From Bacteroidaceae bacterium (GTDB lineage: Bacteria > Bacteroidota > Bacteroidia > Bacteroidales > Bacteroidaceae), in the NCBI GenBank assembly GCA_902362375.1, contig CABIVS010000003.1:600060-664059 (forward strand): 64,000 bases of DNA. The letters run 5' to 3'. Both the position numbers and the translations under genes were made by a program. The notes beneath the pieces are model-generated. The model was not told the DNA's origin and did not search any database. It saw only the letters and a list, made by a program, of their open reading frames with translations. Positions 1-64,000 of this stretch are shown one piece after another (within the stretch, counting starts at the first letter, position 1; every line of letters begins with the position of its first letter).

Positions 1-1023
1 ACTGCTCCGGCTGATGTGCAAGTGCCTCGTGCCGATTCGGAAGAGGAAGTTTATGCACGTATCATTGAAGATTTGGAATTTGCGTTGACCCGTTTACCGG
101 ACAAGCGTGCTACGGAAGCTGAAACCAGGGGATTTGCCAGTAAAGGGGCGGTTAACGCTTTGTTTGCAAAAGTGTATGCAACGAAAGGTGCACCCGGCAA
201 TGTAGAATGGGATAAGGTGAAGACCTATTCGGAAGCAGTGATGAATTCGCCGGTATACCGATTGGTGGATACGTATGACCATCTGTTTGACGATGAACAT
301 CGTAATAATAGTGAGACGATTCTGGCTGTACAGTATATTGCCAACAGTACGGAAAATAATTACGTACCTGTTCTTCTATTGCCTCCTTCCATGACAGAGC
401 AGAATTGGCGTAAATATCTGACACCTTCCCAAAGTTTGCTGAAAGCTTTTGATGACGAAGGAGATCAGGTTCGTAAAAACTCTACGGTCATCTTTGAGGA
501 CATTAATAATATTTGGTTCGACCAGTATTATGCGCAACTGAAGAATGGACAATGGGAAACCCGTACATTGCCTTTCCCTTACAAGTGCAGGGCAAAGAAT
601 CGGGTAGGATGGGATTGCGGAGACTTGATCTATATTTTCCGTCTGGCTGATATTGTTCTGTTGCATGCAGAAGCAGTCAATGCTTTGTCCGGTCCGGCAA
701 CTGCAATAGCGGAACCCAATCTGCAAAAGATTCGTACTCGTGTCGGACTTCAGGAATTGAATGCCAGTTCAAGAGAAGAACTGACCCGGCTCCTTTTGAA
801 AGAAAGACGCTTGGAACTGGCTTACGAAGGAGAGCGATTCTTTGATTTGAAACGTTATGGAATTGCTCAAAGCACCCTGTCAAGTCTGACGTGGTCGGAA
901 ATTGTGGATGGAGAGCAAACGACTGTTACGGGTAAATTTCCCGCACACATGTTGCTGATGCCTATTCCACAGGAAGAAAGGGATCGTAATCCGAACCTAA
1001 CTCAAAATCCGGGGTATAATTAA
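1..1023 (+). CDS. SusD/RagB-family outer-membrane lipoprotein, C-terminal part
   Basis: The reading frame is open from the first base, so the gene starts upstream and its signal peptide and lipobox are outside the window; a GTG at 16 is internal. The visible 340 codons are the C-terminal part of a SusD/RagB protein. A helical TPR-like region (QxxxARIIEDLEFAL, then KGAVNALFAKVYATKG) is followed by the typical ending with LLLKERRLELAYEGERFFDLKRYG and MPIPQEERDRNPNLTQNPGYN. SusD proteins sit on the cell surface over a SusC TonB transporter and capture glycans; the susC partner should lie just upstream. The SusE/F-like lipoprotein follows after 34 bp and a GH2 enzyme after that, so this is the 3' end of a polysaccharide-utilisation locus. 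Confidence 0.95.
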   Translation, partial: TAPADVQVPRADSEEEVYARIIEDLEFALTRLPDKRATEAETRGFASKGAVNALFAKVYATKGAPGNVEWDKVKTYSEAVMNSPVYRLVDTYDHLFDDEHRNNSETILAVQYIANSTENNYVPVLLLPPSMTEQNWRKYLTPSQSLLKAFDDEGDQVRKNSTVIFEDINNIWFDQYYAQLKNGQWETRTLPFPYKCRAKNRVGWDCGDLIYIFRLADIVLLHAEAVNALSGPATAIAEPNLQKIRTRVGLQELNASSREELTRLLLKERRLELAYEGERFFDLKRYGIAQSTLSSLTWSEIVDGEQTTVTGKFPAHMLLMPIPQEERDRNPNLTQNPGYN

Positions 1024-1057
1024 TCCTCTTCCTTTATTAATCTTTAAATGAAGAAAT

Positions 1058-2476
1058 ATGAAAACGAATTTATATAAGCTTGTTTCATTCTATATATTTA
1101 TCGGGTTACTGGCTGTTTCTTGCCAGAATCAGGATGAAATGTTTTTCGATCCGTCTGCCGAAGCACCTGTCATTGGAAAGTTATCCTTGAATCAGGAACA
1201 GTTGCAATATGGTGGGTCGGTAAAATTAAACGTGGAGGTGACGGATGCAGATGCCTTGTCGCACGTAGAAATACGTTTGGTTGCCAATCAGGCGGTGCTT
1301 TATTCCAAAACTCTTCCGGGAAATAATCAAAAGACATTGAAAGTGGAAGAAGAAATCGAAGTGCCGTTCGGACGTTTGTGTGGCGAGCAACTTGCTTCTC
1401 TGGAGGTTGTGGCTACAAATAAAAATGTGAAAACAGCAGAACAATCTTACGAGATTCCATTGGAAAGGCCGGATTTTGCACAATTATATGTAGTGGTTGG
1501 TGAAACAGGGGAAGAAATTGTGCTGCAAAGGGATGAAAGTAATCCGTTAACTCCTTATTTATATAAGGCTACTGTAGACTTGCCGAATAATACAAATGTG
1601 TTTATATATAGCGAGCCGGAAAAGAAAGGAATGGTATGGGGATTTGATGCCAGTACGAATACTTGTGAGTTGGCTTCGTCGCGTCCGGTTTCCCTTTGTG
1701 ATTCACAGAGTACGGAAGAGAAAGTGAGAGAGGTGGTATTCGATGCTTTTTCTTTTGAGATTTCACCTCTGAAAAAGGAAATGACAGTAAATGATGTTGT
1801 CTTCATGCTGTATAAGAAGAATGCGTCGGATAATGATTTTGTAAATAATACACTTCGTGCCCAGAATGTTTCTTTGACAAACGGTGAAGAAGTGAGGACA
1901 GAATTGATTGATCTCAATGCGTTGAAGTTTGATCCGGATTTCTTTAAACTGGAAGGAGATAAGTTGATGTATATCGGGCAGACAGGTAATGTGACGTTAT
2001 ATATGAATACGATGTTCAACTTTGTTTTTGTAGAGAGTGCGGAAAATCCGTTGACTACTAATGTTTCCTATCCGGAAGTTTTGTTTGTGAATGGTTGGGG
2101 AATCGGTCGCCCGGAATTGTGGAGCTATAATCCGGATTGGGATTTTAATAATGCGGTTATTTTCCGTAAGGTTTCGGAAGATGCTACCCAAACAGTTTAC
2201 TCGCAGACTGTCATTGTCAGTAAATGGGTTCAATTCAAATTCTATAATCAAAAAGACTGGGGAGGTGAGTTCTCTTGTCCGAATATAACGTTTGAAGATG
2301 ACAACTTTAAAGCCGTAGAAGAAAGCGGTAAACCGGGAAATTATAATATATCACCTTCGTTGGGCGATGATACGAGTTATAAATCAGCGGTTGCCAAGAT
2401 TACATTTATTGTTCCGAAATCGGGAAATACAACTCATTTCCGGAGTACTATTCTGGTAGAAAGTGACCTGGATTGA
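1058..2476 (+). CDS. SusE/SusF-like surface lipoprotein
   Basis: A 472-aa predicted lipoprotein with signal peptide and lipobox (LLAVSC, Cys22) followed by an acidic QNQDE stretch, as in surface-exported Bacteroides lipoproteins. Residues about 35-130 look like an Ig-like or bacterial Ig domain (LSLNQEQLQYGGSVKLNVEVTD). The rest is beta-rich with repeated aromatic segments (VWGFDAST, WGIGRPELWSYNPDW, WVQFKFYNQKDWGGEF), which resemble the starch-binding-type modules of SusE/SusF proteins. It sits between the SusD-like gene and the GH2 beta-mannosidase, where a glycan-binding lipoprotein is expected. The ligand is unknown; beta-mannoside-containing glycan is an inference from the neighbour. Its stop overlaps the upstream extension of the next frame, but the GH2 start is 31 bp downstream. 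Confidence 0.8.
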   Translation: MKTNLYKLVSFYIFIGLLAVSCQNQDEMFFDPSAEAPVIGKLSLNQEQLQYGGSVKLNVEVTDADALSHVEIRLVANQAVLYSKTLPGNNQKTLKVEEEIEVPFGRLCGEQLASLEVVATNKNVKTAEQSYEIPLERPDFAQLYVVVGETGEEIVLQRDESNPLTPYLYKATVDLPNNTNVFIYSEPEKKGMVWGFDASTNTCELASSRPVSLCDSQSTEEKVREVVFDAFSFEISPLKKEMTVNDVVFMLYKKNASDNDFVNNTLRAQNVSLTNGEEVRTELIDLNALKFDPDFFKLEGDKLMYIGQTGNVTLYMNTMFNFVFVESAENPLTTNVSYPEVLFVNGWGIGRPELWSYNPDWDFNNAVIFRKVSEDATQTVYSQTVIVSKWVQFKFYNQKDWGGEFSCPNITFEDDNFKAVEESGKPGNYNISPSLGDDTSYKSAVAKITFIVPKSGNTTHFRSTILVESDLD

Positions 2477-2507
2477 GCAATCACTTATCATTAAACTAAT
2501 TTGTATT

Positions 2508-5075
2508 ATGCATAAAAAGATTCAATATATATTATTGCTTATGTTATTTACCTGTTTGATACCTGTTACGGCGAAAAACAAAAGCCGGATCAGTCTGAAT
2601 GATGAATGGCAGTTCAAGCAATCTATATCTCAAAATTGGCTCCCGGCACAAGTGCCCGGAGCCGTACATACCGATTTGATGAATAATCGTATGATAAAGG
2701 ACCCGTTTTACGGAGTGAATGAGAAATCCCTGCAATGGATTGGAGAAAAGGACTGGGAATATAAAAAGACTTTCACTGTAGACGAGGCTCTGCTTCAAGC
2801 GCCCAACGTACAGCTTGTTTTTGCCGGACTTGATACGTATGCCGATATTTATATCAATGATTATATGGTGATGAAGTGTGACAATATGTTTCGTACATGG
2901 ACTTTGAATCCTCTTCCTTATTTGAAGAAAGGGGAGAACACTATCCGCATCTATTTCCATTCTATATTTAAGGTGGATATGCCTAAGTACCTGGCATCTC
3001 CTTTCCAGTTGCAGGCATGGCCTAATAATGATCAGTCAGATATTATGTTAAGCCTTTATGCCCGCAAAGCCGGATATAATTATGGGTGGGATTGGGGTCC
3101 TCGTTTGATTACTACCGGTATTTGGAGAGATGTTTATCTGGAATACTGGGATGATATCCATATCGATGGGACTCAAATTATTACCCGGAAACTGGAATCG
3201 GGAAAAGCGAAGATGGAGGCTGTTTGTACGGTGATGAGTGATGAAGATACGAAGGCAACGTTTACGGTGGAATATGATAAGAAAGAGGCTGTTCGTAAAC
3301 AAGTAGCATTGACTAAAGGGATGAACACGGTGCGAGTAGACTTCGAAGTGAAGAATCCTGAATTATGGTGGACTAACGGATTAGGCAATCCCCGGATGTA
3401 TGATTTTGATATTGTATTAGATAAAGAAGGACATAAGGTGACAGACCGTGTAAAGACGGGTATCCGTACATTGGAAATAGTTCGTGAAAAAGATGAACAG
3501 GGGCAGTCGATGTTTGTGAAACTGAATGGAAAAGCGGTCTTTATGAAAGGAGCCAATTATATTCCTTTGGATAATTTTCCGAACAGGGTGCCTGAAAGTT
3601 GGTACGAATATATCATAAAGTCGGCAGCTGATGTGAATATGAATATGTTGCGTATTTGGGGCGGAGGTATTTATGAGATGGATGCGTTTTATGAGATGTG
3701 TGACAAATACGGTATTCTTGTCTGGCAGGATATGATGTTTGCCTGTGGCATGTTCCCCGCTGACGAGCATTATTTGAATAGTGTGGCCGAGGAAGTGAAG
3801 GACAATGTGAAACGTTTGCGTAATCATCCTTGTATTGCACTCTGGAATGGAAACAATGAAAATGAGATTTCATATTTTGGATGGGGATGGAAAGATCGTT
3901 ATACGCCCGAAGAAGACAGAATTTATCAGAGTAATCTGCATAAACTCTTTTATGACGTAATTCCGGAAGCGATACAGGCTGTGGATGAAACGAGGTATTA
4001 TCACCCGACATCTCCTGTGACCGGTTATAATAATATAGATTATAATATGGGAGATGTACATTTCTGGTCTGTCTGGAAAGGAGGATGGCTTGAAGAATAT
4101 ACGGAAGCTAAAAACATAGGTCGCTTTATGAGTGAGTATGGTTTCCAGTCTTATCCGGAGATGCGCACCATCCGTCGTTTTGCAAGTGAACATGATTTGC
4201 GTTTGGATTCGGAAGTTATGTTGTCTCATCAGCGTGCCCGCAATGACCAGACCCGTGATCCGAATTTCGGGAATAATATGATGAAGATGTATATGGAGAA
4301 ATATTTTAAAGTTCCTGATGATTTTAGTGAATTTGTTTATATGAGCCAGTATTTGCAGGCGGAGGCGGTGAAGATCGGAATTGAAGCTCATCGTCGTGCA
4401 AAACCCTACTGTATGGGAACACTTTATTGGCAGATTAATGATTGCTGGCCGGTAGCTTCGTGGTCGAGCATTGATTATTATGGCAGATGGAAGGCTTTAC
4501 AGTATTATGCCCGTGATGCTTATGCTGAGGTATTGGTTTCTCCTTATGCTTCCGGAAAACAAGTTGTGTTCAAAGTCATTTCCGATCGTTTGCAAAAGAT
4601 GAAAGGAGAGTTGGAGATAACGACTCTGACCTTGGAGGGACAGACGGTGTTCTCAAAGAGAGTTTCACTTGAATTGGGTGCTAATGGGTGTGAAGATGTG
4701 GCTTCGATAACAACTACGGAACTTTATGGAGGTCAGAAAGAGAACGAAGTTTTCACTTATGTGACGTTGAATGAAAATGGTAAAACGGTTTCTTCGAACA
4801 TCTATTATCCGGTCTATTCCAATCAATATGCTTATTCAAAGGTTACTCCTATTATAACGGTGGAGAAGACCAATGATGGAGTCAATTTACGGCTTCGTTC
4901 TTCTGCACTGATTAGAGGGCTTTATCTTTATGTAGATGACGATGAAAGTTTCTTTGAGCAGAATTACGTAACGCTGATACCGGGAAAAGAGGAAGTGGTT
5001 CAGGTGAAGACTCATCTTTCAGCGGCGGCTTTTGAGAAGCAATTGAAATATCTCTCGGTAAATCAAGTCAATTGA
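2508..5075 (+). CDS. GH2 beta-mannosidase, exported
   Basis: An 855-aa glycoside hydrolase family 2 enzyme. I chose ATG 2508 over the in-frame GTG at 2463 because it gives a clean signal peptide (MHKKIQYILLLMLFTCLIP) and does not run into the preceding gene. Order: N-terminal jelly roll (about 30-200, PGAVHTDLM, GWDWGPR), Ig-like domain, TIM barrel (about 310-640), C-terminal beta domains. The acid/base is Glu451 in NGNNEN and the nucleophile Glu543 in MSEYGFQSYPE, both conserved in beta-mannosidases. RIWGGGIYE and QINDCWPVASW also fit beta-mannosidase rather than beta-galactosidase. Expected activity is release of terminal beta-mannose, for example from manno-oligosaccharides or the N-glycan core, in the periplasm. 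It is part of the utilisation locus that begins upstream of the window. Confidence 0.93.
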   Translation: MHKKIQYILLLMLFTCLIPVTAKNKSRISLNDEWQFKQSISQNWLPAQVPGAVHTDLMNNRMIKDPFYGVNEKSLQWIGEKDWEYKKTFTVDEALLQAPNVQLVFAGLDTYADIYINDYMVMKCDNMFRTWTLNPLPYLKKGENTIRIYFHSIFKVDMPKYLASPFQLQAWPNNDQSDIMLSLYARKAGYNYGWDWGPRLITTGIWRDVYLEYWDDIHIDGTQIITRKLESGKAKMEAVCTVMSDEDTKATFTVEYDKKEAVRKQVALTKGMNTVRVDFEVKNPELWWTNGLGNPRMYDFDIVLDKEGHKVTDRVKTGIRTLEIVREKDEQGQSMFVKLNGKAVFMKGANYIPLDNFPNRVPESWYEYIIKSAADVNMNMLRIWGGGIYEMDAFYEMCDKYGILVWQDMMFACGMFPADEHYLNSVAEEVKDNVKRLRNHPCIALWNGNNENEISYFGWGWKDRYTPEEDRIYQSNLHKLFYDVIPEAIQAVDETRYYHPTSPVTGYNNIDYNMGDVHFWSVWKGGWLEEYTEAKNIGRFMSEYGFQSYPEMRTIRRFASEHDLRLDSEVMLSHQRARNDQTRDPNFGNNMMKMYMEKYFKVPDDFSEFVYMSQYLQAEAVKIGIEAHRRAKPYCMGTLYWQINDCWPVASWSSIDYYGRWKALQYYARDAYAEVLVSPYASGKQVVFKVISDRLQKMKGELEITTLTLEGQTVFSKRVSLELGANGCEDVASITTTELYGGQKENEVFTYVTLNENGKTVSSNIYYPVYSNQYAYSKVTPIITVEKTNDGVNLRLRSSALIRGLYLYVDDDESFFEQNYVTLIPGKEEVVQVKTHLSAAAFEKQLKYLSVNQVN

Positions 5076-5120
5076 TTGTGAAATGTATATCTCAATCGGA
5101 CCTATTAATACATAATAAAA

Positions 5121-7214
5121 ATGAAGAAGATAATGAATAATATATTGGCAGCTTGTCTGCTTTCCAGCCTGATAGCTTGCACTTTGGATGATCCCTATAT
5201 GCCGGTTAATCCAGAAGAAAAACCGGCTCCTCCTGTGGTTACAGAGTATCAGCCTATCGCTTTAACGATAGGGGCTAATGGTCGTTTTGATGTTTCCGGT
5301 TCCTCTGTAAAAATAGGGTTAAACGGGAAGAATTCTACTTATGGTGTTTGTCTGCCACAGATTGCGCAGGGACATTTTATTGCGGAGGTAACAGCTGATA
5401 AAACAACGAACTTTGGCTTGGCTATTGTCCGGGAGAAGAACGGGAAACCGGATTTCAATAATTATACTTCGGTGAGTGTGTGTACAGAATCCGGTGTGTC
5501 GACCGTACGGGTATTGGATCGTCAGGACGGAATAGATAACGTTTTGGATCATACGAAGAAAATAAATAAGAACGATTATTCTTTCCGTTATTCCATACCT
5601 CTCAATAATAGCTATTTTTCTGTTCCTTTTACAGCTTCTACAGGTAAGGCGCGTATCATCAGGAATAAGATATCCGGTTTCTTTCATTTTTATGTGAGCG
5701 TTGGGAAAGAAATAGACGGGGAGTTTCATGAAAACTGGATTGAACTTGCTCAATCGAAAGATTGGGGAGGACAGGGGCAGAACTATTTTATTTGTCCGAT
5801 TGTCAGGAATGGTAATGAAAATTCGACCGAGGTGAATTATTCTGATATCCGTTTTGAAGAGTTTCCGGCAGAAGATGTTGTAGAGGCGTCACCGGACTTT
5901 GATGTAAAGCAGCGTAACTTCACGTGGGCAGGTTTTCCGGGTGATGCAACGGTAATCAGTTTCAATCCGAAACATTGTCCGGCTGCTGCACAAAACAGGC
6001 AATTTGTATTTTGGTCGGAAGCGAATTTCGTACCTGCCTGGCACATGAGCAATGAATTGCTTTATTGCTATGAGTTTGCTGAAACATGGTCGGATTTGAA
6101 TAAAGGATGTTTTGAGCCGATGTCGGATCGTTTGTTAGCGTATGCAAAAGTAGATATCATAGAGAATAACAAAGTACGGAAAGTGGTTAAGTATCATTAT
6201 GCATTGGTAAATCCGGATTATAAAGCTCCTTATCCTGATGCGATATATCCGGAAGTAGACGAGTACTATACTTTTTATGCTGACGGAGTAGGCGTGAGGC
6301 GTATCGAGTATATTCAGAAGCAGGCGGGACAGGCTTATTATCGCTATCATGAGTTGAGTGAACCCATGGTTATTTCCGGTAGTTCATCCATTCCGTCAGA
6401 TCATGTGAAACAGCCGGCTTTTAGTATTTCTAATCTTTCAGGCAACCGGTATGATCTTTATCCGGCTAAACCTTTTGATGAAGTCAACCAGAATGTGAAA
6501 AACTGGAAAGAGCAAATCTATACTGCTCATTTAAATAATGCTCCTGATGCTTTTTCTGTATTCTCTTACACTCCCGAACGTCCGGAAGTCTCTCCGTTGC
6601 CGATTGAGAATGACTTGACCTGGCATGATATAAATTATCAGATGTCTCATTGGCCGGTAGATAAACAACCCTATTTAAATGCCCGTTATGGGGATTATGA
6701 TAAGTCGACGGCTACCTGGCCGTCACAGGTTTCCCATTCTTCATTGATTGGTGTGGAGGCTAAAGGAGATGTTTCTTGGAATACTGCTTATCAGGTTAAT
6801 TCGGATGGAAATAAATATAGAGTATATCTGATGCTGTTGGGTATCAATCAACCTGATGCGGCTTCTGACATAGATGCATATACAAGAGGATGGCTGTATA
6901 TGGGAAGTCCGACGAATCTGAACGGAGTTTCTTATAATCCGGATGTAACAGGGTATTCCAAACGGGAGATGGTTTTGATGAAAACGGCAGGTACGGAAAG
7001 TTGCCAGTTTACTTGTAACCCTACCGGTGCAGTGAAAAATCCTGTATTTAGAATTGATAATTGGATCGGAAGCGGAAATGTAACGGTCAAGGTTGATGGA
7101 AAGGCATTGGTGTCTGATAGTGACTATTTGAGTGATACAGTAGGAGGAAGCCTCGTAATCTGGCTTAATAAAACAATATCTTCTACATTCTCTGTCGAAA
7201 TTATTCCGGTATAA
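5121..7214 (+). CDS. Uncharacterised PUL lipoprotein, 697 aa
   Basis: I do not recognise a named family with confidence. The protein has a lipoprotein signal (lipobox SLIAC, Cys20) and then a Pro/Glu linker. Residues about 40-250 look like a concanavalin/laminin-G-like beta sandwich, ending with SKDWGGQGQNYFICPIVR and SDIRFEEFP. A large second domain is rich in Trp/Tyr (WAGFPGDATVISFNPKHCP, YYTFYADGVGVRRIEYIQ) and ends in a short beta module that looks like an Ig or carbohydrate-binding fold. The layout of binding module, catalytic-size domain and C-terminal module, together with its place behind a GH2 enzyme and in front of a perfect terminator, suggests a secreted glycan-active enzyme, possibly a lyase or hydrolase. 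That role is inference. Start ATG 5121; MKKIMNN gives a normal signal peptide. Confidence 0.75.
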   Translation: MKKIMNNILAACLLSSLIACTLDDPYMPVNPEEKPAPPVVTEYQPIALTIGANGRFDVSGSSVKIGLNGKNSTYGVCLPQIAQGHFIAEVTADKTTNFGLAIVREKNGKPDFNNYTSVSVCTESGVSTVRVLDRQDGIDNVLDHTKKINKNDYSFRYSIPLNNSYFSVPFTASTGKARIIRNKISGFFHFYVSVGKEIDGEFHENWIELAQSKDWGGQGQNYFICPIVRNGNENSTEVNYSDIRFEEFPAEDVVEASPDFDVKQRNFTWAGFPGDATVISFNPKHCPAAAQNRQFVFWSEANFVPAWHMSNELLYCYEFAETWSDLNKGCFEPMSDRLLAYAKVDIIENNKVRKVVKYHYALVNPDYKAPYPDAIYPEVDEYYTFYADGVGVRRIEYIQKQAGQAYYRYHELSEPMVISGSSSIPSDHVKQPAFSISNLSGNRYDLYPAKPFDEVNQNVKNWKEQIYTAHLNNAPDAFSVFSYTPERPEVSPLPIENDLTWHDINYQMSHWPVDKQPYLNARYGDYDKSTATWPSQVSHSSLIGVEAKGDVSWNTAYQVNSDGNKYRVYLMLLGINQPDAASDIDAYTRGWLYMGSPTNLNGVSYNPDVTGYSKREMVLMKTAGTESCQFTCNPTGAVKNPVFRIDNWIGSGNVTVKVDGKALVSDSDYLSDTVGGSLVIWLNKTISSTFSVEIIPV

Positions 7215-7218
7215 TATG

Positions 7219-7260
7219 ATCCTTTGGAGAGGACTTTTCAAATCCTCTCCAAAGGATTTT
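7219..7260 (+). terminator. Rho-independent terminator of the glycan operon
   Basis: A perfect 15-bp inverted repeat (7219-7233 ATCCTTTGGAGAGGA with 7243-7257) and a 9-base loop run into TTTT. It starts five bases after the stop of the 697-aa lipoprotein gene. The next gene starts 28 bp later, so that gene needs read-through or its own promoter. Confidence 0.85.
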
Positions 7261-7287
7261 AAATGAATCAAGAGAGGTTGTTTTTTT

Positions 7288-8244
7288 ATGAGATATATAC
7301 TATTCATTCTTTTGTTTTTTCTCTGTTTATCCTGTTCACATCATCCGGTTCAGGAGGTTGATACAGTTTCTTACAGAGGGTGGGAGAACTGTCTTAAGCT
7401 ATCTAACAGGGTTGTTTCCGTTATTGTTAATCCGACGTATGGCGGACAAATTCTATATTTCGGCTTAGAGAGTCGTGGAGATAATATATTGTGGAGTGAT
7501 TCTGTTATCAACGGCTGGACTGTAGAGAACTATATACGAACAAGACGAAGTCCTGATGCCGGTAGATTTGATATCGGTAATGAACGTAAAACGGAGAATA
7601 TCCATGATTCAATTTGGGCAGGACCTTATCAAACCTTTGTTGAGGAAGATAAATTGCGCTTGGTCAGCCATCCATCACAGGCGATGGGTATTCAGGTGGA
7701 GAGGATTTACTTTTTGGAAGAGAACCAGCCGGTTCTGCATATTAAACAGCGAATGTCTAATATATCAAATGGGGAGGTTGAATATTGTTTTTGGACACGT
7801 ACATTACTGCCTGCCGGTGGTATTTACTATTGTGAAGCGATTCCAAATTCACAATATCCATTGGGATTTAGTGAGATTTCATTGTCAGCAGATACATTAA
7901 TTCCCTCTCATCATTTGCAGGAACGTATTCATGTAGAGAATCGTTATTTTACAGCCTTTCCCGGAGGAGACGAGCAAAAGAAATATGGGATAAATACTAC
8001 AAACGGTATGTATTTTTATCAGTTCAATGATTATTTGTATATCAAACAAAATAAGTATGTTCCACAGGGGAAATATGATAATAATTTGCGGGTGTGCTTT
8101 CCTAACATGATTTATTTTAATGATGAATTTTTGGAAATGGAACCGAACAGTCCTATGGTCAAGCTAAAGCCGGGAGAGGCTTATGAATATGAGGAGATTT
8201 GGACATTAAGGGAGTTGAACTCTATTACTGATAACACATATTAA
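7288..8244 (+). CDS. DUF4380-like lipoprotein, galactose-mutarotase fold
   Basis: A 318-aa lipoprotein with lipobox CLSC (Cys16). The body resembles DUF4380/aldose-1-epimerase-like beta-sandwich proteins: NPTYGGQILYFGLE near the N terminus (the 'GGRI' strand of the fold), a central FLEENQPVLHIKQRM strand, WTRTLLPAGG, and a C-terminal PGEAYEYEEIWTL. Proteins of this type are common at the edges of Bacteroides glycan loci and presumably bind or isomerise sugars in the periplasm; no catalytic residue was assigned. It follows the terminator at 7219-7260, so it may be only loosely coupled to the locus. A T-rich stretch directly precedes ATG 7288. Confidence 0.65.
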   Translation: MRYILFILLFFLCLSCSHHPVQEVDTVSYRGWENCLKLSNRVVSVIVNPTYGGQILYFGLESRGDNILWSDSVINGWTVENYIRTRRSPDAGRFDIGNERKTENIHDSIWAGPYQTFVEEDKLRLVSHPSQAMGIQVERIYFLEENQPVLHIKQRMSNISNGEVEYCFWTRTLLPAGGIYYCEAIPNSQYPLGFSEISLSADTLIPSHHLQERIHVENRYFTAFPGGDEQKKYGINTTNGMYFYQFNDYLYIKQNKYVPQGKYDNNLRVCFPNMIYFNDEFLEMEPNSPMVKLKPGEAYEYEEIWTLRELNSITDNTY

Positions 8245-8253
8245 GACTGATTA

Positions 8254-8285
8254 TTTGCTGGTTCTTTTTCATACCGGTATATTTG
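8254..8285 (+). promoter_or_regulatory. Bacteroides-type promoter for the His-rich operon
   Basis: A -33 TTTG (8254-8257) and a -7 TATATTTG (8278-8285) are separated by 20 bp, matching the TTTG/TAnnTTTG consensus. The first gene starts 31 bp downstream at 8317. Confidence 0.7.
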
Positions 8286-8316
8286 TCCCGCTATTCTATT
8301 AATCAATAGAGAGAGA

Positions 8317-8631
8317 ATGTATCAAAAGAAAAATATAAGGGTATATATAGCATGGATGTTATTCATGACATTCATTCCTTTCTTTGTAGTGAAGACCTTT
8401 CACTATCATGGAAGTGAGGATGAAAAGTCGTGTTCCCATGCAAAGCATTCCCATAATTCTTCCGATGATTGTGCGATATGTAAATACTCTCTTTCTCTTT
8501 TCACGGAACCTCAATTAATAGAATATCATACTATACTGACGCTCGTGCCCTACGAGCCGGTTATTTACCAGGATAAGGTTGTTTGCAAACCAACTTATTC
8601 GCATCATTTACGCGGGCCTCCGTTCGCATGA
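8317..8631 (+). CDS. Small His/Cys-rich membrane-anchored protein (DUF2946-like)
   Basis: A 104-aa protein with one N-terminal hydrophobic helix (about 10-28) followed by a His/Cys-rich soluble stretch: KTFHYHG, SCSHAKHSHNSSDDCAIC. It ends in HHLRGPPFA, which resembles the RGPP ending of DUF2946-type proteins found beside copper/zinc TonB receptors. Probably periplasm-facing and metal-binding; that is inference from composition and from its neighbours, a TonB receptor and a second His-rich lipoprotein. First gene of the operon. Confidence 0.65.
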   Translation: MYQKKNIRVYIAWMLFMTFIPFFVVKTFHYHGSEDEKSCSHAKHSHNSSDDCAICKYSLSLFTEPQLIEYHTILTLVPYEPVIYQDKVVCKPTYSHHLRGPPFA

Positions 8632-8718
8632 TTACATACTCATATTTTCAATGGAGATAGATTGGCTTTCAATCTATCCTCACATTCATTTTACACATTA
8701 AATAAAAGATTGTAATTG

Positions 8719-10878
8719 ATGCGTATCGGAATTATTTCGGGCGTAATAGGGTTATTTGTAACCTTATCCGTCCATGCACAGAAATCCGATTCAATCAAGA
8801 GCATGCTTTTGCCTGATGTTGTGGTAACCGAAACGTACCAGCAACGTCAAGTAAAAAAGTCTGCCCTTACGGTTGATGTAGCCGATCAGGATTTTTTGCG
8901 CAAACATTTTACAGGAAACTTCATGCAGGCGATGGAGAATATTCCCGGAGTACAGGCAATGGATATTGGTTCGGGCTTCTCCAAACCGATGATTCGCGGA
9001 ATGGGATTCAACCGGATTGCTGTATTGGAAAACGGAATCAAACAGGAAGGACAACAATGGGGAGCTGATCACGGACTAGAACTGGATGCTTTCAATATCG
9101 GAGCAGTCAATGTATTGAAAGGACCCTCCTCACTGCTCTATGGCAGTGATGCAATGGGAGGAGTGATTGATGTTGTTCCACCGGCTGTTCCTGCTGATAA
9201 TCGTGTATTCGGAGATGTCATACTGCTGGGTAAATCAGTCAATGGAACCATCGGAGGATCACTGATGCTGGGAATCAGGAAGAATGCCTGGTACTCCCAT
9301 ATCCGTTATTCGGAACAACATTTCGGCGACTATCGTATTCCGACGGATTCTATTGTCTACCTGACACAAAGAATTCCCATATATGGGCGTAAACTCAAGA
9401 ATACAGCAGGCATTGAACGCAATATCGGGCTTTTTACCCAATATCAACGAAGAGCCTATAAAGCGAATTATGCTGTGAGTAATGTATATCAAAAGACGGG
9501 ATTCTTTCCGGGAGCACACGGCATACCCGATGCGTCACGTGTGGAAGATGATGGAGACAGCCGTAATATTGAATTGCCATTCAGTAAAGTGAATCACCTG
9601 AAAGTGACCACCCACCAGCAATATGCATGGGAGAAACTGATCTTGTCAGGCGATTTAGGTTTCCAGAACAATCACCGTGAAGAGTGGAGTGCTTTCCATA
9701 CTCACTATGGTTCGCAACCCGCACCGGAGAAAGACCCCGACAAGGAACTTGCTTTTAATCTGAACACTTTCAGTGCTTCGGTGAAAGCTCGTTTTATTGG
9801 TTCTTCTTCGTGGGAACATACATTGGGGTGGGATGGACAACATCAACGGAACGACATTTCCGGCTATTCGTTTTTACTGCCTGAATATCGCCGTTCCACT
9901 ACCGGAATGCTTTGGCTTACGACATACAGACCCAACAATGTGTTTTCTGTCAGCGGAGGAGTGCGATATGACTACGGATATATGAATATCTCTTCGCATG
10001 AAGATACTTACCTTGCCGATTATCTTCGGAAACAGGGCTATGATCCGGAACAGATAGACTTCTACAAGTGGAACAGTCACTCTGTGAATAAGCACTACGG
10101 TGATTATTCTCTTTCTCTGGGACTGGTATGGACTCCCTCCGACAAGCATCTGGTAAAGGTGAATATCGGGCGTAGTTTCCGCCTGCCCGGTGCGAATGAG
10201 TTGGCTGCCAACGGTGTACATCACGGTACTTTCCGCCATGAACAGGGAGATGCAAACCTAAAGTCCGAACAAGGCTGGCAACTGGATGCTTCTTATCATC
10301 TGAAGTACCGGGGAATTTCTTTCTCCGTCTCTCCATTTGTCAGTTGGTTCAGCAATTACATCTTTCTGCGTCCTACCGGAGAGTGGTCTGTATTGCCTCA
10401 TGCCGGACAAATTTATCGTTATACCGGAGCGGAAGCGCTATTTGCAGGAGCTGAAGCTACCGTAGATGTTGATTTTCTGCGCAACTTCAATTATCGGATT
10501 TCCGCTGAATACGTTTACACCTATAATTGTGATGAACATATTCCATTGAGTTTCTCGCCACCTCCTGTCATGCGCAATACATTAACCTGGCAAAAGAATC
10601 GGTATATGTTGTATGCAGAATGGCAGAGCATTGCCCGGCAAAATAGAGTGGACCGTAACGAAGACCGTACAGCCGGAGCAAATCTCTTTCATCTGGGTGG
10701 TTCATTGAATATTCCGATAGGTGGAAACAACGAGATTGAAATCACCCTGACCGCCCGGAATATATTCAATACCCGATATTACAATCATCTTAGTTTTTAC
10801 AGGAAAGTTGAGATTCCCGAACCGGGACGTAACTTCCAGATATTAATCAAAGTTCCATTTAAAAAATTACTGAAATGA
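8719..10878 (+). CDS. TonB-dependent outer-membrane receptor, probably metal-related
   Basis: A 719-aa receptor from ATG 8719; a TTG three bases upstream is less likely. Signal peptide ends near VHAQ. The plug domain (about 30-150) carries the classic NIPGVQAMDIGSGFSKPMIRG and VLKGPSSLLYGSDAMGGVID segments. The remainder is a 22-strand-type barrel ending in the TonB-receptor tail (NIFNTRYYNHLSFYR...FQILIKVPFK). It has no N-terminal carboxypeptidase-like or CNA-B extension, unlike SusC proteins, so it belongs to the siderophore/metal group. His-rich genes before and after (the downstream start overlaps this stop by 4 bp, ATGA) suggest zinc, copper or another metal complex as substrate. Confidence 0.9.
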   Translation: MRIGIISGVIGLFVTLSVHAQKSDSIKSMLLPDVVVTETYQQRQVKKSALTVDVADQDFLRKHFTGNFMQAMENIPGVQAMDIGSGFSKPMIRGMGFNRIAVLENGIKQEGQQWGADHGLELDAFNIGAVNVLKGPSSLLYGSDAMGGVIDVVPPAVPADNRVFGDVILLGKSVNGTIGGSLMLGIRKNAWYSHIRYSEQHFGDYRIPTDSIVYLTQRIPIYGRKLKNTAGIERNIGLFTQYQRRAYKANYAVSNVYQKTGFFPGAHGIPDASRVEDDGDSRNIELPFSKVNHLKVTTHQQYAWEKLILSGDLGFQNNHREEWSAFHTHYGSQPAPEKDPDKELAFNLNTFSASVKARFIGSSSWEHTLGWDGQHQRNDISGYSFLLPEYRRSTTGMLWLTTYRPNNVFSVSGGVRYDYGYMNISSHEDTYLADYLRKQGYDPEQIDFYKWNSHSVNKHYGDYSLSLGLVWTPSDKHLVKVNIGRSFRLPGANELAANGVHHGTFRHEQGDANLKSEQGWQLDASYHLKYRGISFSVSPFVSWFSNYIFLRPTGEWSVLPHAGQIYRYTGAEALFAGAEATVDVDFLRNFNYRISAEYVYTYNCDEHIPLSFSPPPVMRNTLTWQKNRYMLYAEWQSIARQNRVDRNEDRTAGANLFHLGGSLNIPIGGNNEIEITLTARNIFNTRYYNHLSFYRKVEIPEPGRNFQILIKVPFKKLLK

Positions 10879-11366
10879 AAAATAAATTTTATCTCCCAAT
10901 GATTAGCCTTTTGGCAACAGTTACTTTCATGTTTTTCTCTTGTGATAATGATGACTCCAGCGATACGACCAAACCTTTGATTGAACTTCACGAACCGGAA
11001 GAAGGTCAGGCTTTGAAGATTGGAAACGAACATGGGGTTCATTTTGAAATGGATTTGTCGGATGATGTCATGCTGAAATCCTATAAGATTGAAATTCATA
11101 GTAATTTCGACCACCATTCACACGGAGGTAATAGCAGGGCTGCACAGGAAACAGTAGATTTTAGTTTCAACAGATCCTATGATGTGTCCGGACAGAAAAC
11201 CGCCCATATTCATCATCACGATATTGTAATACCGGCCAATGCTACTGCAGGAGATTATCATTTGATGGTTTATTGCACGGATGCCGCAGGTAACGAATCT
11301 TATATCGCGCGCAATATTAAATTGAGTAATGAGGTGGAAGACGAAGACCATCATCATGATGAATAA
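10875..11366 (+). CDS. His-rich DUF4625-like lipoprotein
   Basis: A 163-aa lipoprotein with lipobox FFSC (Cys23) and an acidic DNDDSSD stretch after it, which favours surface export. One Ig-like domain of the DUF4625 type follows (KPLIELHEPEEGQALKIG, LMVYCTDAAGNES). Histidine clusters stand out: FDHHSHGG, HIHHHD and a C-terminal EDEDHHHDE. The start overlaps the stop of the TonB receptor by 4 bp, so the two are translationally coupled. A metal-capture role for the receptor is a reasonable inference. A terminator follows at 11455. Confidence 0.8.
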   Translation: MKNKFYLPMISLLATVTFMFFSCDNDDSSDTTKPLIELHEPEEGQALKIGNEHGVHFEMDLSDDVMLKSYKIEIHSNFDHHSHGGNSRAAQETVDFSFNRSYDVSGQKTAHIHHHDIVIPANATAGDYHLMVYCTDAAGNESYIARNIKLSNEVEDEDHHHDE

Positions 11367-11454
11367 GATAGATTGCAATACATAAGGAAGGAATGTCTAC
11401 TATCCATAGGACGATAGATAGACTGTTTTTTTGTAATGAGTATTTTTTCTTTTG

Positions 11455-11483
11455 AAAGGTGTAATATCTATTACACCTTTTTT
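11455..11483 (+). terminator. Terminator after the His-rich operon
   Basis: An 11-bp perfect stem (AAAGGTGTAAT at 11455-11465 with ATTACACCTTT at 11470-11480) has a 4-base loop and ends in six T. Confidence 0.8.
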
Positions 11484-11496
11484 GTTTCCAATCCTT

Positions 11497-11504
11497 TACT
11501 TTTG
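11497..11504 (+). promoter_or_regulatory. -7 promoter element of the nrf operon
   Basis: TACTTTTG matches TAnnTTTG, 18 bp before the nrfH start. No clear -33 TTTG at the usual spacing, so activator dependence is possible. Confidence 0.5.
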
Positions 11505-11522
11505 TGAAAAATACTTTTTCAT

Positions 11523-12122
11523 ATGATGAAGTTTCCAATAATAAATCGACTCTTTCCTTCTTATAAATGGAAGGTAGCGGCTGTCATCATTGGCGGTGTT
11601 ATTGTGGGTGGAGGAGCACTGTTTATGTATATGCTCCGGGCGCATACCTATCTTGGGGATGACCCGGCTGCGTGCGTGAATTGCCACATTATGACTCCTT
11701 ACTATGCAACTTGGTTTCATAGTTCGCATGCCCGGAATGCCACCTGCAATGATTGTCATGTGCCGCATGAAAATGCTGTGAAGAAATGGACCTTTAAAGG
11801 TATGGACGGTATGAAACACGTGGCTGCATTTCTTACCAAAAGTGAGCCGCAGGTCATTCAGGCTCATGAAGCCAGTTCCGAAGTGATTATGGATAATTGT
11901 ATCCGTTGTCATACACAACTCAATACGGAATTTGTGAAGACGGGGAAGATCGATTATATGATGTCACAAGTAGGAGAGGGGAAGGCTTGCTGGGATTGCC
12001 ATCGTGATGTTCCTCATGGTGGAAAGAATTCTCTGTCCGCTACTCCGGGAGCGATTGTTCCTCTTCCGGAATCGCCTGTTCCCGAATGGCTCCGGAAGAT
12101 GGTGAATCAGAAAGATAAATAA
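11523..12122 (+). CDS. nrfH: Cytochrome c nitrite reductase small subunit (menaquinol dehydrogenase)
   Basis: A 199-aa membrane-anchored NapC/NirT-family cytochrome. One N-terminal membrane helix (about 17-38) is followed by four CxxCH haem sites: CVNCH, CNDCH, CIRCH and CWDCH. NrfH takes electrons from menaquinol and passes them to the NrfA catalytic subunit encoded 39 bp downstream. MMKF offers two possible starts, 11523 or 11526. Its promoter lies just after the terminator of the previous operon. Together with nrfA this gives periplasmic reduction of nitrite to ammonium. Confidence 0.97.
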   Translation: MMKFPIINRLFPSYKWKVAAVIIGGVIVGGGALFMYMLRAHTYLGDDPAACVNCHIMTPYYATWFHSSHARNATCNDCHVPHENAVKKWTFKGMDGMKHVAAFLTKSEPQVIQAHEASSEVIMDNCIRCHTQLNTEFVKTGKIDYMMSQVGEGKACWDCHRDVPHGGKNSLSATPGAIVPLPESPVPEWLRKMVNQKDK

Positions 12123-12161
12123 GAAATGAAATACGTAATAAAATAATAAAACCGATATACA

Positions 12162-13643
12162 ATGGAAAAGAAATTAAAATCATGGCAAGGATGGCTGTTG
12201 TTCGGAGGTTCAATGGTCGTTGTATTTGTTTTGGGATTATGCGTTTCTGCGTTGATGGAACGGAGGGCGGAAGTTGCCAGCATTTTCAATAACCGTAAAA
12301 ACGTTATCAAAGGGATTGAAGCACGGAATGAACTGTTTAAGGATGACTTTCCCCGTGAATACCAGACTTGGACGGAGACTGCAAAGACTGACTTTGAGAG
12401 TGAATTTAATGGGAATATTGCTGTAGATGCTTTGGAAAAACGTCCTGAAATGGTGATTCTATGGGCGGGATATGCTTTCTCAAAAGATTATTCCACTCCA
12501 CGGGGACACATGCATGCCATTGAGGATATTACGGCATCTTTGCGTACCGGTTCGCCCATGAGCCCGACCGAAGGTCCTCAACCGTCTACCTGTTGGACTT
12601 GTAAGAGTCCGGATGTTCCCCGTATGATGGAGGCATTGGGTGTCGATTCTTTCTATAACAATAAATGGGGGGCTATGGGTGCTGAAATTGTGAATCCTAT
12701 CGGATGCTCCGATTGTCATGATCCCGAAACAATGAATCTTCATATCAGTCGTCCCGCTTTGATAGAGGCTTTCCAACGTCAGGGTAAAGACATCACTAAA
12801 GCTACTCCGCAGGAGATGCGTTCATTGGTATGTGCACAATGTCATGTGGAATATTATTTCAAAGGGGATAGCAAATACCTGACTTTCCCTTGGGACAAAG
12901 GTTTTACGGTAGAAGATATGGAGGCTTATTATGATGAGGCCGGTTTCTATGATTATATTCATAAATTGAGCCGTACTCCGATTCTGAAAGCACAGCATCC
13001 TGACTATGAGATTTGTCAGATGGGTATCCACGGACAGAGAGGTGTCTCTTGTGCCGATTGCCACATGCCGTATAAGAGTGAAGGTGGTGTGAAATTCAGC
13101 GATCACCATATCCAAAGCCCGTTGGCTATGATTGACCGCACCTGTCAGGTTTGTCACCGTGAAAGTGAAGAGACTTTGCGTAATAATGTGTACGAACGCC
13201 AGCGTAAAGCGAATGAAATCCGTAACCGTCTGGAACAGGAATTGGCAAAAGCACATATCGAAGCTAAATTTGCCTGGGACAAGGGTGCCACAGAAACACA
13301 GATGAAAGATGTGCTCGCACTGATTCGTCAGGCACAATGGCGTTGGGATTTCGGAGTAGCTTCACACGGAGGTTCTTTCCATGCACCGCAGGAAATTCAG
13401 AGAATTCTTTCTCATGGATTGGATCGTGCCATGCAAGCCCGTCTGGCTGTATCCAAAGTATTGGCGAAGAACGGATATACGGGAGATGTTCCGATGCCGG
13501 ACATTTCAACAAAGGCAAAAGCACAGGAATATATCGGCTTGGATATGGATGCTGAAAGAGCGGCTAAGGAGAAATTCCTGAAAACAACTGTTCCGGCATG
13601 GTTGGAGAAAGCGAAAGAAAACGGTCGTCTGGCACAGAAATAA
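12162..13643 (+). CDS. nrfA: Ammonia-forming cytochrome c nitrite reductase, catalytic subunit
   Basis: A 493-aa pentahaem enzyme with an N-terminal uncleaved anchor or signal helix (about 9-30). The active-site haem uses the diagnostic CWTCK motif (Lys ligand). Four further haem sites are CSDCH, CAQCH, CADCH and CQVCH. The PHSDHHIQSP-type region (here FSDHHIQSPL) supplies the active-site His. It performs six-electron reduction of nitrite to ammonium with NrfH as quinol-side partner, supporting anaerobic redox balance and nitrosative defence. Followed after 12 bp by haem-attachment genes in the same operon. Confidence 0.98.
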   Translation: MEKKLKSWQGWLLFGGSMVVVFVLGLCVSALMERRAEVASIFNNRKNVIKGIEARNELFKDDFPREYQTWTETAKTDFESEFNGNIAVDALEKRPEMVILWAGYAFSKDYSTPRGHMHAIEDITASLRTGSPMSPTEGPQPSTCWTCKSPDVPRMMEALGVDSFYNNKWGAMGAEIVNPIGCSDCHDPETMNLHISRPALIEAFQRQGKDITKATPQEMRSLVCAQCHVEYYFKGDSKYLTFPWDKGFTVEDMEAYYDEAGFYDYIHKLSRTPILKAQHPDYEICQMGIHGQRGVSCADCHMPYKSEGGVKFSDHHIQSPLAMIDRTCQVCHRESEETLRNNVYERQRKANEIRNRLEQELAKAHIEAKFAWDKGATETQMKDVLALIRQAQWRWDFGVASHGGSFHAPQEIQRILSHGLDRAMQARLAVSKVLAKNGYTGDVPMPDISTKAKAQEYIGLDMDAERAAKEKFLKTTVPAWLEKAKENGRLAQK

Positions 13644-13655
13644 GAGAGTTTATAT

Positions 13656-14891
13656 ATGTGGAGCAAACCATGGAGTTATAAAGAAGGGCTGGTGATTGGC
13701 GCAGGATTACTGGTGATAGGGTTATTGCTGCAAATGACAGTGGGAGCCATTCATTGGGATCTGTTTGCCTGTCCGGTCAATGTGATTGTGTTAGTGGTTT
13801 ATATCATTGCTTTGCTAGCCATGCACCTTCTTCGCAAACGTATCTATTTATTCGGATGGTTGAGTCATTATTCCGCTGCTGTCTCGTCTCTATTGTGGGT
13901 GGTCGGCATGACGGTAGTGATGGGACTGATCCGGCAGACTCCTTCCGGTCATGCTCCGGCTGATCTGCTGGGATTTTCGCAGATGATTTCTTCCTGGCCT
14001 TTTGTCCTGCTCTACTTTTGGATGGTCACCGCCTTGGGGCTGACAATCCTTCGCACCGGTTTCTCTTTGAAGATCAGCAGGATTTCTTTCCTACTGAATC
14101 ATATCGGATTGTTTATTGCACTGATAACAGCCACTTTGGGAAATGCCGATATGCAAAGGTTGAAAATGACAACCCGGATGGGAAGTGCCGAATGGCGGGC
14201 TACGGATGATAAAGGTCAACTGATTGAGCTTCCGCTGGCTATCGAACTGAAGGATTTCACAATCGACGAATATCCTCCGAAACTGATGTTGATTGATAAT
14301 GAAACCGGCCGTACGCTTCCCGACAAATCTCCTGTACATGTATTGTTGGAAGAGGGAGTGACAAATGGCAGCTTGCAGGATTGGCAGCTAACTATCGAGC
14401 AATCTATTCCGATGGCTGCTTCTGTGGCTACCGAAGATACCTTGAAGTTTACAAAATTCTATTCGATGGGAGCGACTTATGCTGTCTATCTGAAAGCAGT
14501 CAATCAGAAGAATCAAACAACCAAAGAGGGATGGGTAAGCTGTGGTAGTTTTCTTTTTCCCTATAAGGCAATCCGGCTGGATTCTTTAACCAGTATTGTA
14601 ATGCCGGAACGGGAACCGCAGCGATTTGCATCGGAAGTGAAGATTTACACACAAGAAGGAACGACCACGGAAGGAACCATTGAAGTGAACCGTCCGATGG
14701 AGATAGAAGGTTGGAAAATTTATCAACTTAGTTACGATGAAACAAAGGGACGATGGAGCGATGTCAGTGTTTTCGAGTTGGTTCGCGATCCGTGGTTGCC
14801 GGTTGTTTACACAGGAATTATAATGATGATGGCAGGAGCCATCTGTCTGTTTGTCAGCGCACAAAAGAGGAAAGAGGAGGACAAAGCATGA
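13656..14891 (+). CDS. ResB-like cytochrome c biogenesis protein
   Basis: A 411-aa membrane protein. Four hydrophobic helices lie in the N-terminal 160 residues, a long periplasmic domain follows (about 170-380, with GWKIYQLSYDETKGRWS, which is typical of ResB/Ccs1), and a last helix lies near 385-403 before a basic tail. ResB and CcsA together form the system II haem exporter/ligase that attaches haem to apocytochromes. The stop overlaps the ccsA start by 4 bp (ATGA). Placement right after nrfHA indicates a dedicated maturation pair for these nine haem sites. Confidence 0.88.
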   Translation: MWSKPWSYKEGLVIGAGLLVIGLLLQMTVGAIHWDLFACPVNVIVLVVYIIALLAMHLLRKRIYLFGWLSHYSAAVSSLLWVVGMTVVMGLIRQTPSGHAPADLLGFSQMISSWPFVLLYFWMVTALGLTILRTGFSLKISRISFLLNHIGLFIALITATLGNADMQRLKMTTRMGSAEWRATDDKGQLIELPLAIELKDFTIDEYPPKLMLIDNETGRTLPDKSPVHVLLEEGVTNGSLQDWQLTIEQSIPMAASVATEDTLKFTKFYSMGATYAVYLKAVNQKNQTTKEGWVSCGSFLFPYKAIRLDSLTSIVMPEREPQRFASEVKIYTQEGTTTEGTIEVNRPMEIEGWKIYQLSYDETKGRWSDVSVFELVRDPWLPVVYTGIIMMMAGAICLFVSAQKRKEEDKA

Positions 14892-15679
14892 GTTGGGAAT
14901 ACTTTATACTATTTGCAATAGCCGCACTGGTTTGTTGGGCTTTGGGAGCTTTTGCTGCCTGGAAAGGTACAAAACCGGGATGGGCTTATGGATTTACTTT
15001 CTTAGGTCTGGCTATTTTCTTCAGCTTCATTATCGGAATGTGGATTTCATTAGAACGTCCTCCGATGCGGACAATGGGAGAGACACGGCTGTGGTATTCT
15101 TTCTTCCTTCCGTTGGCGGGATTGATAACCTATGCACGCTGGAAGTATAAATGGATTTTAAGTTTCAGTTGCATCCTTTCATTGGTCTTTATCTGTATCA
15201 ATATCTTCAAACCGGAGATTCACAATAAGACGTTGATGCCTGCTTTGCAAAGCCCGTGGTTTGCCCCTCATGTCATTGTGTATATGTTTGCTTATGCTAT
15301 GTTGGGAGCGGCGACGGTGATGGCCGTCTATCTGCTTTGGTTCAAAAAGAAGGAGATTGAACGGAAAGAAATGGATTTGTGTGACAACCTCACCTATGTA
15401 GGTCTGGCATTTATGACATTAGGTATGCTTACCGGAGCTATCTGGGCAAAAGAAGCCTGGGGGCATTACTGGGCTTGGGACCCGAAAGAAACTTGGGCGG
15501 CAGCTACCTGGTTCGCTTATCTGGTGTATATCCATTTCAGATTAGGCAAGCCATTGAAGGCACGTCCTGCGTTGATTATTCTGTTAGTATCATTTGTCCT
15601 GTTGCAAATGTGCTGGTATGGAATCAATTACCTTCCGGCCGCACAGGGAGTCAGTGTGCATACTTATAATTTAAATTGA
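14888..15679 (+). CDS. ccsA: CcsA-type cytochrome c haem lyase
   Basis: A 263-aa polytopic protein from ATG 14888, which overlaps the ResB stop; a longer frame starting at 14753 lies inside resB and is not used. It carries the WWD-like haem-handling motif (GHYWAWDPKETWAAATW) and conserved His residues (PHVIVYMFAYAML before it, NYLPAAQGVSVHTY at the C terminus). It has about eight membrane helices. It works with the ResB protein upstream to ligate haem to NrfH and NrfA. Confidence 0.93.
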   Translation: MSWEYFILFAIAALVCWALGAFAAWKGTKPGWAYGFTFLGLAIFFSFIIGMWISLERPPMRTMGETRLWYSFFLPLAGLITYARWKYKWILSFSCILSLVFICINIFKPEIHNKTLMPALQSPWFAPHVIVYMFAYAMLGAATVMAVYLLWFKKKEIERKEMDLCDNLTYVGLAFMTLGMLTGAIWAKEAWGHYWAWDPKETWAAATWFAYLVYIHFRLGKPLKARPALIILLVSFVLLQMCWYGINYLPAAQGVSVHTYNLN

Positions 15680-15708
15680 AATATCGAATCACTAAAACTT
15701 CAATATCA

Positions 15709-16989
15709 ATGAAAACATTTTATTGGTCATTCTTGCTTATGCTGTTGCCAAGCATGGCATATACACAAAACACGGAGAAAGAGAATGAATTTACGATGTC
15801 TATGCAAATCAGACCTCGTGCGGAGTATCGGAATGGTGCACTGACTCCACGGGATGAAGGGGTAGCTCCTACATCTTTCATCAATAACCGTGCACGCCTC
15901 TCGATGGATTATAAACGTTCGGATCTGGAACTAAAGATGTCGGCACAGCATGTCGGTGTTTGGGGACAAGACCCGCAGATTGAGAAGAATGGGCGTTTTA
16001 TGTTGAATGAGGCTTGGGCGAAACTGAACTTTGGTGAAGGGTTCTTTGCTCAACTGGGACGTCAGTCATTGATTTATGATGATGAACGTATTTTGGGAGG
16101 ACTGGATTGGAATGTAGCGGGGCGTTACCACGATGCATTGAAGCTGGGATATGCCAATAAAAATAATGAAGTCCATCTGATTCTTGCTTTTAACCAGAAT
16201 AATGACAATAGAACAAGTGGAGGTACTTACTATGATTCTTCTACCGGACAGCCATATAAGAATATGCAAACTGTCTGGTATCATTATAAAGCGGACAATG
16301 TTCCGTTTGGAGCTTCTTTGTTGTTTATGAATCTGGGATTGGAAACGGGCGATAAAGCCACGGATGATTCTCATACCCGCTATTTACAAACAATGGGTAC
16401 TTACCTCACTTATAAGAATAGCAACTGGAATCTGGATGGTGCTTTCTACTATCAGATGGGTAAGAATAAAGTAGCGGAGAAAGTTTCAGCTTTGATGGGT
16501 AGCATACAAGCCGCCTATACGTTTAATCAGACATGGGGAGCCGTGGCTAGTTTTGATTATTTAAGCGGTGATAAAGGAAATGGCGGTAAGTATAAGGCTT
16601 TTGATCCTTTTTATGGAACCCATCATAAATTCTATGGAGCTATGGATTATTTTTATGCTTCTACATTTGCGAACGGTTATGCACCGGGATTGATGGATGC
16701 TCGTATCGGAGGTCGTTTCCGTCTATCTGACAAGGTGGATATGGAACTCAATTACCATTACTTTAGTACAGCAGTTAAAGTTCAGGACTTAAAGAAATCA
16801 TTAGGTTCGGAAGTTGATTATCAGATAAACTGGTCAATCATGAAAGATGTGAAACTCTCTGCCGGATATTCTTTTATGCGTGGCACGAAGACAATGGATA
16901 TTGTGAAAACAGGTAATCATAAAAGCTGGCAGGACTGGGGTTGGGTATCATTGAATATCAATCCGAAAATATTGTTTGTAAAATGGTAA
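15709..16989 (+). CDS. Outer-membrane porin-like beta-barrel (alginate-export type)
   Basis: A 426-aa protein from ATG 15709 with signal peptide MKTFYWSFLLMLLPSMAYTQ; the frame opens earlier at 15676, but that start overlaps ccsA and lacks a proper signal. The body is a predicted beta-barrel: an N-terminal RPRAEYRNGALTPRDEG stretch, FINNRARLSMDYKRSDL, an AWAKLNFGEGFFAQLGRQ strand and the aromatic C-terminal ending FVKW. Such alginate-export-like porins often follow nrf operons in Bacteroidota. Passage of nitrite or another anion to the periplasm is inference. Last gene before a strong terminator. Confidence 0.8.
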   Translation: MKTFYWSFLLMLLPSMAYTQNTEKENEFTMSMQIRPRAEYRNGALTPRDEGVAPTSFINNRARLSMDYKRSDLELKMSAQHVGVWGQDPQIEKNGRFMLNEAWAKLNFGEGFFAQLGRQSLIYDDERILGGLDWNVAGRYHDALKLGYANKNNEVHLILAFNQNNDNRTSGGTYYDSSTGQPYKNMQTVWYHYKADNVPFGASLLFMNLGLETGDKATDDSHTRYLQTMGTYLTYKNSNWNLDGAFYYQMGKNKVAEKVSALMGSIQAAYTFNQTWGAVASFDYLSGDKGNGGKYKAFDPFYGTHHKFYGAMDYFYASTFANGYAPGLMDARIGGRFRLSDKVDMELNYHYFSTAVKVQDLKKSLGSEVDYQINWSIMKDVKLSAGYSFMRGTKTMDIVKTGNHKSWQDWGWVSLNINPKILFVKW

Positions 16990-17050
16990 ATCCAAGGAAA
17001 TAATAAGAATTAAATAGAGAGAGAATTTTTGAAAAGTTTTGAGTTTATAA

Positions 17051-17092
17051 AATCATCCTTACTACACATATTGCAGTAAGGATGATTTTTTG
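17051..17092 (+). terminator. Terminator of the nrf operon
   Basis: A 13-bp perfect inverted repeat (AATCATCCTTACT 17051-17063 with AGTAAGGATGATT 17075-17087), 11-base loop, then a T run. The reverse strand has an A-flanked stem that could also stop the facing Crp/Fnr gene. Confidence 0.9.
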
Positions 17093-17140
17093 TTTTAGAG
17101 ACTTCCCTGATAATTATCTTTATTGTTATGGAATAGATTA

Positions 17141-17830
17141 TTACAGATATTTCTCTAAAGTTATTTGATCTAAAATCACTATTCGTTTTCCTTCCATAGT
17201 GACAAGCCCTTCTTTAATCATCTTATTGATTTCTTTAGATAGGGCGGGACGTGATACATTTAAGTATTCGGCGAGTTGGGATTGAGTATGCATGATATCT
17301 ACCACCAATGAATCTTTTTTCTTATGTTCATATAGATAAACAATAAATCTTTCCCGCACGGTTTTGCGTGAAAGAGGTTTCAGGCGGGATACGGTACAGA
17401 TATTGCAATTTCCTGCTATGCAAAGAAAATTATGTAATACTTGTGGATCCTGACTGATTACTTTGAAAGTTGACTCTTTTGTTGCCATGAGTAATATGCT
17501 GTCTTCCAAGGCTGTGAATGTAGCTGGCAATGTGTTGTTTGTATTGAATAGGTGAGGAGTAGCAAAAGTTCGTGGAGCGATGATATATTCAATCATTACT
17601 TCGTTTCCAAGTCCGTCTATAATGTCTGTGCGTAGTTTGCCTTCTAATAATACATATAATTTATTGCATGGGGTACCTTGGGTTACAACAATCTCTTTTT
17701 TTTCTGCTGCATAGACTACAAATTCAAGTTTCTCAAGCAAAGAAAGTTTGATATTCAGAGGTAAATCCCGAAAAAGAGGGATTTGAAACAGCTTATCTTT
17801 ATGAGAGTCAGTCAGTAGTATTTTCTTCAT
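17141..17830 (-). CDS. Crp/Fnr-family transcriptional regulator
   Basis: A 229-aa regulator. The cyclic-nucleotide-type beta roll (about 20-130, GTPCNKLYVLLEGKLRT) leads to a dimer helix and a C-terminal winged HTH (about 165-220, TQSQLAEYLNVSRPALSKEINKMIKEGLV). Three Cys lie in IAGNCNICTVSRLKPLSRKT near the linker; whether they bind a cluster or haem is unknown. It faces the nrf operon tail-to-tail and is divergent from the 18078 gene. A nitrite or nitrosative-stress role is plausible from position only. A -7 element (TATCTTTG on this strand, 17863-17856) lies 26 bp upstream of its start. Confidence 0.9.
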   Translation of the reverse strand: MKKILLTDSHKDKLFQIPLFRDLPLNIKLSLLEKLEFVVYAAEKKEIVVTQGTPCNKLYVLLEGKLRTDIIDGLGNEVMIEYIIAPRTFATPHLFNTNNTLPATFTALEDSILLMATKESTFKVISQDPQVLHNFLCIAGNCNICTVSRLKPLSRKTVRERFIVYLYEHKKKDSLVVDIMHTQSQLAEYLNVSRPALSKEINKMIKEGLVTMEGKRIVILDQITLEKYL

Positions 17831-17954
17831 TGTATTATATTGTTTGTATCCTGAACAAAGATATGAATTATATATTAGTGAAAAAAACTTTCAGATATAT
17901 TTGTTTAATAAATATGTACAAGAGATTGGGTAAAATTACCAGTAAAACATGGAA

Positions 17955-18021
17955 TCTGTAATTTAGGTATCTTTCTCTGTAATTTGTCTACATTCGATCT
18001 GCTTTTATTTCTCTACTTTTG
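17955..18021 (+). promoter_or_regulatory. Paired TCTGTAATTT operator and -7 promoter element
   Basis: TCTGTAATTT occurs at 17955-17964 and again at 17976-17985, a 21-bp direct repeat (two helical turns). The -7 box TACTTTTG is at 18014-18021, leaving exactly 28 bp after the second copy. The same arrangement recurs at 27026-27092, 43725-43791 and, more weakly, 47077-47143. A direct repeat on one face of the helix next to the -33 region is the usual layout for an AraC-type activator. Confidence 0.7.
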
Positions 18022-18077
18022 CAAAGTGAATCGTTGATAGAAAGAATTCTGAAAATAAAAAGTAATAAAGTAAAGTT

Positions 18078-18617
18078 ATGGCTAAAAAGGTTTTGATAAT
18101 TTCATCCAGTCCACGTAAAGGTGGTAATTCTGATTTATTATGTGATGAATTTATGAAAGGTGCTCTCGAAGCAGGTAATGAAGTGGAGAAGATTTTCCTG
18201 AAAGACAAAACAGTTCATCCTTGTACGGGATGCAGTGTTTGCAGTATGTACGGCAAACCTTGTCCGCAGAAGGATGATGCAGCGGAAATTGTAGAGAAGA
18301 TGATTGCTGCAGATGTGATTGTGATGGCAACTCCGGTCTATTTTTATACCATGTGCGGACAGATGAAGATTATGATCGACCGCTGCTGTGCACGCTATAC
18401 GGAAATAACCAATAAGGAATTTTATTTCATTATTGCGGCTGCGGAAAATAATAAAGCAATGATGGAACGTACCATTGATGGTTTCCGTGGCTTCCTCGAT
18501 TGCCTGGAAGGACCGCAGGAAAAGGGAACGGTTTATGGAATTGGTGCATGGAAGGTAGGGGAAATTAAGGATACTCCCTATATGCAGGAAGCTTACAAGA
18601 TGGGAAAAATGGTATAA
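18078..18617 (+). CDS. NADPH-dependent FMN reductase / iron-sulfur flavoprotein
   Basis: A 179-aa flavodoxin-fold protein. The FMN-phosphate loop is SSSPRKGGNSDLL near the N terminus. A Cys cluster CTGCSVC plus CPQKDD (residues about 49-66) matches the iron-sulfur flavoprotein type. TPVYFYTMCGQMKIMIDR is the usual second flavin contact. No signal peptide, so cytoplasmic. It likely reduces flavin, quinones or small electrophiles using NAD(P)H; the physiological substrate is unknown. Its promoter carries the 21-bp operator repeat shared with three other loci. A terminator follows at 18692. Confidence 0.88.
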   Translation: MAKKVLIISSSPRKGGNSDLLCDEFMKGALEAGNEVEKIFLKDKTVHPCTGCSVCSMYGKPCPQKDDAAEIVEKMIAADVIVMATPVYFYTMCGQMKIMIDRCCARYTEITNKEFYFIIAAAENNKAMMERTIDGFRGFLDCLEGPQEKGTVYGIGAWKVGEIKDTPYMQEAYKMGKMV

Positions 18618-18691
18618 CCTTTTGAAGGATAAAAATAAGGATTCAATCAGAAAGATTGAAAAGTCAAGAATTTTAATTGATTAGATTGCTT

Positions 18692-18733
18692 GTTCTGCCA
18701 CAGAATTATTATAATTTTGTGGCAGAACTTTTT
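18692..18733 (+). terminator. Terminator after the FMN reductase
   Basis: GTTCTGCCACA (18692-18702) pairs perfectly with TGTGGCAGAAC (18718-18728), followed by five T. Confidence 0.88.
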
Positions 18734-18765
18734 ATTTTACATTATTTGTTTGATAACTAAACGTC

Positions 18766-19587
18766 ATGAGCTATAAAATAACGACTCTTGTGGAGAATTG
18801 TGTCTATGGACGTAAATTGCAGGCCGAGCATGGTCTTTCTCTCTATATTGAGATCCAAGGGAATAGAATTCTTTTCGATACGGGAGCATCTGACTTGTTT
18901 ATCCGTAATGCCCGTCTGTTGCACATTGATTTACAAAAAGTTGATTATTTAATATTATCCCACGGTCACAGTGACCATACGGGGGGACTGCGTTATTTTC
19001 TGGAATTGAATACACAGGCAACCGTTGTCTGTAAACGTGAAATCTTTTCTCCTAAATTCAAGGATGAACGCGAGAATGGAATGAAGCATACGCAAAATCT
19101 TGATCTTTCCCGTTTCCGCTTTATCACAGAGCAGACCGAACTGCTTCCCGGAGTTTTTCTTTTTCCATCTATTGATATTATCAATCAGGAGGATACCCAT
19201 TTTGAACGCTTCTGGGGTCAGCAAGAAGATGGTTGCAAAATACCGGATACCTTTCAGGATGAATTGGCAATGGTGTTAGTGGAACCGGAAGGAGTTTCTG
19301 TGTTGAGCGCCTGTTCTCACCGGGGGATCACCAATATCTTGCGTACCGTTCGGGCTGCATTTCCTGAATCTTCCTGCAAGTTACTTCTCGGAGGTTTTCA
19401 CATTCATAATGCGGAAAAACAAAAATATCAGATCATTGCAGATTATTTGCAGGAATACCTTCCCCGGCAAATTGGCGTTTGTCATTGTACGGGAGTGGAT
19501 AAATACGCCTTCTTTTTCAAAGATTTTGGTGACAAAGCATTCTATAATTACACGGGAAAACTAATTCAAACTGATTTTTCAGAATAA
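18766..19587 (+). CDS. MBL-fold metallo-hydrolase (dihydropterin RFA-P synthase-like group)
   Basis: A 273-aa metallo-beta-lactamase-fold protein. The metal site SHGHSDHTGGL is at about residues 65-75, further ligands appear in SACSHRG and GGFHIHN, and the C-terminal GVCHCTG is typical of the subgroup often annotated as 7,8-dihydropterin-6-methyl-4-(ribofuranosyl)aminobenzene phosphate synthase. The metabolic role in Bacteroides is not established. No signal peptide. The protease gene follows 17 bp later, perhaps co-transcribed. Confidence 0.85.
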   Translation: MSYKITTLVENCVYGRKLQAEHGLSLYIEIQGNRILFDTGASDLFIRNARLLHIDLQKVDYLILSHGHSDHTGGLRYFLELNTQATVVCKREIFSPKFKDERENGMKHTQNLDLSRFRFITEQTELLPGVFLFPSIDIINQEDTHFERFWGQQEDGCKIPDTFQDELAMVLVEPEGVSVLSACSHRGITNILRTVRAAFPESSCKLLLGGFHIHNAEKQKYQIIADYLQEYLPRQIGVCHCTGVDKYAFFFKDFGDKAFYNYTGKLIQTDFSE

Positions 19588-19604
19588 ATATATAATAAAT
19601 TGAT

Positions 19605-22600
19605 ATGAAGAAACTAATAACTTCGTTAGCACTGGTATTATCAGCATTATCCAGCTATGCAATCACTCCTTTGTGGATGCGTGATGCACGTATTTCACCG
19701 GATGGAACCGAGATTGTCTTCTGTTATAAAGGAGATATTTATAAAGTTCCCGCACAAGGAGGAACTGCTGTTCAACTTACCACACAAGCCTCTTATGAAT
19801 CCAATCCCGTCTGGTCTCCCGACGGAAAACAAATCGCATTTGCCAGTGACCGGAATGGAAATTTCGACCTGTTCATCATGCCTGCTGACGGAGGTGTCGC
19901 CCGGAGACTGACTTACCATTCCGCATCGGAAATTCCCTCGGCTTTTACACCGGATGGAAAGTATGTCCTTTTCTCCGCTTCCATACAAGATCCTGCAAAC
20001 AGTGCTTTGTTTCCTACGGGAGCAATGACAGAATTATACAAAGTTTCTGTAGACGGAGGACGCACCGAACAAGTATTGGCAACTCCCGCCGAACTCGTTT
20101 GTTTTGATAAAGCAGGAAAGAACTTTCTTTATCAGGACCGCAAAGGTTTTGAGGATGAATGGAGAAAACATCACACTTCATCCATTACGAGAGATGTTTG
20201 GTTATACAATACCCAAACCGGAAAACATACGAACCTGACAAACCGGGGAGGGGAGGACCGTAATCCTGTATATGCACCTGATGGTAATACAGTCTATTTT
20301 TTGAGTGAACGTAATGGAGGTTCTTTTAATGTGTATACTTTCCCATTGAATACTCCACAAGAAGTAAAGGCTGTCACTACTTTTAAAACTCATCCGGTAC
20401 GTTTCTTGTCTGTCAGCGATAAAGGAACTTTGTGTTATACCTATGACGGTGAGCTTTATACCCAGAAACCCGGTGTACGTCCGGAAAAAGTAAAAGTAGA
20501 ACTTGTCCGTGACGATGAAGAGCAGGTTGCTGCACTTAAATTCTCACAGGGAGCCACTTCCGCTTCCGTATCTCCGGATGGCAAACAGGTTGCTTTTATT
20601 GTGCGTGGTGATGTTTTTGTAACTTCAACTGACTATGCTACAACCAAGCAAATCACAAATACTCCCGCGAAAGAAGCTTCCGTCTCTTTTGCTCCGGACA
20701 ACCGGACGCTGGTTTATGCCAGTGAACGCACCGGTAATTGGCAACTTTACACAGCAAAAATAAGCCGTAAGGAAGATCCTAATTTCCCTAATGCCACTCT
20801 TATTGAGGAGGAAGTTTTATTACCGTCCAAAACGGTAGAACGCGCCTATCCGCAATATTCGCCGGATGGTAAAGAGCTGGCTTTTATCGAAGACCGCAAT
20901 CGTTTGATGGTACTCGATTTGAAAACGAAGAAAGTACGTCAGGTGACGGACGGTTCTACATGGTATAACACCGGAGGTGGATTTGACTACGAATGGTCAC
21001 CGGATGGCAAATGGTTTACTCTTGAATTTATCGGCAACCGTCACGATCCTTATTCGGATATAGGTATTGTCAGTGCACAGGGAGGAGAGATAACCAATCT
21101 GACTAATAGCGGATATATCAGCGGTTCTCCGCGTTGGGTACTCGATGGAAATGCCATTCTTTTCCAGACCGAACGTTATGGTATGCGTGCGCATGCTTCC
21201 TGGGGATCGCAACAGGATGTTATGTTGGTATTTCTCAATCAGGATGCTTATGATCGTTATCGTTTGAGTAAGGAAGATTTCGAATTGCTCAAGGAACTTG
21301 AAAAGGAACAAAAGAAAGCAAAGGAGAAAGATGATAACAAGAAGAAAGACGGTGATAAGGAGAAGGCGGATGAGGAAAAAGCAGACCAGAAAGATATAGT
21401 AGTCGAGCTTAACGGCATTGAAGACCGTATCGTACGTCTGACTCCCAACTCTTCTGACTTAGGCAGTGCCATACTATCCAAAGATGGAGAGGATCTCTAC
21501 TATTTCTCTGCTTTCGAAGATGGATATGACCTTTGGAAAATGAATCTCCGTGAGAAAGAGACAAAACGTCTGCATAAACTCAATACCGGGTGGGCATCGC
21601 TGATGCTGGATAAAAAAGGAGATATCTTCTTATTGGGAAGCCGCAATATGCAAAAGATGGATGCCAAGTCGGATGCTTTGAAATCAATCAGTTATCAGGC
21701 TGAAATGAAAATGGATTTGGCAGCTGAACGTGAAGCGATGTTTGATCATGTGTACAAACAACATCAGAAACGTTTTTATAATGTCAATATGCACGGGGTA
21801 AACTGGGATGCCATGACTAATGCTTATCGCAAATTCCTGCCTCACATTGATAACAATTATGACTTTGCAGAACTGTTGAGTGAATGGTTGGGCGAGTTGA
21901 ATGTTTCACATACCGGAGGACGCTATTCTCCCAAAGGTAAAGGCGATGTTACTTCCAATCTGGGACTTCTGTTCGACTGGGATTATCAGGGAAAAGGGAT
22001 GCAGATTGCCGAAATTATCGAGAAAGGTCCGTTCGACCATTCACGTACCAAAGTAAAAGCAGGGTGTATCATTGAAAAGATTAACGGTGAGGAAATAACT
22101 CCCGATCATGACATCACTTGTCTGTTGAATAATAAAGCAGGGAAGAAGACCTTGATTTCAATCTACAATCCGCAAAATAAAGAACGTTGGGAAGAAGTTG
22201 TGATGCCGGTTACGAGCGGCCAACTGAATGGGTTGTTATACAAACGTTGGGTGAAACAGCGGGCGGCAGATGTTGAGAAATGGTCGAAAGGACGTTTGGG
22301 ATATGTTCATATTCAATCCATGGGAGATGACAGTTTCCGTACCGTTTACTCGGATATTCTGGGAAAATATAACAACTGTGATGGAATTGTGATTGATACT
22401 CGGTTCAACGGTGGTGGTCGTTTGCATGAAGATATTGAAATACTGTTCAGTGGTCAGAAATACTTCACTCAAGTAGTCCGCGGACGTGAAGCGTGTGACA
22501 TGCCAAGCCGTCGTTGGAACAAGCCGTCTATTATGCTGCAATGTGAAGCCAACTATTCGAATGCACATGGAACTCCATGGGTATATAAACATCAAAATAT

Positions 22601-22856
22601 AGGAAAACTTGTCGGTATGCCTGTTCCGGGTACAATGACGAGCGTGTCTTGGGAAACTTTACAAGATCCTTCACTCGTCTTTGGTATTCCTATTGTCGGC
22701 TATCGTTTGCCTGATGGCAGTTATTTGGAAAACACCCAGTTGGAACCGGATGTGAAGGTTGCTAATGATCCGGAGACGGTTGTTAAGGGAGAGGATACCC
22801 AATTAAAAGTGGCTGTCGATGAACTTCTGAAAGAAATAGATAAGCAGAAGAAGTAA
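19605..22856 (+). CDS. Tricorn-type S41 protease, exported
   Basis: A 1083-aa tricorn-like protease with signal peptide (MKKLITSLALVLSALSSYAI). Residues about 25-560 form WD40-like propellers with repeated SPDGKxIAF / SPDGTEIVF units. Next comes a short, extremely charged Lys/Glu/Asp linker (about 565-600), then the C1 domain with VSHTGGRY (the Ser-His pair of the catalytic tetrad), a PDZ domain (about 780-860, LGLLFDWDYQGKGMQIAEIIEKGP) and the S41 core with GIVIDTRFNGGGR and the GTMTSVSW nucleophile region. Predicted periplasmic peptidase that digests oligopeptides. The terminator downstream is shared with the facing gene. Confidence 0.9.
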   Translation: MKKLITSLALVLSALSSYAITPLWMRDARISPDGTEIVFCYKGDIYKVPAQGGTAVQLTTQASYESNPVWSPDGKQIAFASDRNGNFDLFIMPADGGVARRLTYHSASEIPSAFTPDGKYVLFSASIQDPANSALFPTGAMTELYKVSVDGGRTEQVLATPAELVCFDKAGKNFLYQDRKGFEDEWRKHHTSSITRDVWLYNTQTGKHTNLTNRGGEDRNPVYAPDGNTVYFLSERNGGSFNVYTFPLNTPQEVKAVTTFKTHPVRFLSVSDKGTLCYTYDGELYTQKPGVRPEKVKVELVRDDEEQVAALKFSQGATSASVSPDGKQVAFIVRGDVFVTSTDYATTKQITNTPAKEASVSFAPDNRTLVYASERTGNWQLYTAKISRKEDPNFPNATLIEEEVLLPSKTVERAYPQYSPDGKELAFIEDRNRLMVLDLKTKKVRQVTDGSTWYNTGGGFDYEWSPDGKWFTLEFIGNRHDPYSDIGIVSAQGGEITNLTNSGYISGSPRWVLDGNAILFQTERYGMRAHASWGSQQDVMLVFLNQDAYDRYRLSKEDFELLKELEKEQKKAKEKDDNKKKDGDKEKADEEKADQKDIVVELNGIEDRIVRLTPNSSDLGSAILSKDGEDLYYFSAFEDGYDLWKMNLREKETKRLHKLNTGWASLMLDKKGDIFLLGSRNMQKMDAKSDALKSISYQAEMKMDLAAEREAMFDHVYKQHQKRFYNVNMHGVNWDAMTNAYRKFLPHIDNNYDFAELLSEWLGELNVSHTGGRYSPKGKGDVTSNLGLLFDWDYQGKGMQIAEIIEKGPFDHSRTKVKAGCIIEKINGEEITPDHDITCLLNNKAGKKTLISIYNPQNKERWEEVVMPVTSGQLNGLLYKRWVKQRAADVEKWSKGRLGYVHIQSMGDDSFRTVYSDILGKYNNCDGIVIDTRFNGGGRLHEDIEILFSGQKYFTQVVRGREACDMPSRRWNKPSIMLQCEANYSNAHGTPWVYKHQNIGKLVGMPVPGTMTSVSWETLQDPSLVFGIPIVGYRLPDGSYLENTQLEPDVKVANDPETVVKGEDTQLKVAVDELLKEIDKQKK

Positions 22857-22887
22857 ATACAAAGTATAATTATATCTGAAATAAAAA

Positions 22888-22935
22888 GTCGCTTCTTTGA
22901 AAGAATCAATATCTTTTCAAAGAAGCGACCTTTTT
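22888..22935. terminator. Bidirectional terminator between facing genes
   Basis: GTCGCTTCTTTGAAAGA (22888-22904) pairs with TCTTTTCAAAGAAGCGAC (22912-22929) with one bulged base. T runs lie on the + side and A runs before the left arm, so it can act for both the protease (+) and the membrane-protein gene (-). Confidence 0.82.
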
Positions 22936-22966
22936 ATAAGGTGTTTATTTAAAACTGACGCAGGAT

Positions 22967-23638
22967 TTACTTCCAGACTGGTAATAATTTATGGAGGGTC
23001 TTTCTCGTCATTATCTTTTGATTCAGGAAACTTACAATATATCCGGTTATGCAGGCTGCAATGAGTGACCCTTCACGTACTCCTTGAATACCTTGTGTCA
23101 GTAAGAGGGAGAGAATTACGGCCATTGTAACCAAAGTAATATCAAAATAGACTTTGAACTTTCCGAACTCCTTGTTATAATGGCGGGACGCATATTTCAC
23201 GAATGCTTCTGCACTCATCATGGCTACTCTCGGTTTTAGTTCGAGAACTACTCCGATAGATTGCACCATGCATCCTGTAAGTAATAAAGCGATTGACATG
23301 CCATAATTGGCGGGATGCAGTTCACTTGTCAGCATCATATTAAAATCAATGAATGCCGAAAAGATAAAAGAGAACGGCATTTGAAGAAGAATTTCAATAA
23401 TATCCTGCCGGGTTCTGTTTTTTCGGATTAACCAGAATTGTCCCAAGATAAGAACCATATTGATGATGAAGGTGCAAGTACCTAATGACAAAGGACTATT
23501 CAAGCTTAATACATAATTGATGCTCGATATGGGAGTAGTCCCTAGTGACGAGCGTATAATCAATACAATGCCTGCCGCTAAAAAATAAAGTCCGATAACA
23601 AATACTAAATACCTCTTGAAAACATCTTTCATTTCCAT
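22967..23638 (-). CDS. YczE/YitT-like integral membrane protein
   Basis: A 223-aa protein with about five hydrophobic helices. Start chosen at 23638 (MEMKDVFKRY) because a GGAGG sits 10 bp upstream (23653-23649 on this strand), which is unusual in Bacteroides and decides the start; the frame is open to an ATG at 23677. SSLGTTPISSINYVLS and ELKPRVAMMSAEAFVKY resemble the YczE/YyaS/YitT family of unknown transport function. It is divergent from an AraC regulator at 23793, a probable control pair. Confidence 0.8.
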   Translation of the reverse strand: MEMKDVFKRYLVFVIGLYFLAAGIVLIIRSSLGTTPISSINYVLSLNSPLSLGTCTFIINMVLILGQFWLIRKNRTRQDIIEILLQMPFSFIFSAFIDFNMMLTSELHPANYGMSIALLLTGCMVQSIGVVLELKPRVAMMSAEAFVKYASRHYNKEFGKFKVYFDITLVTMAVILSLLLTQGIQGVREGSLIAACITGYIVSFLNQKIMTRKTLHKLLPVWK

Positions 23639-23792
23639 ACCTTTTTGACCTCCTTTATTTATTTTCCTTTCATGCATTGAAAAGGATATGCAAAGGTCCC
23701 GTTTTTTACTCTGAAACAGATTATCTAATTCCGTACACTTTTTGTCATATCCGAAACAAATCGTATTTTTACGTCATAAAAAGAAGATGTAA

Positions 23793-24698
23793 ATGGTAAA
23801 ATCTCGTATATTTGATAATACGCAGCTGTTGAAGGAGCATCCGGAACTTCCTCATTATAAAGAGGAGGTAGTCTGTTTTAGGAGTGAATATAAAGACAGA
23901 AGTTATCCGGCAAATGAATGTTATTTCAATCGGGAACTTTATATGATATTCGTTCTTGAAGGTCGTTCGGAGATTCTGCTGAATGGAGAGTTTATTGCGA
24001 TAGAGCCGAATATGCTGCTTATTCATGGAGCAAATTATCTCACGGAGCATCTTTACTCAAGCCGTGATATTCAGTTTATTACTCTTGCCCTTTCCGAATC
24101 CATGCGGACAGACGACTCTTATTTGACACAAATAACGGCTATCTTATTGGCGACAATGAGGCAGAATAAACAATATACGATACAGTTGACAGAGTACGAA
24201 GCCCAAATCATCCGTAAGGAACTGGAAGTGTTGATGCGCCTGCTGAATATTGAACATCATTTTCTTTTCCGGCGCATACAGGCAGCGTGCAATGCTTTAT
24301 TTCTTGATATAGCTGATTTTCTTTCCCGAAAGACAATTATTAAAAAAGAGGTCAGTCGTAAAGACCACGTTTTACAGGAGTTTCATGCATTGGTTACCCG
24401 GAATTTCAGGGAAGAACATTTTGTGAGCTTTTATGCGGATAAACTGGCTATCAGTGAGCAGTACCTGGCCCGTATTGTACGTGCTGGAACAGGTAAGACT
24501 ATCAATAGTATTATAAACGAACTGTTGGTTATGGAAGCACGTACCTTGTTGAGTTCTACAAAATCTACGGTTGGGGAGATTGCTTCCAAGTTAGGGTTTA
24601 GTGATCCGGCAGCTTTTTGTAAGTTCTTCAAAAGGAATGCATTACAAACTCCATTGAATTATCGGAAAGGATTGTTACTTCATATCGAAATGAGATAG
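23793..24698 (+). CDS. AraC-family transcriptional regulator
   Basis: A 301-aa regulator with an N-terminal cupin-like sensor (YMIFVLEGRSEILLNGEFIAIEPNMLL) and a C-terminal double HTH (about 195-295: YADKLAISEQYLARIVRAGTG, then STVGEIASKLGFSDPAAFCKFFKR). It is divergent from the YczE/YitT-like membrane-protein gene with a 154-bp spacer, so that gene is the likely target. Confidence 0.92.
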   Translation: MVKSRIFDNTQLLKEHPELPHYKEEVVCFRSEYKDRSYPANECYFNRELYMIFVLEGRSEILLNGEFIAIEPNMLLIHGANYLTEHLYSSRDIQFITLALSESMRTDDSYLTQITAILLATMRQNKQYTIQLTEYEAQIIRKELEVLMRLLNIEHHFLFRRIQAACNALFLDIADFLSRKTIIKKEVSRKDHVLQEFHALVTRNFREEHFVSFYADKLAISEQYLARIVRAGTGKTINSIINELLVMEARTLLSSTKSTVGEIASKLGFSDPAAFCKFFKRNALQTPLNYRKGLLLHIEMR

Positions 24699-24765
24699 GT
24701 TGATGTAATTGTCTTAACCGACAATATACATCAACCTGTTGAATATATAGTGAATGGGGTTGATT

Positions 24766-26523
24766 TTAACCGATAAGTGTTGTGATATCTTCTACAATCT
24801 GCTCATCTGTCAAGTGATTGGCACGGAGAAACTCCTGCAAATCAAAACGATCTACAAATTCTTTTTTAGCTCCATAGTTCAGGACTTTCATGTCTGTAGC
24901 ACCATAGTAGCGGGCAATTTTTTCACCGAAACCGCCATCCAATACACCGTCTTCCAATGTTATCACTAACTCGTGATCTGCTTTCAGCTCATCCATCAGT
25001 TCGTTGTCTACACCGGTGATGTAACGCGGATTGATGAGTGTTGCGTCGACATTGGCTTTTTCTTTCAGAAGTGATGCAACCGACTGTCCTAATCCATAGA
25101 ATGAACCCAAAGCCACAATGGCCACTTTCGAACCGCGATGAGTAACTTTGTAACGATTGAGAATGCTGTAATCGGAATCTACCGGTTCTCCGCTACTGAT
25201 TACATCTGTTGCCGGCACGCGGATAGCAACCGGGTGTTCATTCTGGCGGATACTCCATTCCAGCATGGCAATATATTCTTCCTTACAAGTCGGAGCCAGA
25301 TAAACCATATTAGGAATATTGCTGATAAGCGGAATATCGAAGAAACAGAGATGAGTCACATCATTCATTCCGGATAACGTACCCCAGAAGACCAACAAAA
25401 CAGCCGGATTGTTATTGATACAAAGGTCTTGTGAAAGTTGATCGTAGGAGCGTTGGATGAATGTACTATATACTCCGTAAACGGGTTTCCCACCATTGGC
25501 TGCGATACCCGAAGCAAGAGCTACTGCGTGTTCCTCGGCAATGCCTACATCTACGAATTGCTTGCCTGCTTCCTGACGGTGGTCCGGAGTAAATCCCAGA
25601 ACGGTGGGAGTACCAGAAGTGATTGTTACCACACGCGGGTCCTCCTTCATCTTTTTCAGCAGGTATTGGGCGGTTACCTCGCTGTAATCTTCTTCTTCAT
25701 CACTCACTTTTGCTTCTCCGGTTTCTACATTGAATGGAGTACGCCAGTGGTAAGTCTCTTTATCTTGCTCGGCACGTGCATAACCCTTACCTTTTAATGT
25801 ATTGATGTGTACTACTATCGGATGCTGAATATCTTTCACTTTAGAGAAAGCTTCAATCAATGCCTGTACGTTATTACCATCATTTACATACATATAATCC
25901 AGTCCCATTGCCTTGAAGAAGTTGCATTCGCACTGACCGTTACTGTCACGTAATTCTTTCAGATTCTTGTACAATCCTCCGTGGTTCTCGGCAATAGACA
26001 TCTGGTTGTCATTAACGATAATAATCATGTTAGTACCAAGTTCTGCTACATAATCCAATCCTTCGAAAGCTTCACCTCCGCTTAAAGAACCATCCCCTAT
26101 GACGGCTATGATATTTTCATTGCCGCCTGTAAGGTCGCGTCCCTTTGCCAATCCGCTGGCCAGGCTGACAGAAGTAGAAGTATGTCCGATGATGAAGAAA
26201 TCATGTTCACTTTCTTGCGGTTCGGTATAACCTGATACGTTATCGTATTTTTCCGGATGAAGGAACGCATCTTTACGACCGGTCAGCATCTTGTGTACAT
26301 AACTCTGGTGCGATACGTCAAATATAATTTTGTCTTTGGGTGAATTGAATACATAGTGTAAAGCAATCGTTGCTTCCACCATTCCGAAATTAGGTCCGAA
26401 ATGCCCGCCATGTTCACTTAATTTTTGCAGGAGTGCTGCACGGATTTCTCCACCTAACTCGTTTAGCTCTTTTTCCGACAGTTTCTTAACATCTGCAGGA
26501 GAATAAATATTTTCTAAATACAT
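24766..26523 (-). CDS. 1-deoxy-D-xylulose-5-phosphate synthase-like enzyme, divergent
   Basis: A 585-aa thiamine-diphosphate enzyme with the DXS domain order but shorter than the usual 620-640 aa. Conserved: GGHFGPNFGMVE with the active-site His, GDGSLSGGEAFEGL, VDVGIAEEHAVALASG with the catalytic Glu, and STFIQRSYDQ. Different from typical DXS: DVSHQSYVHKMLTGR and DNQMSIAENHGG. Normal DXS condenses pyruvate and glyceraldehyde 3-phosphate to start MEP isoprenoid, thiamine and pyridoxal synthesis. Whether this one is the housekeeping enzyme or a paralogue with another aldehyde substrate cannot be decided here. It stands alone. A candidate -7 box (TATCTTTG, 26581-26574) precedes it. Confidence 0.8.
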   Translation of the reverse strand: MYLENIYSPADVKKLSEKELNELGGEIRAALLQKLSEHGGHFGPNFGMVEATIALHYVFNSPKDKIIFDVSHQSYVHKMLTGRKDAFLHPEKYDNVSGYTEPQESEHDFFIIGHTSTSVSLASGLAKGRDLTGGNENIIAVIGDGSLSGGEAFEGLDYVAELGTNMIIIVNDNQMSIAENHGGLYKNLKELRDSNGQCECNFFKAMGLDYMYVNDGNNVQALIEAFSKVKDIQHPIVVHINTLKGKGYARAEQDKETYHWRTPFNVETGEAKVSDEEEDYSEVTAQYLLKKMKEDPRVVTITSGTPTVLGFTPDHRQEAGKQFVDVGIAEEHAVALASGIAANGGKPVYGVYSTFIQRSYDQLSQDLCINNNPAVLLVFWGTLSGMNDVTHLCFFDIPLISNIPNMVYLAPTCKEEYIAMLEWSIRQNEHPVAIRVPATDVISSGEPVDSDYSILNRYKVTHRGSKVAIVALGSFYGLGQSVASLLKEKANVDATLINPRYITGVDNELMDELKADHELVITLEDGVLDGGFGEKIARYYGATDMKVLNYGAKKEFVDRFDLQEFLRANHLTDEQIVEDITTLIG

Positions 26524-26785
26524 ATCAAACAGTTTTTCTAAATAATGTTTTTACTTATTTCTTTATGACACCGCAAAGATACTGCAGGATTTGAAATCTG
26601 TTTGTATATGAATTACGGATTAATTTACCCATATTACAGTTCCCCATAATAGGATAACTCAACTTTTATAAGGAAAAGTATTGATGTGTTATTAAAAAAA
26701 GAAACGTTTTCATTTTTGTGGAAGCATTTCTAGATTATATATGCGGAAAATACCTTATTATTATGAGCGATAAATATTCATAAGG

Positions 26786-26991
26786 TTATTTATGCAGTAG
26801 CATAATACGGCCATCTTTCTTATTTACAACAATATTATTTTCTCTTGCCAACCAATAGCTAAAACTGCTTCTTCAAAAGTCATAGTTAGCTTTTGACACA
26901 ACTCTTGTATGGAAAATTCGAATGTTCTTTTCTCAAGTTCATTCCATACACGTCCGGCATTACTGCCAATTTCTGTAATTCTTAAATTCAT
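26786..26991 (-). pseudogene. Frameshifted winged-helix (DUF2582-type) protein gene
   Basis: From ATG 26991 the frame reads MNLRITEIGSNAGRVWNELE and continues to FEEAVLAIGWQEKIILL, then stops after 55 codons. After the Trp of AIGW the +1 frame continues the family pattern (ARENNIVV, then GRIMLLHK) to a TAA at 26786. Small Bacteroidota winged-helix proteins usually read AIGWLARE at this point. Restoring one GGTT unit at the ATTGGTTGGCAAG junction gives exactly that, so a 4-bp slippage deletion is the simplest explanation. An assembly error is the alternative. It lies alone in the gap between the DXS-like gene and the promoter at 27026. Confidence 0.7.
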
Positions 26992-27025
26992 TTATCCAAT
27001 TACATTCTTTCTTAATATTCTACAA

Positions 27026-27092
27026 TCTGTAATTGGGGTTATAATGTCAGTAATTCGTCTACAAATGGTCTCTTTCTTTCATCGTACTTTTG
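27026..27092 (+). promoter_or_regulatory. Paired TCWGTAATT operator and -7 element before the hydrolase operon
   Basis: TCTGTAATTG (27026-27035) and TCAGTAATTC (27047-27056) are 21 bp apart. TACTTTTG at 27085-27092 follows the second copy after exactly 28 bp. Same geometry as at 17955-18021. Confidence 0.7.
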
Positions 27093-27142
27093 CAATGTCG
27101 AAAATAGGTAATCAATTTATTAATTATTAAAGCGCAAGAGAT

Positions 27143-28174
27143 ATGAAACGGATTTTATTATTAACGGCTGTATTTATGATGATGCTCGGAACCAGTTTTT
27201 CTTCAGCACAGACAAATGCTGATAATTTTTATAAAAGTGATCGGGTGGATGTAGAAAAAGTATCTTTTTCTAACCAATATAAGATGAAAGTAGTGGGTAA
27301 TCTTTTTCTGCCCAAGAGTATGAAAGAAGGGGGAAAATATCCTGCAATCATTGTAGGGCATCCGATGGGAGCTGTTAAGGAGCAGAGTGCGAATCTCTAT
27401 GCAACGAAAATGGCGGAAAGGGGATTTGTTACACTGTCCATCGATTTGTCTTTCTGGGGTGAGAGTGAAGGCGAGCCGCGTAATGCAGTTTTGCCGGAGG
27501 TTTATTCGGAGGACTTTAGCGCTGCGGTTGATTTTTTAGGTACGCGTCCGTTCGTTGACCGGAATCTTATTGGTGTAATTGGAATTTGTGGGAGCGGAAG
27601 TTTTGCTATCAGTGCAGCGAAAATAGATCCTCGTCTCAAGGCCATTGCAACAATCAGTATGTATAATATGGGAGCAGCCAACCGTAATGGATTAAATCAC
27701 TCATTAACGTTGGAACAGAGAAAGCAAATAATGGCTGAAGCGGCGGAACAGCGTTATACAGAATTTTTGGGTGGGGAAACTAAATATACCAGTGGCACTG
27801 TACATCAGTTGACAGAAACGTCCAATCCGATCGAACGGGAGTTTTATGAATTCTACCGTACGCAGAGAGGAGAATTTACTCCTGACGGAGCAACTCCTAT
27901 GACCACTACACACCCTACGCTCTCAAGCAATGTGAAATTTATGAATTTCTATCCTTTCGAAGATATTGAAACTATTTCACCCCGCCCCATGCTTTTCATC
28001 ACCGGAGAGAATGCCCATTCACGTGAGTTTAGTGAAGACGCCTATCGATTGGCTGCCGAACCTAAAGAACTGTATATAGTACCCGGTGCCGGACATGTAG
28101 ATCTTTACGACCGTGTGGGTCTTATCCCGTTTAGTAAGCTGGAATCTTTCTTTAAGGAGTATCTGAAGAAATAA
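27143..28174 (+). CDS. Exported alpha/beta hydrolase (YcjY/dienelactone-hydrolase-like)
   Basis: A 343-aa protein with a signal peptide (MKRILLLTAVFMMMLGTSFSSAQ). The alpha/beta-hydrolase fold shows PAIIVGHPMGAVKEQ (oxyanion region), the nucleophile elbow GVIGICGSGSFA and a late GAGHVDLYD with the catalytic His. The elbow reads G-I-C-G-S, which puts Cys at the nucleophile position, as in dienelactone hydrolases. The substrate is unknown. First gene of a four-gene operon (next start 18 bp on) controlled by the shared operator. Confidence 0.85.
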   Translation: MKRILLLTAVFMMMLGTSFSSAQTNADNFYKSDRVDVEKVSFSNQYKMKVVGNLFLPKSMKEGGKYPAIIVGHPMGAVKEQSANLYATKMAERGFVTLSIDLSFWGESEGEPRNAVLPEVYSEDFSAAVDFLGTRPFVDRNLIGVIGICGSGSFAISAAKIDPRLKAIATISMYNMGAANRNGLNHSLTLEQRKQIMAEAAEQRYTEFLGGETKYTSGTVHQLTETSNPIEREFYEFYRTQRGEFTPDGATPMTTTHPTLSSNVKFMNFYPFEDIETISPRPMLFITGENAHSREFSEDAYRLAAEPKELYIVPGAGHVDLYDRVGLIPFSKLESFFKEYLKK

Positions 28175-28191
28175 GTTTCAATACTATAAAT

Positions 28192-28737
28192 ATGAGATAC
28201 TATATAATAACAATTCTTGCTATACTGACATTATCAGTCGGTTCCGCATCATGTAGTGAAGATGAACCTATACAGGGAACAGGGCAACAGGTAATTCCGG
28301 GTAATGGCTCTAGTGATAATGGCAGTAATAATAGTGGTAATAACACTGGTGATAACGACGATAACAATGATGATAATCCTGTGAGTAATAATCTTAAAGT
28401 AACAATCGGGACTGTTTCATTCAATGCTACATTGGAAAATAATGAGACAGCAAAAGCATTTGAGAGATTGCTTCCTATGACAGTGAATATGTCCGAATTG
28501 AACAATAATGAAAAGTATTATTATCTACAAAACGGTTTACCAACAACCCCATCCAGCCCAGGTACGATTCGGACAGGTGATTTGATGCTTTACGGATCCA
28601 CTTGTGTGGTACTTTTTTATGAAACTTTTTCCACTTCATACAGCTATACCCGTTTAGGGCGTATAACTAATCCTTCAGGGCTGCTTTCTGCCCTTGGAGC
28701 GGGAAGTGTAAATGTGATTTTTGAAATAACAGACTAA
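28192..28737 (+). CDS. Cyclophilin-like fold lipoprotein
   Basis: A 181-aa lipoprotein (lipobox SASC, Cys21). A low-complexity Gly/Asn/Asp/Ser linker covers about 30-65. The C-terminal domain (about 70-180) matches the cyclophilin-like family that is often linked to NADPH-flavin and hydrolase genes in gut bacteria: FNATLENNETAKAFERLLPMTVNMSELN, GDLMLYGSTCVVLFYETF, YTRLGRI. Activity is not established. Same operon as the hydrolase upstream and DUF3737 downstream. Confidence 0.78.
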   Translation: MRYYIITILAILTLSVGSASCSEDEPIQGTGQQVIPGNGSSDNGSNNSGNNTGDNDDNNDDNPVSNNLKVTIGTVSFNATLENNETAKAFERLLPMTVNMSELNNNEKYYYLQNGLPTTPSSPGTIRTGDLMLYGSTCVVLFYETFSTSYSYTRLGRITNPSGLLSALGAGSVNVIFEITD

Positions 28738-28745
28738 AAAATAAA

Positions 28746-29612
28746 ATGATGCAACAAATAAGAAATAAAGAATATGGAGGCGAACGCCCTCTATTTGCAA
28801 CCCATGACATTCAGTTGGAAGATGTAACGATTCATGCCGGTGAATCGGCACTGAAAGAATGTAGTAATATCATAGCGATAAACTGCCGTTTTGAAGGGAA
28901 ATATCCTTTTTGGCACACCAATGGATTCACTGTGAAGAATTGTCTTTTTACAGAAGGAGCTCGTGCTGCCCTATGGTATTCTCAAAGTCTGCAAATGGCG
29001 GATACCTTGGTGGAAGCACCGAAGATGTTCCGTGAAATGGATGGGATAAAACTCGAAAATGTGCAGTTGCCCAATGCCTTGGAAACGTTTTGGTATTGTC
29101 GTAATATAGAACTGAAGAACGTACAGATTGATAAAGCGGATTATCTTTTTATACATAGCGAGAATATCCATATACAAAATTACGCTCAAAATGGAAACTA
29201 TTCGTTTCAATATTGCAAGAATGTAGAAATCCATAATGCAGTCATCAACTCCAAAGATGCTTTTTGGAATACGGAAAATGTAACTGTCTATGATTCGGAA
29301 CTGAACGGAGAATATCTGGGATGGCATTCTAAAAATCTGCGTTTGGTAAATTGTAAGATTTCGGGCACTCAACCTCTTTGTTACGCACATGATCTGGTGA
29401 TGGAAAATTGTACGATGGCGGAGGATGCTGACCTTGCTTTTGAACATAGTAGCGTGAAAGCAACGATTAAAAGTCCGGTTCATAGTGTGAAAAATCCTCG
29501 TACAGGGAGTATTGTTGCCGAAAGCTTCGGCACAATTATTCTGGATGAAAATCTGAAAGCACCGGGAAATTGTGAATTGAAGCTTTGGGACGACCTAACC
29601 TGTTTTGATTGA
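28746..29612 (+). CDS. DUF3737-family parallel beta-helix protein
   Basis: A 288-aa cytoplasmic protein without signal. Short repeats of the form xxIxLxNVxIxxxxYxFxxSxNI run through the whole length, as expected of a right-handed parallel beta helix, and the start (IRNKEYGGERPLFATHDIQLEDVTIHAGESALKE) is characteristic of DUF3737. Function unknown. It lies 9 bp after the cyclophilin-like gene and 4 bp before the PLP enzyme, an association seen in many gut bacteria, which suggests a shared pathway. Confidence 0.85.
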   Translation: MMQQIRNKEYGGERPLFATHDIQLEDVTIHAGESALKECSNIIAINCRFEGKYPFWHTNGFTVKNCLFTEGARAALWYSQSLQMADTLVEAPKMFREMDGIKLENVQLPNALETFWYCRNIELKNVQIDKADYLFIHSENIHIQNYAQNGNYSFQYCKNVEIHNAVINSKDAFWNTENVTVYDSELNGEYLGWHSKNLRLVNCKISGTQPLCYAHDLVMENCTMAEDADLAFEHSSVKATIKSPVHSVKNPRTGSIVAESFGTIILDENLKAPGNCELKLWDDLTCFD

Positions 29613-29615
29613 TAT

Positions 29616-30776
29616 ATGAAGTATAATTTCGATGAAATTGTTTCACGCAGAGGTACGAATTCTTATAAATGGGACTCGTCCGCAGATGCGGATGTCTTGC
29701 CGATGTGGGTGGCTGATATGGATTTCCGTACGGCTCCCCCCGTCGTGGAGGCATTGAAGAAGTGGGTGGAACATGGGATTTTCGGATATGTACGCGTACC
29801 TGACGCATACTACGAAGCGATAACCAACTGGTTTGCACGACGACATGCCTGGCGGATAGAAAAAGAATGGATTATTTATACTACCGGAGTTGTGCCGGCA
29901 ATATCTGCTGCAATTAAAGCACTGACAGTACCCGGCGATAAAGTGATGGTGCAGACGCCTGTATACAATTGTTTTTTCTCCTCTATCCGTAATAACGGGT
30001 GCGAGATGATTGCCAATCCTTTAGTATATAGAAACAAAGGGTATCAGATTGACTTTGATGATTTGGAGAGGAAAGCTTCCGATCCGAAGATAAAACTCAT
30101 GTTGTTATGTAACCCGCATAATCCTGTCGGAAGAGTATGGAGTAAGCAGGAATTAAGGCGGATAGGTGAGATTTGTATTTGGAATAATGTGTTTGTGATC
30201 GCTGATGAAATTCATTGTGAATTGGTTTTTCTGGAACATGAATATACTCCTTTCGCTTCTATATCAGAAGAGTTTCTTATGAATTCGGTAACCTTTGTTT
30301 CGCCTAGCAAGGCTTTCAATCTGGCAGGGCTTCAGATAGCCAATATTATTTCTGCAGATGCAAATGTACGGGTGAGAGTAGATAAAGTGATTAATATAAA
30401 TGAAGTATGTGATGTGAATCCTTTCGGAGTGGAGGCGTTGATGGCTGCTTACAATGAGGGTGAAGAATGGCTGGAAGAACTTAAAATCTATTTGTTTGCG
30501 AATTACATCTATTTAAAAGGTTATTTTGATGAATATCTTCCGGAATTTCCCGTAATGATGTTGGAAGGTACGTATCTGGTTTGGGTAGATTGCTCGGTCT
30601 TGAATCAAACGTCAGCAGAAATAGTAAAAGACTTGTTGAAGAAAGAAAAGCTTTGGGTGAACGAAGGCAGTCTGTATGGAGAGACTGGTGAAGGATTTAT
30701 CCGTATCAATATTGCATGTCCGCGACAGCGGTTGATAGAAGGATTAAACAGATTGAAGCGGGTACTGAAATCATAA
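29616..30776 (+). CDS. PatB/MalY-type PLP-dependent C-S lyase
   Basis: A 386-aa fold-type-I aminotransferase-like enzyme. The N terminus (FDEIVSRRGTNSYKWD, LPMWVADMDFRTAPPVVEAL) is the MalY/PatB signature. The PLP lysine lies in SPSKAFNLAGLQIAN, with NPHNPVGRVW and DEIHCELVF before it and FIRINIACPR near the end. The expected activity is cystathionine/cysteine-S-conjugate beta-lyase. Last gene of the operon that begins at 27143. Confidence 0.9.
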   Translation: MKYNFDEIVSRRGTNSYKWDSSADADVLPMWVADMDFRTAPPVVEALKKWVEHGIFGYVRVPDAYYEAITNWFARRHAWRIEKEWIIYTTGVVPAISAAIKALTVPGDKVMVQTPVYNCFFSSIRNNGCEMIANPLVYRNKGYQIDFDDLERKASDPKIKLMLLCNPHNPVGRVWSKQELRRIGEICIWNNVFVIADEIHCELVFLEHEYTPFASISEEFLMNSVTFVSPSKAFNLAGLQIANIISADANVRVRVDKVININEVCDVNPFGVEALMAAYNEGEEWLEELKIYLFANYIYLKGYFDEYLPEFPVMMLEGTYLVWVDCSVLNQTSAEIVKDLLKKEKLWVNEGSLYGETGEGFIRINIACPRQRLIEGLNRLKRVLKS

Positions 30777-31069
30777 ATACGAATGAAAAGCTAATTGTTC
30801 CATTTCTGCAGGTGAAGCATCACCCCCATGAAACAGACACAGGTAATCGCTTTTCCATATTTACCAAGCAGGATAGAAAACCTTCTTCATATTTTAGATT
30901 TTCCGAAAGCATAATAGATGTTAATAGGGCTCATAGCTTGCGAACTAATTTTTGGTATGATATGTTGTCTAAAGTGAATAACGAATTAAAAAATGAACTA
31001 GAAAGTTAGACATGAACATACAATACATTTCTAATGATTTAGCAGATAAAACATTACATTTAAAAACTT
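30777..31069. other. Gap with no clear gene
   Basis: About 290 bp. A frame that starts inside the PLP gene stays open to 31009 (its 77 codons past the gene end include NRFSIFTKQ and WYDMLSKVNNELKNELES), but it has no start of its own and no recognised family. It could be a decayed fragment. The last 60 bp before the OmpA gene presumably hold its promoter, but I see no good TTTG/TAnnTTTG pair. Confidence 0.5.
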
Positions 31070-32206
31070 ATGAATATGAGAAAATCTATTATTTTATTAG
31101 CTTTTATATTGGGTGGCTTTACAGCAGCAAATGCCCAATCAGTTGTAGAAGGTACCAAACTTACAGATAATTGGTCTGTCGGAGTAAATGCCGGTGGAGT
31201 CACTCCCCTTACTCACAGTGCTTTCTTTAAAGGTATGCGTCCCGCTTTTGGAGTGGGAGTCTCAAAGCAATTAACTCCTATCTTCGGTTTGGGATTCCAA
31301 GGAATGGGATATATCAATACCACATCCAGTAAAACGGCTTTCGATGCTTCGGATGTCAGCGTATTGGGTAAAGTCAATTTGATGAATCTATTTGCAAGTT
31401 ACACGGGCGAACCTCGTTTGTTTGAAGTGGAAGCTGTTGCCGGAATAGGTTGGTTACATTATTATGTGAATGGCGATGGCGATCAGAACTCCTGGTCTAC
31501 GCGTTTGGGATTGAATTTCAATTTCAACTTGGGTGAAAGTAAAGCATGGACATTGGGAATCAAACCTGCCATTGTGTATGATATGCAAGGTACTTACCCT
31601 GAAACAAAGAGCCGTTTCAATGCTAATAACGCAGGTTTTGAGTTGACAGCCGGATTGACATACCACTTTAAGACAAGTAACGGAACACATCATTTTGCCA
31701 AAGTGAGAGTATATAATCAAGCCGAAATTGACGGACTGAACTCTTCAATCAATGCACTTCGTGCAGATGTAAACAACAAAGATGGCGAGATCAGCAATGC
31801 AAACCGACGTATCAACGGATTGCAGGAAGAACTTGAAGCATGCCGCACAAAAGTGGTTCCGGTGGAGACTGTAGTAAAAACCGCCCGTGTACCCGAATCT
31901 ATCATTACTTTCAGACAAGGTAAATCGTCAGTTGACGCTTCACAACTTCCTAATGTGGAACGTGTAGCTGCCTACATGAAGAAATATGCTGATTCAAAAG
32001 TGGTTATTAAGGGATACGCTTCCCCGGAAGGTAGTGTTGAAGTGAATGCCAGAATTGCTGCAGCACGTGCAGAAGCTGTAAAAACGATCTTGGTCAACAA
32101 GTATAAAATCAGTGCATCTCGTATCACTGCCGAAGGTCAGGGTGTAGGCGATATGTTTACTGAACCGGATTGGAACCGTGTAAGTATATGTACTATTGAA
32201 GATTAA
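31070..32206 (+). CDS. OmpA-family outer-membrane protein
   Basis: A 378-aa protein with signal peptide (MRKSIILLAFILGGFTAANAQ; starts at 31070 and 31076 are both possible). N-terminal beta-barrel of about 190 residues (VGVNAGGVTPLTHSAFF, aromatic alternating strands), then a short coiled coil (about 215-250, DGLNSSINALRADVNNKDG) and a C-terminal OmpA/MotB peptidoglycan-binding domain (VVIKGYASPEGSVEVNARIAAARAEAV). Acts as a structural link between outer membrane and cell wall. Transcribed alone, with a terminator at 32235. Confidence 0.93.
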   Translation: MNMRKSIILLAFILGGFTAANAQSVVEGTKLTDNWSVGVNAGGVTPLTHSAFFKGMRPAFGVGVSKQLTPIFGLGFQGMGYINTTSSKTAFDASDVSVLGKVNLMNLFASYTGEPRLFEVEAVAGIGWLHYYVNGDGDQNSWSTRLGLNFNFNLGESKAWTLGIKPAIVYDMQGTYPETKSRFNANNAGFELTAGLTYHFKTSNGTHHFAKVRVYNQAEIDGLNSSINALRADVNNKDGEISNANRRINGLQEELEACRTKVVPVETVVKTARVPESIITFRQGKSSVDASQLPNVERVAAYMKKYADSKVVIKGYASPEGSVEVNARIAAARAEAVKTILVNKYKISASRITAEGQGVGDMFTEPDWNRVSICTIED

Positions 32207-32234
32207 ACTGATGTATTACAGAAATAGAATAATG

Positions 32235-32262
32235 AAGGCTGCCCCCAAAGGCAGCCTTTGTT
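32235..32262 (+). terminator. Terminator after the OmpA gene
   Basis: AAGGCTGCC (32235-32243) pairs with GGCAGCCTT (32250-32258), followed by a short T-rich run. Confidence 0.8.
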
Positions 32263-32315
32263 GTATATCTTGGGTTGTATTTTTGAATACTCTGAAAGTT
32301 TAGTAAACAGATTTC

Positions 32316-32345
32316 TTTGTACATTACATAAAATGGTTATTTTTG
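32316..32345 (+). promoter_or_regulatory. Promoter of the STM401x-type cluster
   Basis: TTTG at 32316-32319 and TATTTTTG at 32338-32345, 18 bp apart. The first gene starts at 32408. Confidence 0.6.
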
Positions 32346-32407
32346 CAGGTATTGTTCATGCGCGTTCTGTGTTGAGTGTGCAAATATCAACCATTAAAAA
32401 CTGTATT

Positions 32408-33481
32408 ATGAAGAGAGTATTCGTTTTTCAAGATTTTAAATCGCAGAAATTCTGGAGTATAGATGTAGTCGGAACAGATGTTACTGTAAATTATGGTAAG
32501 TTGGGGACCGACGGACAAACACAAGTGAAAAACTACGCAACGACTGAAGAGGCTGAAAAAGCAGCCGGCAAACTGATTGCGGAAAAGACCAAAAAAGGAT
32601 ATGTAGAAACTGCTGAAGAAACTGCACGTGAAATGAAAGTGGAAGCCAAGAAATATACTTTGAGTTACGATGAGTATGAAAACAATGTGAATCTTCTGGA
32701 TAAGATATTGAAAGATAAACATCTCTCTGAATATAAACAAATAACAATCGGTTGTTGGGATTATGAGGGTGGCGACTGTTCTGCCTTATTACAGGGAATG
32801 ATTGAAAATAAGGAGAAGTTCGCACAAATAGAAGGCTTGTTCTGGGGAGATATTGAGCAGGAAGAACAGGAGATTTCATGGATTGAACAAGCTGATATTA
32901 GTCCGCTACTCGATGCCATGCCTAAATTGAAGGATCTGAAAATCAAAGGAACTAATAATCTGCGTTTGGGAAAGACTTCACGACCGGAGTTGCGGTCACT
33001 GGAAATTATCAGTGGTGGCCTGCCTACTGAAGTGGTAGAAGATATTCTTGGTTCTGATTTCCCCAATCTGGAAAAACTGATTCTATATGTTGGTGTGGAA
33101 GATTATGGATTTGAAGCTGATATTGAGATATTCCGTCCGTTGTTCTCCAAAGAACGTTTCCCGAAGCTGACTTATCTGGGGATCGTCAACTCTGAAGAAC
33201 AGGACAAGATTGTAGAAATGTTCCTGGAGTCGGATATTCTTCCCCAACTTGAAACAATGGATGTTTCGGCCGGTACTCTCAAAGATGAAGGTGCCCAATT
33301 ATTGCTGGATAATATGGATAAGATCGCTCATTTGAAGTTTATCAATATGCGCTACAATTATTTGAGCAAGGATATGAAGAAACAGCTGCAGAATCTTCCT
33401 ATGAAAATAGATATTGCTGAAACTGAAGAAGCGGATGAATATGATGGTGAATTGTGGTATTACCCGATGATTACAGAATAG
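32408..33481 (+). CDS. WGR-domain plus STM4015-like leucine-rich protein
   Basis: A 357-aa protein. ATG 32408 is used; the frame opens at 32258, but that part overlaps the terminator and promoter. Residues 1-75 form a WGR domain (FVFQDFKSQKFWSIDVVG, VNYGKLGTDGQTQ), named for its Trp-Gly-Arg motif although the Arg is replaced here (YGKLG). The rest matches STM4015-type proteins: IGCWDYEGGD, LFWGDIEQEEQEISWIEQ, then irregular leucine-rich repeats (FPNLEKLILYVG, FPKLTYLGIVNSEEQD) as used for protein contacts. First of five tightly packed genes; the next starts 3 bp after the stop. The role is not established; a scaffold or recognition subunit is inference. Confidence 0.8.
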   Translation: MKRVFVFQDFKSQKFWSIDVVGTDVTVNYGKLGTDGQTQVKNYATTEEAEKAAGKLIAEKTKKGYVETAEETAREMKVEAKKYTLSYDEYENNVNLLDKILKDKHLSEYKQITIGCWDYEGGDCSALLQGMIENKEKFAQIEGLFWGDIEQEEQEISWIEQADISPLLDAMPKLKDLKIKGTNNLRLGKTSRPELRSLEIISGGLPTEVVEDILGSDFPNLEKLILYVGVEDYGFEADIEIFRPLFSKERFPKLTYLGIVNSEEQDKIVEMFLESDILPQLETMDVSAGTLKDEGAQLLLDNMDKIAHLKFINMRYNYLSKDMKKQLQNLPMKIDIAETEEADEYDGELWYYPMITE

Positions 33482-33484
33482 GAG

Positions 33485-34495
33485 ATGCAGATAATCGTTG
33501 TCAGCAACTCTCTGTCCAAACGTATAGAATACTTTATTGAAGCAGGTAAATACTTGCAGACGGAAGTTCGTTTTATGACTTACGGGGAACTTTTTAATTG
33601 CTTGCCGCAATTACGGCAGGCAGTTATCAAGCTGGAACCTTGTGTAAGCAATGAAACGGATTTCCTGAAATATGCGCTGTTGAATCAGGCATATAAGGAA
33701 ACACTGCAACGTTTAGGCGAGATGAGGCTATCTGATGACGTGCACTTTTTGAACACTCCCCATGCTTTGTTGCGTGCTCTTGACAAAAAGGAGACTAAAC
33801 AAGTGCTGGTGGACAGAGGTTTGAGAGTGACTCCGATGTTATCTTCTCCCCATTCTTTTGATGAGTTGAGAGAGCTTCTTGCCGATTGCGGTAGAGGATG
33901 CTTTTTGAAACCCCGTTACGGTTCGGGGGCGGGAGGCATTATGGCTGTTCGCTATCAACCCAACCGGAATAAATGGGTAGTCTATACTACCTTGCAACAA
34001 GCGGATGGAGTCATTCATAACACCAAACGTATCCACCGTTTGAGTACGGAAAAAGAGATGATCCCGTTGGCGGAAGCGGTGATGCAAACAGAAGCTATTT
34101 TAGAAGAATGGATTCCTAAAGAGCAGTTGCAGGGAGAGAATTATGATCTCCGGGTAGTGTGCCGGGAATCTGAAATCGATTATATCGTTGTGAGATGCAG
34201 TAAAGGAAGCATAACCAATCTGCATCTGAACAATAAGGCACATTGGTGGAACGAGTTGGCTTTGCCGGACATAGTACGACAACAAATCTATTATCAGTGT
34301 CAGGAAGCGGTCCAATCCTTGGATTTGCAGTATGCCGGAGTGGATGTCCTGATGGAGAGAGGAACAGATATACCTTATATAATAGAAGTCAACGGACAGG
34401 GAGATCATGTGTATCAGGATATGTTTGCTCATAATTCTATTTATATTCAACAGATAAAAAACATAAAAAAGAGATATAACCATGCAAATAGATGA
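33485..34495 (+). CDS. STM4014-like ATP-grasp protein
   Basis: A 336-aa protein with an ATP-grasp core: KKETKQVLVDRGLRVTP (N-domain), CFLKPRYGSGAGGIMAV (glycine-rich nucleotide loop, about 138-155), DLRVVC, and YAGVDVLMERG with PYIIEVNGQGDHVYQDM (metal-binding end). ATP-grasp enzymes join a carboxylate to an amine or thiol through an acyl-phosphate. The substrate here is unknown. The gene overlaps the next by 14 bp, so stoichiometric expression with the phosphatase-fold protein is likely. Confidence 0.8.
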   Translation: MQIIVVSNSLSKRIEYFIEAGKYLQTEVRFMTYGELFNCLPQLRQAVIKLEPCVSNETDFLKYALLNQAYKETLQRLGEMRLSDDVHFLNTPHALLRALDKKETKQVLVDRGLRVTPMLSSPHSFDELRELLADCGRGCFLKPRYGSGAGGIMAVRYQPNRNKWVVYTTLQQADGVIHNTKRIHRLSTEKEMIPLAEAVMQTEAILEEWIPKEQLQGENYDLRVVCRESEIDYIVVRCSKGSITNLHLNNKAHWWNELALPDIVRQQIYYQCQEAVQSLDLQYAGVDVLMERGTDIPYIIEVNGQGDHVYQDMFAHNSIYIQQIKNIKKRYNHANR

Positions 34496-35336
34496 ACTGC
34501 CGGCTGGCGAACAGACCCAAAATCCGGATCTGGATATGAATCAGGTGGTGGGTACTCATGATATATTGATGCTTTGTTTTGATACCTTGCGTTATGATGT
34601 CAGCAAGGAGGAAGAAGCGGCGGGAAGAACACCGGTACTGAACAGTCACGGAGGAGAATGGGAAAAAAGACATGCGCCGGGAAATTTTACTTACCCGTCT
34701 CATTTTGCCATCTTTGCAGGATTTCTGCCTTCTCCGGCGGAACCTCATTCGCTACGCAGCCGTAAGTGGTTGTTTTTCCCTGTGCAAGCTGGTACGGGAC
34801 GTATTCCGCCTGCGGGAAGTTATCCGTTTACGGAAGCGACTTTTGTGCAAAGCCTTGCCAATGTAGGTTATGAAACGATTTGTATAGGAGGGGTGAACTT
34901 CTTCAGCAAGCGTAATGAACTGGGGCGTGTGTTTCCCGGTTACTTTACTAAAAGTTATTGGCTGCCGATTTTTGGATGCACGGCACCCGATAGTACTGAA
35001 AAACAAATTGATTTTGCGTTGAAGAAACTCGAAAACTACCCGGAGGACAAACGGATTTTTATGTATATCAATTTTTCTGCTATTCATTATCCGAACTGTC
35101 ATTATGTGGAAGGCAAAATGAAGGATGATAAGGAATCACACGCTGCCGCGCTGCAATATGTCGACAGTCAGCTGCCCCGTTTGTTCCAGGCCTTTCAGAA
35201 GCGGGGAAATACGCTGGTGATTGCTCTTTCCGATCATGGCACTTGCTATGGAGAGGATGGATATGAATATCATTGCATATCCCACGAAACGGTTTATACA
35301 GTCCCTTACAAACACTTTATTTTAACGAAAAAATGA
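34482..35336 (+). CDS. STM4013-like alkaline-phosphatase-superfamily hydrolase
   Basis: A 284-aa cytoplasmic protein of the sulfatase/phosphatase superfamily. DILMLCFDTLRYD supplies the first metal Asp, NFTYPSHFAIFAG the candidate Thr/Ser nucleophile, and ALSDHGTCYGEDGYEYH with ISHETVYTVPY the second metal set. Compact compared with typical 450-550-aa sulfatases. It probably hydrolyses a phosphate or related ester on the product of this cluster; the substrate is not known. Overlaps both neighbours (14 bp upstream, 4 bp downstream). Confidence 0.8.
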   Translation: MQIDELPAGEQTQNPDLDMNQVVGTHDILMLCFDTLRYDVSKEEEAAGRTPVLNSHGGEWEKRHAPGNFTYPSHFAIFAGFLPSPAEPHSLRSRKWLFFPVQAGTGRIPPAGSYPFTEATFVQSLANVGYETICIGGVNFFSKRNELGRVFPGYFTKSYWLPIFGCTAPDSTEKQIDFALKKLENYPEDKRIFMYINFSAIHYPNCHYVEGKMKDDKESHAAALQYVDSQLPRLFQAFQKRGNTLVIALSDHGTCYGEDGYEYHCISHETVYTVPYKHFILTKK

Positions 35337-36610
35337 ATCAACCGCTACCACGATATGTAGACTATATGTATAGTTATCCACATAAAACTGCTTATCGTTC
35401 TTTTCCGTCCCCGGTTTCGCTGGTTCCTTACCTGAAACAGGTGGAAGGACAGAAAGCATCGCTTTATTTCCATATTCCTTTTTGTAGTCATAAATGTGGA
35501 TATTGCAACCTGTTTTCTCTGCAAACAAATCGTGCGGATTATATCGCAACTTACTTGGAAACTCTTCACAAGCAGGCGCAACAGTTGTCTCCACTCACCA
35601 CCGGGCTGGCATTTGATAGTTTCGCCATTGGAGGAGGCACACCGTTGCTCCTCACTGTTCCTCAACTGGAATACCTATTGGATACAGCTGCCTTATTCGG
35701 AGTGCATCCTTCACATACCTTTACTTCCGTAGAAACATCGCCGGAATATGCCGATCCTGCCCGTTTGGACTTGTTGAAGCAAGCAGGAGTGGCTCGTGTG
35801 AGTATTGGCGTACAGAGTTTCCTTGACGAAGAATTAACAGCTTTGAAAAGACGCCCCCGGCAAGACACGATTAATCAGGCGCTGGAGGCTATCCGGAAGA
35901 GGCAATTCCCGTTTTTTAATATCGACTTGATCTACGGAATCAAAGGACAAACTGTAGCCAGTTTTCTTTATTCATTGGAACAAGCTCTTCTGTTTCAGCC
36001 TAACGAACTCTTTATCTATCCGCTATATGTACGACCGGGAACGGCTATCACGGAGCGGGAATCCGATGATGTCTGTTTTCAGATGTATTGTGCCGCTTGT
36101 GATTTGTTGAAAGACAGAGGATTTCTACAAACTTCGATGCGGCGTTTTATTCATCATCCGTCTGCTGATGCGGAAATCTCATGTGGGGATGAAGTGATGC
36201 TATCGTGTGGCTCTGGGGGACGCAGTTACCTGGGGAATTTGCATTATGCCACCCGGTATACTGTTTGCCAGCGTTGTATTGCCGGAGAGATAGATGATTA
36301 TATGGGCACTACTGATTTTACAGTGGCTCGTAATGGATTTATTCTTTCGCAGGAAGAACAGCGACAACGTTTCATCATTAAAAATCTGATGTATTACATG
36401 GGGCTTGATAAGGCCGAATATAAGCGTCGCTTTGGAGAATCACCGGATAATGTGCCGTTGTTCCGACAGTTAGCTGAACGGCAATGGATAGAAAATACGG
36501 ATAACGGTCGTATTTGTCTGACTTCCGAAGGAATGGCATACTCCGATTATATTGGTCAGTTGTTCATTACTCCTGAAATAAGAGAACTGATGGAAACTTA
36601 TTCTTATTGA
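35333..36610 (+). CDS. STM4012-like radical SAM protein (HemN-like)
   Basis: A 425-aa protein from ATG 35333, which overlaps the previous stop (ATGA). The 4Fe-4S radical SAM motif is Cys51-x3-Cys55-x2-Cys58 in FHIPFCSHKCGYCNLF. IGGGTPLLL, SVETSPEY and VSIGVQSFLDEELTALKR follow as in HemN/HemW relatives, and a C-terminal helical/HTH-like domain matches the HemN tail. It is not a coproporphyrinogen oxidase by context; membership of the STM4012 family points to an unknown radical modification coupled to the STM4011-like protein downstream. Confidence 0.85.
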   Translation: MNQPLPRYVDYMYSYPHKTAYRSFPSPVSLVPYLKQVEGQKASLYFHIPFCSHKCGYCNLFSLQTNRADYIATYLETLHKQAQQLSPLTTGLAFDSFAIGGGTPLLLTVPQLEYLLDTAALFGVHPSHTFTSVETSPEYADPARLDLLKQAGVARVSIGVQSFLDEELTALKRRPRQDTINQALEAIRKRQFPFFNIDLIYGIKGQTVASFLYSLEQALLFQPNELFIYPLYVRPGTAITERESDDVCFQMYCAACDLLKDRGFLQTSMRRFIHHPSADAEISCGDEVMLSCGSGGRSYLGNLHYATRYTVCQRCIAGEIDDYMGTTDFTVARNGFILSQEEQRQRFIIKNLMYYMGLDKAEYKRRFGESPDNVPLFRQLAERQWIENTDNGRICLTSEGMAYSDYIGQLFITPEIRELMETYSY

Positions 36611-36621
36611 ACGAAATAGAA

Positions 36622-38187
36622 ATGGAAAACGAAGGCTCTTTACTTTCCTTCAGGCGTATATATTATCGCGGCAAATTGAATAGCTGCAACTATACCTGTT
36701 CTTATTGCCCTTTCGGCAAGAAGTCGCATCTGGCAGATACGACCCGGGATGAACAGGCATGGAATCGTTTTATAGCAGCTATTGAACAATGGAAAGGGGA
36801 GCCGTTGCAGTTATTTATTATTCCTTACGGTGAAGCATTGATCCATCGTTATTATCGGAAAGGAATGATGCATTTGGCAGCATTGCCACAGGTGGCTGGA
36901 ATTTCCTGTCAGACTAACCTTTCTTTTCCGGCCAAACACTGGCTTGATGAGATTCGTGTGACTCCCACTGTGATAAGTAAGATAAGGCTCTGGGCCAGTT
37001 TTCATCCTGAGATGACTTCGGTAGAGAAATTTGCGCATCAGATTCATATACTCCATCATGCGGGAATACAGGTATGTGCCGGAGCGGTAGGAAATCCCTC
37101 TGCAAAGGCCGTACTCAATGATTTACGGAATACTCTCTTGCCGGATATTTATTTATTCATTAATGCAATGCAGGGGTTAAGGGCACCATTAAGTCAGGAA
37201 GATATTCAGTTTTTCAGTCAACTGGATAATCTTTTTGAGTATGACTTGAAGAATGCTCCGGCACAATGGGAAGTTTGTGCAGGAGGAAGAAACAATTGTT
37301 TTATCGATTGGAAAGGGGATATGTATGCTTGTCCCCGAAGCCGGGTGAAGATTGGTAATTTTTATCAAGGTGATGGAGCTGTTCTGCCGCTATCTTGCGA
37401 GAGGAAAGTTTGTGATTGCTATCTTGCGTTCAGTAACCTGAACAATCACCCTTTACATCGAATCATGGGAGAAGGGGCGTTCTGGCGAATACCTGACAAG
37501 CCACTTATTACGACTGTTTTCTTCGATGTGGATGGAACACTGACTGATTCACAGGGAAAAGTTCCTGAAAGTTATGCTAACGCTTTGCGATATATGGCAC
37601 AGTCCGTTTCCTTATATCTTGCGACTTCTCTGTCAATGGAGCAGGCGAAGAAAAAGCTGGGAAAGGCTCTTTTCGATTTATTCAGGGGAGGAGTGTTTGC
37701 AGATGGAGGTTTATTATCTTATTCGGGCCAGATCAGGTGTTTGCCGGTGAAAGTATATCCGGAGGTATATGGAGAACCGGCAAAAGTCACTATTCATAGT
37801 TATGAAGGAGTGGTTTACAAGTATAGTATATTGGTACGTGATAAAGAACAGAGAGAAGCTATTCTTACCCGGTTGAAAGAGAATCCCTGCCAGGTCTTTC
37901 ATAAAGCTCCGCTGATAACAGTCATTCATCCTGAAGCAAGTAAAAAAGAGGGGGTGCTTCAGTTATGTAAGGCTTTGACTTTATCTTTTGAACATACTTT
38001 AGTTGTAGGAAATTCGTTAAAGGACTGGCCGATGATGTCCGTGGTTTCTCATTCTTGTGCCGTAATGAATGCGGAACCCTTATTAAAAGAACGCGCACGT
38101 TATACGCTGAATCCGGATCGGTTGGCAGCTTTCTTTCGTTTTTCTAACGGAGATCCTATAGATCAAACCTCGTCTGATAATAGTTGA
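36622..38187 (+). CDS. STM4011-like radical SAM protein fused to a HAD phosphatase
   Basis: A 521-aa two-part protein; ATG 36622 used (an in-frame TTG at 36607 overlaps the previous stop). The N-terminal radical SAM domain has Cys22-x3-Cys26-x2-Cys29 (CNYTCSYC) and a later Cys set (NCFIDWKGDMYACPRS, CERKVCDC) like a SPASM/auxiliary cluster region. From about residue 295 a complete HAD/Cof-type hydrolase follows: FFDVDGTLTDSQG (nucleophile Asp and acid Asp), YLATSLSMEQAKKKLG, and VVGNSLKDWPMM. The fusion adds a phosphatase to a family normally made of the radical SAM part alone, as far as I know. Last gene of the cluster. Confidence 0.82.
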   Translation: MENEGSLLSFRRIYYRGKLNSCNYTCSYCPFGKKSHLADTTRDEQAWNRFIAAIEQWKGEPLQLFIIPYGEALIHRYYRKGMMHLAALPQVAGISCQTNLSFPAKHWLDEIRVTPTVISKIRLWASFHPEMTSVEKFAHQIHILHHAGIQVCAGAVGNPSAKAVLNDLRNTLLPDIYLFINAMQGLRAPLSQEDIQFFSQLDNLFEYDLKNAPAQWEVCAGGRNNCFIDWKGDMYACPRSRVKIGNFYQGDGAVLPLSCERKVCDCYLAFSNLNNHPLHRIMGEGAFWRIPDKPLITTVFFDVDGTLTDSQGKVPESYANALRYMAQSVSLYLATSLSMEQAKKKLGKALFDLFRGGVFADGGLLSYSGQIRCLPVKVYPEVYGEPAKVTIHSYEGVVYKYSILVRDKEQREAILTRLKENPCQVFHKAPLITVIHPEASKKEGVLQLCKALTLSFEHTLVVGNSLKDWPMMSVVSHSCAVMNAEPLLKERARYTLNPDRLAAFFRFSNGDPIDQTSSDNS

Positions 38188-38257
38188 TATATAGCTAGTT
38201 ACATCTCCATAAGAAAATAAAAACCGGTTAAAACTTGGTAATTATGAAAACAAAGCC

Positions 38258-38379
38258 CATATTTGCAGCCCTGAAATAGGGACAGGCATAAAAATCCTCA
38301 TCGGAGGGTGCTATAATAATAATTATAGTGCTGGATAAGATGAATGGTGCAAATCATTCGCTTGTCCGGCACTTTTTTT
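38258..38379 (+). promoter_or_regulatory. Structured leader with competing antiterminator and terminator hairpins
   Basis: A near-consensus -7 box CATATTTG (38258-38265) is followed by hairpins CCCT-GAAAT-AGGG (38269-38281) and CCTC-ATCG-GAGG (38296-38307). GTGCTATAAT (38308-38317) can pair with ATTATAGTGC (38322-38331). The last five bases of that stem (38327-38331) are also the base of a 13-bp terminator hairpin (38327-38339 with 38361-38373) ending in T6. The two structures exclude each other. The MATE pump gene starts 45 bp after the T run. This is attenuator or riboswitch architecture; the signal is unknown and no known riboswitch class was recognised. Confidence 0.6.
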
Positions 38380-38424
38380 ATGTTGTAACAAAATAAGATA
38401 AAGAGGAAAAGTATCGAAGAAACT

Positions 38425-39789
38425 ATGAAAGAGTTAGATTTGACACAAGGAAGCGTACCGAAGGTATTGTTGCTGTTTGCAGTACCTTTTTTAATTGCTA
38501 ATGTGCTCCAAGCACTTTATGGCGGGGCTGACCTCTTCGTTGTCGGACAATATGATGATTCGGCAAGTGTGGCAGCCGTAGCTATTGGTAGTCAGGTGAT
38601 GCAGACAATAACAGGTATTATTCTGGGTATTACTACCGGAACAACCGTACTGATTGCTATTGCTACCGGAGCCAAAGACAATCGGAAAGTAGCTTTTACA
38701 ATCGGGTCTTCCGTATGGATGTTTTCAATAACCGGCGTAGTGCTAACTTTGGTCATGGTACTTTTCCATGGTCAGATAGCAGAACTGATGCATACTCCCG
38801 TCGAAGCTATGGCAGATACGAAAAACTATATTTTGGTATGCTCTCTGGGTATTCTGTTTATAGTGGGATATAATGTTGTATGTGGTATTTTGCGTGGATT
38901 GGGTGATTCTAAAACACCGCTTTATTTTGTCGGACTGGCATGTGTGATAAATATAGTGCTCGATTTTATATTGGTCGGTTATTTCCATTGGGGAGCTACA
39001 GGAGCGGCTATTGCTACTATATCTGCACAAGGTGTCAGCTTTGGAATAGCACTCTGGTTCTTGTATCGGCACGGATTTTCTTTTGACTTTTCACGGAAAG
39101 ATATTCGATTGAACCGGAATCTGTCTAAAAAGATCATGGTGTTAGGAGCGCCTATTGCTTTGCAGGATGCTTTAATCAATGTTTCTTTTCTGATTATCAC
39201 GGTCATTGTCAATCAGATGGGAGTCATTGCATCTGCTTCCCTGGGTGTTGTTGAGAAAATCATCGTGTTTGCTATGCTGCCTCCGATGGCTATATCATCG
39301 GCTGTGGCAACCATGACTGCACAGAACTATGGAGCGGGGCTTATCAAGAGAATGAATAAATGTCTGGCTTCGGGGATTGGGATTGCTCTTGTTTTCGGTG
39401 TATCGGTTTGCGTGTATTCGCAATTCCTGCCGGAGACTCTTACTGCTTTCTTTACGAAAGATGCTGCTGTGGTGGCAATGGCGGCAGATTATTTGCGGGG
39501 ATATAGCATCGACTGTATCGTGGTTAGTTTCGTGTTCTGCATTAATTCTTATTTCAGCGGACAAGGAAACTCGTTATTCCCGATGATTCACAGTCTGATA
39601 GCCACTTTCCTGTTCCGTATACCGTTGTCATACTGGTTCAGCCAGATAGATAGCTCGTCGCTGTTTATCATGGGATTTGCTCCACCCATTTCAACGGTCG
39701 TTTCATTATTGATTTGTATCTGGTATTTACGATATACCCAAAGGAAATTATATTTGAGAGGCACAATGATGCCTGCTATGTCGAATTAG
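38425..39789 (+). CDS. MATE-family efflux transporter
   Basis: A 454-aa transporter with twelve predicted membrane helices in two pseudo-symmetric halves; LDLTQGSVPKVLLLFAVPFLIANVLQALYGGADLFVVG is the standard MATE/DinF opening (quoted as two adjoining parts), with GLGDSKTPLYFVG in the middle. It exports cationic drugs or metabolites by Na+ or H+ antiport. It is preceded by an attenuator-like leader and followed by a Crp/Fnr regulator gene 40 bp on. Confidence 0.93.
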   Translation: MKELDLTQGSVPKVLLLFAVPFLIANVLQALYGGADLFVVGQYDDSASVAAVAIGSQVMQTITGIILGITTGTTVLIAIATGAKDNRKVAFTIGSSVWMFSITGVVLTLVMVLFHGQIAELMHTPVEAMADTKNYILVCSLGILFIVGYNVVCGILRGLGDSKTPLYFVGLACVINIVLDFILVGYFHWGATGAAIATISAQGVSFGIALWFLYRHGFSFDFSRKDIRLNRNLSKKIMVLGAPIALQDALINVSFLIITVIVNQMGVIASASLGVVEKIIVFAMLPPMAISSAVATMTAQNYGAGLIKRMNKCLASGIGIALVFGVSVCVYSQFLPETLTAFFTKDAAVVAMAADYLRGYSIDCIVVSFVFCINSYFSGQGNSLFPMIHSLIATFLFRIPLSYWFSQIDSSSLFIMGFAPPISTVVSLLICIWYLRYTQRKLYLRGTMMPAMSN

Positions 39790-39829
39790 GTGTTTTTAAG
39801 TGACATATATTAACTAAAATCTATTTTGT

Positions 39830-40378
39830 ATGGAAGCTTATTTGAAGAAACTCTGTTTTGAGTATCAGGTGGATGAAAGAGAAGTGAAAGAGCTGTTGGC
39901 TCGAATGGAAATGGTGTATCTGGATAAAGGAGAAACGATTGCTTCTGCCACAATGCCGGAGCAGAGCTTGTACATTATTGTTTCCGGTATTCTGCATACA
40001 TATACCACTCATGAAGGAGAGGAGAGAACCAGCCGGTTTTTCTCTGCGGGTGATGCTGTGTTATGCTATAATTCAAGTCTGTATTCTATCAAGACACTGA
40101 CGAAATGTGCTGCTTATTACATCAGCGAAGAAGAGATTGAAGAGTTGTGTGCATCTTCAATTTCATTTGCGAATCTGGTCCGTCAACTGATGGAGTATCA
40201 GTTTTATTTTAAAGAGGAAGAGAATATGAGTGTCCGCAAACTGACAGTAAGGGAAAGGTATCTCTCTTTATTGGCGGAAATCCCGGATATTCTGTACAGG
40301 GTGCCATTGAAGCACATTAATCATTACTTGGGGGCAGATGTAACCAGTTTGGGGTATCTGGCCGGAGGTTCTAAATAG
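39830..40378 (+). CDS. Crp/Fnr-family regulator, short
   Basis: A 182-aa protein with cyclic-nucleotide-type beta roll (EQSLYIIVSGILHTYTTHEGEERTSRFFSAGDAV) and a reduced C-terminal HTH (LKHINHYLGADVTSLGYLAGG). The recognition helix ends in GYLAGGSK instead of the usual Ser-Arg-Ile-Arg pattern, so DNA binding may be weakened or altered. Probably regulates or senses stress together with the MATE pump upstream; inference from position. Confidence 0.8.
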   Translation: MEAYLKKLCFEYQVDEREVKELLARMEMVYLDKGETIASATMPEQSLYIIVSGILHTYTTHEGEERTSRFFSAGDAVLCYNSSLYSIKTLTKCAAYYISEEEIEELCASSISFANLVRQLMEYQFYFKEEENMSVRKLTVRERYLSLLAEIPDILYRVPLKHINHYLGADVTSLGYLAGGSK

Positions 40379-40407
40379 GAAATATAACCTAGACATATTT
40401 TTTCTAT

Positions 40408-40494
40408 GTATTCCTTATCAGATGGCTCATGGCTTATTCAATCGAATCGATTTTGGAAAGTCTTTGGATTATTTGGTAAGGAATACTATTTTTG
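40408..40494 (+). promoter_or_regulatory. Promoter with long-range inverted repeat before the AraC gene
   Basis: GTATTCCTTA (40408-40417) and TAAGGAATAC (40477-40486) are perfect 10-bp inverted repeats with starts 69 bp apart. The right copy lies directly between a -33 TTTG (40463-40466) and a -7 TATTTTTG (40487-40494), spacing 20 bp. A looped repressor or self-regulating site is plausible. The AraC start codon is only 8 bp after the -7 box. Confidence 0.5.
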
Positions 40495-40502
40495 TATTCT
40501 GA

Positions 40503-41381
40503 ATGAAAAACTCAATACCTCGATATACTTTTTATAAGCATAAGTATGGGAGTGAACTTTTGGTCGATGTAGTAGAACTGAAGTATGTGAAGAAGTTCCT
40601 GGCTAAAAGTACTGTCCACACTCTAAATTATTATGATATTACTTTCATAACAGAAGGTAAGGGAGCTTTTTCAGTCGATAACCAAACCTATGAAGCAATT
40701 CCATGTGACGTTCTTTTCTCTAAACCGGGGGAAATCCGGAACTGGGATACTCATCATATCATCAATGGATATGCTCTGATTTTCGAAGAAGAGTTTTTGT
40801 CTTCCCTCTTTAAAGATTCTTTGTTTGTACGGCATCTTTCGTTTTTTCAGATAGAAAGTTTTTCATCGCGACTACATTTGTCTGATGAACTTTATACACG
40901 CATACTTGAAACCTTGCATGATATAAAGATGGAGATTGATTCGTATCAACAGGACGATGTACACGTTTTGAGAGCATTGCTTTATGAAGTCCTGATGTTG
41001 TTGGATCGTGCTTATCTTAAAAAGACTTCGATGGAAGAGGGCAGAAACAGGGAAGTTTCCAATAATCATGTAAGCAAATTCATGAATTTGGTTGCTACAC
41101 ATGCAAAAGAGCAACATTCGGTTCAATATTATGCAGATAAGCTCTGTATTACTCCTAATTATCTGAATGAGATGATAACCTCGACCATGGGGTTCAGTGC
41201 AAAACAATATATCCGGAACAAGGTGATGGAAGAGGCTAAAAGGCTGCTTGTTTATACGGACTTTCCTATAGCTGATATTGCATTTGAACTCTGTTTTTCA
41301 ACAGTTTCTTATTTTATCCGTAGTTTCCGGCAGCATACGGGAGAAACTCCATTATTGTATCGTAAAGCACACAAACCGTAA
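40503..41381 (+). CDS. AraC-family transcriptional regulator
   Basis: A 292-aa regulator: cupin sensor (YDITFITEGKGAFSVDNQTYEAIPCDVLFSKPGE, shown in parts) and C-terminal double HTH (YADKLCITPNYLNEMITSTMGFS; DFPIADIAFELCFSTVSYFIRSFRQ). The usual family opening IPRYTFYKHKYG supports the start, although it gives a very short or absent leader. The neighbour 92 bp downstream, a PNPOx-like protein, is a probable target. Confidence 0.9.
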   Translation: MKNSIPRYTFYKHKYGSELLVDVVELKYVKKFLAKSTVHTLNYYDITFITEGKGAFSVDNQTYEAIPCDVLFSKPGEIRNWDTHHIINGYALIFEEEFLSSLFKDSLFVRHLSFFQIESFSSRLHLSDELYTRILETLHDIKMEIDSYQQDDVHVLRALLYEVLMLLDRAYLKKTSMEEGRNREVSNNHVSKFMNLVATHAKEQHSVQYYADKLCITPNYLNEMITSTMGFSAKQYIRNKVMEEAKRLLVYTDFPIADIAFELCFSTVSYFIRSFRQHTGETPLLYRKAHKP

Positions 41382-41473
41382 AAAGTGCTATTTCTACCTT
41401 TCTTTTTATTGCATTACTTTTCTGGTATTTCTCTACTTTCGCATCAGATAATAAACCAATAATAAAAAGTAAA

Positions 41474-41896
41474 ATGATGAGAGACGCGGAAAAAACAGTA
41501 GGCAACATGATTGATAAGCTGAAAACAGCTTTTATCGGTTCGGTAGACGGTGAAGGATTTCCTACCATCAAAGCAATGCTGCAACCTAGAAAAAGAGAGG
41601 GCATAAAAACGATTTATCTGACAACAAACACTTCGTCCATGCGTGTGGCGCAATACCGGGAGAATAACCATGCATGTATCTACTTCTGTGATACGAGATT
41701 TTTTAGAGGTGTTATGCTACGCGGCGCGATGGAGGTCTTGACGGACAGTGCCAGTAAAGAGATGATCTGGCAGGAGGGAGATACCATGTACTATCCGGAG
41801 GGAGTGACGGATCCCGATTACTGTGTATTGAAGTTTACTGCTGTTTCAGGACGTTTCTATAGTAATTTTAAATCGGAAGATTTTGTGGTCGAATAA
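41474..41896 (+). CDS. Pyridoxamine-5'-phosphate-oxidase-like flavin protein
   Basis: A 140-aa single-domain split-barrel protein of the general-stress-protein-26 type (LKTAFIGSVDGEGFPTIKAMLQPRK; IYLTTNTSSMRVAQYRENNHACIYFCD). It probably binds FMN or F420-like/haem cofactors; substrate not known. ATG 41474 or 41477 are equivalent starts. A -7-like TACTTTCG at 41434-41441 precedes it, and the AraC regulator upstream may control it. Confidence 0.85.
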   Translation: MMRDAEKTVGNMIDKLKTAFIGSVDGEGFPTIKAMLQPRKREGIKTIYLTTNTSSMRVAQYRENNHACIYFCDTRFFRGVMLRGAMEVLTDSASKEMIWQEGDTMYYPEGVTDPDYCVLKFTAVSGRFYSNFKSEDFVVE

Positions 41897-42332
41897 TGTC
41901 TATACTATTCCTCATAACATAATAAGTTCTGCCACTGGTTGATGATATTTTGCTTCCTTTATTTGATAAAGGAATCCGAGTAAACACTCTTATATTTTTA
42001 TCTTAGCGGCAGTAGAGCTTATGTCTAACCCCACTTTATATGCATTCATATACCAAACATCTTAAATTAAACCCAATGTTTGACATCTGTGTCAGACGCA
42101 AATGTATGTAAAATATGGTAGATGCCGTGAGTCGTATTCAACGTTTTGGATTTAATTAGCGAATTGGAAAAATAGAAAGATGGGATGTGGAGGAGGAAAA
42201 CGATTGTGTAAATAAAGAAGTAAATGAATTGTTGTGTATTTATATTACCTGTAGAGCTGTTCCGAAATTTTTTCGTGGTGAATGCTAAAATTATTGCTTA
42301 CTCTATTTTTGACAAAAGAAAACGTCGTTTTT

Positions 42333-42424
42333 AATAAACCCGAATCCTGTTTATAATAAACTTTTTGATAGTTTTAGTAAAACGGTATTCGAGTTTATTA
42401 TAAACTATTTGATAGCAGTTTTAG
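42333..42424. repeat. Nested inverted and direct repeats
   Basis: Two direct copies of a unit beginning GTTTATAATAAAC / GTTTATTATAAAC and ending in GATAG..TTTTAG (42349-42377 and 42393-42424). The two 13-mers are exact reverse complements. An outer pair AATAAACCCGAAT (42333-42345) and ATTCGAGTTTATT (42387-42399) pairs in 12 of 13 positions. Could be an operator array, a structured RNA or a mobile-element end. Confidence 0.55.
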
Positions 42425-42457
42425 AATTAGACGAGAGATTTTAAGCTGAATTATAAA

Positions 42458-42493
42458 CAAAATGGGGCAATAATCATTCGACTATTGCCCCAT
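42458..42493 (-). terminator. Terminator for the minus-strand AraC gene
   Basis: ATGGGGCAATA (42462-42472) pairs with TATTGCCCCAT (42483-42493). Read on the minus strand the stem is followed by TTTTG, 200 bp after the AraC stop. Confidence 0.55.
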
Positions 42494-42691
42494 ATCATAT
42501 AGGAGTCGGTATTGTAAAATACCGGGTTGTTTATGATTTATGTATGATTATTTCTATCTAATTTCATGCTTTTTATACTTTTTCTTTTCTCAAAGATACA
42601 ACATAAAAAGTCATTTGTCAAGAGTCTGATGCGAAAAGTATCTTATCGGTTTTAAAAACAGAAGAAGAATTTTGCTTCTGGCAACTGATTT

Positions 42692-43597
42692 TTATCCGGC
42701 TTGTGCGCGGTACTCATTGGGAGTAGTTCCTATGACTTTCTTAAATACCCTGCTTAAATGATGGGGGTATTTAAAACCGAGTTCGTATGCTATTTCGCTG
42801 ATTGTTTTATTACTTTCAATCAATAGTTCTTTTACTTTTTCCATTATGGCCAGTTGGATATATTCCTGTGCGGACTTTCCGGTTTCCTTTTTTACCAGAT
42901 CTCCAAAATAATTGGGAGAAAGGTGCATTTGTTCTGCACAGTATTGTACGGAGGGCAAACCGATCTCGGAGGGTTTGTCCGAATTGAAATATTGCTGAAG
43001 TATCTGTTCGAATTCGGTTAGTAAATCATGGTTGACTACTTCACGAGTGACGAACTGGCGTTCGTAAAAACGCACGCAATGATTGAGCAGGGTCTCTATA
43101 TTGGAAGTCACAATTTGTTTGGTATGCTTGTCGATTGCATTTTCCAATTCTTCCCGTATTTCATGAAAACAGTTCAAGATGATCCGGCGTTCCCGGTCAG
43201 ACATGTGAAGAGCTTCATTAGATTCATAAGAGAAAAAAGTATAGTCTTTCATTCTGCGGGCAAGGGGAGTACCATATAACAAATCGGGGTGAAACATAAG
43301 CACAAGACCTTTGGGATTTATAGTCTCACCGCCATCATTCACACCGGCTATTTGTCCCGGAGAAATGAAAACTAACGTACCATCTTCGTAATCGTATTTG
43401 TTACGGCCATATTGAAGCACACCGCAATCAAGTTCTTTATAGAACACACAATAAAAGCCGAAATTCTTTCGACAGTGCTTGAGGGATTGGAGCGTAGAGA
43501 AATCGGTTACACTAACCAGAGGATGCAGGGTTTCTGCACCTAGAAGTCTGTTATATTCCTGGATAGTTTCCAGTTTAATTATATTCTCCATATTCAT
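42692..43597 (-). CDS. AraC-family regulator (paralogue A)
   Basis: A 301-aa regulator; start placed at 43597 (MNMENIIKLETIQEYN) or 43591 by comparison with the paralogue at 46107, which begins MEEVIKLDEVDKYN. The longer frame to 43714 runs into the operator region. N-terminal cupin sensor (YEDGTLVFISPGQIAGVN) and C-terminal double HTH (LSPNYFGDLVKKETGKS; TISEIAYELGFKYPHHLSRVFKK). Recognition helices are nearly the same as in paralogue B (SANYFGDMISKQTG; QYPQHLSRMFKR). Divergent from the flavodoxin gene at 43816 and from the repeated operators at 43662-43755. Confidence 0.92.
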   Translation of the reverse strand: MNMENIIKLETIQEYNRLLGAETLHPLVSVTDFSTLQSLKHCRKNFGFYCVFYKELDCGVLQYGRNKYDYEDGTLVFISPGQIAGVNDGGETINPKGLVLMFHPDLLYGTPLARRMKDYTFFSYESNEALHMSDRERRIILNCFHEIREELENAIDKHTKQIVTSNIETLLNHCVRFYERQFVTREVVNHDLLTEFEQILQQYFNSDKPSEIGLPSVQYCAEQMHLSPNYFGDLVKKETGKSAQEYIQLAIMEKVKELLIESNKTISEIAYELGFKYPHHLSRVFKKVIGTTPNEYRAQAG

Positions 43598-43661
43598 ATT
43601 CTTTTGTTTCACAACAAAAATAAAGGTTTTCAATGAGAATGCCATACGGGATATGTCATAA

Positions 43662-43791
43662 AAGGTAATTTGTGTTTGATATTCTGTAATTTGTGTTAGT
43701 GTGCTGATTTGCAATATCGTGTGCTTAGTAAAAATGGTTATAATATCAGTAATTTGTCTATTGTGTTACTTTCTATATTCCGGTAACTTTG
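43662..43791. promoter_or_regulatory. Operator array and promoter between AraC-A and the flavodoxin gene
   Basis: Copies of the box lie at 43662 (AAGGTAATTT), 43683 (TCTGTAATTT), 43725 (TTAGTAAAAA) and 43746 (TCAGTAATTT): two pairs of 21-bp spacing, 63 bp apart, so all four are on one helical face. The -7 box TAACTTTG (43784-43791) follows the last copy after exactly 28 bp, and TTGT at 43761 may be the -33. Confidence 0.7.
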
Positions 43792-43815
43792 CATCATCGA
43801 AAGGTAATAACTAAA

Positions 43816-44394
43816 ATGAAATTGAAGATGAGAAAATTAGTATTGATTATGATGATGTGTTTAGCGGCATTGAGTTCTTACTCATGTGCCCAAAGTGATG
43901 AACCGGTCACCCTGGTGAGTGGAAAGAAAATCCTTGTTGCTTACTTCAGCTGGGGAGGTACTACAAAACGTTTGGCGGAGGAGATTGCTTCACTTACAGG
44001 TGGCGATTTGTTTTCTATTGAAACCGTTACACCTTATCCAACGGATTATACTCCTTGTACGGAGGTGGCGAAAGAGGAATTGGAGAAAGGTATTCGTCCT
44101 CCATTAAAAGATGTTGTTAAGAATATGGATGATTATGATATTGTTTTTGTAGGCTGTCCGGTGTGGTGGCATACAGCTCCAATGGCGATATGGTCATTTC
44201 TGGAAAGTAAAGAATACAATTTGAAGGGAAAAATCATTGTACCATTCTGTACTTATGCAGCCACTTACCGAGATGAAACTTTGGCTAAAATAGTAGAACT
44301 TACTCCGGATTCAGAACATTTGAAAGGTTTTGGCTCTACAGGTAGTACAAGTGGAGCAAAAGGTTGGTTGAAAGAAATTGGAATAATAAAATAA
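43816..44394 (+). CDS. Flavodoxin-like lipoprotein
   Basis: A 192-aa protein; ATG 43816 (or 43828) used because the longer frame from 43789 overlaps the -7 box. Signal peptide with lipobox SSYSC. The flavodoxin fold follows: KKILVAYFSWGGTTKRLAEEIASL (FMN phosphate loop SWGGTT), VGCPVWWHTAPMAIWSFLE and IVPFCTYAATYRDE. A flavodoxin on a lipid anchor outside the cytoplasm is unusual and must receive its flavin there. Downstream lies only the remnant of an aldo-keto reductase, whereas the paralogue at 49137 is still followed by one. Confidence 0.88.
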   Translation: MKLKMRKLVLIMMMCLAALSSYSCAQSDEPVTLVSGKKILVAYFSWGGTTKRLAEEIASLTGGDLFSIETVTPYPTDYTPCTEVAKEELEKGIRPPLKDVVKNMDDYDIVFVGCPVWWHTAPMAIWSFLESKEYNLKGKIIVPFCTYAATYRDETLAKIVELTPDSEHLKGFGSTGSTSGAKGWLKEIGIIK

Positions 44395-44420
44395 CAATAG
44401 ATACAAATAGGATAAGTATT

Positions 44421-44468
44421 ATGAAGTATAGAGAATTAGGAAATAGTCGGCTTCGGGTGTCTGCTATC
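44421..44468 (+). pseudogene. Truncated aldo-keto reductase remnant
   Basis: Sixteen codons read MKYRELGNSRLRVSAI, which is the N terminus of an aldo-keto reductase (compare [16 protein letters not shown] at 53914). The match breaks before the expected GLGCMG and the frame then reads unrelated sequence to a stop near 44541. It lies 27 bp after the flavodoxin gene, where the intact paralogous module has its reductase. Confidence 0.65.
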
Positions 44469-44796
44469 TTTAATCATAAGAAAGCATCTCGTCGTCAATT
44501 TCAGATATTGCTTTCTTTTCTGCATCCGAGAGGGGGGCAATAAAATGATTCCAAATCTTATTTTGTAGGGGGCTTCGAGTTTGAGATATTCTGTAAGTTT
44601 GGCTTTTATCGGACGTGTCATGTCTGACATGTAGGCTTCACTGTTTTCAAATGGAATGTATGTTCTGCTATTACTTCTGTTGGTATTGCCAAGTATAATA
44701 TTGTTAATTTATAAAAAGAGAGAACGAGCCGTTGATAAATAATTAATTTTGTAGCAACAAAGAGTGATATGGTAATGTGCATGGAACAGGGCATAA
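44469..44796. other. Decayed region after the reductase remnant
   Basis: No intact gene. The minus strand has a broken frame (YIPFENSEAY, then SDMTRPIKAKLTEYLKLE, shifting to SDAEKKAISEIDDEMLSYD before 44480) that may be a fragment of an unknown protein. On the plus strand 44656-44742 could encode a 28-aa peptide with one membrane helix. A -7 box TAATTTTG at 44744-44751 precedes the next gene. Confidence 0.4.
44656..44742 (+). CDS. Possible 28-aa single-helix membrane peptide
   Basis: ATG 44656 reads MYVLLLLLLVLPSIILLIYK and continues KRERAVDK to a TAA at 44742. One hydrophobic helix followed by a basic tail is what a small membrane protein looks like, but it could also be the end of a lost gene. 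No promoter or ribosome site supports it specifically. Confidence 0.25.
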   Translation: MYVLLLLLLVLPSIILLIYKKRERAVDK

Positions 44797-46068
44797 ATGG
44801 ACAGAGTAATGAAAATGATTGTAATATGTATTGTTGGCATTTGTAGCTTTTCTTTCTTATCTGCTCAAAATTTGGCAGATAATGTTATGGCGGAAAGAAG
44901 AGATAGTTTGCGTATCTCTACAACAACCAATTTTAGTAGAAGGCTTGATAAATTCTCATCTTCCCGTTTCTATCAGATGACGTATATCGGCATTCCGTTA
45001 ATGGTTGGTGGCTTGATTGTAAAAAATGAGGACGATCATTTTCGAGGTTTACGTAACGACTATCTGCCCCGTTTCAATCGTCATTTGGATGATTATATGC
45101 AATATGCCCCTGCTGCAGTGATGCTTGGTATGAAAGCAGCCGGAGTGCAAAGTCGCAGCTCATGGGGTAGAATGCTCGTTTCCGACGCTTTTTCCGCACT
45201 GCTGATGGGTGGTGTGGTAAATACTTTAAAGCAAACGACAAACGTCGAACGTCCGGATGGCTCAAACAAACATTCTTTTCCATCCGGACATACGGCTACG
45301 GCATTTATGACTGCTACCATGTTTACCAAGGAATACGGACATAAAAGTCCATGGGTAGGTGTCGGGGCATATAGTGTGGCTACTGCAACCGGTCTTATGC
45401 GGATGGCAAACAACAAGCATTGGTTAAGTGATGTGCTGACGGGGGCAGGAATCGGAATATTGTCGACGGAAGTGGGGTATTATTTTGCAGATCTGATATT
45501 CAGGGAAAAAGGAATCAATAGGTTTGCAGGTGAAGATAGGTTCGACAGAATGGATAGGCCTTCATTTGTCAGTTTGTATCTCGGATTGAATATCCCGTTG
45601 AGCAGTTATGATATCGACGAACAAATGGAGTTCCGTACTTCATCAGGCAGTTCGGCCGGTGTGGAGGGGGCCTGTTTCTTTAATCCGTATGTAGGCGTGG
45701 GAGGGCGATTCACTGTTTCCAATACTTTGATTATTGTCAATGAAGAACAGGCAGAAAATAACACATTTGATGCGATATCGCTTTGCGGAGGAAGCTATTT
45801 TTCATATCCGTTGTCTTCACGATGGCTGATAGGCAGTAAACTTCTGGGTGGATACGTGCATTATCCACAATTGGAATTAACTGACCGGTCGGTTTCTGCA
45901 AGAAATGGTTTCTGCATGGGAAGTGGGGTTTCCTTGACGTTCAAAGCAAAGGAATATTATGGAATCCGTTTTTTTCTCGACTATGATTTGCTTCCGTCGC
46001 ATAGTAGGAACAGTGGTGAGTATATGAATATGCTTACTTTAGGGTCATCATTTATGATTACGTTTTAA
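44797..46068 (+). CDS. PAP2-family phosphatase with C-terminal outer-membrane-like domain
   Basis: A 423-aa protein with signal peptide (start 44797, or 44809 MKMIVICIVG). PAP2 motifs: KQTTNVERPDG, SFPSGHTATAF (the SGH motif) and MRMANNKHWLSDVLTG (catalytic His and Asp). After about residue 245 a long beta-rich part follows (VSLYLGLNIPLSSYD, VGVGGRFTVSN, ending TLGSSFMITF) that looks like half of a beta-barrel. Probably a lipid phosphatase of the lipid A/undecaprenyl-phosphate type at the outer surface of the inner membrane; the second domain may place it at the outer membrane. Confidence 0.82.
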   Translation: MDRVMKMIVICIVGICSFSFLSAQNLADNVMAERRDSLRISTTTNFSRRLDKFSSSRFYQMTYIGIPLMVGGLIVKNEDDHFRGLRNDYLPRFNRHLDDYMQYAPAAVMLGMKAAGVQSRSSWGRMLVSDAFSALLMGGVVNTLKQTTNVERPDGSNKHSFPSGHTATAFMTATMFTKEYGHKSPWVGVGAYSVATATGLMRMANNKHWLSDVLTGAGIGILSTEVGYYFADLIFREKGINRFAGEDRFDRMDRPSFVSLYLGLNIPLSSYDIDEQMEFRTSSGSSAGVEGACFFNPYVGVGGRFTVSNTLIIVNEEQAENNTFDAISLCGGSYFSYPLSSRWLIGSKLLGGYVHYPQLELTDRSVSARNGFCMGSGVSLTFKAKEYYGIRFFLDYDLLPSHSRNSGEYMNMLTLGSSFMITF

Positions 46069-46106
46069 ATCGTAGCATATTTTATTCTTGCCTTTTTATA
46101 TAAAGA

Positions 46107-47003
46107 CTAATTCTGTGAGCGGAATTCATTGGGGGTACAACCCGTAATCCGTTTGAACATCCGGCTTAGATGTTGCGGATATTGGAATCCTAGTCCGTAA
46201 GCAATTTCACTTGTAGTCTTATCTGTTGCCAGCAAAGCTTCTTTGGCGCGTTCGATCAGTTTATTCTGGATATATTCCGAGGCGGTCTGTCCCGTCTGTT
46301 TGCTAATCATATCTCCGAAATAGTTTGCTGATAGAAATACTTTGTCGGCAAAGTATTTAACAGTAGGTAATCCCTCTCGTAGCGGAGTCTCGTTGTCGAA
46401 ATACTCATCCAGCAACCGTTCGAAACGGACAATGATGTCTTTGTTCACTTCTTCGCGTGTTGTGAACTGCCGTTCGTAGAAACGCATGCAATAATCGAGC
46501 AGTAGTCCGATATTGGCACAAATTAATCGGCGGCTGTGCTTGTCTATGTTGTGTTTCAGTTCTATTTCAATCTTATGTAGACAATCCATCACGGTCTCCC
46601 GTTCTTCCTCTGAAAGGTGTAATGCTTCACGGGTTTCGTAGGAAAAGAAAGAATAGTTCTTGATCTCCTGACCGAGTGCCGTGCCACGAATCAGGTCGGG
46701 GTGAAACAGGATGCCGTGAGCATTTGGCTGGACATTTTTAACCATCTTGGTTTCCGTTACCTGACCCGGAGCAAAACTGACAATCGTGCCGTCCTGATAG
46801 TCATAGTTCTGACGGCCATACATGATATTTCCGCAATAAGTATCTTTCAGAAAAAGAGCATATACGCCGTAGTTGATCTTGAAATGTTCCGGCCACTGCG
46901 TTGCTTTCGACAGATCGACAACACTTACCAATGGGTGTCGTGTTTCGAGTCCGAAAAGTTTGTTGTATTTATCTACCTCATCAAGTTTAATAACCTCTTC
47001 CAT
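46107..47003 (-). CDS. AraC-family regulator (paralogue B)
   Basis: A 298-aa close paralogue of the regulator at 42692, same length and domain order: cupin sensor (YGVYALFLKDTYCGNIMYGRQ, YQDGTIVSFAPGQV) and double HTH (LSANYFGDMISKQTGQT; TTSEIAYGLGFQYPQHLSRMFKR). It is divergent from the ABM monooxygenase operon at 47179, whose promoter has the 28-bp spaced box. A -7 element (TATATTTG, 47037-47030 on this strand) precedes it. Confidence 0.93.
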   Translation of the reverse strand: MEEVIKLDEVDKYNKLFGLETRHPLVSVVDLSKATQWPEHFKINYGVYALFLKDTYCGNIMYGRQNYDYQDGTIVSFAPGQVTETKMVKNVQPNAHGILFHPDLIRGTALGQEIKNYSFFSYETREALHLSEEERETVMDCLHKIEIELKHNIDKHSRRLICANIGLLLDYCMRFYERQFTTREEVNKDIIVRFERLLDEYFDNETPLREGLPTVKYFADKVFLSANYFGDMISKQTGQTASEYIQNKLIERAKEALLATDKTTSEIAYGLGFQYPQHLSRMFKRITGCTPNEFRSQN

Positions 47004-47067
47004 AATCCTTTCTTTTATATTCTTTATCGCAAATATAATTCATTTTATTTGAATTATAGATGGCTTT

Positions 47068-47143
47068 ATTACAGAATCGAGGATTTGGGTACAAATATCA
47101 GTAAATCATATACAAGCCCACTCATTTTATTGCAGTAGATTTG
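47068..47143. promoter_or_regulatory. Operator and promoter between AraC-B and the ABM operon
   Basis: TCAGTAAATC (47098-47107) is followed after exactly 28 bp by the -7 box TAGATTTG (47136-47143). A weaker match (TCGAGGATTT) lies 21 bp upstream at 47077, and an inverted box core ATTACAGA at 47068-47075 could serve the divergent gene. Confidence 0.62.
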
Positions 47144-47178
47144 CAATCAAAAGTTTAACAATGAAAAGATAGAAGGTG

Positions 47179-47616
47179 ATGAGAAAAATAATTCTAAGTG
47201 TTTTGTCTTTATTCGTTATGTTATCATGCTGTATGACAGGGAAAAAGGATACAAAACAACAGCCCGGAATGTGTGCCAAATTACCTATGGCGGCTGACGG
47301 TATTGTACGGCTATCGAAAATCGAGGTTTATCCGGAGTATCTTGAAGAATATATGAAATATGCGACCGAAGTGGGTGAAGTCTCCTTGCGTACTGAACCG
47401 GGAGTGCTGACTATGTATGCCGTCAGCGAAAAAGAGAATCCCGGCAGGATAACTATTCTTGAAACTTACGTGAGTCAGGAGGCTTATAAATCTCATATTG
47501 CATCGGAGCATTTTCAAAAGTACAAGCAAGGAACGCTGCACATGGTTAAGACTCTCGTACTCTCTGACCAAATGCCGCTTAACCCCGCAAATTGCATTAA
47601 TAACTTCATTCAATAA
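47179..47616 (+). CDS. Antibiotic-biosynthesis-monooxygenase-like (ABM) lipoprotein
   Basis: A 145-aa lipoprotein from ATG 47179 (a GTG three bases before is less likely), lipobox MLSC. A single ferredoxin-like ABM domain (IVRLSKIEVYPEYLEEYMKYA, EPGVLTMYAV, ITILETYVSQEAYKSHIAS) of the quinol-oxidising or quinone-protecting kind such as YgiN. First gene of an operon with CMD-cupin (5 bp on), acetyltransferase, flavodoxin and aldo-keto reductase. Confidence 0.85.
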   Translation: MRKIILSVLSLFVMLSCCMTGKKDTKQQPGMCAKLPMAADGIVRLSKIEVYPEYLEEYMKYATEVGEVSLRTEPGVLTMYAVSEKENPGRITILETYVSQEAYKSHIASEHFQKYKQGTLHMVKTLVLSDQMPLNPANCINNFIQ

Positions 47617-47621
47617 ACGAA

Positions 47622-48452
47622 ATGATTATGAACAAACTCCTTTTATTTTCAGTATTTAGTATTTTAACACTCAATGTTATGGCACAAGAAAAGATAGTAC
47701 AGACGGCAGGACGTGACCAGTTAGGAACGTTTGCCCCCAAGTTTGCGGAACTCAATGACGATGTTCTCTTTGGAGAAGTTTGGAGCCGCACTGACAAACT
47801 CGGTCTGCGTGACCGCAGTTTAGTAACCATTACCTCCCTTATCAGTATGGGAATCACGGACAATTCGCTCGTTTATCATCTTCAGTCGGCGAAGAAGAAC
47901 GGCATCACCCGCACGGAGATCGCAGAGATTATCACTCATATAGGTTTCTATGCAGGTTGGCCGAAGGCGTGGGCAGCGTTCAATTTGGCAAAAGGAGTAT
48001 GGTCTGAAGATATTGTTGGTGAGGATGCCAAAACAGCTTTCCAGCGTGAGATGATTTTCCCTATTGGCGAACCCAATACAGCCTATGCACAGTATTTTAT
48101 TGGTAACAGTTATCTTGCTCCGGTTTCGCGCGAGCAGGTGAATATCTCTAACGTTACTTTTGAACCACGTTGCCGCAATAACTGGCATATTCACCGTGCA
48201 ACGAAAGGTGGCGGACAGATGCTTATCGGTGTAGCCGGTCGAGGATGGTATCAGGAAGAAGGTAAACCGGCGGTAGAGATTCTGCCTGGTACGGTTATCC
48301 ATATTCCTGCTAATGTGAAACACTGGCACGGGGCTGCTGCCGACAGTTGGTTTGCTCATCTGGCTTTTGAAGTTTCCGGTGAAAACACCTCCAATGAGTG
48401 GCTTGAACCGGTTACAGATGACGAGTATAACAAACTCGAACAGACGAAATGA
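47622..48452 (+). CDS. Carboxymuconolactone-decarboxylase/cupin fusion protein, exported
   Basis: A 276-aa protein with signal peptide (start 47622 or 47628). Residues about 40-130 are a CMD/AhpD-type helical domain (LRDRSLVTITSLISMG, HLQSAKKNGITRTEIAEII) without the CxxC of AhpD. Residues about 165-260 are a cupin (RNNWHIHRATKGGGQMLIGV, IHIPANVKHWHGAAAD with metal His residues). Such fusions are common in gut bacteria beside flavodoxin and reductase genes; they may act on quinones or aromatic aldehydes. Confidence 0.88.
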   Translation: MIMNKLLLFSVFSILTLNVMAQEKIVQTAGRDQLGTFAPKFAELNDDVLFGEVWSRTDKLGLRDRSLVTITSLISMGITDNSLVYHLQSAKKNGITRTEIAEIITHIGFYAGWPKAWAAFNLAKGVWSEDIVGEDAKTAFQREMIFPIGEPNTAYAQYFIGNSYLAPVSREQVNISNVTFEPRCRNNWHIHRATKGGGQMLIGVAGRGWYQEEGKPAVEILPGTVIHIPANVKHWHGAAADSWFAHLAFEVSGENTSNEWLEPVTDDEYNKLEQTK

Positions 48453-48494
48453 TGATTTCTGCTAATCCTGTTTTATCTTTTGAAAGGAAATACT

Positions 48495-49061
48495 ATGACT
48501 ACCGAGGAATTTAAGGAATATGTAAAGACGCGCAAGGCGCTTAATACAGAAGAAATACATCGTTTGATGGACGATATGAGTAATGAGGCAAGACGTATCA
48601 CCTTCCAACTGAATACGGCATATCACACACCGGACGAAGTGCGCCGATTACTCTCCGGGTTGTTCGGTTATCAGGTGCCATCGTCGCTCCGGGTCTTTCC
48701 ACCGTTTTATACGGATTTTGGTAAGAATATTACCGTTGGTGAGGGTGTGTTTATGAATGCCTGCTGTCATTTTCAGGATCATGGTGGTGTGACTATTGGT
48801 GACGGTTGTCAAATCGGGCATAATGTGGTTTTTGCTACACTTAATCACGGGTTGGCTCCGCAAGACCGTAAAACGACTTATCCTGCACCTATCGTACTCG
48901 GTAAGAATGTATGGATAGGTTCTAACGCGACGATTCTTCAGGGAGTGACTATCGGTGATAATGCTGTTGTTGGTGCCGGAGCTGTAGTGACAAAAGATGT
49001 GGAAGCGAATACGGTTGTGGGTGGTGTTCCTGCACATTTTATCAAAGTAATAGAAGAATGA
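48495..49061 (+). CDS. Maltose/galactoside O-acetyltransferase-type enzyme
   Basis: A 188-aa left-handed beta-helix acetyltransferase. ATG 48495 used (MTTEEFKEYVKT), with GAAAGGAAA upstream; an in-frame TTG at 48480 is less likely. Hexapeptide repeats run through the C-terminal half (VTIGDGCQIGHNVVFATLNHG, VIIG-type NVWIGSNATILQGVTIGDNA, GAGAVVTKDV). The NHG His is the catalytic base in this family. It acetylates a sugar or similar acceptor from acetyl-CoA. Confidence 0.9.
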   Translation: MTTEEFKEYVKTRKALNTEEIHRLMDDMSNEARRITFQLNTAYHTPDEVRRLLSGLFGYQVPSSLRVFPPFYTDFGKNITVGEGVFMNACCHFQDHGGVTIGDGCQIGHNVVFATLNHGLAPQDRKTTYPAPIVLGKNVWIGSNATILQGVTIGDNAVVGAGAVVTKDVEANTVVGGVPAHFIKVIEE

Positions 49062-49136
49062 GAAGCCTGTGGTGTTACTCCATCGTGATAATGTCTAAAC
49101 TAATTAGTGATAAGAAATATTTAAAATCAAAATAAA

Positions 49137-49700
49137 ATGAAACAGATTATATTCATATTTATGAGTCTCCTTTGCTTTAGCTGCTCATCAAAAGCGCAGA
49201 ATCAGACAGCGGATACTAATGTACAGTCCGATAAGAAAATCCTGGTTGCCTATTTTTCTTGTACTGGAACTACAGAAAAAGTTGCCGATGCCATTGCAAA
49301 AACGATTGGCGGCAAACTTTACCGGATAACTCCCGTTACGGCCTATACCTCAGCAGATCTCGACTGGAACAATAAGAGTAGCCGTAGCTCAATTGAAATG
49401 ACGACTGAAAATTCACGTCCGGAATTGGGTGGAGAAGCGCTTGATCTGAAAGATTACGACGTGGTATTCCTTGGTTATCCGATATGGTGGAATTTATGTC
49501 CGCGTCCGGTCAATACATTCCTTGAGAAATATGATTTCTCCGGTAAAACCGTTATTCCATTCGCTACTTCCGGAGGAAGCTCGATAACTAATAGTGTAAA
49601 ACAACTCAAGAAACTTTATCCAAAAATTACATGGGGAGAAGGGCAGTTGTTGAACGGAAGCGTTAAACAAGCCGGAGAGTGGGCGAAAGGAGTAATATAA
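49137..49700 (+). CDS. Flavodoxin-like lipoprotein (paralogue)
   Basis: A 187-aa lipoprotein (lipobox CFSC, Cys16). Flavodoxin features KKILVAYFSCTGTTEKVADAIAKTI (phosphate loop SCTGTT), VVFLGYPIWWNLCPRPVNTFLE and VIPFATSGGSS. Paralogue of 43816. The aldo-keto reductase with a Tat-type signal follows 12 bp later, so both products are exported and may form a redox pair. Confidence 0.9.
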   Translation: MKQIIFIFMSLLCFSCSSKAQNQTADTNVQSDKKILVAYFSCTGTTEKVADAIAKTIGGKLYRITPVTAYTSADLDWNNKSSRSSIEMTTENSRPELGGEALDLKDYDVVFLGYPIWWNLCPRPVNTFLEKYDFSGKTVIPFATSGGSSITNSVKQLKKLYPKITWGEGQLLNGSVKQAGEWAKGVI

Positions 49701-49712
49701 AAACGTAAATTT

Positions 49713-50876
49713 ATGGAAGAGAACAATAAAATGAATATTAGCCGTCGCGGATTTCTCAAGGCGACGGCACTGGCGGGAGCAGCATTGGCTGTGCCAACTG
49801 GATTGGATAAGGTTTTTGCATCTGAAACGAAGCAACCCGAAACATCCCGTACTGACAATGAGTCTGCACGTATTAGAGAGCATCGGGTATTGGGTACAGG
49901 CAAGGCGGCTTTCGAAGTATCGGCACTCGGTTTCGGTGTGATGGGGATGACTTACAACCGCAGTCAACATCCGGACAAGAAACAGTGCATCCGCTTGTTG
50001 CATGAAGCGGTAAATCGTGGCATTACGCTTTTCGACACCGCTATTATCTATGGACCGCTAACAAATGAAGAACTGGCCGGGGAAGCATTATCCGAATTTA
50101 AAGGCCGGATTAACGTAACGACTAAATTCGGACATGAGGTAATTAACGGAAAAGCCACGGGGCGTCAGAACAGCCGCCCGGAAACCATCCGTCGTTATTG
50201 TGAAGAGTCACTCCGTCGTCTCCGACTCGATTCACTTCCCATGTTTTACCAGCACCGCGCTGATCCGGATACTCCGGTGGAAGAGGTAGCATCGACTATT
50301 GCCGACCTGATGAAAGAAGGGAAGGTGCAGCGTTGGGGAATGTGTGAAGTGAGTGCCGATACTATTCGCAAGGCTCATGCTGTATGTCCGCTCACAGCGA
50401 TTCAAAGTGAGTATCATTTGATGCATCGTTTGGTGGAAGAAAACGGAGTGCTCGACACCTGTCGGGAATTGGGTATCGGGTTTGTTCCATATAGTCCGTT
50501 AAATCGCGGTTTTCTAGGTGGTTGTATCAATGAATACACGGTTTTTGATCCGAACAATGATAACCGCCAGACCTTGCCACGTTTTCAGCCGGAAGCGATG
50601 CGGATGAATACCCGTATCGTGAATGTTCTACAAGCTTTCGGCCGCACGCGAGGCATGACCTCGGCGCAAGTAGCACTCGGCTGGCTGTTGCAGAAAGCAC
50701 CTTGGATCGTACCCATTCCCGGAACGACGAAACTGTCACATCTCGAGGAAAACCTATACACATTGTCTTTGGCTCTTTCGCCCGAGGAGTGGAAAGAATT
50801 GGAGGATGCCGTTGCAGCTATTCCTGTTATAGGAGACCGGTATAATGCAGAACAGCAACGGCAGGTAGGTCGTTGA
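49713..50876 (+). CDS. Tat-signal aldo-keto reductase
   Basis: A 387-aa protein. The N terminus ISRRGFLKATALAGAALAVP is a twin-arginine signal, so the enzyme is exported folded, presumably with its cofactor. The AKR barrel starts at about residue 55 (LGTGKAAFEVSALGFGVMGMTY). FDTAIIYGPLTNEELAGEAL holds the catalytic Asp/Tyr and TKFGHEV the Lys. PIPGTTKLSHLEENL near the C terminus binds the NADPH phosphate region. Ends in IPVIGDRYN as in the AKR at 53914. Terminator at 50936. Confidence 0.9.
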   Translation: MEENNKMNISRRGFLKATALAGAALAVPTGLDKVFASETKQPETSRTDNESARIREHRVLGTGKAAFEVSALGFGVMGMTYNRSQHPDKKQCIRLLHEAVNRGITLFDTAIIYGPLTNEELAGEALSEFKGRINVTTKFGHEVINGKATGRQNSRPETIRRYCEESLRRLRLDSLPMFYQHRADPDTPVEEVASTIADLMKEGKVQRWGMCEVSADTIRKAHAVCPLTAIQSEYHLMHRLVEENGVLDTCRELGIGFVPYSPLNRGFLGGCINEYTVFDPNNDNRQTLPRFQPEAMRMNTRIVNVLQAFGRTRGMTSAQVALGWLLQKAPWIVPIPGTTKLSHLEENLYTLSLALSPEEWKELEDAVAAIPVIGDRYNAEQQRQVGR

Positions 50877-50935
50877 GAATCTCTTTTCTTTGTTATATAG
50901 AACTTGGAACAGGATAAGCATTTATTATCAACAAA

Positions 50936-50965
50936 AAAGGAGAATGATTTTACTCATTCTCCTTT
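50936..50965 (+). terminator. Hairpin after the aldo-keto reductase operon
   Basis: AAAGGAGAATGA (50936-50947) pairs perfectly with TCATTCTCCTTT (50954-50965). The T run is only three bases because the tRNA-like repeat begins immediately after. Confidence 0.75.
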
Positions 50966-50978
50966 GCGGTGCGTACGG
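50966..50978. repeat. 13-bp copy of the tRNA-Asp 3' end (candidate attachment site)
   Basis: GCGGTGCGTACGG is identical to 55040-55052, the 3' end of the minus-strand tRNA-Asp gene plus its first flanking base. The rest of a tRNA is absent here. Same orientation as the gene copy, so it is a direct repeat as expected of a tRNA attachment site. Confidence 0.55.
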
Positions 50979-51193
50979 AAGATGAACCTTTCTTCTATTC
51001 TTCACGTACTCAATATCTTAGCAAGCTCTTAATTCTTTCCCCCACTAATAACCCCACATGTGCAATTCTTTAGATTGCATGGTGTTGCGGTGGTTGTTTG
51101 AGTTGGTGCAAAGATAGGCGTTTATTATAGAGTAATAAAATAAAAGAGCCATATTTAACACGAAAATGCAGAGAGTTTTCTTACTTTTGCAAT

Positions 51194-52093
51194 ATGTTAT
51201 ATTACAGAAGAAAAATATTATTAGCATTGATTGAAGCATTTGGTGGTCATTTGACTGCCAAACAGCTTCAGAAATATTTGTTTCTTTTTACAAGGAAACA
51301 AGAGGAAAAAGCATTTGATTTTATTCCTTATTACTATGGTTGTTTTTCATTCCAAGCAAATCAGGATATAATGACATTGGCTAAATTGGGCTACTTAAGT
51401 ATTATAAAAAGCGAGAATGGTCGTAGAATACAAATTTGTCAACCCAATAATTATTTGATGATGCTTGATATGTTTGAACAGCAAGCTATAAAAGAAATAA
51501 AAGAAAAATTTGGTTGTCTATCTCAAAACGAGTTAATTCGTTACACTTATATCAATTTTCCTTATTACGCAACAAAAAGTACAATAGCAATTAATTTGCT
51601 AAATGAGGAAGAATTAGCAGTAATAGATAAGCAAAAAAGAACCTTTGCAGAGCCTCAATTATTCACTATAGGATATGAAGGACGCTCTTTAGAAAAATAC
51701 ATTAATATTCTTCTCGTGAATGATGTACATATTCTCTGTGATGTCCGCAAAAATGCCTATAGTCAAAAATATGGATTTTCAAAAAGTCAATTAGAGAAAG
51801 CATGTACAGGAGTAGGTATAAAATATATCCATATACCGCAACTAGGAATAGAATCAGAACAAAGACAAGATTTAAAATCACAAAAAGATTATGAAATTCT
51901 TTTTGAGTCATATGAAAAATCTACCCTAAAAGAAAATTGGGATTATCTTTTATATGTCCGAGAATTGATTGATACAGAGAAACGTGTAGCTTTAACTTGC
52001 TTTGAAGAAAGTCACAAACAATGCCATAGAGGAAGAGTTGCGAAATATTTAATGCAACTACCTGACATAACTTACACCCTTAAACATCTATAA
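51194..52093 (+). CDS. DUF488-domain protein with N-terminal SocA-like helical region
   Basis: A 299-aa protein in two parts. Residues about 1-75 (LQKYLFLFTRKQ, FIPYYYGCFSFQANQDIMTL) resemble the helical SocA/Panacea-type antitoxin-like fold. Residues about 155-290 are a DUF488 domain: TIGYEGRSLEKYINIL, CDVRKNAYSQKYGFSK, YIHIPQLGI and CFEESHKQCHRGRVAKYL with conserved Cys-His pairs. DUF488 function is not settled; a nucleic-acid or nucleotide-related role is often proposed. The -7 box TACTTTTG (51182-51189) is only 5 bp before ATG. The next gene starts 3 bp after the stop. Clearly AT-rich. Confidence 0.75.
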   Translation: MLYYRRKILLALIEAFGGHLTAKQLQKYLFLFTRKQEEKAFDFIPYYYGCFSFQANQDIMTLAKLGYLSIIKSENGRRIQICQPNNYLMMLDMFEQQAIKEIKEKFGCLSQNELIRYTYINFPYYATKSTIAINLLNEEELAVIDKQKRTFAEPQLFTIGYEGRSLEKYINILLVNDVHILCDVRKNAYSQKYGFSKSQLEKACTGVGIKYIHIPQLGIESEQRQDLKSQKDYEILFESYEKSTLKENWDYLLYVRELIDTEKRVALTCFEESHKQCHRGRVAKYLMQLPDITYTLKHL

Positions 52094-52096
52094 AAC

Positions 52097-52924
52097 ATGC
52101 CTACAACTCGAGTTCTAATTGCTGTAAAAACATATCCTACTCTATCGGAAAAATACGATGAATTAGTTTGTACTGCTGGTTTCTTGGAAGATGGCACTTG
52201 GATAAGAATATATCCTATTCCTTTTCGTAAATTAAGTTATGATAAGAGATATAGTAAATGGCAGTGGATAGAACTTGATTTGGTTAAAAACACAAGTGAT
52301 TTTAGGAAAGAAAGTTTTCGTCCTGCAAATATAGATAATGAAATAAAAATAGTAGGAGAAATTGGTACAAAAAATGGCTGGGCAAAAAGAAAGTCTATTG
52401 TTTTAAAACATGTCCGTTATAATATGGCTGAGCTTATTGAAGAAGCTAAAAATCCCCAAATAGGAACATCATTAGCCGTATTTAAACCTCAAAGAATTAT
52501 TGATTTTGTTTGGGAAGAATCTACAAGAGAATGGAATAAGCAGAAATTAGATGCTGTATATGCCAATCAAGCCCAACATAGTTTATTTGATGTAGAAGAA
52601 ACTAAAAGAATATTCAAAGTAGCTAAAAAATTGCCTTATGAGTTCTCATATAAGTTTATATCAGAAGATGGTAAAGAACGAAAACTCATGATTGAAGACT
52701 GGGAATTAGGAATGCTTTATTGGAATTGCCTTGCAGCTGCTAATGAAAACGAACAAGTTGCATGTGAAAAAGTAAAAGAGAAATATTTCACAGAATGGTG
52801 TAAAAAAGATATATACTTCTTTTTAGGGACAACTAAGAAATTCCATAATGTAGGTACTAATCCTTTTATTATTATCGGAACTTTTTATCCACCCAAGGAG
52901 TTACAATTAAGAATTTCTTTTTGA
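52097..52924 (+). CDS. Unknown partner protein of the DUF488 gene
   Basis: A 275-aa soluble protein of no recognised family. The N-terminal part (TRVLIAVKTYPTLSEKYDEL, TAGFLEDGTWIRIYPIPFRKL) looks like a small beta-barrel, the middle is helical with many Lys/Glu, and the C terminus FLGTTKKFHNVGTNPFIIIG is beta-rich. It starts 3 bp after the DUF488 gene, so the two are translationally coupled and likely work together. It shares the low G+C of its partner. Confidence 0.6.
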   Translation: MPTTRVLIAVKTYPTLSEKYDELVCTAGFLEDGTWIRIYPIPFRKLSYDKRYSKWQWIELDLVKNTSDFRKESFRPANIDNEIKIVGEIGTKNGWAKRKSIVLKHVRYNMAELIEEAKNPQIGTSLAVFKPQRIIDFVWEESTREWNKQKLDAVYANQAQHSLFDVEETKRIFKVAKKLPYEFSYKFISEDGKERKLMIEDWELGMLYWNCLAAANENEQVACEKVKEKYFTEWCKKDIYFFLGTTKKFHNVGTNPFIIIGTFYPPKELQLRISF

Positions 52925-52927
52925 AAT

Positions 52928-53818
52928 ATGTCCGAAAGTATTCCACAGTTCTATAAAAGAATCCAGCGTTGTGACCCTCAACTGGGTACAACTTACTCTA
53001 AAGAGAAACCATATTTCAATGTTCTTTCCCGACAATGTAATTTTGGGACAGTACAATTCAGTTACAGAGATTTTTATAAAGTCACATTGATTATTGGTGT
53101 GGGAAAATTATATTATGCAGATAAATGGATTTTAGTAAATCGTCCTGCTATGTTATTTTCTAATCCTTTAGTCCCTTATGCTTGGGAATCAATCAGTGAA
53201 GAACAGAAAGGAATGTTTTGTATATTTAATGAGCAATTTGTACAGTCAGAAGACAAGAACGGCTCTTTGGCTAATACACCATTATTCAAAGTTACTGGAG
53301 ATAAGGTTTTCTTCTTGAATGACGAACAAGTTGCCAAAGTCATGGATATATACAGACAAATGCAGGAAGAAAATCAATCAGATTATGCAAAAAAATCTGA
53401 TGTCTTACGCTGCTATCTTCATTTACTGATACATACAGCTTTGAAAATGCAGGAGTCGAATAAAAATGAATCACATCCGAATGCTTCGCAACGTATTACC
53501 GAATTATTTATAGAATTATTGGATAGACAATTTCCTGTTGATTATCCACATTCAGTATTGAGTTTGCGTACTCCTGCCGATTATGCAAACCGTTTGTCTA
53601 TACACGTTAATCATTTAAATAAAGTGGTAAAAGATACTACTGGAAAAACTACCTCTACAATGATTGCGGAAAGAATAATCAAAGAATGTACCCAGTATTT
53701 ATTACATAGTAATTTTTCTATTTCAGAAATTGCTTATAGCTTGGGATTTGAAAATATAGCCTATTTCAGTAAATTCTATCGTAAGCACACAGGAAAATCG
53801 CCAAGCGAAATTAGATAA
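52928..53818 (+). CDS. AraC-family transcriptional regulator
   Basis: A 296-aa regulator: cupin-like sensor (GVGKLYYADKWILVNRPAMLFSNP, in parts) and double HTH (LSIHVNHLNKVVKDTTGKT; FSISEIAYSLGFENIAYFSKFYRK). It starts 3 bp after the upstream gene, yet the likely target is the aldo-keto reductase 95 bp downstream, as AraC/AKR pairs are common. Moderately AT-rich. Confidence 0.9.
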   Translation: MSESIPQFYKRIQRCDPQLGTTYSKEKPYFNVLSRQCNFGTVQFSYRDFYKVTLIIGVGKLYYADKWILVNRPAMLFSNPLVPYAWESISEEQKGMFCIFNEQFVQSEDKNGSLANTPLFKVTGDKVFFLNDEQVAKVMDIYRQMQEENQSDYAKKSDVLRCYLHLLIHTALKMQESNKNESHPNASQRITELFIELLDRQFPVDYPHSVLSLRTPADYANRLSIHVNHLNKVVKDTTGKTTSTMIAERIIKECTQYLLHSNFSISEIAYSLGFENIAYFSKFYRKHTGKSPSEIR

Positions 53819-53913
53819 CAACAATTATTTGATTTGTGCAAATGATGCTTTGAATAGTGTTAATCAGCCATATTTCCATTACCTAATTTTGTACCGATTA
53901 AAAAATATAAATA

Positions 53914-54915
53914 ATGAAGTACAGAAAATTAGGCAAAACAGAAGTAAACCTATCCGCTATCGGATTGGGTTGTATGGGAATGAGTGCTGCGTATGGAGTA
54001 GCCGATGAAAAAGAAAGCATTAAGACATTGCATCGTGCTTTAGAACTTGGCATTAATTTTTGGGATACTGCGGATGTGTATGGAAATGGTGCTAATGAAG
54101 AATTGCTATCCAAAGTGTTAGCAGAAAAAAGAAATCAGATTTTTATTGCAACAAAATTTGGTTTTCGCTTACGCAATAGTCAAGGTAGTGTGTTTGCCGG
54201 TGGTGAAAGTTATGTGGATGCTTCTCCAAAGTATGTAAAACAAGCTGTAGAGAACAGCTTGAAAAGATTAAATATTGAAACTATAGACTTGTATTATGCG
54301 CATCGGATTGATCCCACAATACCAATCGAAGAAACTGTTGACGCTATGGCAGAGTTAGTAAAAGAGGGTAAAGTACGCTACTTGGGATTAAGTGAATGTT
54401 CTTCTGATTCGTTGAGAAGGGCTTGTGCCGTTCATCCCATAGTTGCGGTTGAAAGTGAATATTCTTTATTGACCCGCGATGTAGAAAAGGAGATTTTGCT
54501 ATTGACGAAAGAATTAGAAGTAACTTTAGTCCCATTTTCACCGTTAGGCAGAGGGCTGTTGACAAATACTGTCAACGTAAACTCTTTGGGAGAAAATGAT
54601 TTCCGCAAACACCTACCACGTTACAATGGCATATATTGGGAGAATAACCGAAAGTTGGTTACTGAATTTGCAGAAATGGCGGAAAATAAAAATATAACTT
54701 CTGCCCAACTAGCTTTAGCTTGGATATTGAAACAGAGCGAGAATATTATACCTATACCAGGTACGAAACGTATCAAATACCTGAATGAGAATATAGAAGC
54801 TGTCAATATAGAGTTATCTAAAGAAGATATTGAAAATATAGAATGCTTATTAAGAAAGTATCCTATCATTGGAGATCGATATAATGAATTAGACTTCAAT
54901 TTTGTGAATAAATAA
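53914..54915 (+). CDS. Aldo-keto reductase
   Basis: A 333-aa cytoplasmic [23 protein letters not shown] start, [21 protein letters not shown] with catalytic Asp and Tyr, ATKFGFR with the Lys, YYAHRIDP, and [19 protein letters not shown] near the end. Reduces aldehydes or ketones with NADPH; substrate unknown. A -7 box TAATTTTG (53884-53891) precedes it. It is related in sequence to the exported AKR at 49713 but lacks a signal. Confidence 0.92.
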
Positions 54916-54979
54916 TCTTTTGTTCAGAAGATTCTACGAATAAGCCATATGAATACTGCCTGAAGCTGGATTGTAGAAA

Positions 54980-55021
54980 AAAGCAAAGCTCTGAAATCTT
55001 TGAATTTCAGAGCTTTGCTTT
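54980..55021. terminator. Strong bidirectional terminator
   Basis: A perfect 18-bp stem (54980-54997 with 55004-55021; AAAGCAAAGCTCTGAAAT) and 6-base loop, flanked by A-rich and T-rich runs. It serves the aldo-keto reductase on + and the tRNA-Asp on -. Confidence 0.88.
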
Positions 55022-55040
55022 AATTTAATATTTGCTTTCG

Positions 55041-55114
55041 CGGTGCGTACGGGACTCGAACCCGTGACCCCATGCGTGACAGGCATGTATTCTAACCAAC
55101 TGAACTAACGCACC
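55041..55114 (-). tRNA. tRNA-Asp (anticodon GTC)
   Basis: A 74-nt cloverleaf on the minus strand. The acceptor stem GGTGCGT pairs with ACGCACC, D-loop TTCAGTTGGTTAGAAT, anticodon arm CCTGTCACGC with GTC, T-arm GGGTTCGAGTCCC, discriminator G. CCA is not encoded. Its 3' end is repeated at 50966-50978. Confidence 0.97.
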
Positions 55115-55289
55115 AGAATTTCAATTTATTAATCTGCATCTCTCTCGATTGCGGGTGCAAAGGTAGTTGTTTTTTGTAAACCTGCAAGCGTTTTGAGAAA
55201 AGTTTTTTTCAAGAAAAAACGAGAAAAATGCTTAGTGTCTCATTTTGAGTACTTTTGTAATGAAAAAAATATTCGTTTTTCTTCAGATC

Positions 55290-55350
55290 GGATAGTGACG
55301 GTATCCGGTCATTATAGTGACGCTATCACGATGGAATACCGTCACTATCC
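55290..55350. repeat. 15-bp inverted repeat with internal hairpin
   Basis: GGATAGTGACGGTAT (55290-55304) pairs perfectly with ATACCGTCACTATCC (55336-55350). The 31-base loop holds a third related unit (ATAGTGACGCTATCAC) with its own GTGA-CGCTA-TCAC hairpin. It lies between tRNA-Asp and purU, in a 420-bp gap otherwise without genes. There is no T run, so a terminator is unlikely. Confidence 0.6.
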
Positions 55351-55447
55351 TAAAGTTTGTCATTCTTTTCATTGAAAATAACTCCCGATATCTTTCTATC
55401 TGTAAGAAATCACCGTTTTTATATCAACTTTCTGCTTGAATAATTCG

Positions 55448-55474
55448 TAATTTTGCAATAAATCGTTATTTTTG
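55448..55474 (+). promoter_or_regulatory. Two candidate -7 elements before purU
   Basis: TAATTTTG (55448-55455) and TATTTTTG (55467-55474) both match TAnnTTTG, 60-80 bp before the purU start. Confidence 0.5.
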
Positions 55475-55533
55475 CGGACTAAAATTAGAAAGGTGGAAAA
55501 TAATCCGCCTAGAATCGTTAATTAGTAAAAAGA

Positions 55534-56391
55534 ATGATGACAACAGCCAAACTGTTATTGCACTGTCCCGACAAACCGGGAATCCTTGCGGAAGTGACAG
55601 ACTTTATTACGGTAAACAAAGGAAATATTATCTATCTGGATCAGTATGTAGATCATGTAGAGAACATCTTCTTCATGCGTATTGAATGGGAACTGAAAGA
55701 TTTTCTGGTTCCGCAGGAAAAAATTGAAGATTATTTCAGAACACTCTACGGGCAAAAATATGAAATGGATTTTCGTCTTTATTTCTCTGATGTTAAACCG
55801 CGTATGGCTATTTTTGTATCCAAACTGTCACATTGTCTTTTCGATATGCTAGCCCGGTATACGGCAGGAGAGTGGAATGTAGAGATACCTCTTATTATAA
55901 GTAACCATCCGGATTTGCAGCACGTAGCAGAGCGCTTTGGAATTCCTTTCTATCTGTTCCCTATCACTAAGGAGACGAAAGAAGAACAGGAACGCAAGGA
56001 GATGGAGCTGCTTGCCAAACATAAGATTACATTTATCGTATTGGCACGCTATATGCAGGTGATCTCCGAACAGATGATTAATGCTTATCCGAATAAGATT
56101 ATCAATATTCATCACTCTTTCCTTCCTGCGTTTGTAGGGGCGAAGCCTTATCACGCAGCTTTCCAGAGAGGGGTGAAAATTATTGGTGCAACTAGTCATT
56201 ATGTAACGACAGAACTGGATGCCGGACCGATTATTGAACAGGATGTAGTGCGCATTACTCATAAAGATGCTATTGAAGACCTTGTAAATAAAGGAAAGGA
56301 TTTGGAAAAAATCGTTCTTTCGCGTGCAGTGCAGAAGCACATCGAGCGCAAAGTTTTGGCTTATAAAAATAAAACAGTAATATTTAGCTGA
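55534..56391 (+). CDS. purU: Formyltetrahydrofolate deformylase
   Basis: A 285-aa enzyme: N-terminal ACT domain (LLLHCPDKPGILAEVTDFI, about 5-80) and a C-terminal formyltransferase-like domain with IISNHPDLQHVAERF, VLARYMQVIS, INIHHSFLPAFVGAKPYHAAF (catalytic Asn/His/Ser region) and LDAGPIIEQDVVRI. It hydrolyses 10-formyl-THF to formate and THF, supplying formate and adjusting the one-carbon pool. ATG 55534 or 55537. The stop overlaps the hisH start by one base, an unusual coupling to histidine synthesis that may reflect purine/one-carbon balance. Confidence 0.95.
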   Translation: MMTTAKLLLHCPDKPGILAEVTDFITVNKGNIIYLDQYVDHVENIFFMRIEWELKDFLVPQEKIEDYFRTLYGQKYEMDFRLYFSDVKPRMAIFVSKLSHCLFDMLARYTAGEWNVEIPLIISNHPDLQHVAERFGIPFYLFPITKETKEEQERKEMELLAKHKITFIVLARYMQVISEQMINAYPNKIINIHHSFLPAFVGAKPYHAAFQRGVKIIGATSHYVTTELDAGPIIEQDVVRITHKDAIEDLVNKGKDLEKIVLSRAVQKHIERKVLAYKNKTVIFS

Positions 56392-56981
56392 TGAAAGTAG
56401 CAGTTGTAAAATACAATGCCGGCAATATTCGTTCTGTGGATTATGCTTTAAAGCGGTTGGGGGTAGAAGCGGTGATTACTGCTGATAAAGAAGAACTCCA
56501 ATCGGCTGATAAAATTATTTTTCCCGGAGTGGGAGAGGCGGAAACTACCATGAACCACTTGAAAGTAACGGGACTGGACGAACTGATTAAGAATCTCCGT
56601 CAGCCTGTATTTGGAATTTGTCTTGGCATGCAGTTGATGTGCCGGCATTCCGAAGAAGGAGAAGTCGATTGTTTGAATATCTTTGATGTGGACGTGAAAC
56701 GTTTTGTCCCGCAGAAACATGAAGATAAGGTGCCGCACATGGGATGGAACACCATTGGGAAAACGAATAGCAAATTGTTTGAAGGGTTCACCGAAGAAGA
56801 GTTTGTCTATTTTGTGCATAGCTTCTATGTGCCGACCTGCGAATTTACTGCTGCTACAACTGACTATATTCACCCGTTCAGTGCTGCACTGCATAAAGAT
56901 AACTTTTATGCTACCCAGTTCCATCCGGAGAAAAGTGGCAAGACAGGAGAGAAGATTCTGACAAACTTTTTAAACCTCTAA
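56391..56981 (+). CDS. hisH: Imidazole glycerol phosphate synthase, glutaminase subunit
   Basis: A 196-aa class I glutamine amidotransferase. The nucleophile Cys is in PVFGICLGMQLMC, with the oxyanion strand PGVGEAE before it and the His/Glu pair in FYATQFHPEKSG. It supplies ammonia to HisF. Start overlaps the purU stop (TGATG). Confidence 0.97.
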   Translation: MKVAVVKYNAGNIRSVDYALKRLGVEAVITADKEELQSADKIIFPGVGEAETTMNHLKVTGLDELIKNLRQPVFGICLGMQLMCRHSEEGEVDCLNIFDVDVKRFVPQKHEDKVPHMGWNTIGKTNSKLFEGFTEEEFVYFVHSFYVPTCEFTAATTDYIHPFSAALHKDNFYATQFHPEKSGKTGEKILTNFLNL

Positions 56982-57076
56982 GATGCATATCTTAGTTTCT
57001 AAAATAGATTAGAGATACCCGAAAGCGTATGCAGCTAAATAATTAAATAGTAAATTGTCAAATAGTAAATAAACAG

Positions 57077-57796
57077 ATGATAGAAATTATTCCAGCCATT
57101 GATATTATTGACGGAAAGTGCGTACGCCTTTCCCAGGGAGATTACGATAGTAAAAAGGTGTATAATGAGAATCCGGTGGAAGTTGCTAAGGAGTTTGAAG
57201 CGAATGGTGTTCGCAGGCTTCATGTGGTAGACTTGGACGGTGCTGCTTCTCATCACGTTGTTAACTATCGGGTGTTGGAACAAATTGCTGCACGCACTTC
57301 TCTCGTTATTGATTTTGGTGGAGGAGTAAAGAGTGATGAAGATTTGAAAATAGCTTTTGAGAGCGGTGCGCAGATGGTAACCGGAGGAAGCATTGCGGTG
57401 AAAGATCCGGAATTATTCTGTCATTGGCTGGAAATATACGGCAGTGAGAAGATTATTTTGGGGGCAGATGTGAAAGATCATAAGATAGCCGTCAATGGTT
57501 GGAAAGATGAAAGTGCCTGTGAACTTTTTCCATTTCTCGAAAATTATATAGATAAAGGTATACGAAAAGTAATCTGTACGGATATTAGCTGTGACGGAAT
57601 GTTGAGTGGCCCTTCTATTGATTTGTATAAAGAGATGCTGGCAAAATTCCCTGACCTTTATCTGATGGCTAGTGGCGGGGTGAGCAAGGTGGATGATATT
57701 GTTGCCTTGGATGAGGCCGGTGTTCCCGGAGTTATTTTCGGTAAGGCATTATATGAAGGACATGTCACTTTACAGGATTTGAGAATCTTTCTATAA
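57077..57796 (+). CDS. hisA: ProFAR isomerase
   Basis: A 239-aa (beta-alpha)8 barrel: EIIPAIDIIDGKCVRLSQGDY with the catalytic Asp, GGGVKSDEDL and CTDISCDGMLSGPS with the second Asp, SGGVSKVDDI phosphate loop. Converts ProFAR to PRFAR. A 95-bp spacer separates it from hisH. Confidence 0.97.
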   Translation: MIEIIPAIDIIDGKCVRLSQGDYDSKKVYNENPVEVAKEFEANGVRRLHVVDLDGAASHHVVNYRVLEQIAARTSLVIDFGGGVKSDEDLKIAFESGAQMVTGGSIAVKDPELFCHWLEIYGSEKIILGADVKDHKIAVNGWKDESACELFPFLENYIDKGIRKVICTDISCDGMLSGPSIDLYKEMLAKFPDLYLMASGGVSKVDDIVALDEAGVPGVIFGKALYEGHVTLQDLRIFL

Positions 57797-57899
57797 TGAG
57801 CGTATCGGAATAAATAAGATGCCTTTATTATAAGGGAGATAAGAATCAAGCTTCAGGAATATAGATTATAAATTGTTGAACAATAAATAAAATAGGATT

Positions 57900-58652
57900 G
57901 TGTTAGCAAAAAGAATAGTACCTTGTCTGGATATAAAAGACGGACAAACCGTTAAAGGAACGAATTTTGTCAACTTGCGCCAAGCCGGTGATCCGGTGGA
58001 GTTAGGCCGTGCTTACAGTGAACAGGGAGCAGACGAACTTGTTTTTCTGGACATTACTGCAAGCCATGAAGGACGTAAGACTTTTACAGAATTGGTAAAA
58101 CGGATTGCTGCTAATATCAATATCCCATTTACCGTAGGTGGTGGAATCAATGAATTAAATGATGTAGACCGTCTGCTGAATGCAGGAGCGGATAAGATTT
58201 CTATCAATTCTTCCGCTATCCGCAATCCCCGGTTGGTTGACGAAATTGCAAAGAATTTCGGCTCACAGGTTTGTGTGTTGGCTGTGGATGCTAAACAGAC
58301 CGAAAATGGTTGGAAATGTTACCTGAACGGAGGGCGCATCGAAACGGATAAAGACCTGTTCGAGTGGACTAAAGAGGCACAGGAACGCGGAGCAGGAGAA
58401 ATACTCTTCACAAGCATGAATCACGATGGTGTAAAAGCCGGTTATGCAAATGAAGCACTTGCTGCTTTAGCGGATCAGCTCTCCATTCCCATCATAGCTT
58501 CGGGAGGTGCGGGCTGTAAGGAGCACTTCCGTGATGTCTTTTTACAGGGAAAGGCAGATGCTGCATTGGCTGCCAGTGTTTTTCACTTCGGAGAAATTAA
58601 AATTCCCGAATTAAAATCGTATCTTTGCGGCGAAGGAATTACCATCAGGTAA
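57900..58652 (+). CDS. hisF: Imidazole glycerol phosphate synthase, cyclase subunit
   Basis: A 250-aa barrel; GTG 57900 is the start, since [20 protein letters not shown] is the standard HisF opening and no ATG fits. [42 protein letters not shown] and [10 protein letters not shown] mark the active site and phosphate sites. Forms IGP and AICAR from PRFAR with HisH. The end CGEGITIR is duplicated downstream. Confidence 0.97.
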
Positions 58653-58709
58653 TTGCTGTGCTGCAAAAATTAGCCTATAGGCTGCGGCGAAGGAATTACC
58701 ATCAGGTAA
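58626..58709 (+). repeat. Duplicated 3' end of hisF
   Basis: The 27 bp 58626-58652 (TGCGGCGAAGGAATTACC and on to the TAA) are repeated exactly at 58683-58709, period 57 bp. The spacer contains the palindrome AGCCTATAGGCT. The copy has no start and is not translated by itself. Confidence 0.8.
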
Positions 58710-58774
58710 AAAAAACATTCGTAGGCGATAGATAGTAATTGTAAATTGAAATAGTAATTAGAACTTATATAAAA

Positions 58775-59386
58775 ATGGAATTGGATTTCGATAAAATGAA
58801 CGGACTCGTTCCGGCTATCATACAGGACAACGAGACACGTAAGGTCTTGATGCTGGGTTTCATGAATAAAGAAGCTTATGATAAAACGGTAGAAACCGGA
58901 AAAGTAACATTCTTTAGCCGTACGAAGAATCGTTTATGGACAAAAGGTGAAGAAAGCGGTAACTTCCTTCATGTTGTATCTATAAAGGCCGATTGCGACA
59001 ATGATACATTACTGATTCAAGTAGAACCGGTAGGTCCTGTGTGTCATACAGGCACAGATACTTGTTGGGGGGAGAAAAACGAAGAACCGGTCATGTTCCT
59101 GAAAGAATTGCAGAACTTCATAGACAAGCGTCACGAAGAAATGCCCGAAGGTTCTTATACGACCAGTCTGTTTGAGTCGGGAATCAATAAGATAGCTCAA
59201 AAAGTAGGTGAGGAAGCTGTGGAAACAGTGATCGAAGCAACGAACGGTACTGACGAACGTTTGATCTACGAAGGAGCCGACCTCATTTATCACATGATTG
59301 TATTGCTTGCCTCAAAAGGCTATCGCATTGAAGATCTTGCACGTGAACTGCAGGAAAGACATAGCAGTACATGGAAGAAGCATTAA
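58775..59386 (+). CDS. hisIE: Phosphoribosyl-AMP cyclohydrolase / phosphoribosyl-ATP pyrophosphatase
   Basis: A 203-aa fusion. HisI domain (about 1-110): MLGFMNKEAYDKT, FFSRTKNRLWTKGEESGN, KADCDNDTLL and VCHTGTDTCW with the zinc Cys residues. HisE domain (about 115-203): SYTTSLFESGINKIAQKVGEEAVETVIEA with metal-binding Glu residues, split by ordinary linker. Catalyses steps 2 and 3 of histidine synthesis. Confidence 0.97.
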   Translation: MELDFDKMNGLVPAIIQDNETRKVLMLGFMNKEAYDKTVETGKVTFFSRTKNRLWTKGEESGNFLHVVSIKADCDNDTLLIQVEPVGPVCHTGTDTCWGEKNEEPVMFLKELQNFIDKRHEEMPEGSYTTSLFESGINKIAQKVGEEAVETVIEATNGTDERLIYEGADLIYHMIVLLASKGYRIEDLARELQERHSSTWKKH

Positions 59387-59426
59387 TAAGTAAAGATTAG
59401 AAATTAAAATTAAAACGGGAGTCGGC

Positions 59427-60155
59427 ATGGATGACGGGGCGTTGATACAATATAAGAACGTAGAAATCCATCAACAGGAACTCTGTGTGCTAAGTGATGT
59501 AAATCTGGAATTGCACAAAGGAGAGTTTGTCTATTTGATCGGAAAAGTAGGCTCGGGAAAAACGAGTCTGCTCAAGACTCTTTATGGCGAACTGGACGTA
59601 ATTGACGGTGAAGCGGAAGTGCTGGGCTATAATATGCGATCTATCAAACGTAAGCATATCCCGCAGCTGCGCCGCAAATTAGGCATTGTATTCCAGGATT
59701 TTCAGTTGCTTACAGACCGTACTGTATATAATAACCTGGAATTTGTGCTTCGTGCCACAGGCTGGAAAAACAAACAGGAGATACAGGATCGCATTGAAGA
59801 AGTGCTTCAACTGGTAGGAATGTCCAACAAAGGTTATAAACTTCCGAACGAACTTTCCGGTGGCGAACAGCAGCGCATTGTGATTGCACGTGCCGTACTC
59901 AATTCTCCGGCTATCATCCTGGCGGATGAACCTACCGGAAATCTGGATGTAGAGACAGGTAAAGCTATCGTTGAATTGTTGCACAATATCTGCGAATCCG
60001 GCTCATCGGTAGTGATGACGACGCACAATTTGCAACTGCTGAAAGATTATCCGGGCAGGGTATATCGTTGTGCCGACCATCAGATTGTAGATGTGACCGA
60101 TGAATATATGCCCAGACAGAGAACAATAGAAATAGATTTAAATATAGATAACTAA
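59427..60155 (+). CDS. ftsE: FtsE-type ATP-binding protein
   Basis: A 242-aa ABC ATPase: Walker A GKVGSGKTS (about 41-49), Q-loop VFQDFQLL, signature LSGGEQQR, Walker B ILADEPTGNLD, H-loop TTHN. FNLQ-type spacing and the short length match FtsE, which with FtsX activates cell-wall hydrolases at the septum. No ftsX lies next to it here, so the partner is elsewhere. It starts 40 bp after hisIE and ends 13 bp before lysC. Confidence 0.85.
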   Translation: MDDGALIQYKNVEIHQQELCVLSDVNLELHKGEFVYLIGKVGSGKTSLLKTLYGELDVIDGEAEVLGYNMRSIKRKHIPQLRRKLGIVFQDFQLLTDRTVYNNLEFVLRATGWKNKQEIQDRIEEVLQLVGMSNKGYKLPNELSGGEQQRIVIARAVLNSPAIILADEPTGNLDVETGKAIVELLHNICESGSSVVMTTHNLQLLKDYPGRVYRCADHQIVDVTDEYMPRQRTIEIDLNIDN

Positions 60156-60168
60156 AACAGTAACGAAA

Positions 60169-61488
60169 ATGAAAGTTTTAAAGTTTGGAGGAACTTCCGT
60201 AGGTTCTGCTCAGCGCATGAAGGAAGTAGCCAAATTGATTACCGATGGTGAACAGAAGATTGTTGTTCTTTCTGCTATGTCAGGAACAACAAACACATTG
60301 GTGGAAATTTCGGACTATCTGTATAAGAAGAATCCGGAGGGTGCCAACGAGATTATTAATAAGCTGGAAGCAAAATATAAACAGCATATTGATGAGCTTT
60401 TTGCAACCCAGGAATATAAACAGAAAGGTCTTGAAGTTGTCAAATCCCACTTCGACTACATCCGCTCCTATACTAAAGACCTTTTCACTTTGTTCGAAGA
60501 GAAAGTGGTTTTGGCACAGGGAGAGCTTATTTCTACGGCGATGGTAAACTTCTACCTGCAGGAATGTGGTGTGAAGTCCGTGTTGCTTCCGGCTTTGGAA
60601 TTCATGCGTACTGATAAGAATGCAGAACCGGACCCCGTATATATTAAGGATAAGTTACGTGCTCAACTCGATCTTTATCCGGATACGGAGATCTACATTA
60701 CGCAAGGTTTCATCTGCCGCAATGCTTACGGTGAGATAGACAACCTGCAACGTGGTGGTAGCGACTACACCGCTTCTCTGATCGGCGCAGCAGTGAACGC
60801 TTCCGAAATCCAGATCTGGACAGATATCGACGGTATGCACAATAACGACCCGCGTATTGTTGACAAGACCGCTCCGGTGCGTCAGCTTCATTTTGAGGAA
60901 GCAGCCGAGTTGGCTTACTTCGGTGCAAAAATTCTGCACCCTACTTGTATCCAGCCGGCTAAATATGCCAATATCCCTGTCCGTCTGTTGAACACAATGG
61001 ATCCGGAAGCTCCGGGTACACTAATCTCCAACGATACGGAAAAAGGTAAGATCAAGGCAGTAGCTGCAAAAGATAACATTACTGCTATCAAGATCAAATC
61101 CAGCCGCATGTTATTGGCTCACGGTTTCTTGCGTAAGGTGTTCGAAATCTTCGAAAGTTATCAGACATCCATCGATATGATCTGTACGTCAGAGGTCGGT
61201 GTATCTGTTACGATAGATAACACGAAACATCTTAATGAGATTCTGGATGACCTGAAGAAATACGGAACAGTAACCGTTGATAAAGGAATGTGTATCATCT
61301 GTGTTGTAGGTGACCTTGAATGGGAAAATGTCGGTTTTGAAGCAAAAGCACTCGATGCGATGCGTGATATACCGGTGCGAATGATTTCGTTTGGGGGAAG
61401 TAACTACAATATCTCCTTCCTCATTCGGGAGTGCGATAAGAAAGTAGCTTTACAATCGTTGAGCGATATGCTTTTCAACGGCAAGTAA
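60169..61488 (+). CDS. lysC: Aspartate kinase, monofunctional
   Basis: A 439-aa kinase: MKVLKFGGTSVGSAQRMKEV start, VVLSAMSGTTNTLVEI, FICRNAYGEIDNLQRGGSDYTASLIGA (active site, split), DIDGMHNNDPRIV, then two ACT domains (about 300-435: AIKIKSSRMLLAHGFLRKVF; CIICVVGDLEWE). Makes aspartyl phosphate, the first step to lysine, threonine and methionine. No homoserine dehydrogenase domain. A terminator separates it from lysA. Confidence 0.96.
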   Translation: MKVLKFGGTSVGSAQRMKEVAKLITDGEQKIVVLSAMSGTTNTLVEISDYLYKKNPEGANEIINKLEAKYKQHIDELFATQEYKQKGLEVVKSHFDYIRSYTKDLFTLFEEKVVLAQGELISTAMVNFYLQECGVKSVLLPALEFMRTDKNAEPDPVYIKDKLRAQLDLYPDTEIYITQGFICRNAYGEIDNLQRGGSDYTASLIGAAVNASEIQIWTDIDGMHNNDPRIVDKTAPVRQLHFEEAAELAYFGAKILHPTCIQPAKYANIPVRLLNTMDPEAPGTLISNDTEKGKIKAVAAKDNITAIKIKSSRMLLAHGFLRKVFEIFESYQTSIDMICTSEVGVSVTIDNTKHLNEILDDLKKYGTVTVDKGMCIICVVGDLEWENVGFEAKALDAMRDIPVRMISFGGSNYNISFLIRECDKKVALQSLSDMLFNGK

Positions 61489-61503
61489 TTCCATAAATAA
61501 CAC

Positions 61504-61540
61504 GAGCGCTTTTACCGAACTGATAAAAGCGCTCTTTTTT
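61504..61540 (+). terminator. Terminator between lysC and lysA
   Basis: GAGCGCTTTTA (61504-61514) pairs with TAAAAGCGCTC (61524-61534), followed by six T. lysA starts 27 bp later, so transcription of lysA depends on read-through or another promoter. Confidence 0.88.
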
Positions 61541-61566
61541 AACCAACTAAACAAGTTTTTCGAATT

Positions 61567-62727
61567 ATGAAGGGAATATTTCCAATCGATAAATTCCGCA
61601 CTTTGCAGACACCTTTCTATTATTACGATACCAAAGTGCTGCGTGATACATTGTCGGCTATTAACCATGAGGTTGCCAAATATCCTAATTATTCAGTGCA
61701 TTACGCTGTCAAAGCAAATGCCAACCCGAAAGTACTTACTATCATCCGTGAGAGCGGAATGGGAGTCGATTGTGTGAGCGGTGGAGAAATCCGCGCCGCT
61801 ATCCGTGCAGGATTCCCGGCCAATAAAGTCGTTTTTGCAGGAGTAGGTAAAGCGGACTGGGAAATCAACCTCGGGCTGGAGTACGGAATCTTCTGTTTCA
61901 ATGTAGAGTCTATTCCCGAACTGGAAGTAATCAATGAATTGGCTGCTGCTCAAAATAAGGTGGCTAATGTTGCTTTCCGTATCAATCCGGATGTAGGCGC
62001 ACATACTCACGCAAATATCACTACCGGTTTGGCAGAAAACAAATTCGGTATCAGTATGCAGGATATGGACAAGGTGATAGATGTGGCACAGGAGATGAAA
62101 AACGTAAAGTTTATCGGCCTTCACTTCCACATTGGTTCGCAGATTCTGGATATGGGCGATTTTGTAGCTCTCTGTAATCGTGTTAATGAATTACAGGATA
62201 AATTGGAAGCTCGCAGAATTCTGGTAGAACATATTAACGTAGGAGGTGGTTTGGGTATTGACTATGGACATCCCAACCGTCAGGCTATCCCGAACTTCAA
62301 AGACTATTTTGCTACCTATGCCGGGCAACTGAAATTGCGTCCTTATCAGACGTTACATTTTGAATTGGGGCGTGCTGTTGTAGGACAGTGCGGTTCCTTA
62401 ATTTCTAAAGTTCTGTATGTAAAACAAGGTGCTCGGAAGAAATTTGCCATCTTGGATGCTGGCATGACCGATCTTATCCGTCCGGCTCTGTATCAGGCAT
62501 TCCATAAAATGGAAAATATTACTTCCGAAGAACCATTGGAAGCATACGACGTGGTAGGACCGATCTGTGAATCGTCGGATGTTTTCGGAAAAGCGATTGA
62601 CCTGAACAAAGTGAAGCGTGGTGACTTGATAGCCCTTCGCTCTGCCGGTGCTTATGGTGAAATAATGGCTTCCGGATATAACTGCCGTGAACTGCCGAAA
62701 GGATATACCTCTGACGAACTGGTGTAA
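61567..62727 (+). CDS. lysA: Diaminopimelate decarboxylase
   Basis: A 386-aa fold-type-III PLP enzyme. PLP lysine in HYAVKANANPKVL, VDCVSGGEIRAA, FHIGSQI, NVGGGLGIDYG, EPGR-equivalent ELGRAVVGQCG, and the partner-chain Cys in GPICESSDVF. Converts meso-diaminopimelate to lysine. Confidence 0.96.
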   Translation: MKGIFPIDKFRTLQTPFYYYDTKVLRDTLSAINHEVAKYPNYSVHYAVKANANPKVLTIIRESGMGVDCVSGGEIRAAIRAGFPANKVVFAGVGKADWEINLGLEYGIFCFNVESIPELEVINELAAAQNKVANVAFRINPDVGAHTHANITTGLAENKFGISMQDMDKVIDVAQEMKNVKFIGLHFHIGSQILDMGDFVALCNRVNELQDKLEARRILVEHINVGGGLGIDYGHPNRQAIPNFKDYFATYAGQLKLRPYQTLHFELGRAVVGQCGSLISKVLYVKQGARKKFAILDAGMTDLIRPALYQAFHKMENITSEEPLEAYDVVGPICESSDVFGKAIDLNKVKRGDLIALRSAGAYGEIMASGYNCRELPKGYTSDELV

Positions 62728-62810
62728 GTAAAAAGTGAACCGCTACAATCAAAGTGTGAATGTAGTTTAAAAATGTAGGGTGCGTGGAACAATTTTAACT
62801 GAAAGCTTGT

Positions 62811-62818
62811 TATTTTTG
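62811..62818 (+). promoter_or_regulatory. -7 element of the ferritin gene
   Basis: TATTTTTG matches TAnnTTTG. It lies 50 bp before ATG 62869 and rules out the ATG at 62821 as start. Confidence 0.6.
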
Positions 62819-62868
62819 TAATGAGTTCAAAAAGAAACTACATTAACAACTTAATAAAAAATACGATT

Positions 62869-63348
62869 ATGATTTCAGAAAAATTACAGAATGCAATTAA
62901 CGAACAGATTACTGCTGAAATATGGTCTGCTAACCTGTATTTAGCAATGTCTTTCTATTTCGAGAGAGAAGGTTTCAGTGGATTTGCTCATTGGATGAAA
63001 AAGCAATCTCAAGAAGAAATGGGACATGCTTATGCCATGGCAGATTATATTATCAAGCGTGGAGGAGCTGCTAAAGTTGATAAAATAGATGTTGTTCCTA
63101 ACGGATGGGGTACTCCTTTGGAAGTATTCGAACACGTTTACAAACATGAATGTCATGTTTCTCAATTGGTAGACAAGCTGGTAGACGTAGCTGCTGCTGA
63201 AAAGGATAAAGCGACACAGGATTTCTTGTGGGGATTTGTTCGTGAACAAGTAGAAGAAGAAGCTACAGCACAAGGCATTGTTGACAAGATCAAGAAAGCC
63301 GGTGATACCGGAATTTTCTTTGTAGACTCACAATTGGGACAGCGTTAA
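62869..63348 (+). CDS. ftnA: Ferritin
   Basis: A 159-aa non-haem ferritin; ATG 62869 (MISEKLQNAINEQITAEIWSAN, in parts) used because the longer frame begins at the promoter. Ferroxidase residues: Glu in NEQITAEIW, ExxH in SQEEMGHAYAMAD, Glu in FVREQVEEEATA. Stores iron and limits oxygen damage; 24-mer in the cytoplasm. Single gene with its own terminator. Confidence 0.97.
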   Translation: MISEKLQNAINEQITAEIWSANLYLAMSFYFEREGFSGFAHWMKKQSQEEMGHAYAMADYIIKRGGAAKVDKIDVVPNGWGTPLEVFEHVYKHECHVSQLVDKLVDVAAAEKDKATQDFLWGFVREQVEEEATAQGIVDKIKKAGDTGIFFVDSQLGQR

Positions 63349-63385
63349 TGATGCTACTCTGAAAATAGTTCTTTAATATATTATA

Positions 63386-63425
63386 GAAGCTGCCTGAATT
63401 CCAGTTCGGGCAGCTTCTTTTTTTT
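63386..63425 (+). terminator. Terminator of the ferritin gene
   Basis: GAAGCTGCCTGAA pairs with TTCGGGCAGCTTC (63386-63398 with 63405-63417, one G-T pair), followed by eight T. Confidence 0.9.
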
Positions 63426-63431
63426 CACTTA

Positions 63432-63463
63432 TTTGGCTTATGTTCGAAAATAAACTACCTTTG
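63432..63463 (+). promoter_or_regulatory. Consensus promoter for the partial gene at the right edge
   Basis: TTTG (63432-63435) and TACCTTTG (63456-63463) with 20-bp spacing. Confidence 0.72.
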
Positions 63464-63502
63464 TATTACGAGTCAGAGAGAAATTAATCCCGGTTATTAT
63501 AA

Positions 63503-64000
63503 ATGAATGGTTTGAACAGAGGAATTATAAGATTGCTCCTTTTATCTTTATTGCTCCTTTTAGGGGTGAGTAGTTGTTCTCAAAAAGAGGAACGACGTAT
63601 TTTAGTTGTCCACTCTTATGAGGAAACTTATGCAGCTTATCCGGAATTTAACCGGATGATAGCGGAGCAATTTGAAAAAGAGAAAATTGATGCTGATATT
63701 CGTACCGTTTATTTAGACTGTGAATCTTATTGGGAGGAACCGGAACTGGAACGGATGCGCTTTCTGGTTGATTCCGTTTCGAGAGACTGGCGACCGGAAG
63801 TGATTCTGGTGAATGAAGACCAAGCCACTTATTCATTGATGAAATGTGGAATTCAGTTGGCGAAAGAAGTGCCTGTGGTTTTTGGTGGTGTCAATTATCC
63901 GAATTGGGGATTGTTGAAACATCATCCCAACGTGACAGGTTTTCATGACAAGATAGCCTTTAATGAGAATATCAGTGTGGCAAAAGAGCTCTTCGGTGAG
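63503..64000 (+). CDS. Sensor-like exported protein, N-terminal part
   Basis: The gene runs off the window after 166 codons. Signal peptide with lipobox-like SSC (Cys25). The visible part is a periplasmic-binding-protein-like domain: RRILVVHSYEETYAAYPEFN, RPEVILVNEDQATYSLMKCG, VPVVFGGVNYPNW, NVTGFHDKIAFNENISVAKEL. This resembles the ABC-substrate-binding-type sensor found at the front of Bacteroides histidine kinases, so a two-component or hybrid receptor is likely, but the kinase part is not seen. Confidence 0.65.
   Translation, partial: MNGLNRGIIRLLLLSLLLLLGVSSCSQKEERRILVVHSYEETYAAYPEFNRMIAEQFEKEKIDADIRTVYLDCESYWEEPELERMRFLVDSVSRDWRPEVILVNEDQATYSLMKCGIQLAKEVPVVFGGVNYPNWGLLKHHPNVTGFHDKIAFNENISVAKELFGE

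Follow-up and report, generated by a model that had tools for sequence, protein, structure and literature searches.

A common predicted AraC-type activator site at a fixed distance from the -7 box in five redox-type operons of a Bacteroidaceae genome

Five operons in the analysed stretch of a Bacteroidaceae genome are predicted to start from promoters that share an AraC-type activator site at an exactly fixed distance (Table 1). This stretch, the window below, comprises 64,000 nt (GCA_902362375.1, contig CABIVS010000003.1, positions 600,060-664,059, forward strand). The five operons hold mostly redox- or detoxification-type genes, and the identical site and distance were found again beside similar genes in many other Bacteroidota. 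The sites are quite probably operators of an uncharacterised AraC-family subfamily, with two members in the window, that would act as class II activators of a carbonyl/redox regulon. This reading builds on the site, its spacing and conservation, its linkage to araC genes, the target families and the fold of AraC2. Full-text paper searches returned no description of an AraC regulon of this make-up.

A preliminary description had placed the end of the decamer TCWGTAAWTY exactly 28 bp before TAnnTTTG at four promoters, and the distance holds at all four coordinates (4/4). The pattern is real at these places, but the count was too low: a fifth site at 26640-26603 (-), with one mismatch to the earlier pattern, lies 28 bp from TATCTTTG before a DXS-like gene. 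The decamer occurs ten times in the window, five times with TAnnTTTG within 82 bp, at a distance of 28 bp in four cases and of 49 bp (28 + 21) in the upstream copy of site A. The decamer with this spacing and TAnnTTTG was observed four times in 6,414 intergenic bases (five times if W is relaxed to N) versus zero in each of 500 dinucleotide shuffles, a comparison that the preliminary description had proposed. The one-box pattern at three mismatches was not significant in the window (14 found; shuffle mean 8.4; 6/100 shuffles reached 14). At two mismatches it was unspecific in the nearest genome, G001 (135 matches vs. 72 for the reversed control), and a two-box pattern was used in its place. A scan of 43500-47300 for sigma-70 elements and terminators found fewer than the shuffles gave on average.

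The true unit is a 38-bp element rather than the decamer, consisting of two direct 17-bp half-sites with a 4-bp gap (a 21-bp repeat). With 21 bp between its end and the -7 box, it takes the place of the -33 element, and TTTG is absent from the -33 place of the site-bearing promoters. The layout, judged from sequence, is that of an AraC-family class II activator site, with a direct repeat of ~21 bp, the proximal half of which touches or overlaps the -35/-33 position relative to the predicted -7 boxes. The seven training sites all have PWM scores of 40.1-46.2 (leave-one-out 24.6-36.8). The upstream copies at operators C and D had been described as weaker. However, operator C with its copy at 43725 scores 40.4, within the range of the other sites, and the half-site at 47077 is a variant form that is itself conserved.

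Table 1. Predicted promoter elements, regulators and targets in the window
Feature	Coordinates (strand)	Details
Operator A	17955..17992 (+)	Half-sites 17955-17971 and 17976-17992; PWM 43.9, leave-one-out 32.1
-7 box, promoter A (flavoprotein)	18014..18021 (+)	TACTTTTG; 28 bp after decamer
Target A	18078..18617 (+)	NADPH-dependent FMN reductase-like flavoprotein; PF03358 4e-24
Target E	24766..26523 (-)	DXS-like transketolase, NF008968/PRK12315 subfamily
-7 box, promoter E	26574..26581 (-)	TATCTTTG
Operator E	26603..26640 (-)	PWM 44.4; same site in G001
Operator B	27026..27063 (+)	PWM 46.2; conserved in G001 and B. xylanisolvens
-7 box, promoter B	27085..27092 (+)	TACTTTTG
Target B gene row	27143..30776 (+)	Exported alpha/beta hydrolase, cyclophilin-like, DUF3737, aminotransferase
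AraC1	42692..43597 (-)	AraC-family regulator; likely start ATG 43597 or 43591
-7 box, AraC1's own promoter	43615..43622 (-)	TATTTTTG
Weak operator-like pair	43662..43699 (+)	Score 12.0; 39 bp from AraC1's -7; 63 bp (3 x 21) upstream of operator C
Operator C	43725..43762 (+)	PWM 40.4
-7 box, promoter C	43784..43791 (+)	TAACTTTG
Target C	43816..44394 (+)	Exported flavodoxin (192 aa reading)
AraC2	46107..47003 (-)	AraC-family regulator, 298 aa
-7 box, AraC2's own promoter	47030..47037 (-)	TATATTTG; 39 bp from operator D
Operator D	47077..47114 (+)	AraC2-type variant; GATTTGGGTA in upstream half, GTAAATC in downstream half
-7 box, promoter D	47136..47143 (+)	TAGATTTG
Target D gene row	47176..50876 (+)	ABM protein, CMD/cupin, hexapeptide acetyltransferase, flavodoxin, TAT-signal aldo-keto reductase

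Loci fetched through AraC relatives, which are free of the 28-bp fetch bias, showed 28 bp in 51 of 61 found spacings, with 27 and 29 bp tolerated; TAnnTTTG is missing within 40 bp of 24 of their 83 sites with a score over 16. The spacing of 28 bp was also found in 100/144 and in 96/126 sites, both sets being biased to 28 because loci L111-L160 were fetched via or around matches of a pattern that holds this spacing. The 144-site set counts each stretch of 90 bases once and holds only sites scoring above 16; 33 of its sites lack TAnnTTTG within 40 bp. Loci of one family share descent, and the counts are not independent.

The regulators have both features of the AraC/XylS family, a C-terminal domain with two helix-turn-helix motifs and an N-terminal AraC-type regulatory/dimerisation domain, and the regulatory domain of AraC2 has a fold like those of 2arc and 1xja. 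For AraC1, a start at ATG 43597 or 43591, the place where relatives begin, is more probable than the listed TTG 43714. The AraC matches collected were non-identical proteins of at least 200 bits. Footprints in related genomes, co-occurrence and a fixed divergent geometry support the proposal of a dispersed regulon linked with this AraC subfamily. Comparison of the loci of AraC2 relatives showed a site in 55/80, of which 47 are divergent from the araC gene. No site above the PWM cut was found in the other 25/80, some of which end near a contig end. The distance from the regulator's own -7 box to the operator is 38-39 bp in 48 of 57 pairs. Among 198 Bacteroidales genomes, the AraC subfamily is present in 24 of the 26 with a site vs. 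19 of the other 172 (search at E 1e-60; in most genomes at most 12 candidates scored). It was absent among the scored candidates in 2/26 site-bearing genomes, and a site at two mismatches was not found in 19/43 AraC-bearing genomes. No site was seen in single relatives from Vibrio and Alteromonas (40-42%). A Parabacteroides distasonis plasmid carries a like site (25.3) that precedes an acetyltransferase gene and lacks the divergent arrangement with the plasmid's AraC match.

The naming of the two AraC paralogues as regulators thus stands for the link of the subfamily to the regulon. However, an araC gene adjoins only sites C and D in the window, and none lies beside A, B or E. The nearest genome has a third AraC paralogue between its B- and E-type sites that is absent from the window, so that A, B and E may be controlled by a regulator encoded outside it. 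Operator D is a clade-typical variant rather than a weaker copy. In the test of its pairing with AraC2 relatives, GTAA was found in the upstream half of 0/20 vs. 31/37; an earlier count of distinct operators had given 0/17 and 30/36. On the tree, the pairing of the D variant with AraC2 relatives needs 4 label changes vs. 19.0 in shuffles (proteins longer than 330 residues cut to the last 300). A strict one-to-one pairing was rejected, since two genomes hold the variant without a close AraC2 relative: in G013 it lies beside a CMD gene and in G002 beside another exported gene, and the best AraC relatives there are 64% identical and outside the AraC2 clade. A candidate autoregulatory half-site at 47075-47066 (-), 28 bp from AraC2's -7 box, was also rejected, being kept in B. 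finegoldii and eroded in other AraC2 relatives, as compared in alignments over 500 bases.

The recurrent target families are flavodoxins, flavin reductases, aldo-keto reductase, Fe-alcohol dehydrogenase, CMD/cupin proteins and hydrolases. The targets are often redox/carbonyl enzymes, and several products have export signals. Most likely, the regulon answers reactive carbonyl or other electrophile/redox stress, an inducer class proposed solely because of these enzyme families. Control by AraC of a metabolic regulon, for the use of aromatic or plant compounds, is unlikely but deserves some weight: AraC proteins often sense nutrients, and CMD/cupin proteins, ABM monooxygenase, Fe-alcohol dehydrogenase and hydrolases are also found in catabolic pathways. 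However, no uptake-kinase or ring-opening pathway was recognised among the 13 target clusters of at least 3 members, and these clusters comprise diverse reductases, flavoproteins and hydrolases, distributed across several loci in each genome. A link to iron was considered and not adopted: the B. thetaiotaomicron iron-stimulon table, as excerpted from PMC10434189, gives a CMD-family gene with a fold value of 2.04 and an AraC-family gene with 3.57, but these could not be matched from the excerpt to genes here.

The nearly invariant spacing and the missing TTTG at the -33 place would also suit an upstream element of an alternative sigma factor, with a sigma-specific distance to the -7 box. This is very unlikely, as the -7 box is the ordinary TAnnTTTG, spacings of 27 and 29 bp occur, and the element is a direct repeat with two conserved blocks in each half, coupled to araC genes by position and occurrence. 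Binding by a different regulator, such as the Crp-family protein encoded at 17141-17830, is still less likely. In the window, the gene of this Crp-type protein lies divergent to site A, and a like frame is present there in G001; however, Crp/Fnr sites are palindromes, in contrast to the direct repeat here, scanning of the genes next to the four remaining window sites gave no Crp type, and it is AraC that accompanies the site in 24/26 genomes. The least probable explanation is that the sites are alike through the shared descent of duplicated promoters and have no function at present. The orthologous sites in G001 and B. xylanisolvens do have common ancestry, but the operator columns are conserved in 90 sites whereas the 21 spacer columns hold only 0 to 0.5 bits, the target genes are unrelated to each other, and sites reach as far as Cytophagales.

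Under the preferred reading of class II AraC operators, an AraC dimer would bind the 21-bp direct repeat. Since the half-site nearer the promoter occupies the -33 place, with 21 bp between it and the -7 box, the bound AraC would recruit RNA polymerase to a promoter without a -33 element. The regulators would control unlinked operons plus the divergent neighbour. Given that 38-39 bp also separate the operator from the regulator's own -7 box, they would probably control their own gene too. With the evidence evenly balanced, the system may be an ancient Bacteroidota-wide electrophile/redox regulon, in which two to four co-resident AraC paralogues use one operator plan in slowly drifting dialects, and self-control is tied to target activation by a single operator that stands at a fixed distance from both divergent promoters.

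To our knowledge, the AraC proteins of Bacteroides are known chiefly from sugar use. An operator that can be predicted and that marks a redox/carbonyl regulon in common gut genera gives direct access to the way in which these anaerobes may cope with aldehydes, quinones or oxidants in the gut. It places many unnamed genes (DUF3737, exported flavodoxins, CMD/cupin proteins) in one testable regulon, and the sites supply a well-defined set of promoters that look activator-dependent.

Among known systems, the E. coli AraC-family gene yqhC, according to an excerpt of PMC5297802, is divergent from the aldehyde reductase and aldo-keto reductase genes yqhD-dkgA. The targets here are similar, with an aldo-keto reductase in operon D and Fe-alcohol dehydrogenase and aldo-keto reductase in relatives. 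Kinship to YqhC beyond the helix-turn-helix domain was rejected, as pairwise BLASTP gave 25% over 80 residues of this domain only. No comparable 21-bp repeat was seen by eye in the yqhC-yqhD interval. The operators of rhamnose and other sugar AraC-type regulons have reportedly been defined by comparative genomics; they differ from the present one in operator and targets, and no sugar pathway was recognised among the recurrent targets here. At E. coli araI1-I2/pBAD, two direct half-sites of ~17 bp with a 4-bp gap place the proximal half beside the -35 element, and the regulator gene is divergent. The present system differs in its operator sequence, its Bacteroidota -7 box TAnnTTTG, its several unlinked targets and its redox enzymes instead of sugar use. 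However, it resembles E. coli AraC in half-site length, 4-bp gap, 21-bp repeat, proximal half at -35/-33, divergent regulator gene and the fold of the regulatory domain.

The decamer TCWGTAAWTY is present at all four promoters to which the preliminary description had assigned it, each time ending exactly 28 bp before a -7 box (TAnnTTTG). A box of this type occurs within 82 bp of five of the ten decamers in the window; the distance is 28 bp for four of them and 49 bp for the remaining one, the upstream copy in operator A. When the 6,414 intergenic bases were dinucleotide-shuffled 500 times, the composite of decamer, 28-bp spacing and -7 box did not appear once. A relaxed scan showed a fifth site (E), positioned 28 bp from TATCTTTG and upstream of a DXS-like gene. 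Alignment of the window's five sites with two more from G001, the nearest genome compared, defined a 38-bp unit, in which a 17-bp half-site starting with TCNGTAAWT and carrying TA close to its end is followed by a 4-bp gap and a second half-site, thus forming a direct repeat of 21 bp. The seven sites have leave-one-out scores of 24.6 to 36.8, and a score of 9 was passed 0.15 times on average on one strand in 20 mononucleotide shuffles of the window. A second, weak two-box match (score 14.1) overlaps the upstream end of operator A. A Crp-family regulator gene, with a similar frame in G001, is divergent from operator A and its product may be a second input to that promoter.

Positions of the putative operators and neighboring features (in the window unless a locus is named)
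Feature	Position	Strand
Operator A	17955-17992	+
Operator B	27026-27063	+
Operator C	43725-43762	+
Operator D	47077-47114	+
Operator E	26603-26640	-
AraC1 gene	42692-43597	-
AraC2 gene	46107-47003	-
DXS-like gene	24766-26523	
Weak two-box match at A	17918-17955	
Crp-family regulator gene	17141-17830	
Weak operator-like pair at C	43662-43699	
E-B interval	26641-27025	
Tandem araC genes	L148:3957-5825	

A position matrix built from the two boxes only found 84 sites scoring above 14 in 55 of the 80 loci fetched as AraC2 relatives (1.38 Mb), vs. an average of 1.4 sites with five column-permuted matrices. Where the -7 box follows within 60 bp, the spacing is 28 bp in 51 of 61 cases, 27 bp in six, 29 bp in two and another value in two. 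The pattern of two boxes plus 28 bp matched 65 times in 17 of 31 relatives with three mismatches (reversed pattern, 0) and 63 times in 26 of 198 Bacteroidales genomes with two (reversed pattern, 1). At three mismatches, B. xylanisolvens XB1A has eight sites and three regulators, B. finegoldii six and three, B. fragilis Q1F2 five and three, and B. faecis MAJ27 eight and four, with no reversed match in these four genomes. Base identities of long alignments place the window in a Bacteroides near B. finegoldii (90-92%) and B. xylanisolvens (85-89%, but 73% in the AraC2 gene region). In each of three Cytophagales plasmid loci examined, the best match is divergent from an araC relative (scores of 35.7 in Hymenobacter, 26.4 in Emticicia and 15.5 in Adhaeribacter), and the box at 28 bp, judged by eye, is CAnnTTTG in Hymenobacter and GAnnTTTG in the other two. 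One Vibrio and one Alteromonas relative showed no site. Among the open-access papers listed in literature searches, no title or abstract start describes the operator or this AraC subfamily.

AraC1 and AraC2, divergent from the targets of operators C and D and with nearly equal recognition helices, had been proposed as the likely regulators. The helices are indeed nearly equal in proteins that are 49% identical, and co-occurrence and divergent placement favor the subfamily as the predicted binder. The subfamily (E 1e-60) is found in 24 of 26 Bacteroidales genomes with the site vs. 19 of 172 without (Fisher 4e-17, uncorrected for kinship). Eighteen of the 63 Bacteroidales sites are divergent from an araC match at <400 bp, 12 of them at 68-77 bp, and 47 of the 80 loci fetched as AraC2 relatives have a divergent site within 200 bp of the araC frame. 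Alignment of 15 divergent regions showed that the operator is kept while the remaining sequence drifts; the target-side -7 box is missing in one (L048). In 48 of 57 regulator-operator pairs, 38 or 39 bp separate the operator from the regulator's own -7 box. In the window this distance is 39 bp for AraC2 and 102 bp for AraC1, equal to 39 plus three times 21; the 39-bp place is the operator position in most relatives. A weak extra operator-like pair occupies this place at AraC1 and precedes operator C by exactly 63 bp (3 x 21).

In its AlphaFold model (pLDDT 89, pTM 0.82), AraC2 combines an N-terminal domain of the AraC/RhaR type with a double HTH of the MarA type. Across a 48-sequence alignment, its cysteines 57, 141 and 172 show either no variation or at least 90% conservation, and could possibly form a thiol sensor. 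In G001 the interval between the E- and B-type sites contains a third AraC paralogue, together with two genes that by eye resemble those of an exported flavoprotein and an MFS protein. The window has no counterpart of this paralogue, and its E-B interval is only 385 bp long, with no AraC remnant found. Tandem araC genes of the subfamily, ~62% and 45% identical to AraC2, occur in G001 and other genomes, a paired-regulator arrangement exemplified at locus L148.

The upstream copy of D, previously described as weaker, is instead a variant of its own following the half-site pattern of the AraC2 clade. Among operators next to regulators at least 70% identical to AraC2, 0 of 20 have GTAA in the upstream half-site, vs. 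31 of 37 others, and 14 of 20 have GTAAAT in the downstream half-site, vs. 1 of 37. On a tree of 57 regulators the operator type changes four times, vs. a mean of 19.0 for shuffled labels, and the 21-row clade containing AraC2 (support 100/99) is uniform despite differing downstream genes. Because the type follows the regulator tree, D is not a decayed copy. Joint inheritance of a regulator with its operator through shared descent could produce this pattern too. A strict pairing of the D variant with AraC2 is argued against by D-type sites in two other genomes, one preceding a CMD gene with 94% identity to the window's (G013) and one preceding another exported gene (G002), where the best regulator identity to AraC2 is not above 64%. 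Cross-reading of operators by paralogues is therefore likely.

The first frames after 144 unique sites were clustered, each cluster being labeled from one scanned or window-homologous member. The targets are CMD/cupin (24 sites), flavodoxin (16), alpha/beta hydrolase (11), aldo-keto reductase and FMN-reductase-like flavoprotein (10 each), DXS-like (7), Fe-alcohol dehydrogenase and DUF3737 (6 each), MBL-fold (5), epimerase-type and polyferredoxin (4 each), ABM and hexapeptide acetyltransferase (3 each), three clusters of two, and 15 singles, which include an MFS transporter, a flavin reductase and some doubtful short frames; 14 sites have no frame. This list points to a response to reactive carbonyls or other electrophile or redox stress. 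E. coli YqhC has a comparable response, according to the review PMC5297802. Its homology to the present subfamily is limited to the HTH domain, ruling it out as a homologue beyond that domain.

The downstream end of the operator is 21 bp from the -7 box, and the operator occupies the -33 position of the -33/-7 layout of Bacteroides promoters. Of 100 sites with the 28-bp spacing, none has TTTG at this place, and six TTTG are situated further downstream. Given this class II layout, the regulators would activate, in cis and in trans, promoters that are weak by themselves, and the same operator would probably serve the regulator's own promoter. The putative operator resembles in its position the class II layout known for E. 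coli AraC at araI1-I2.
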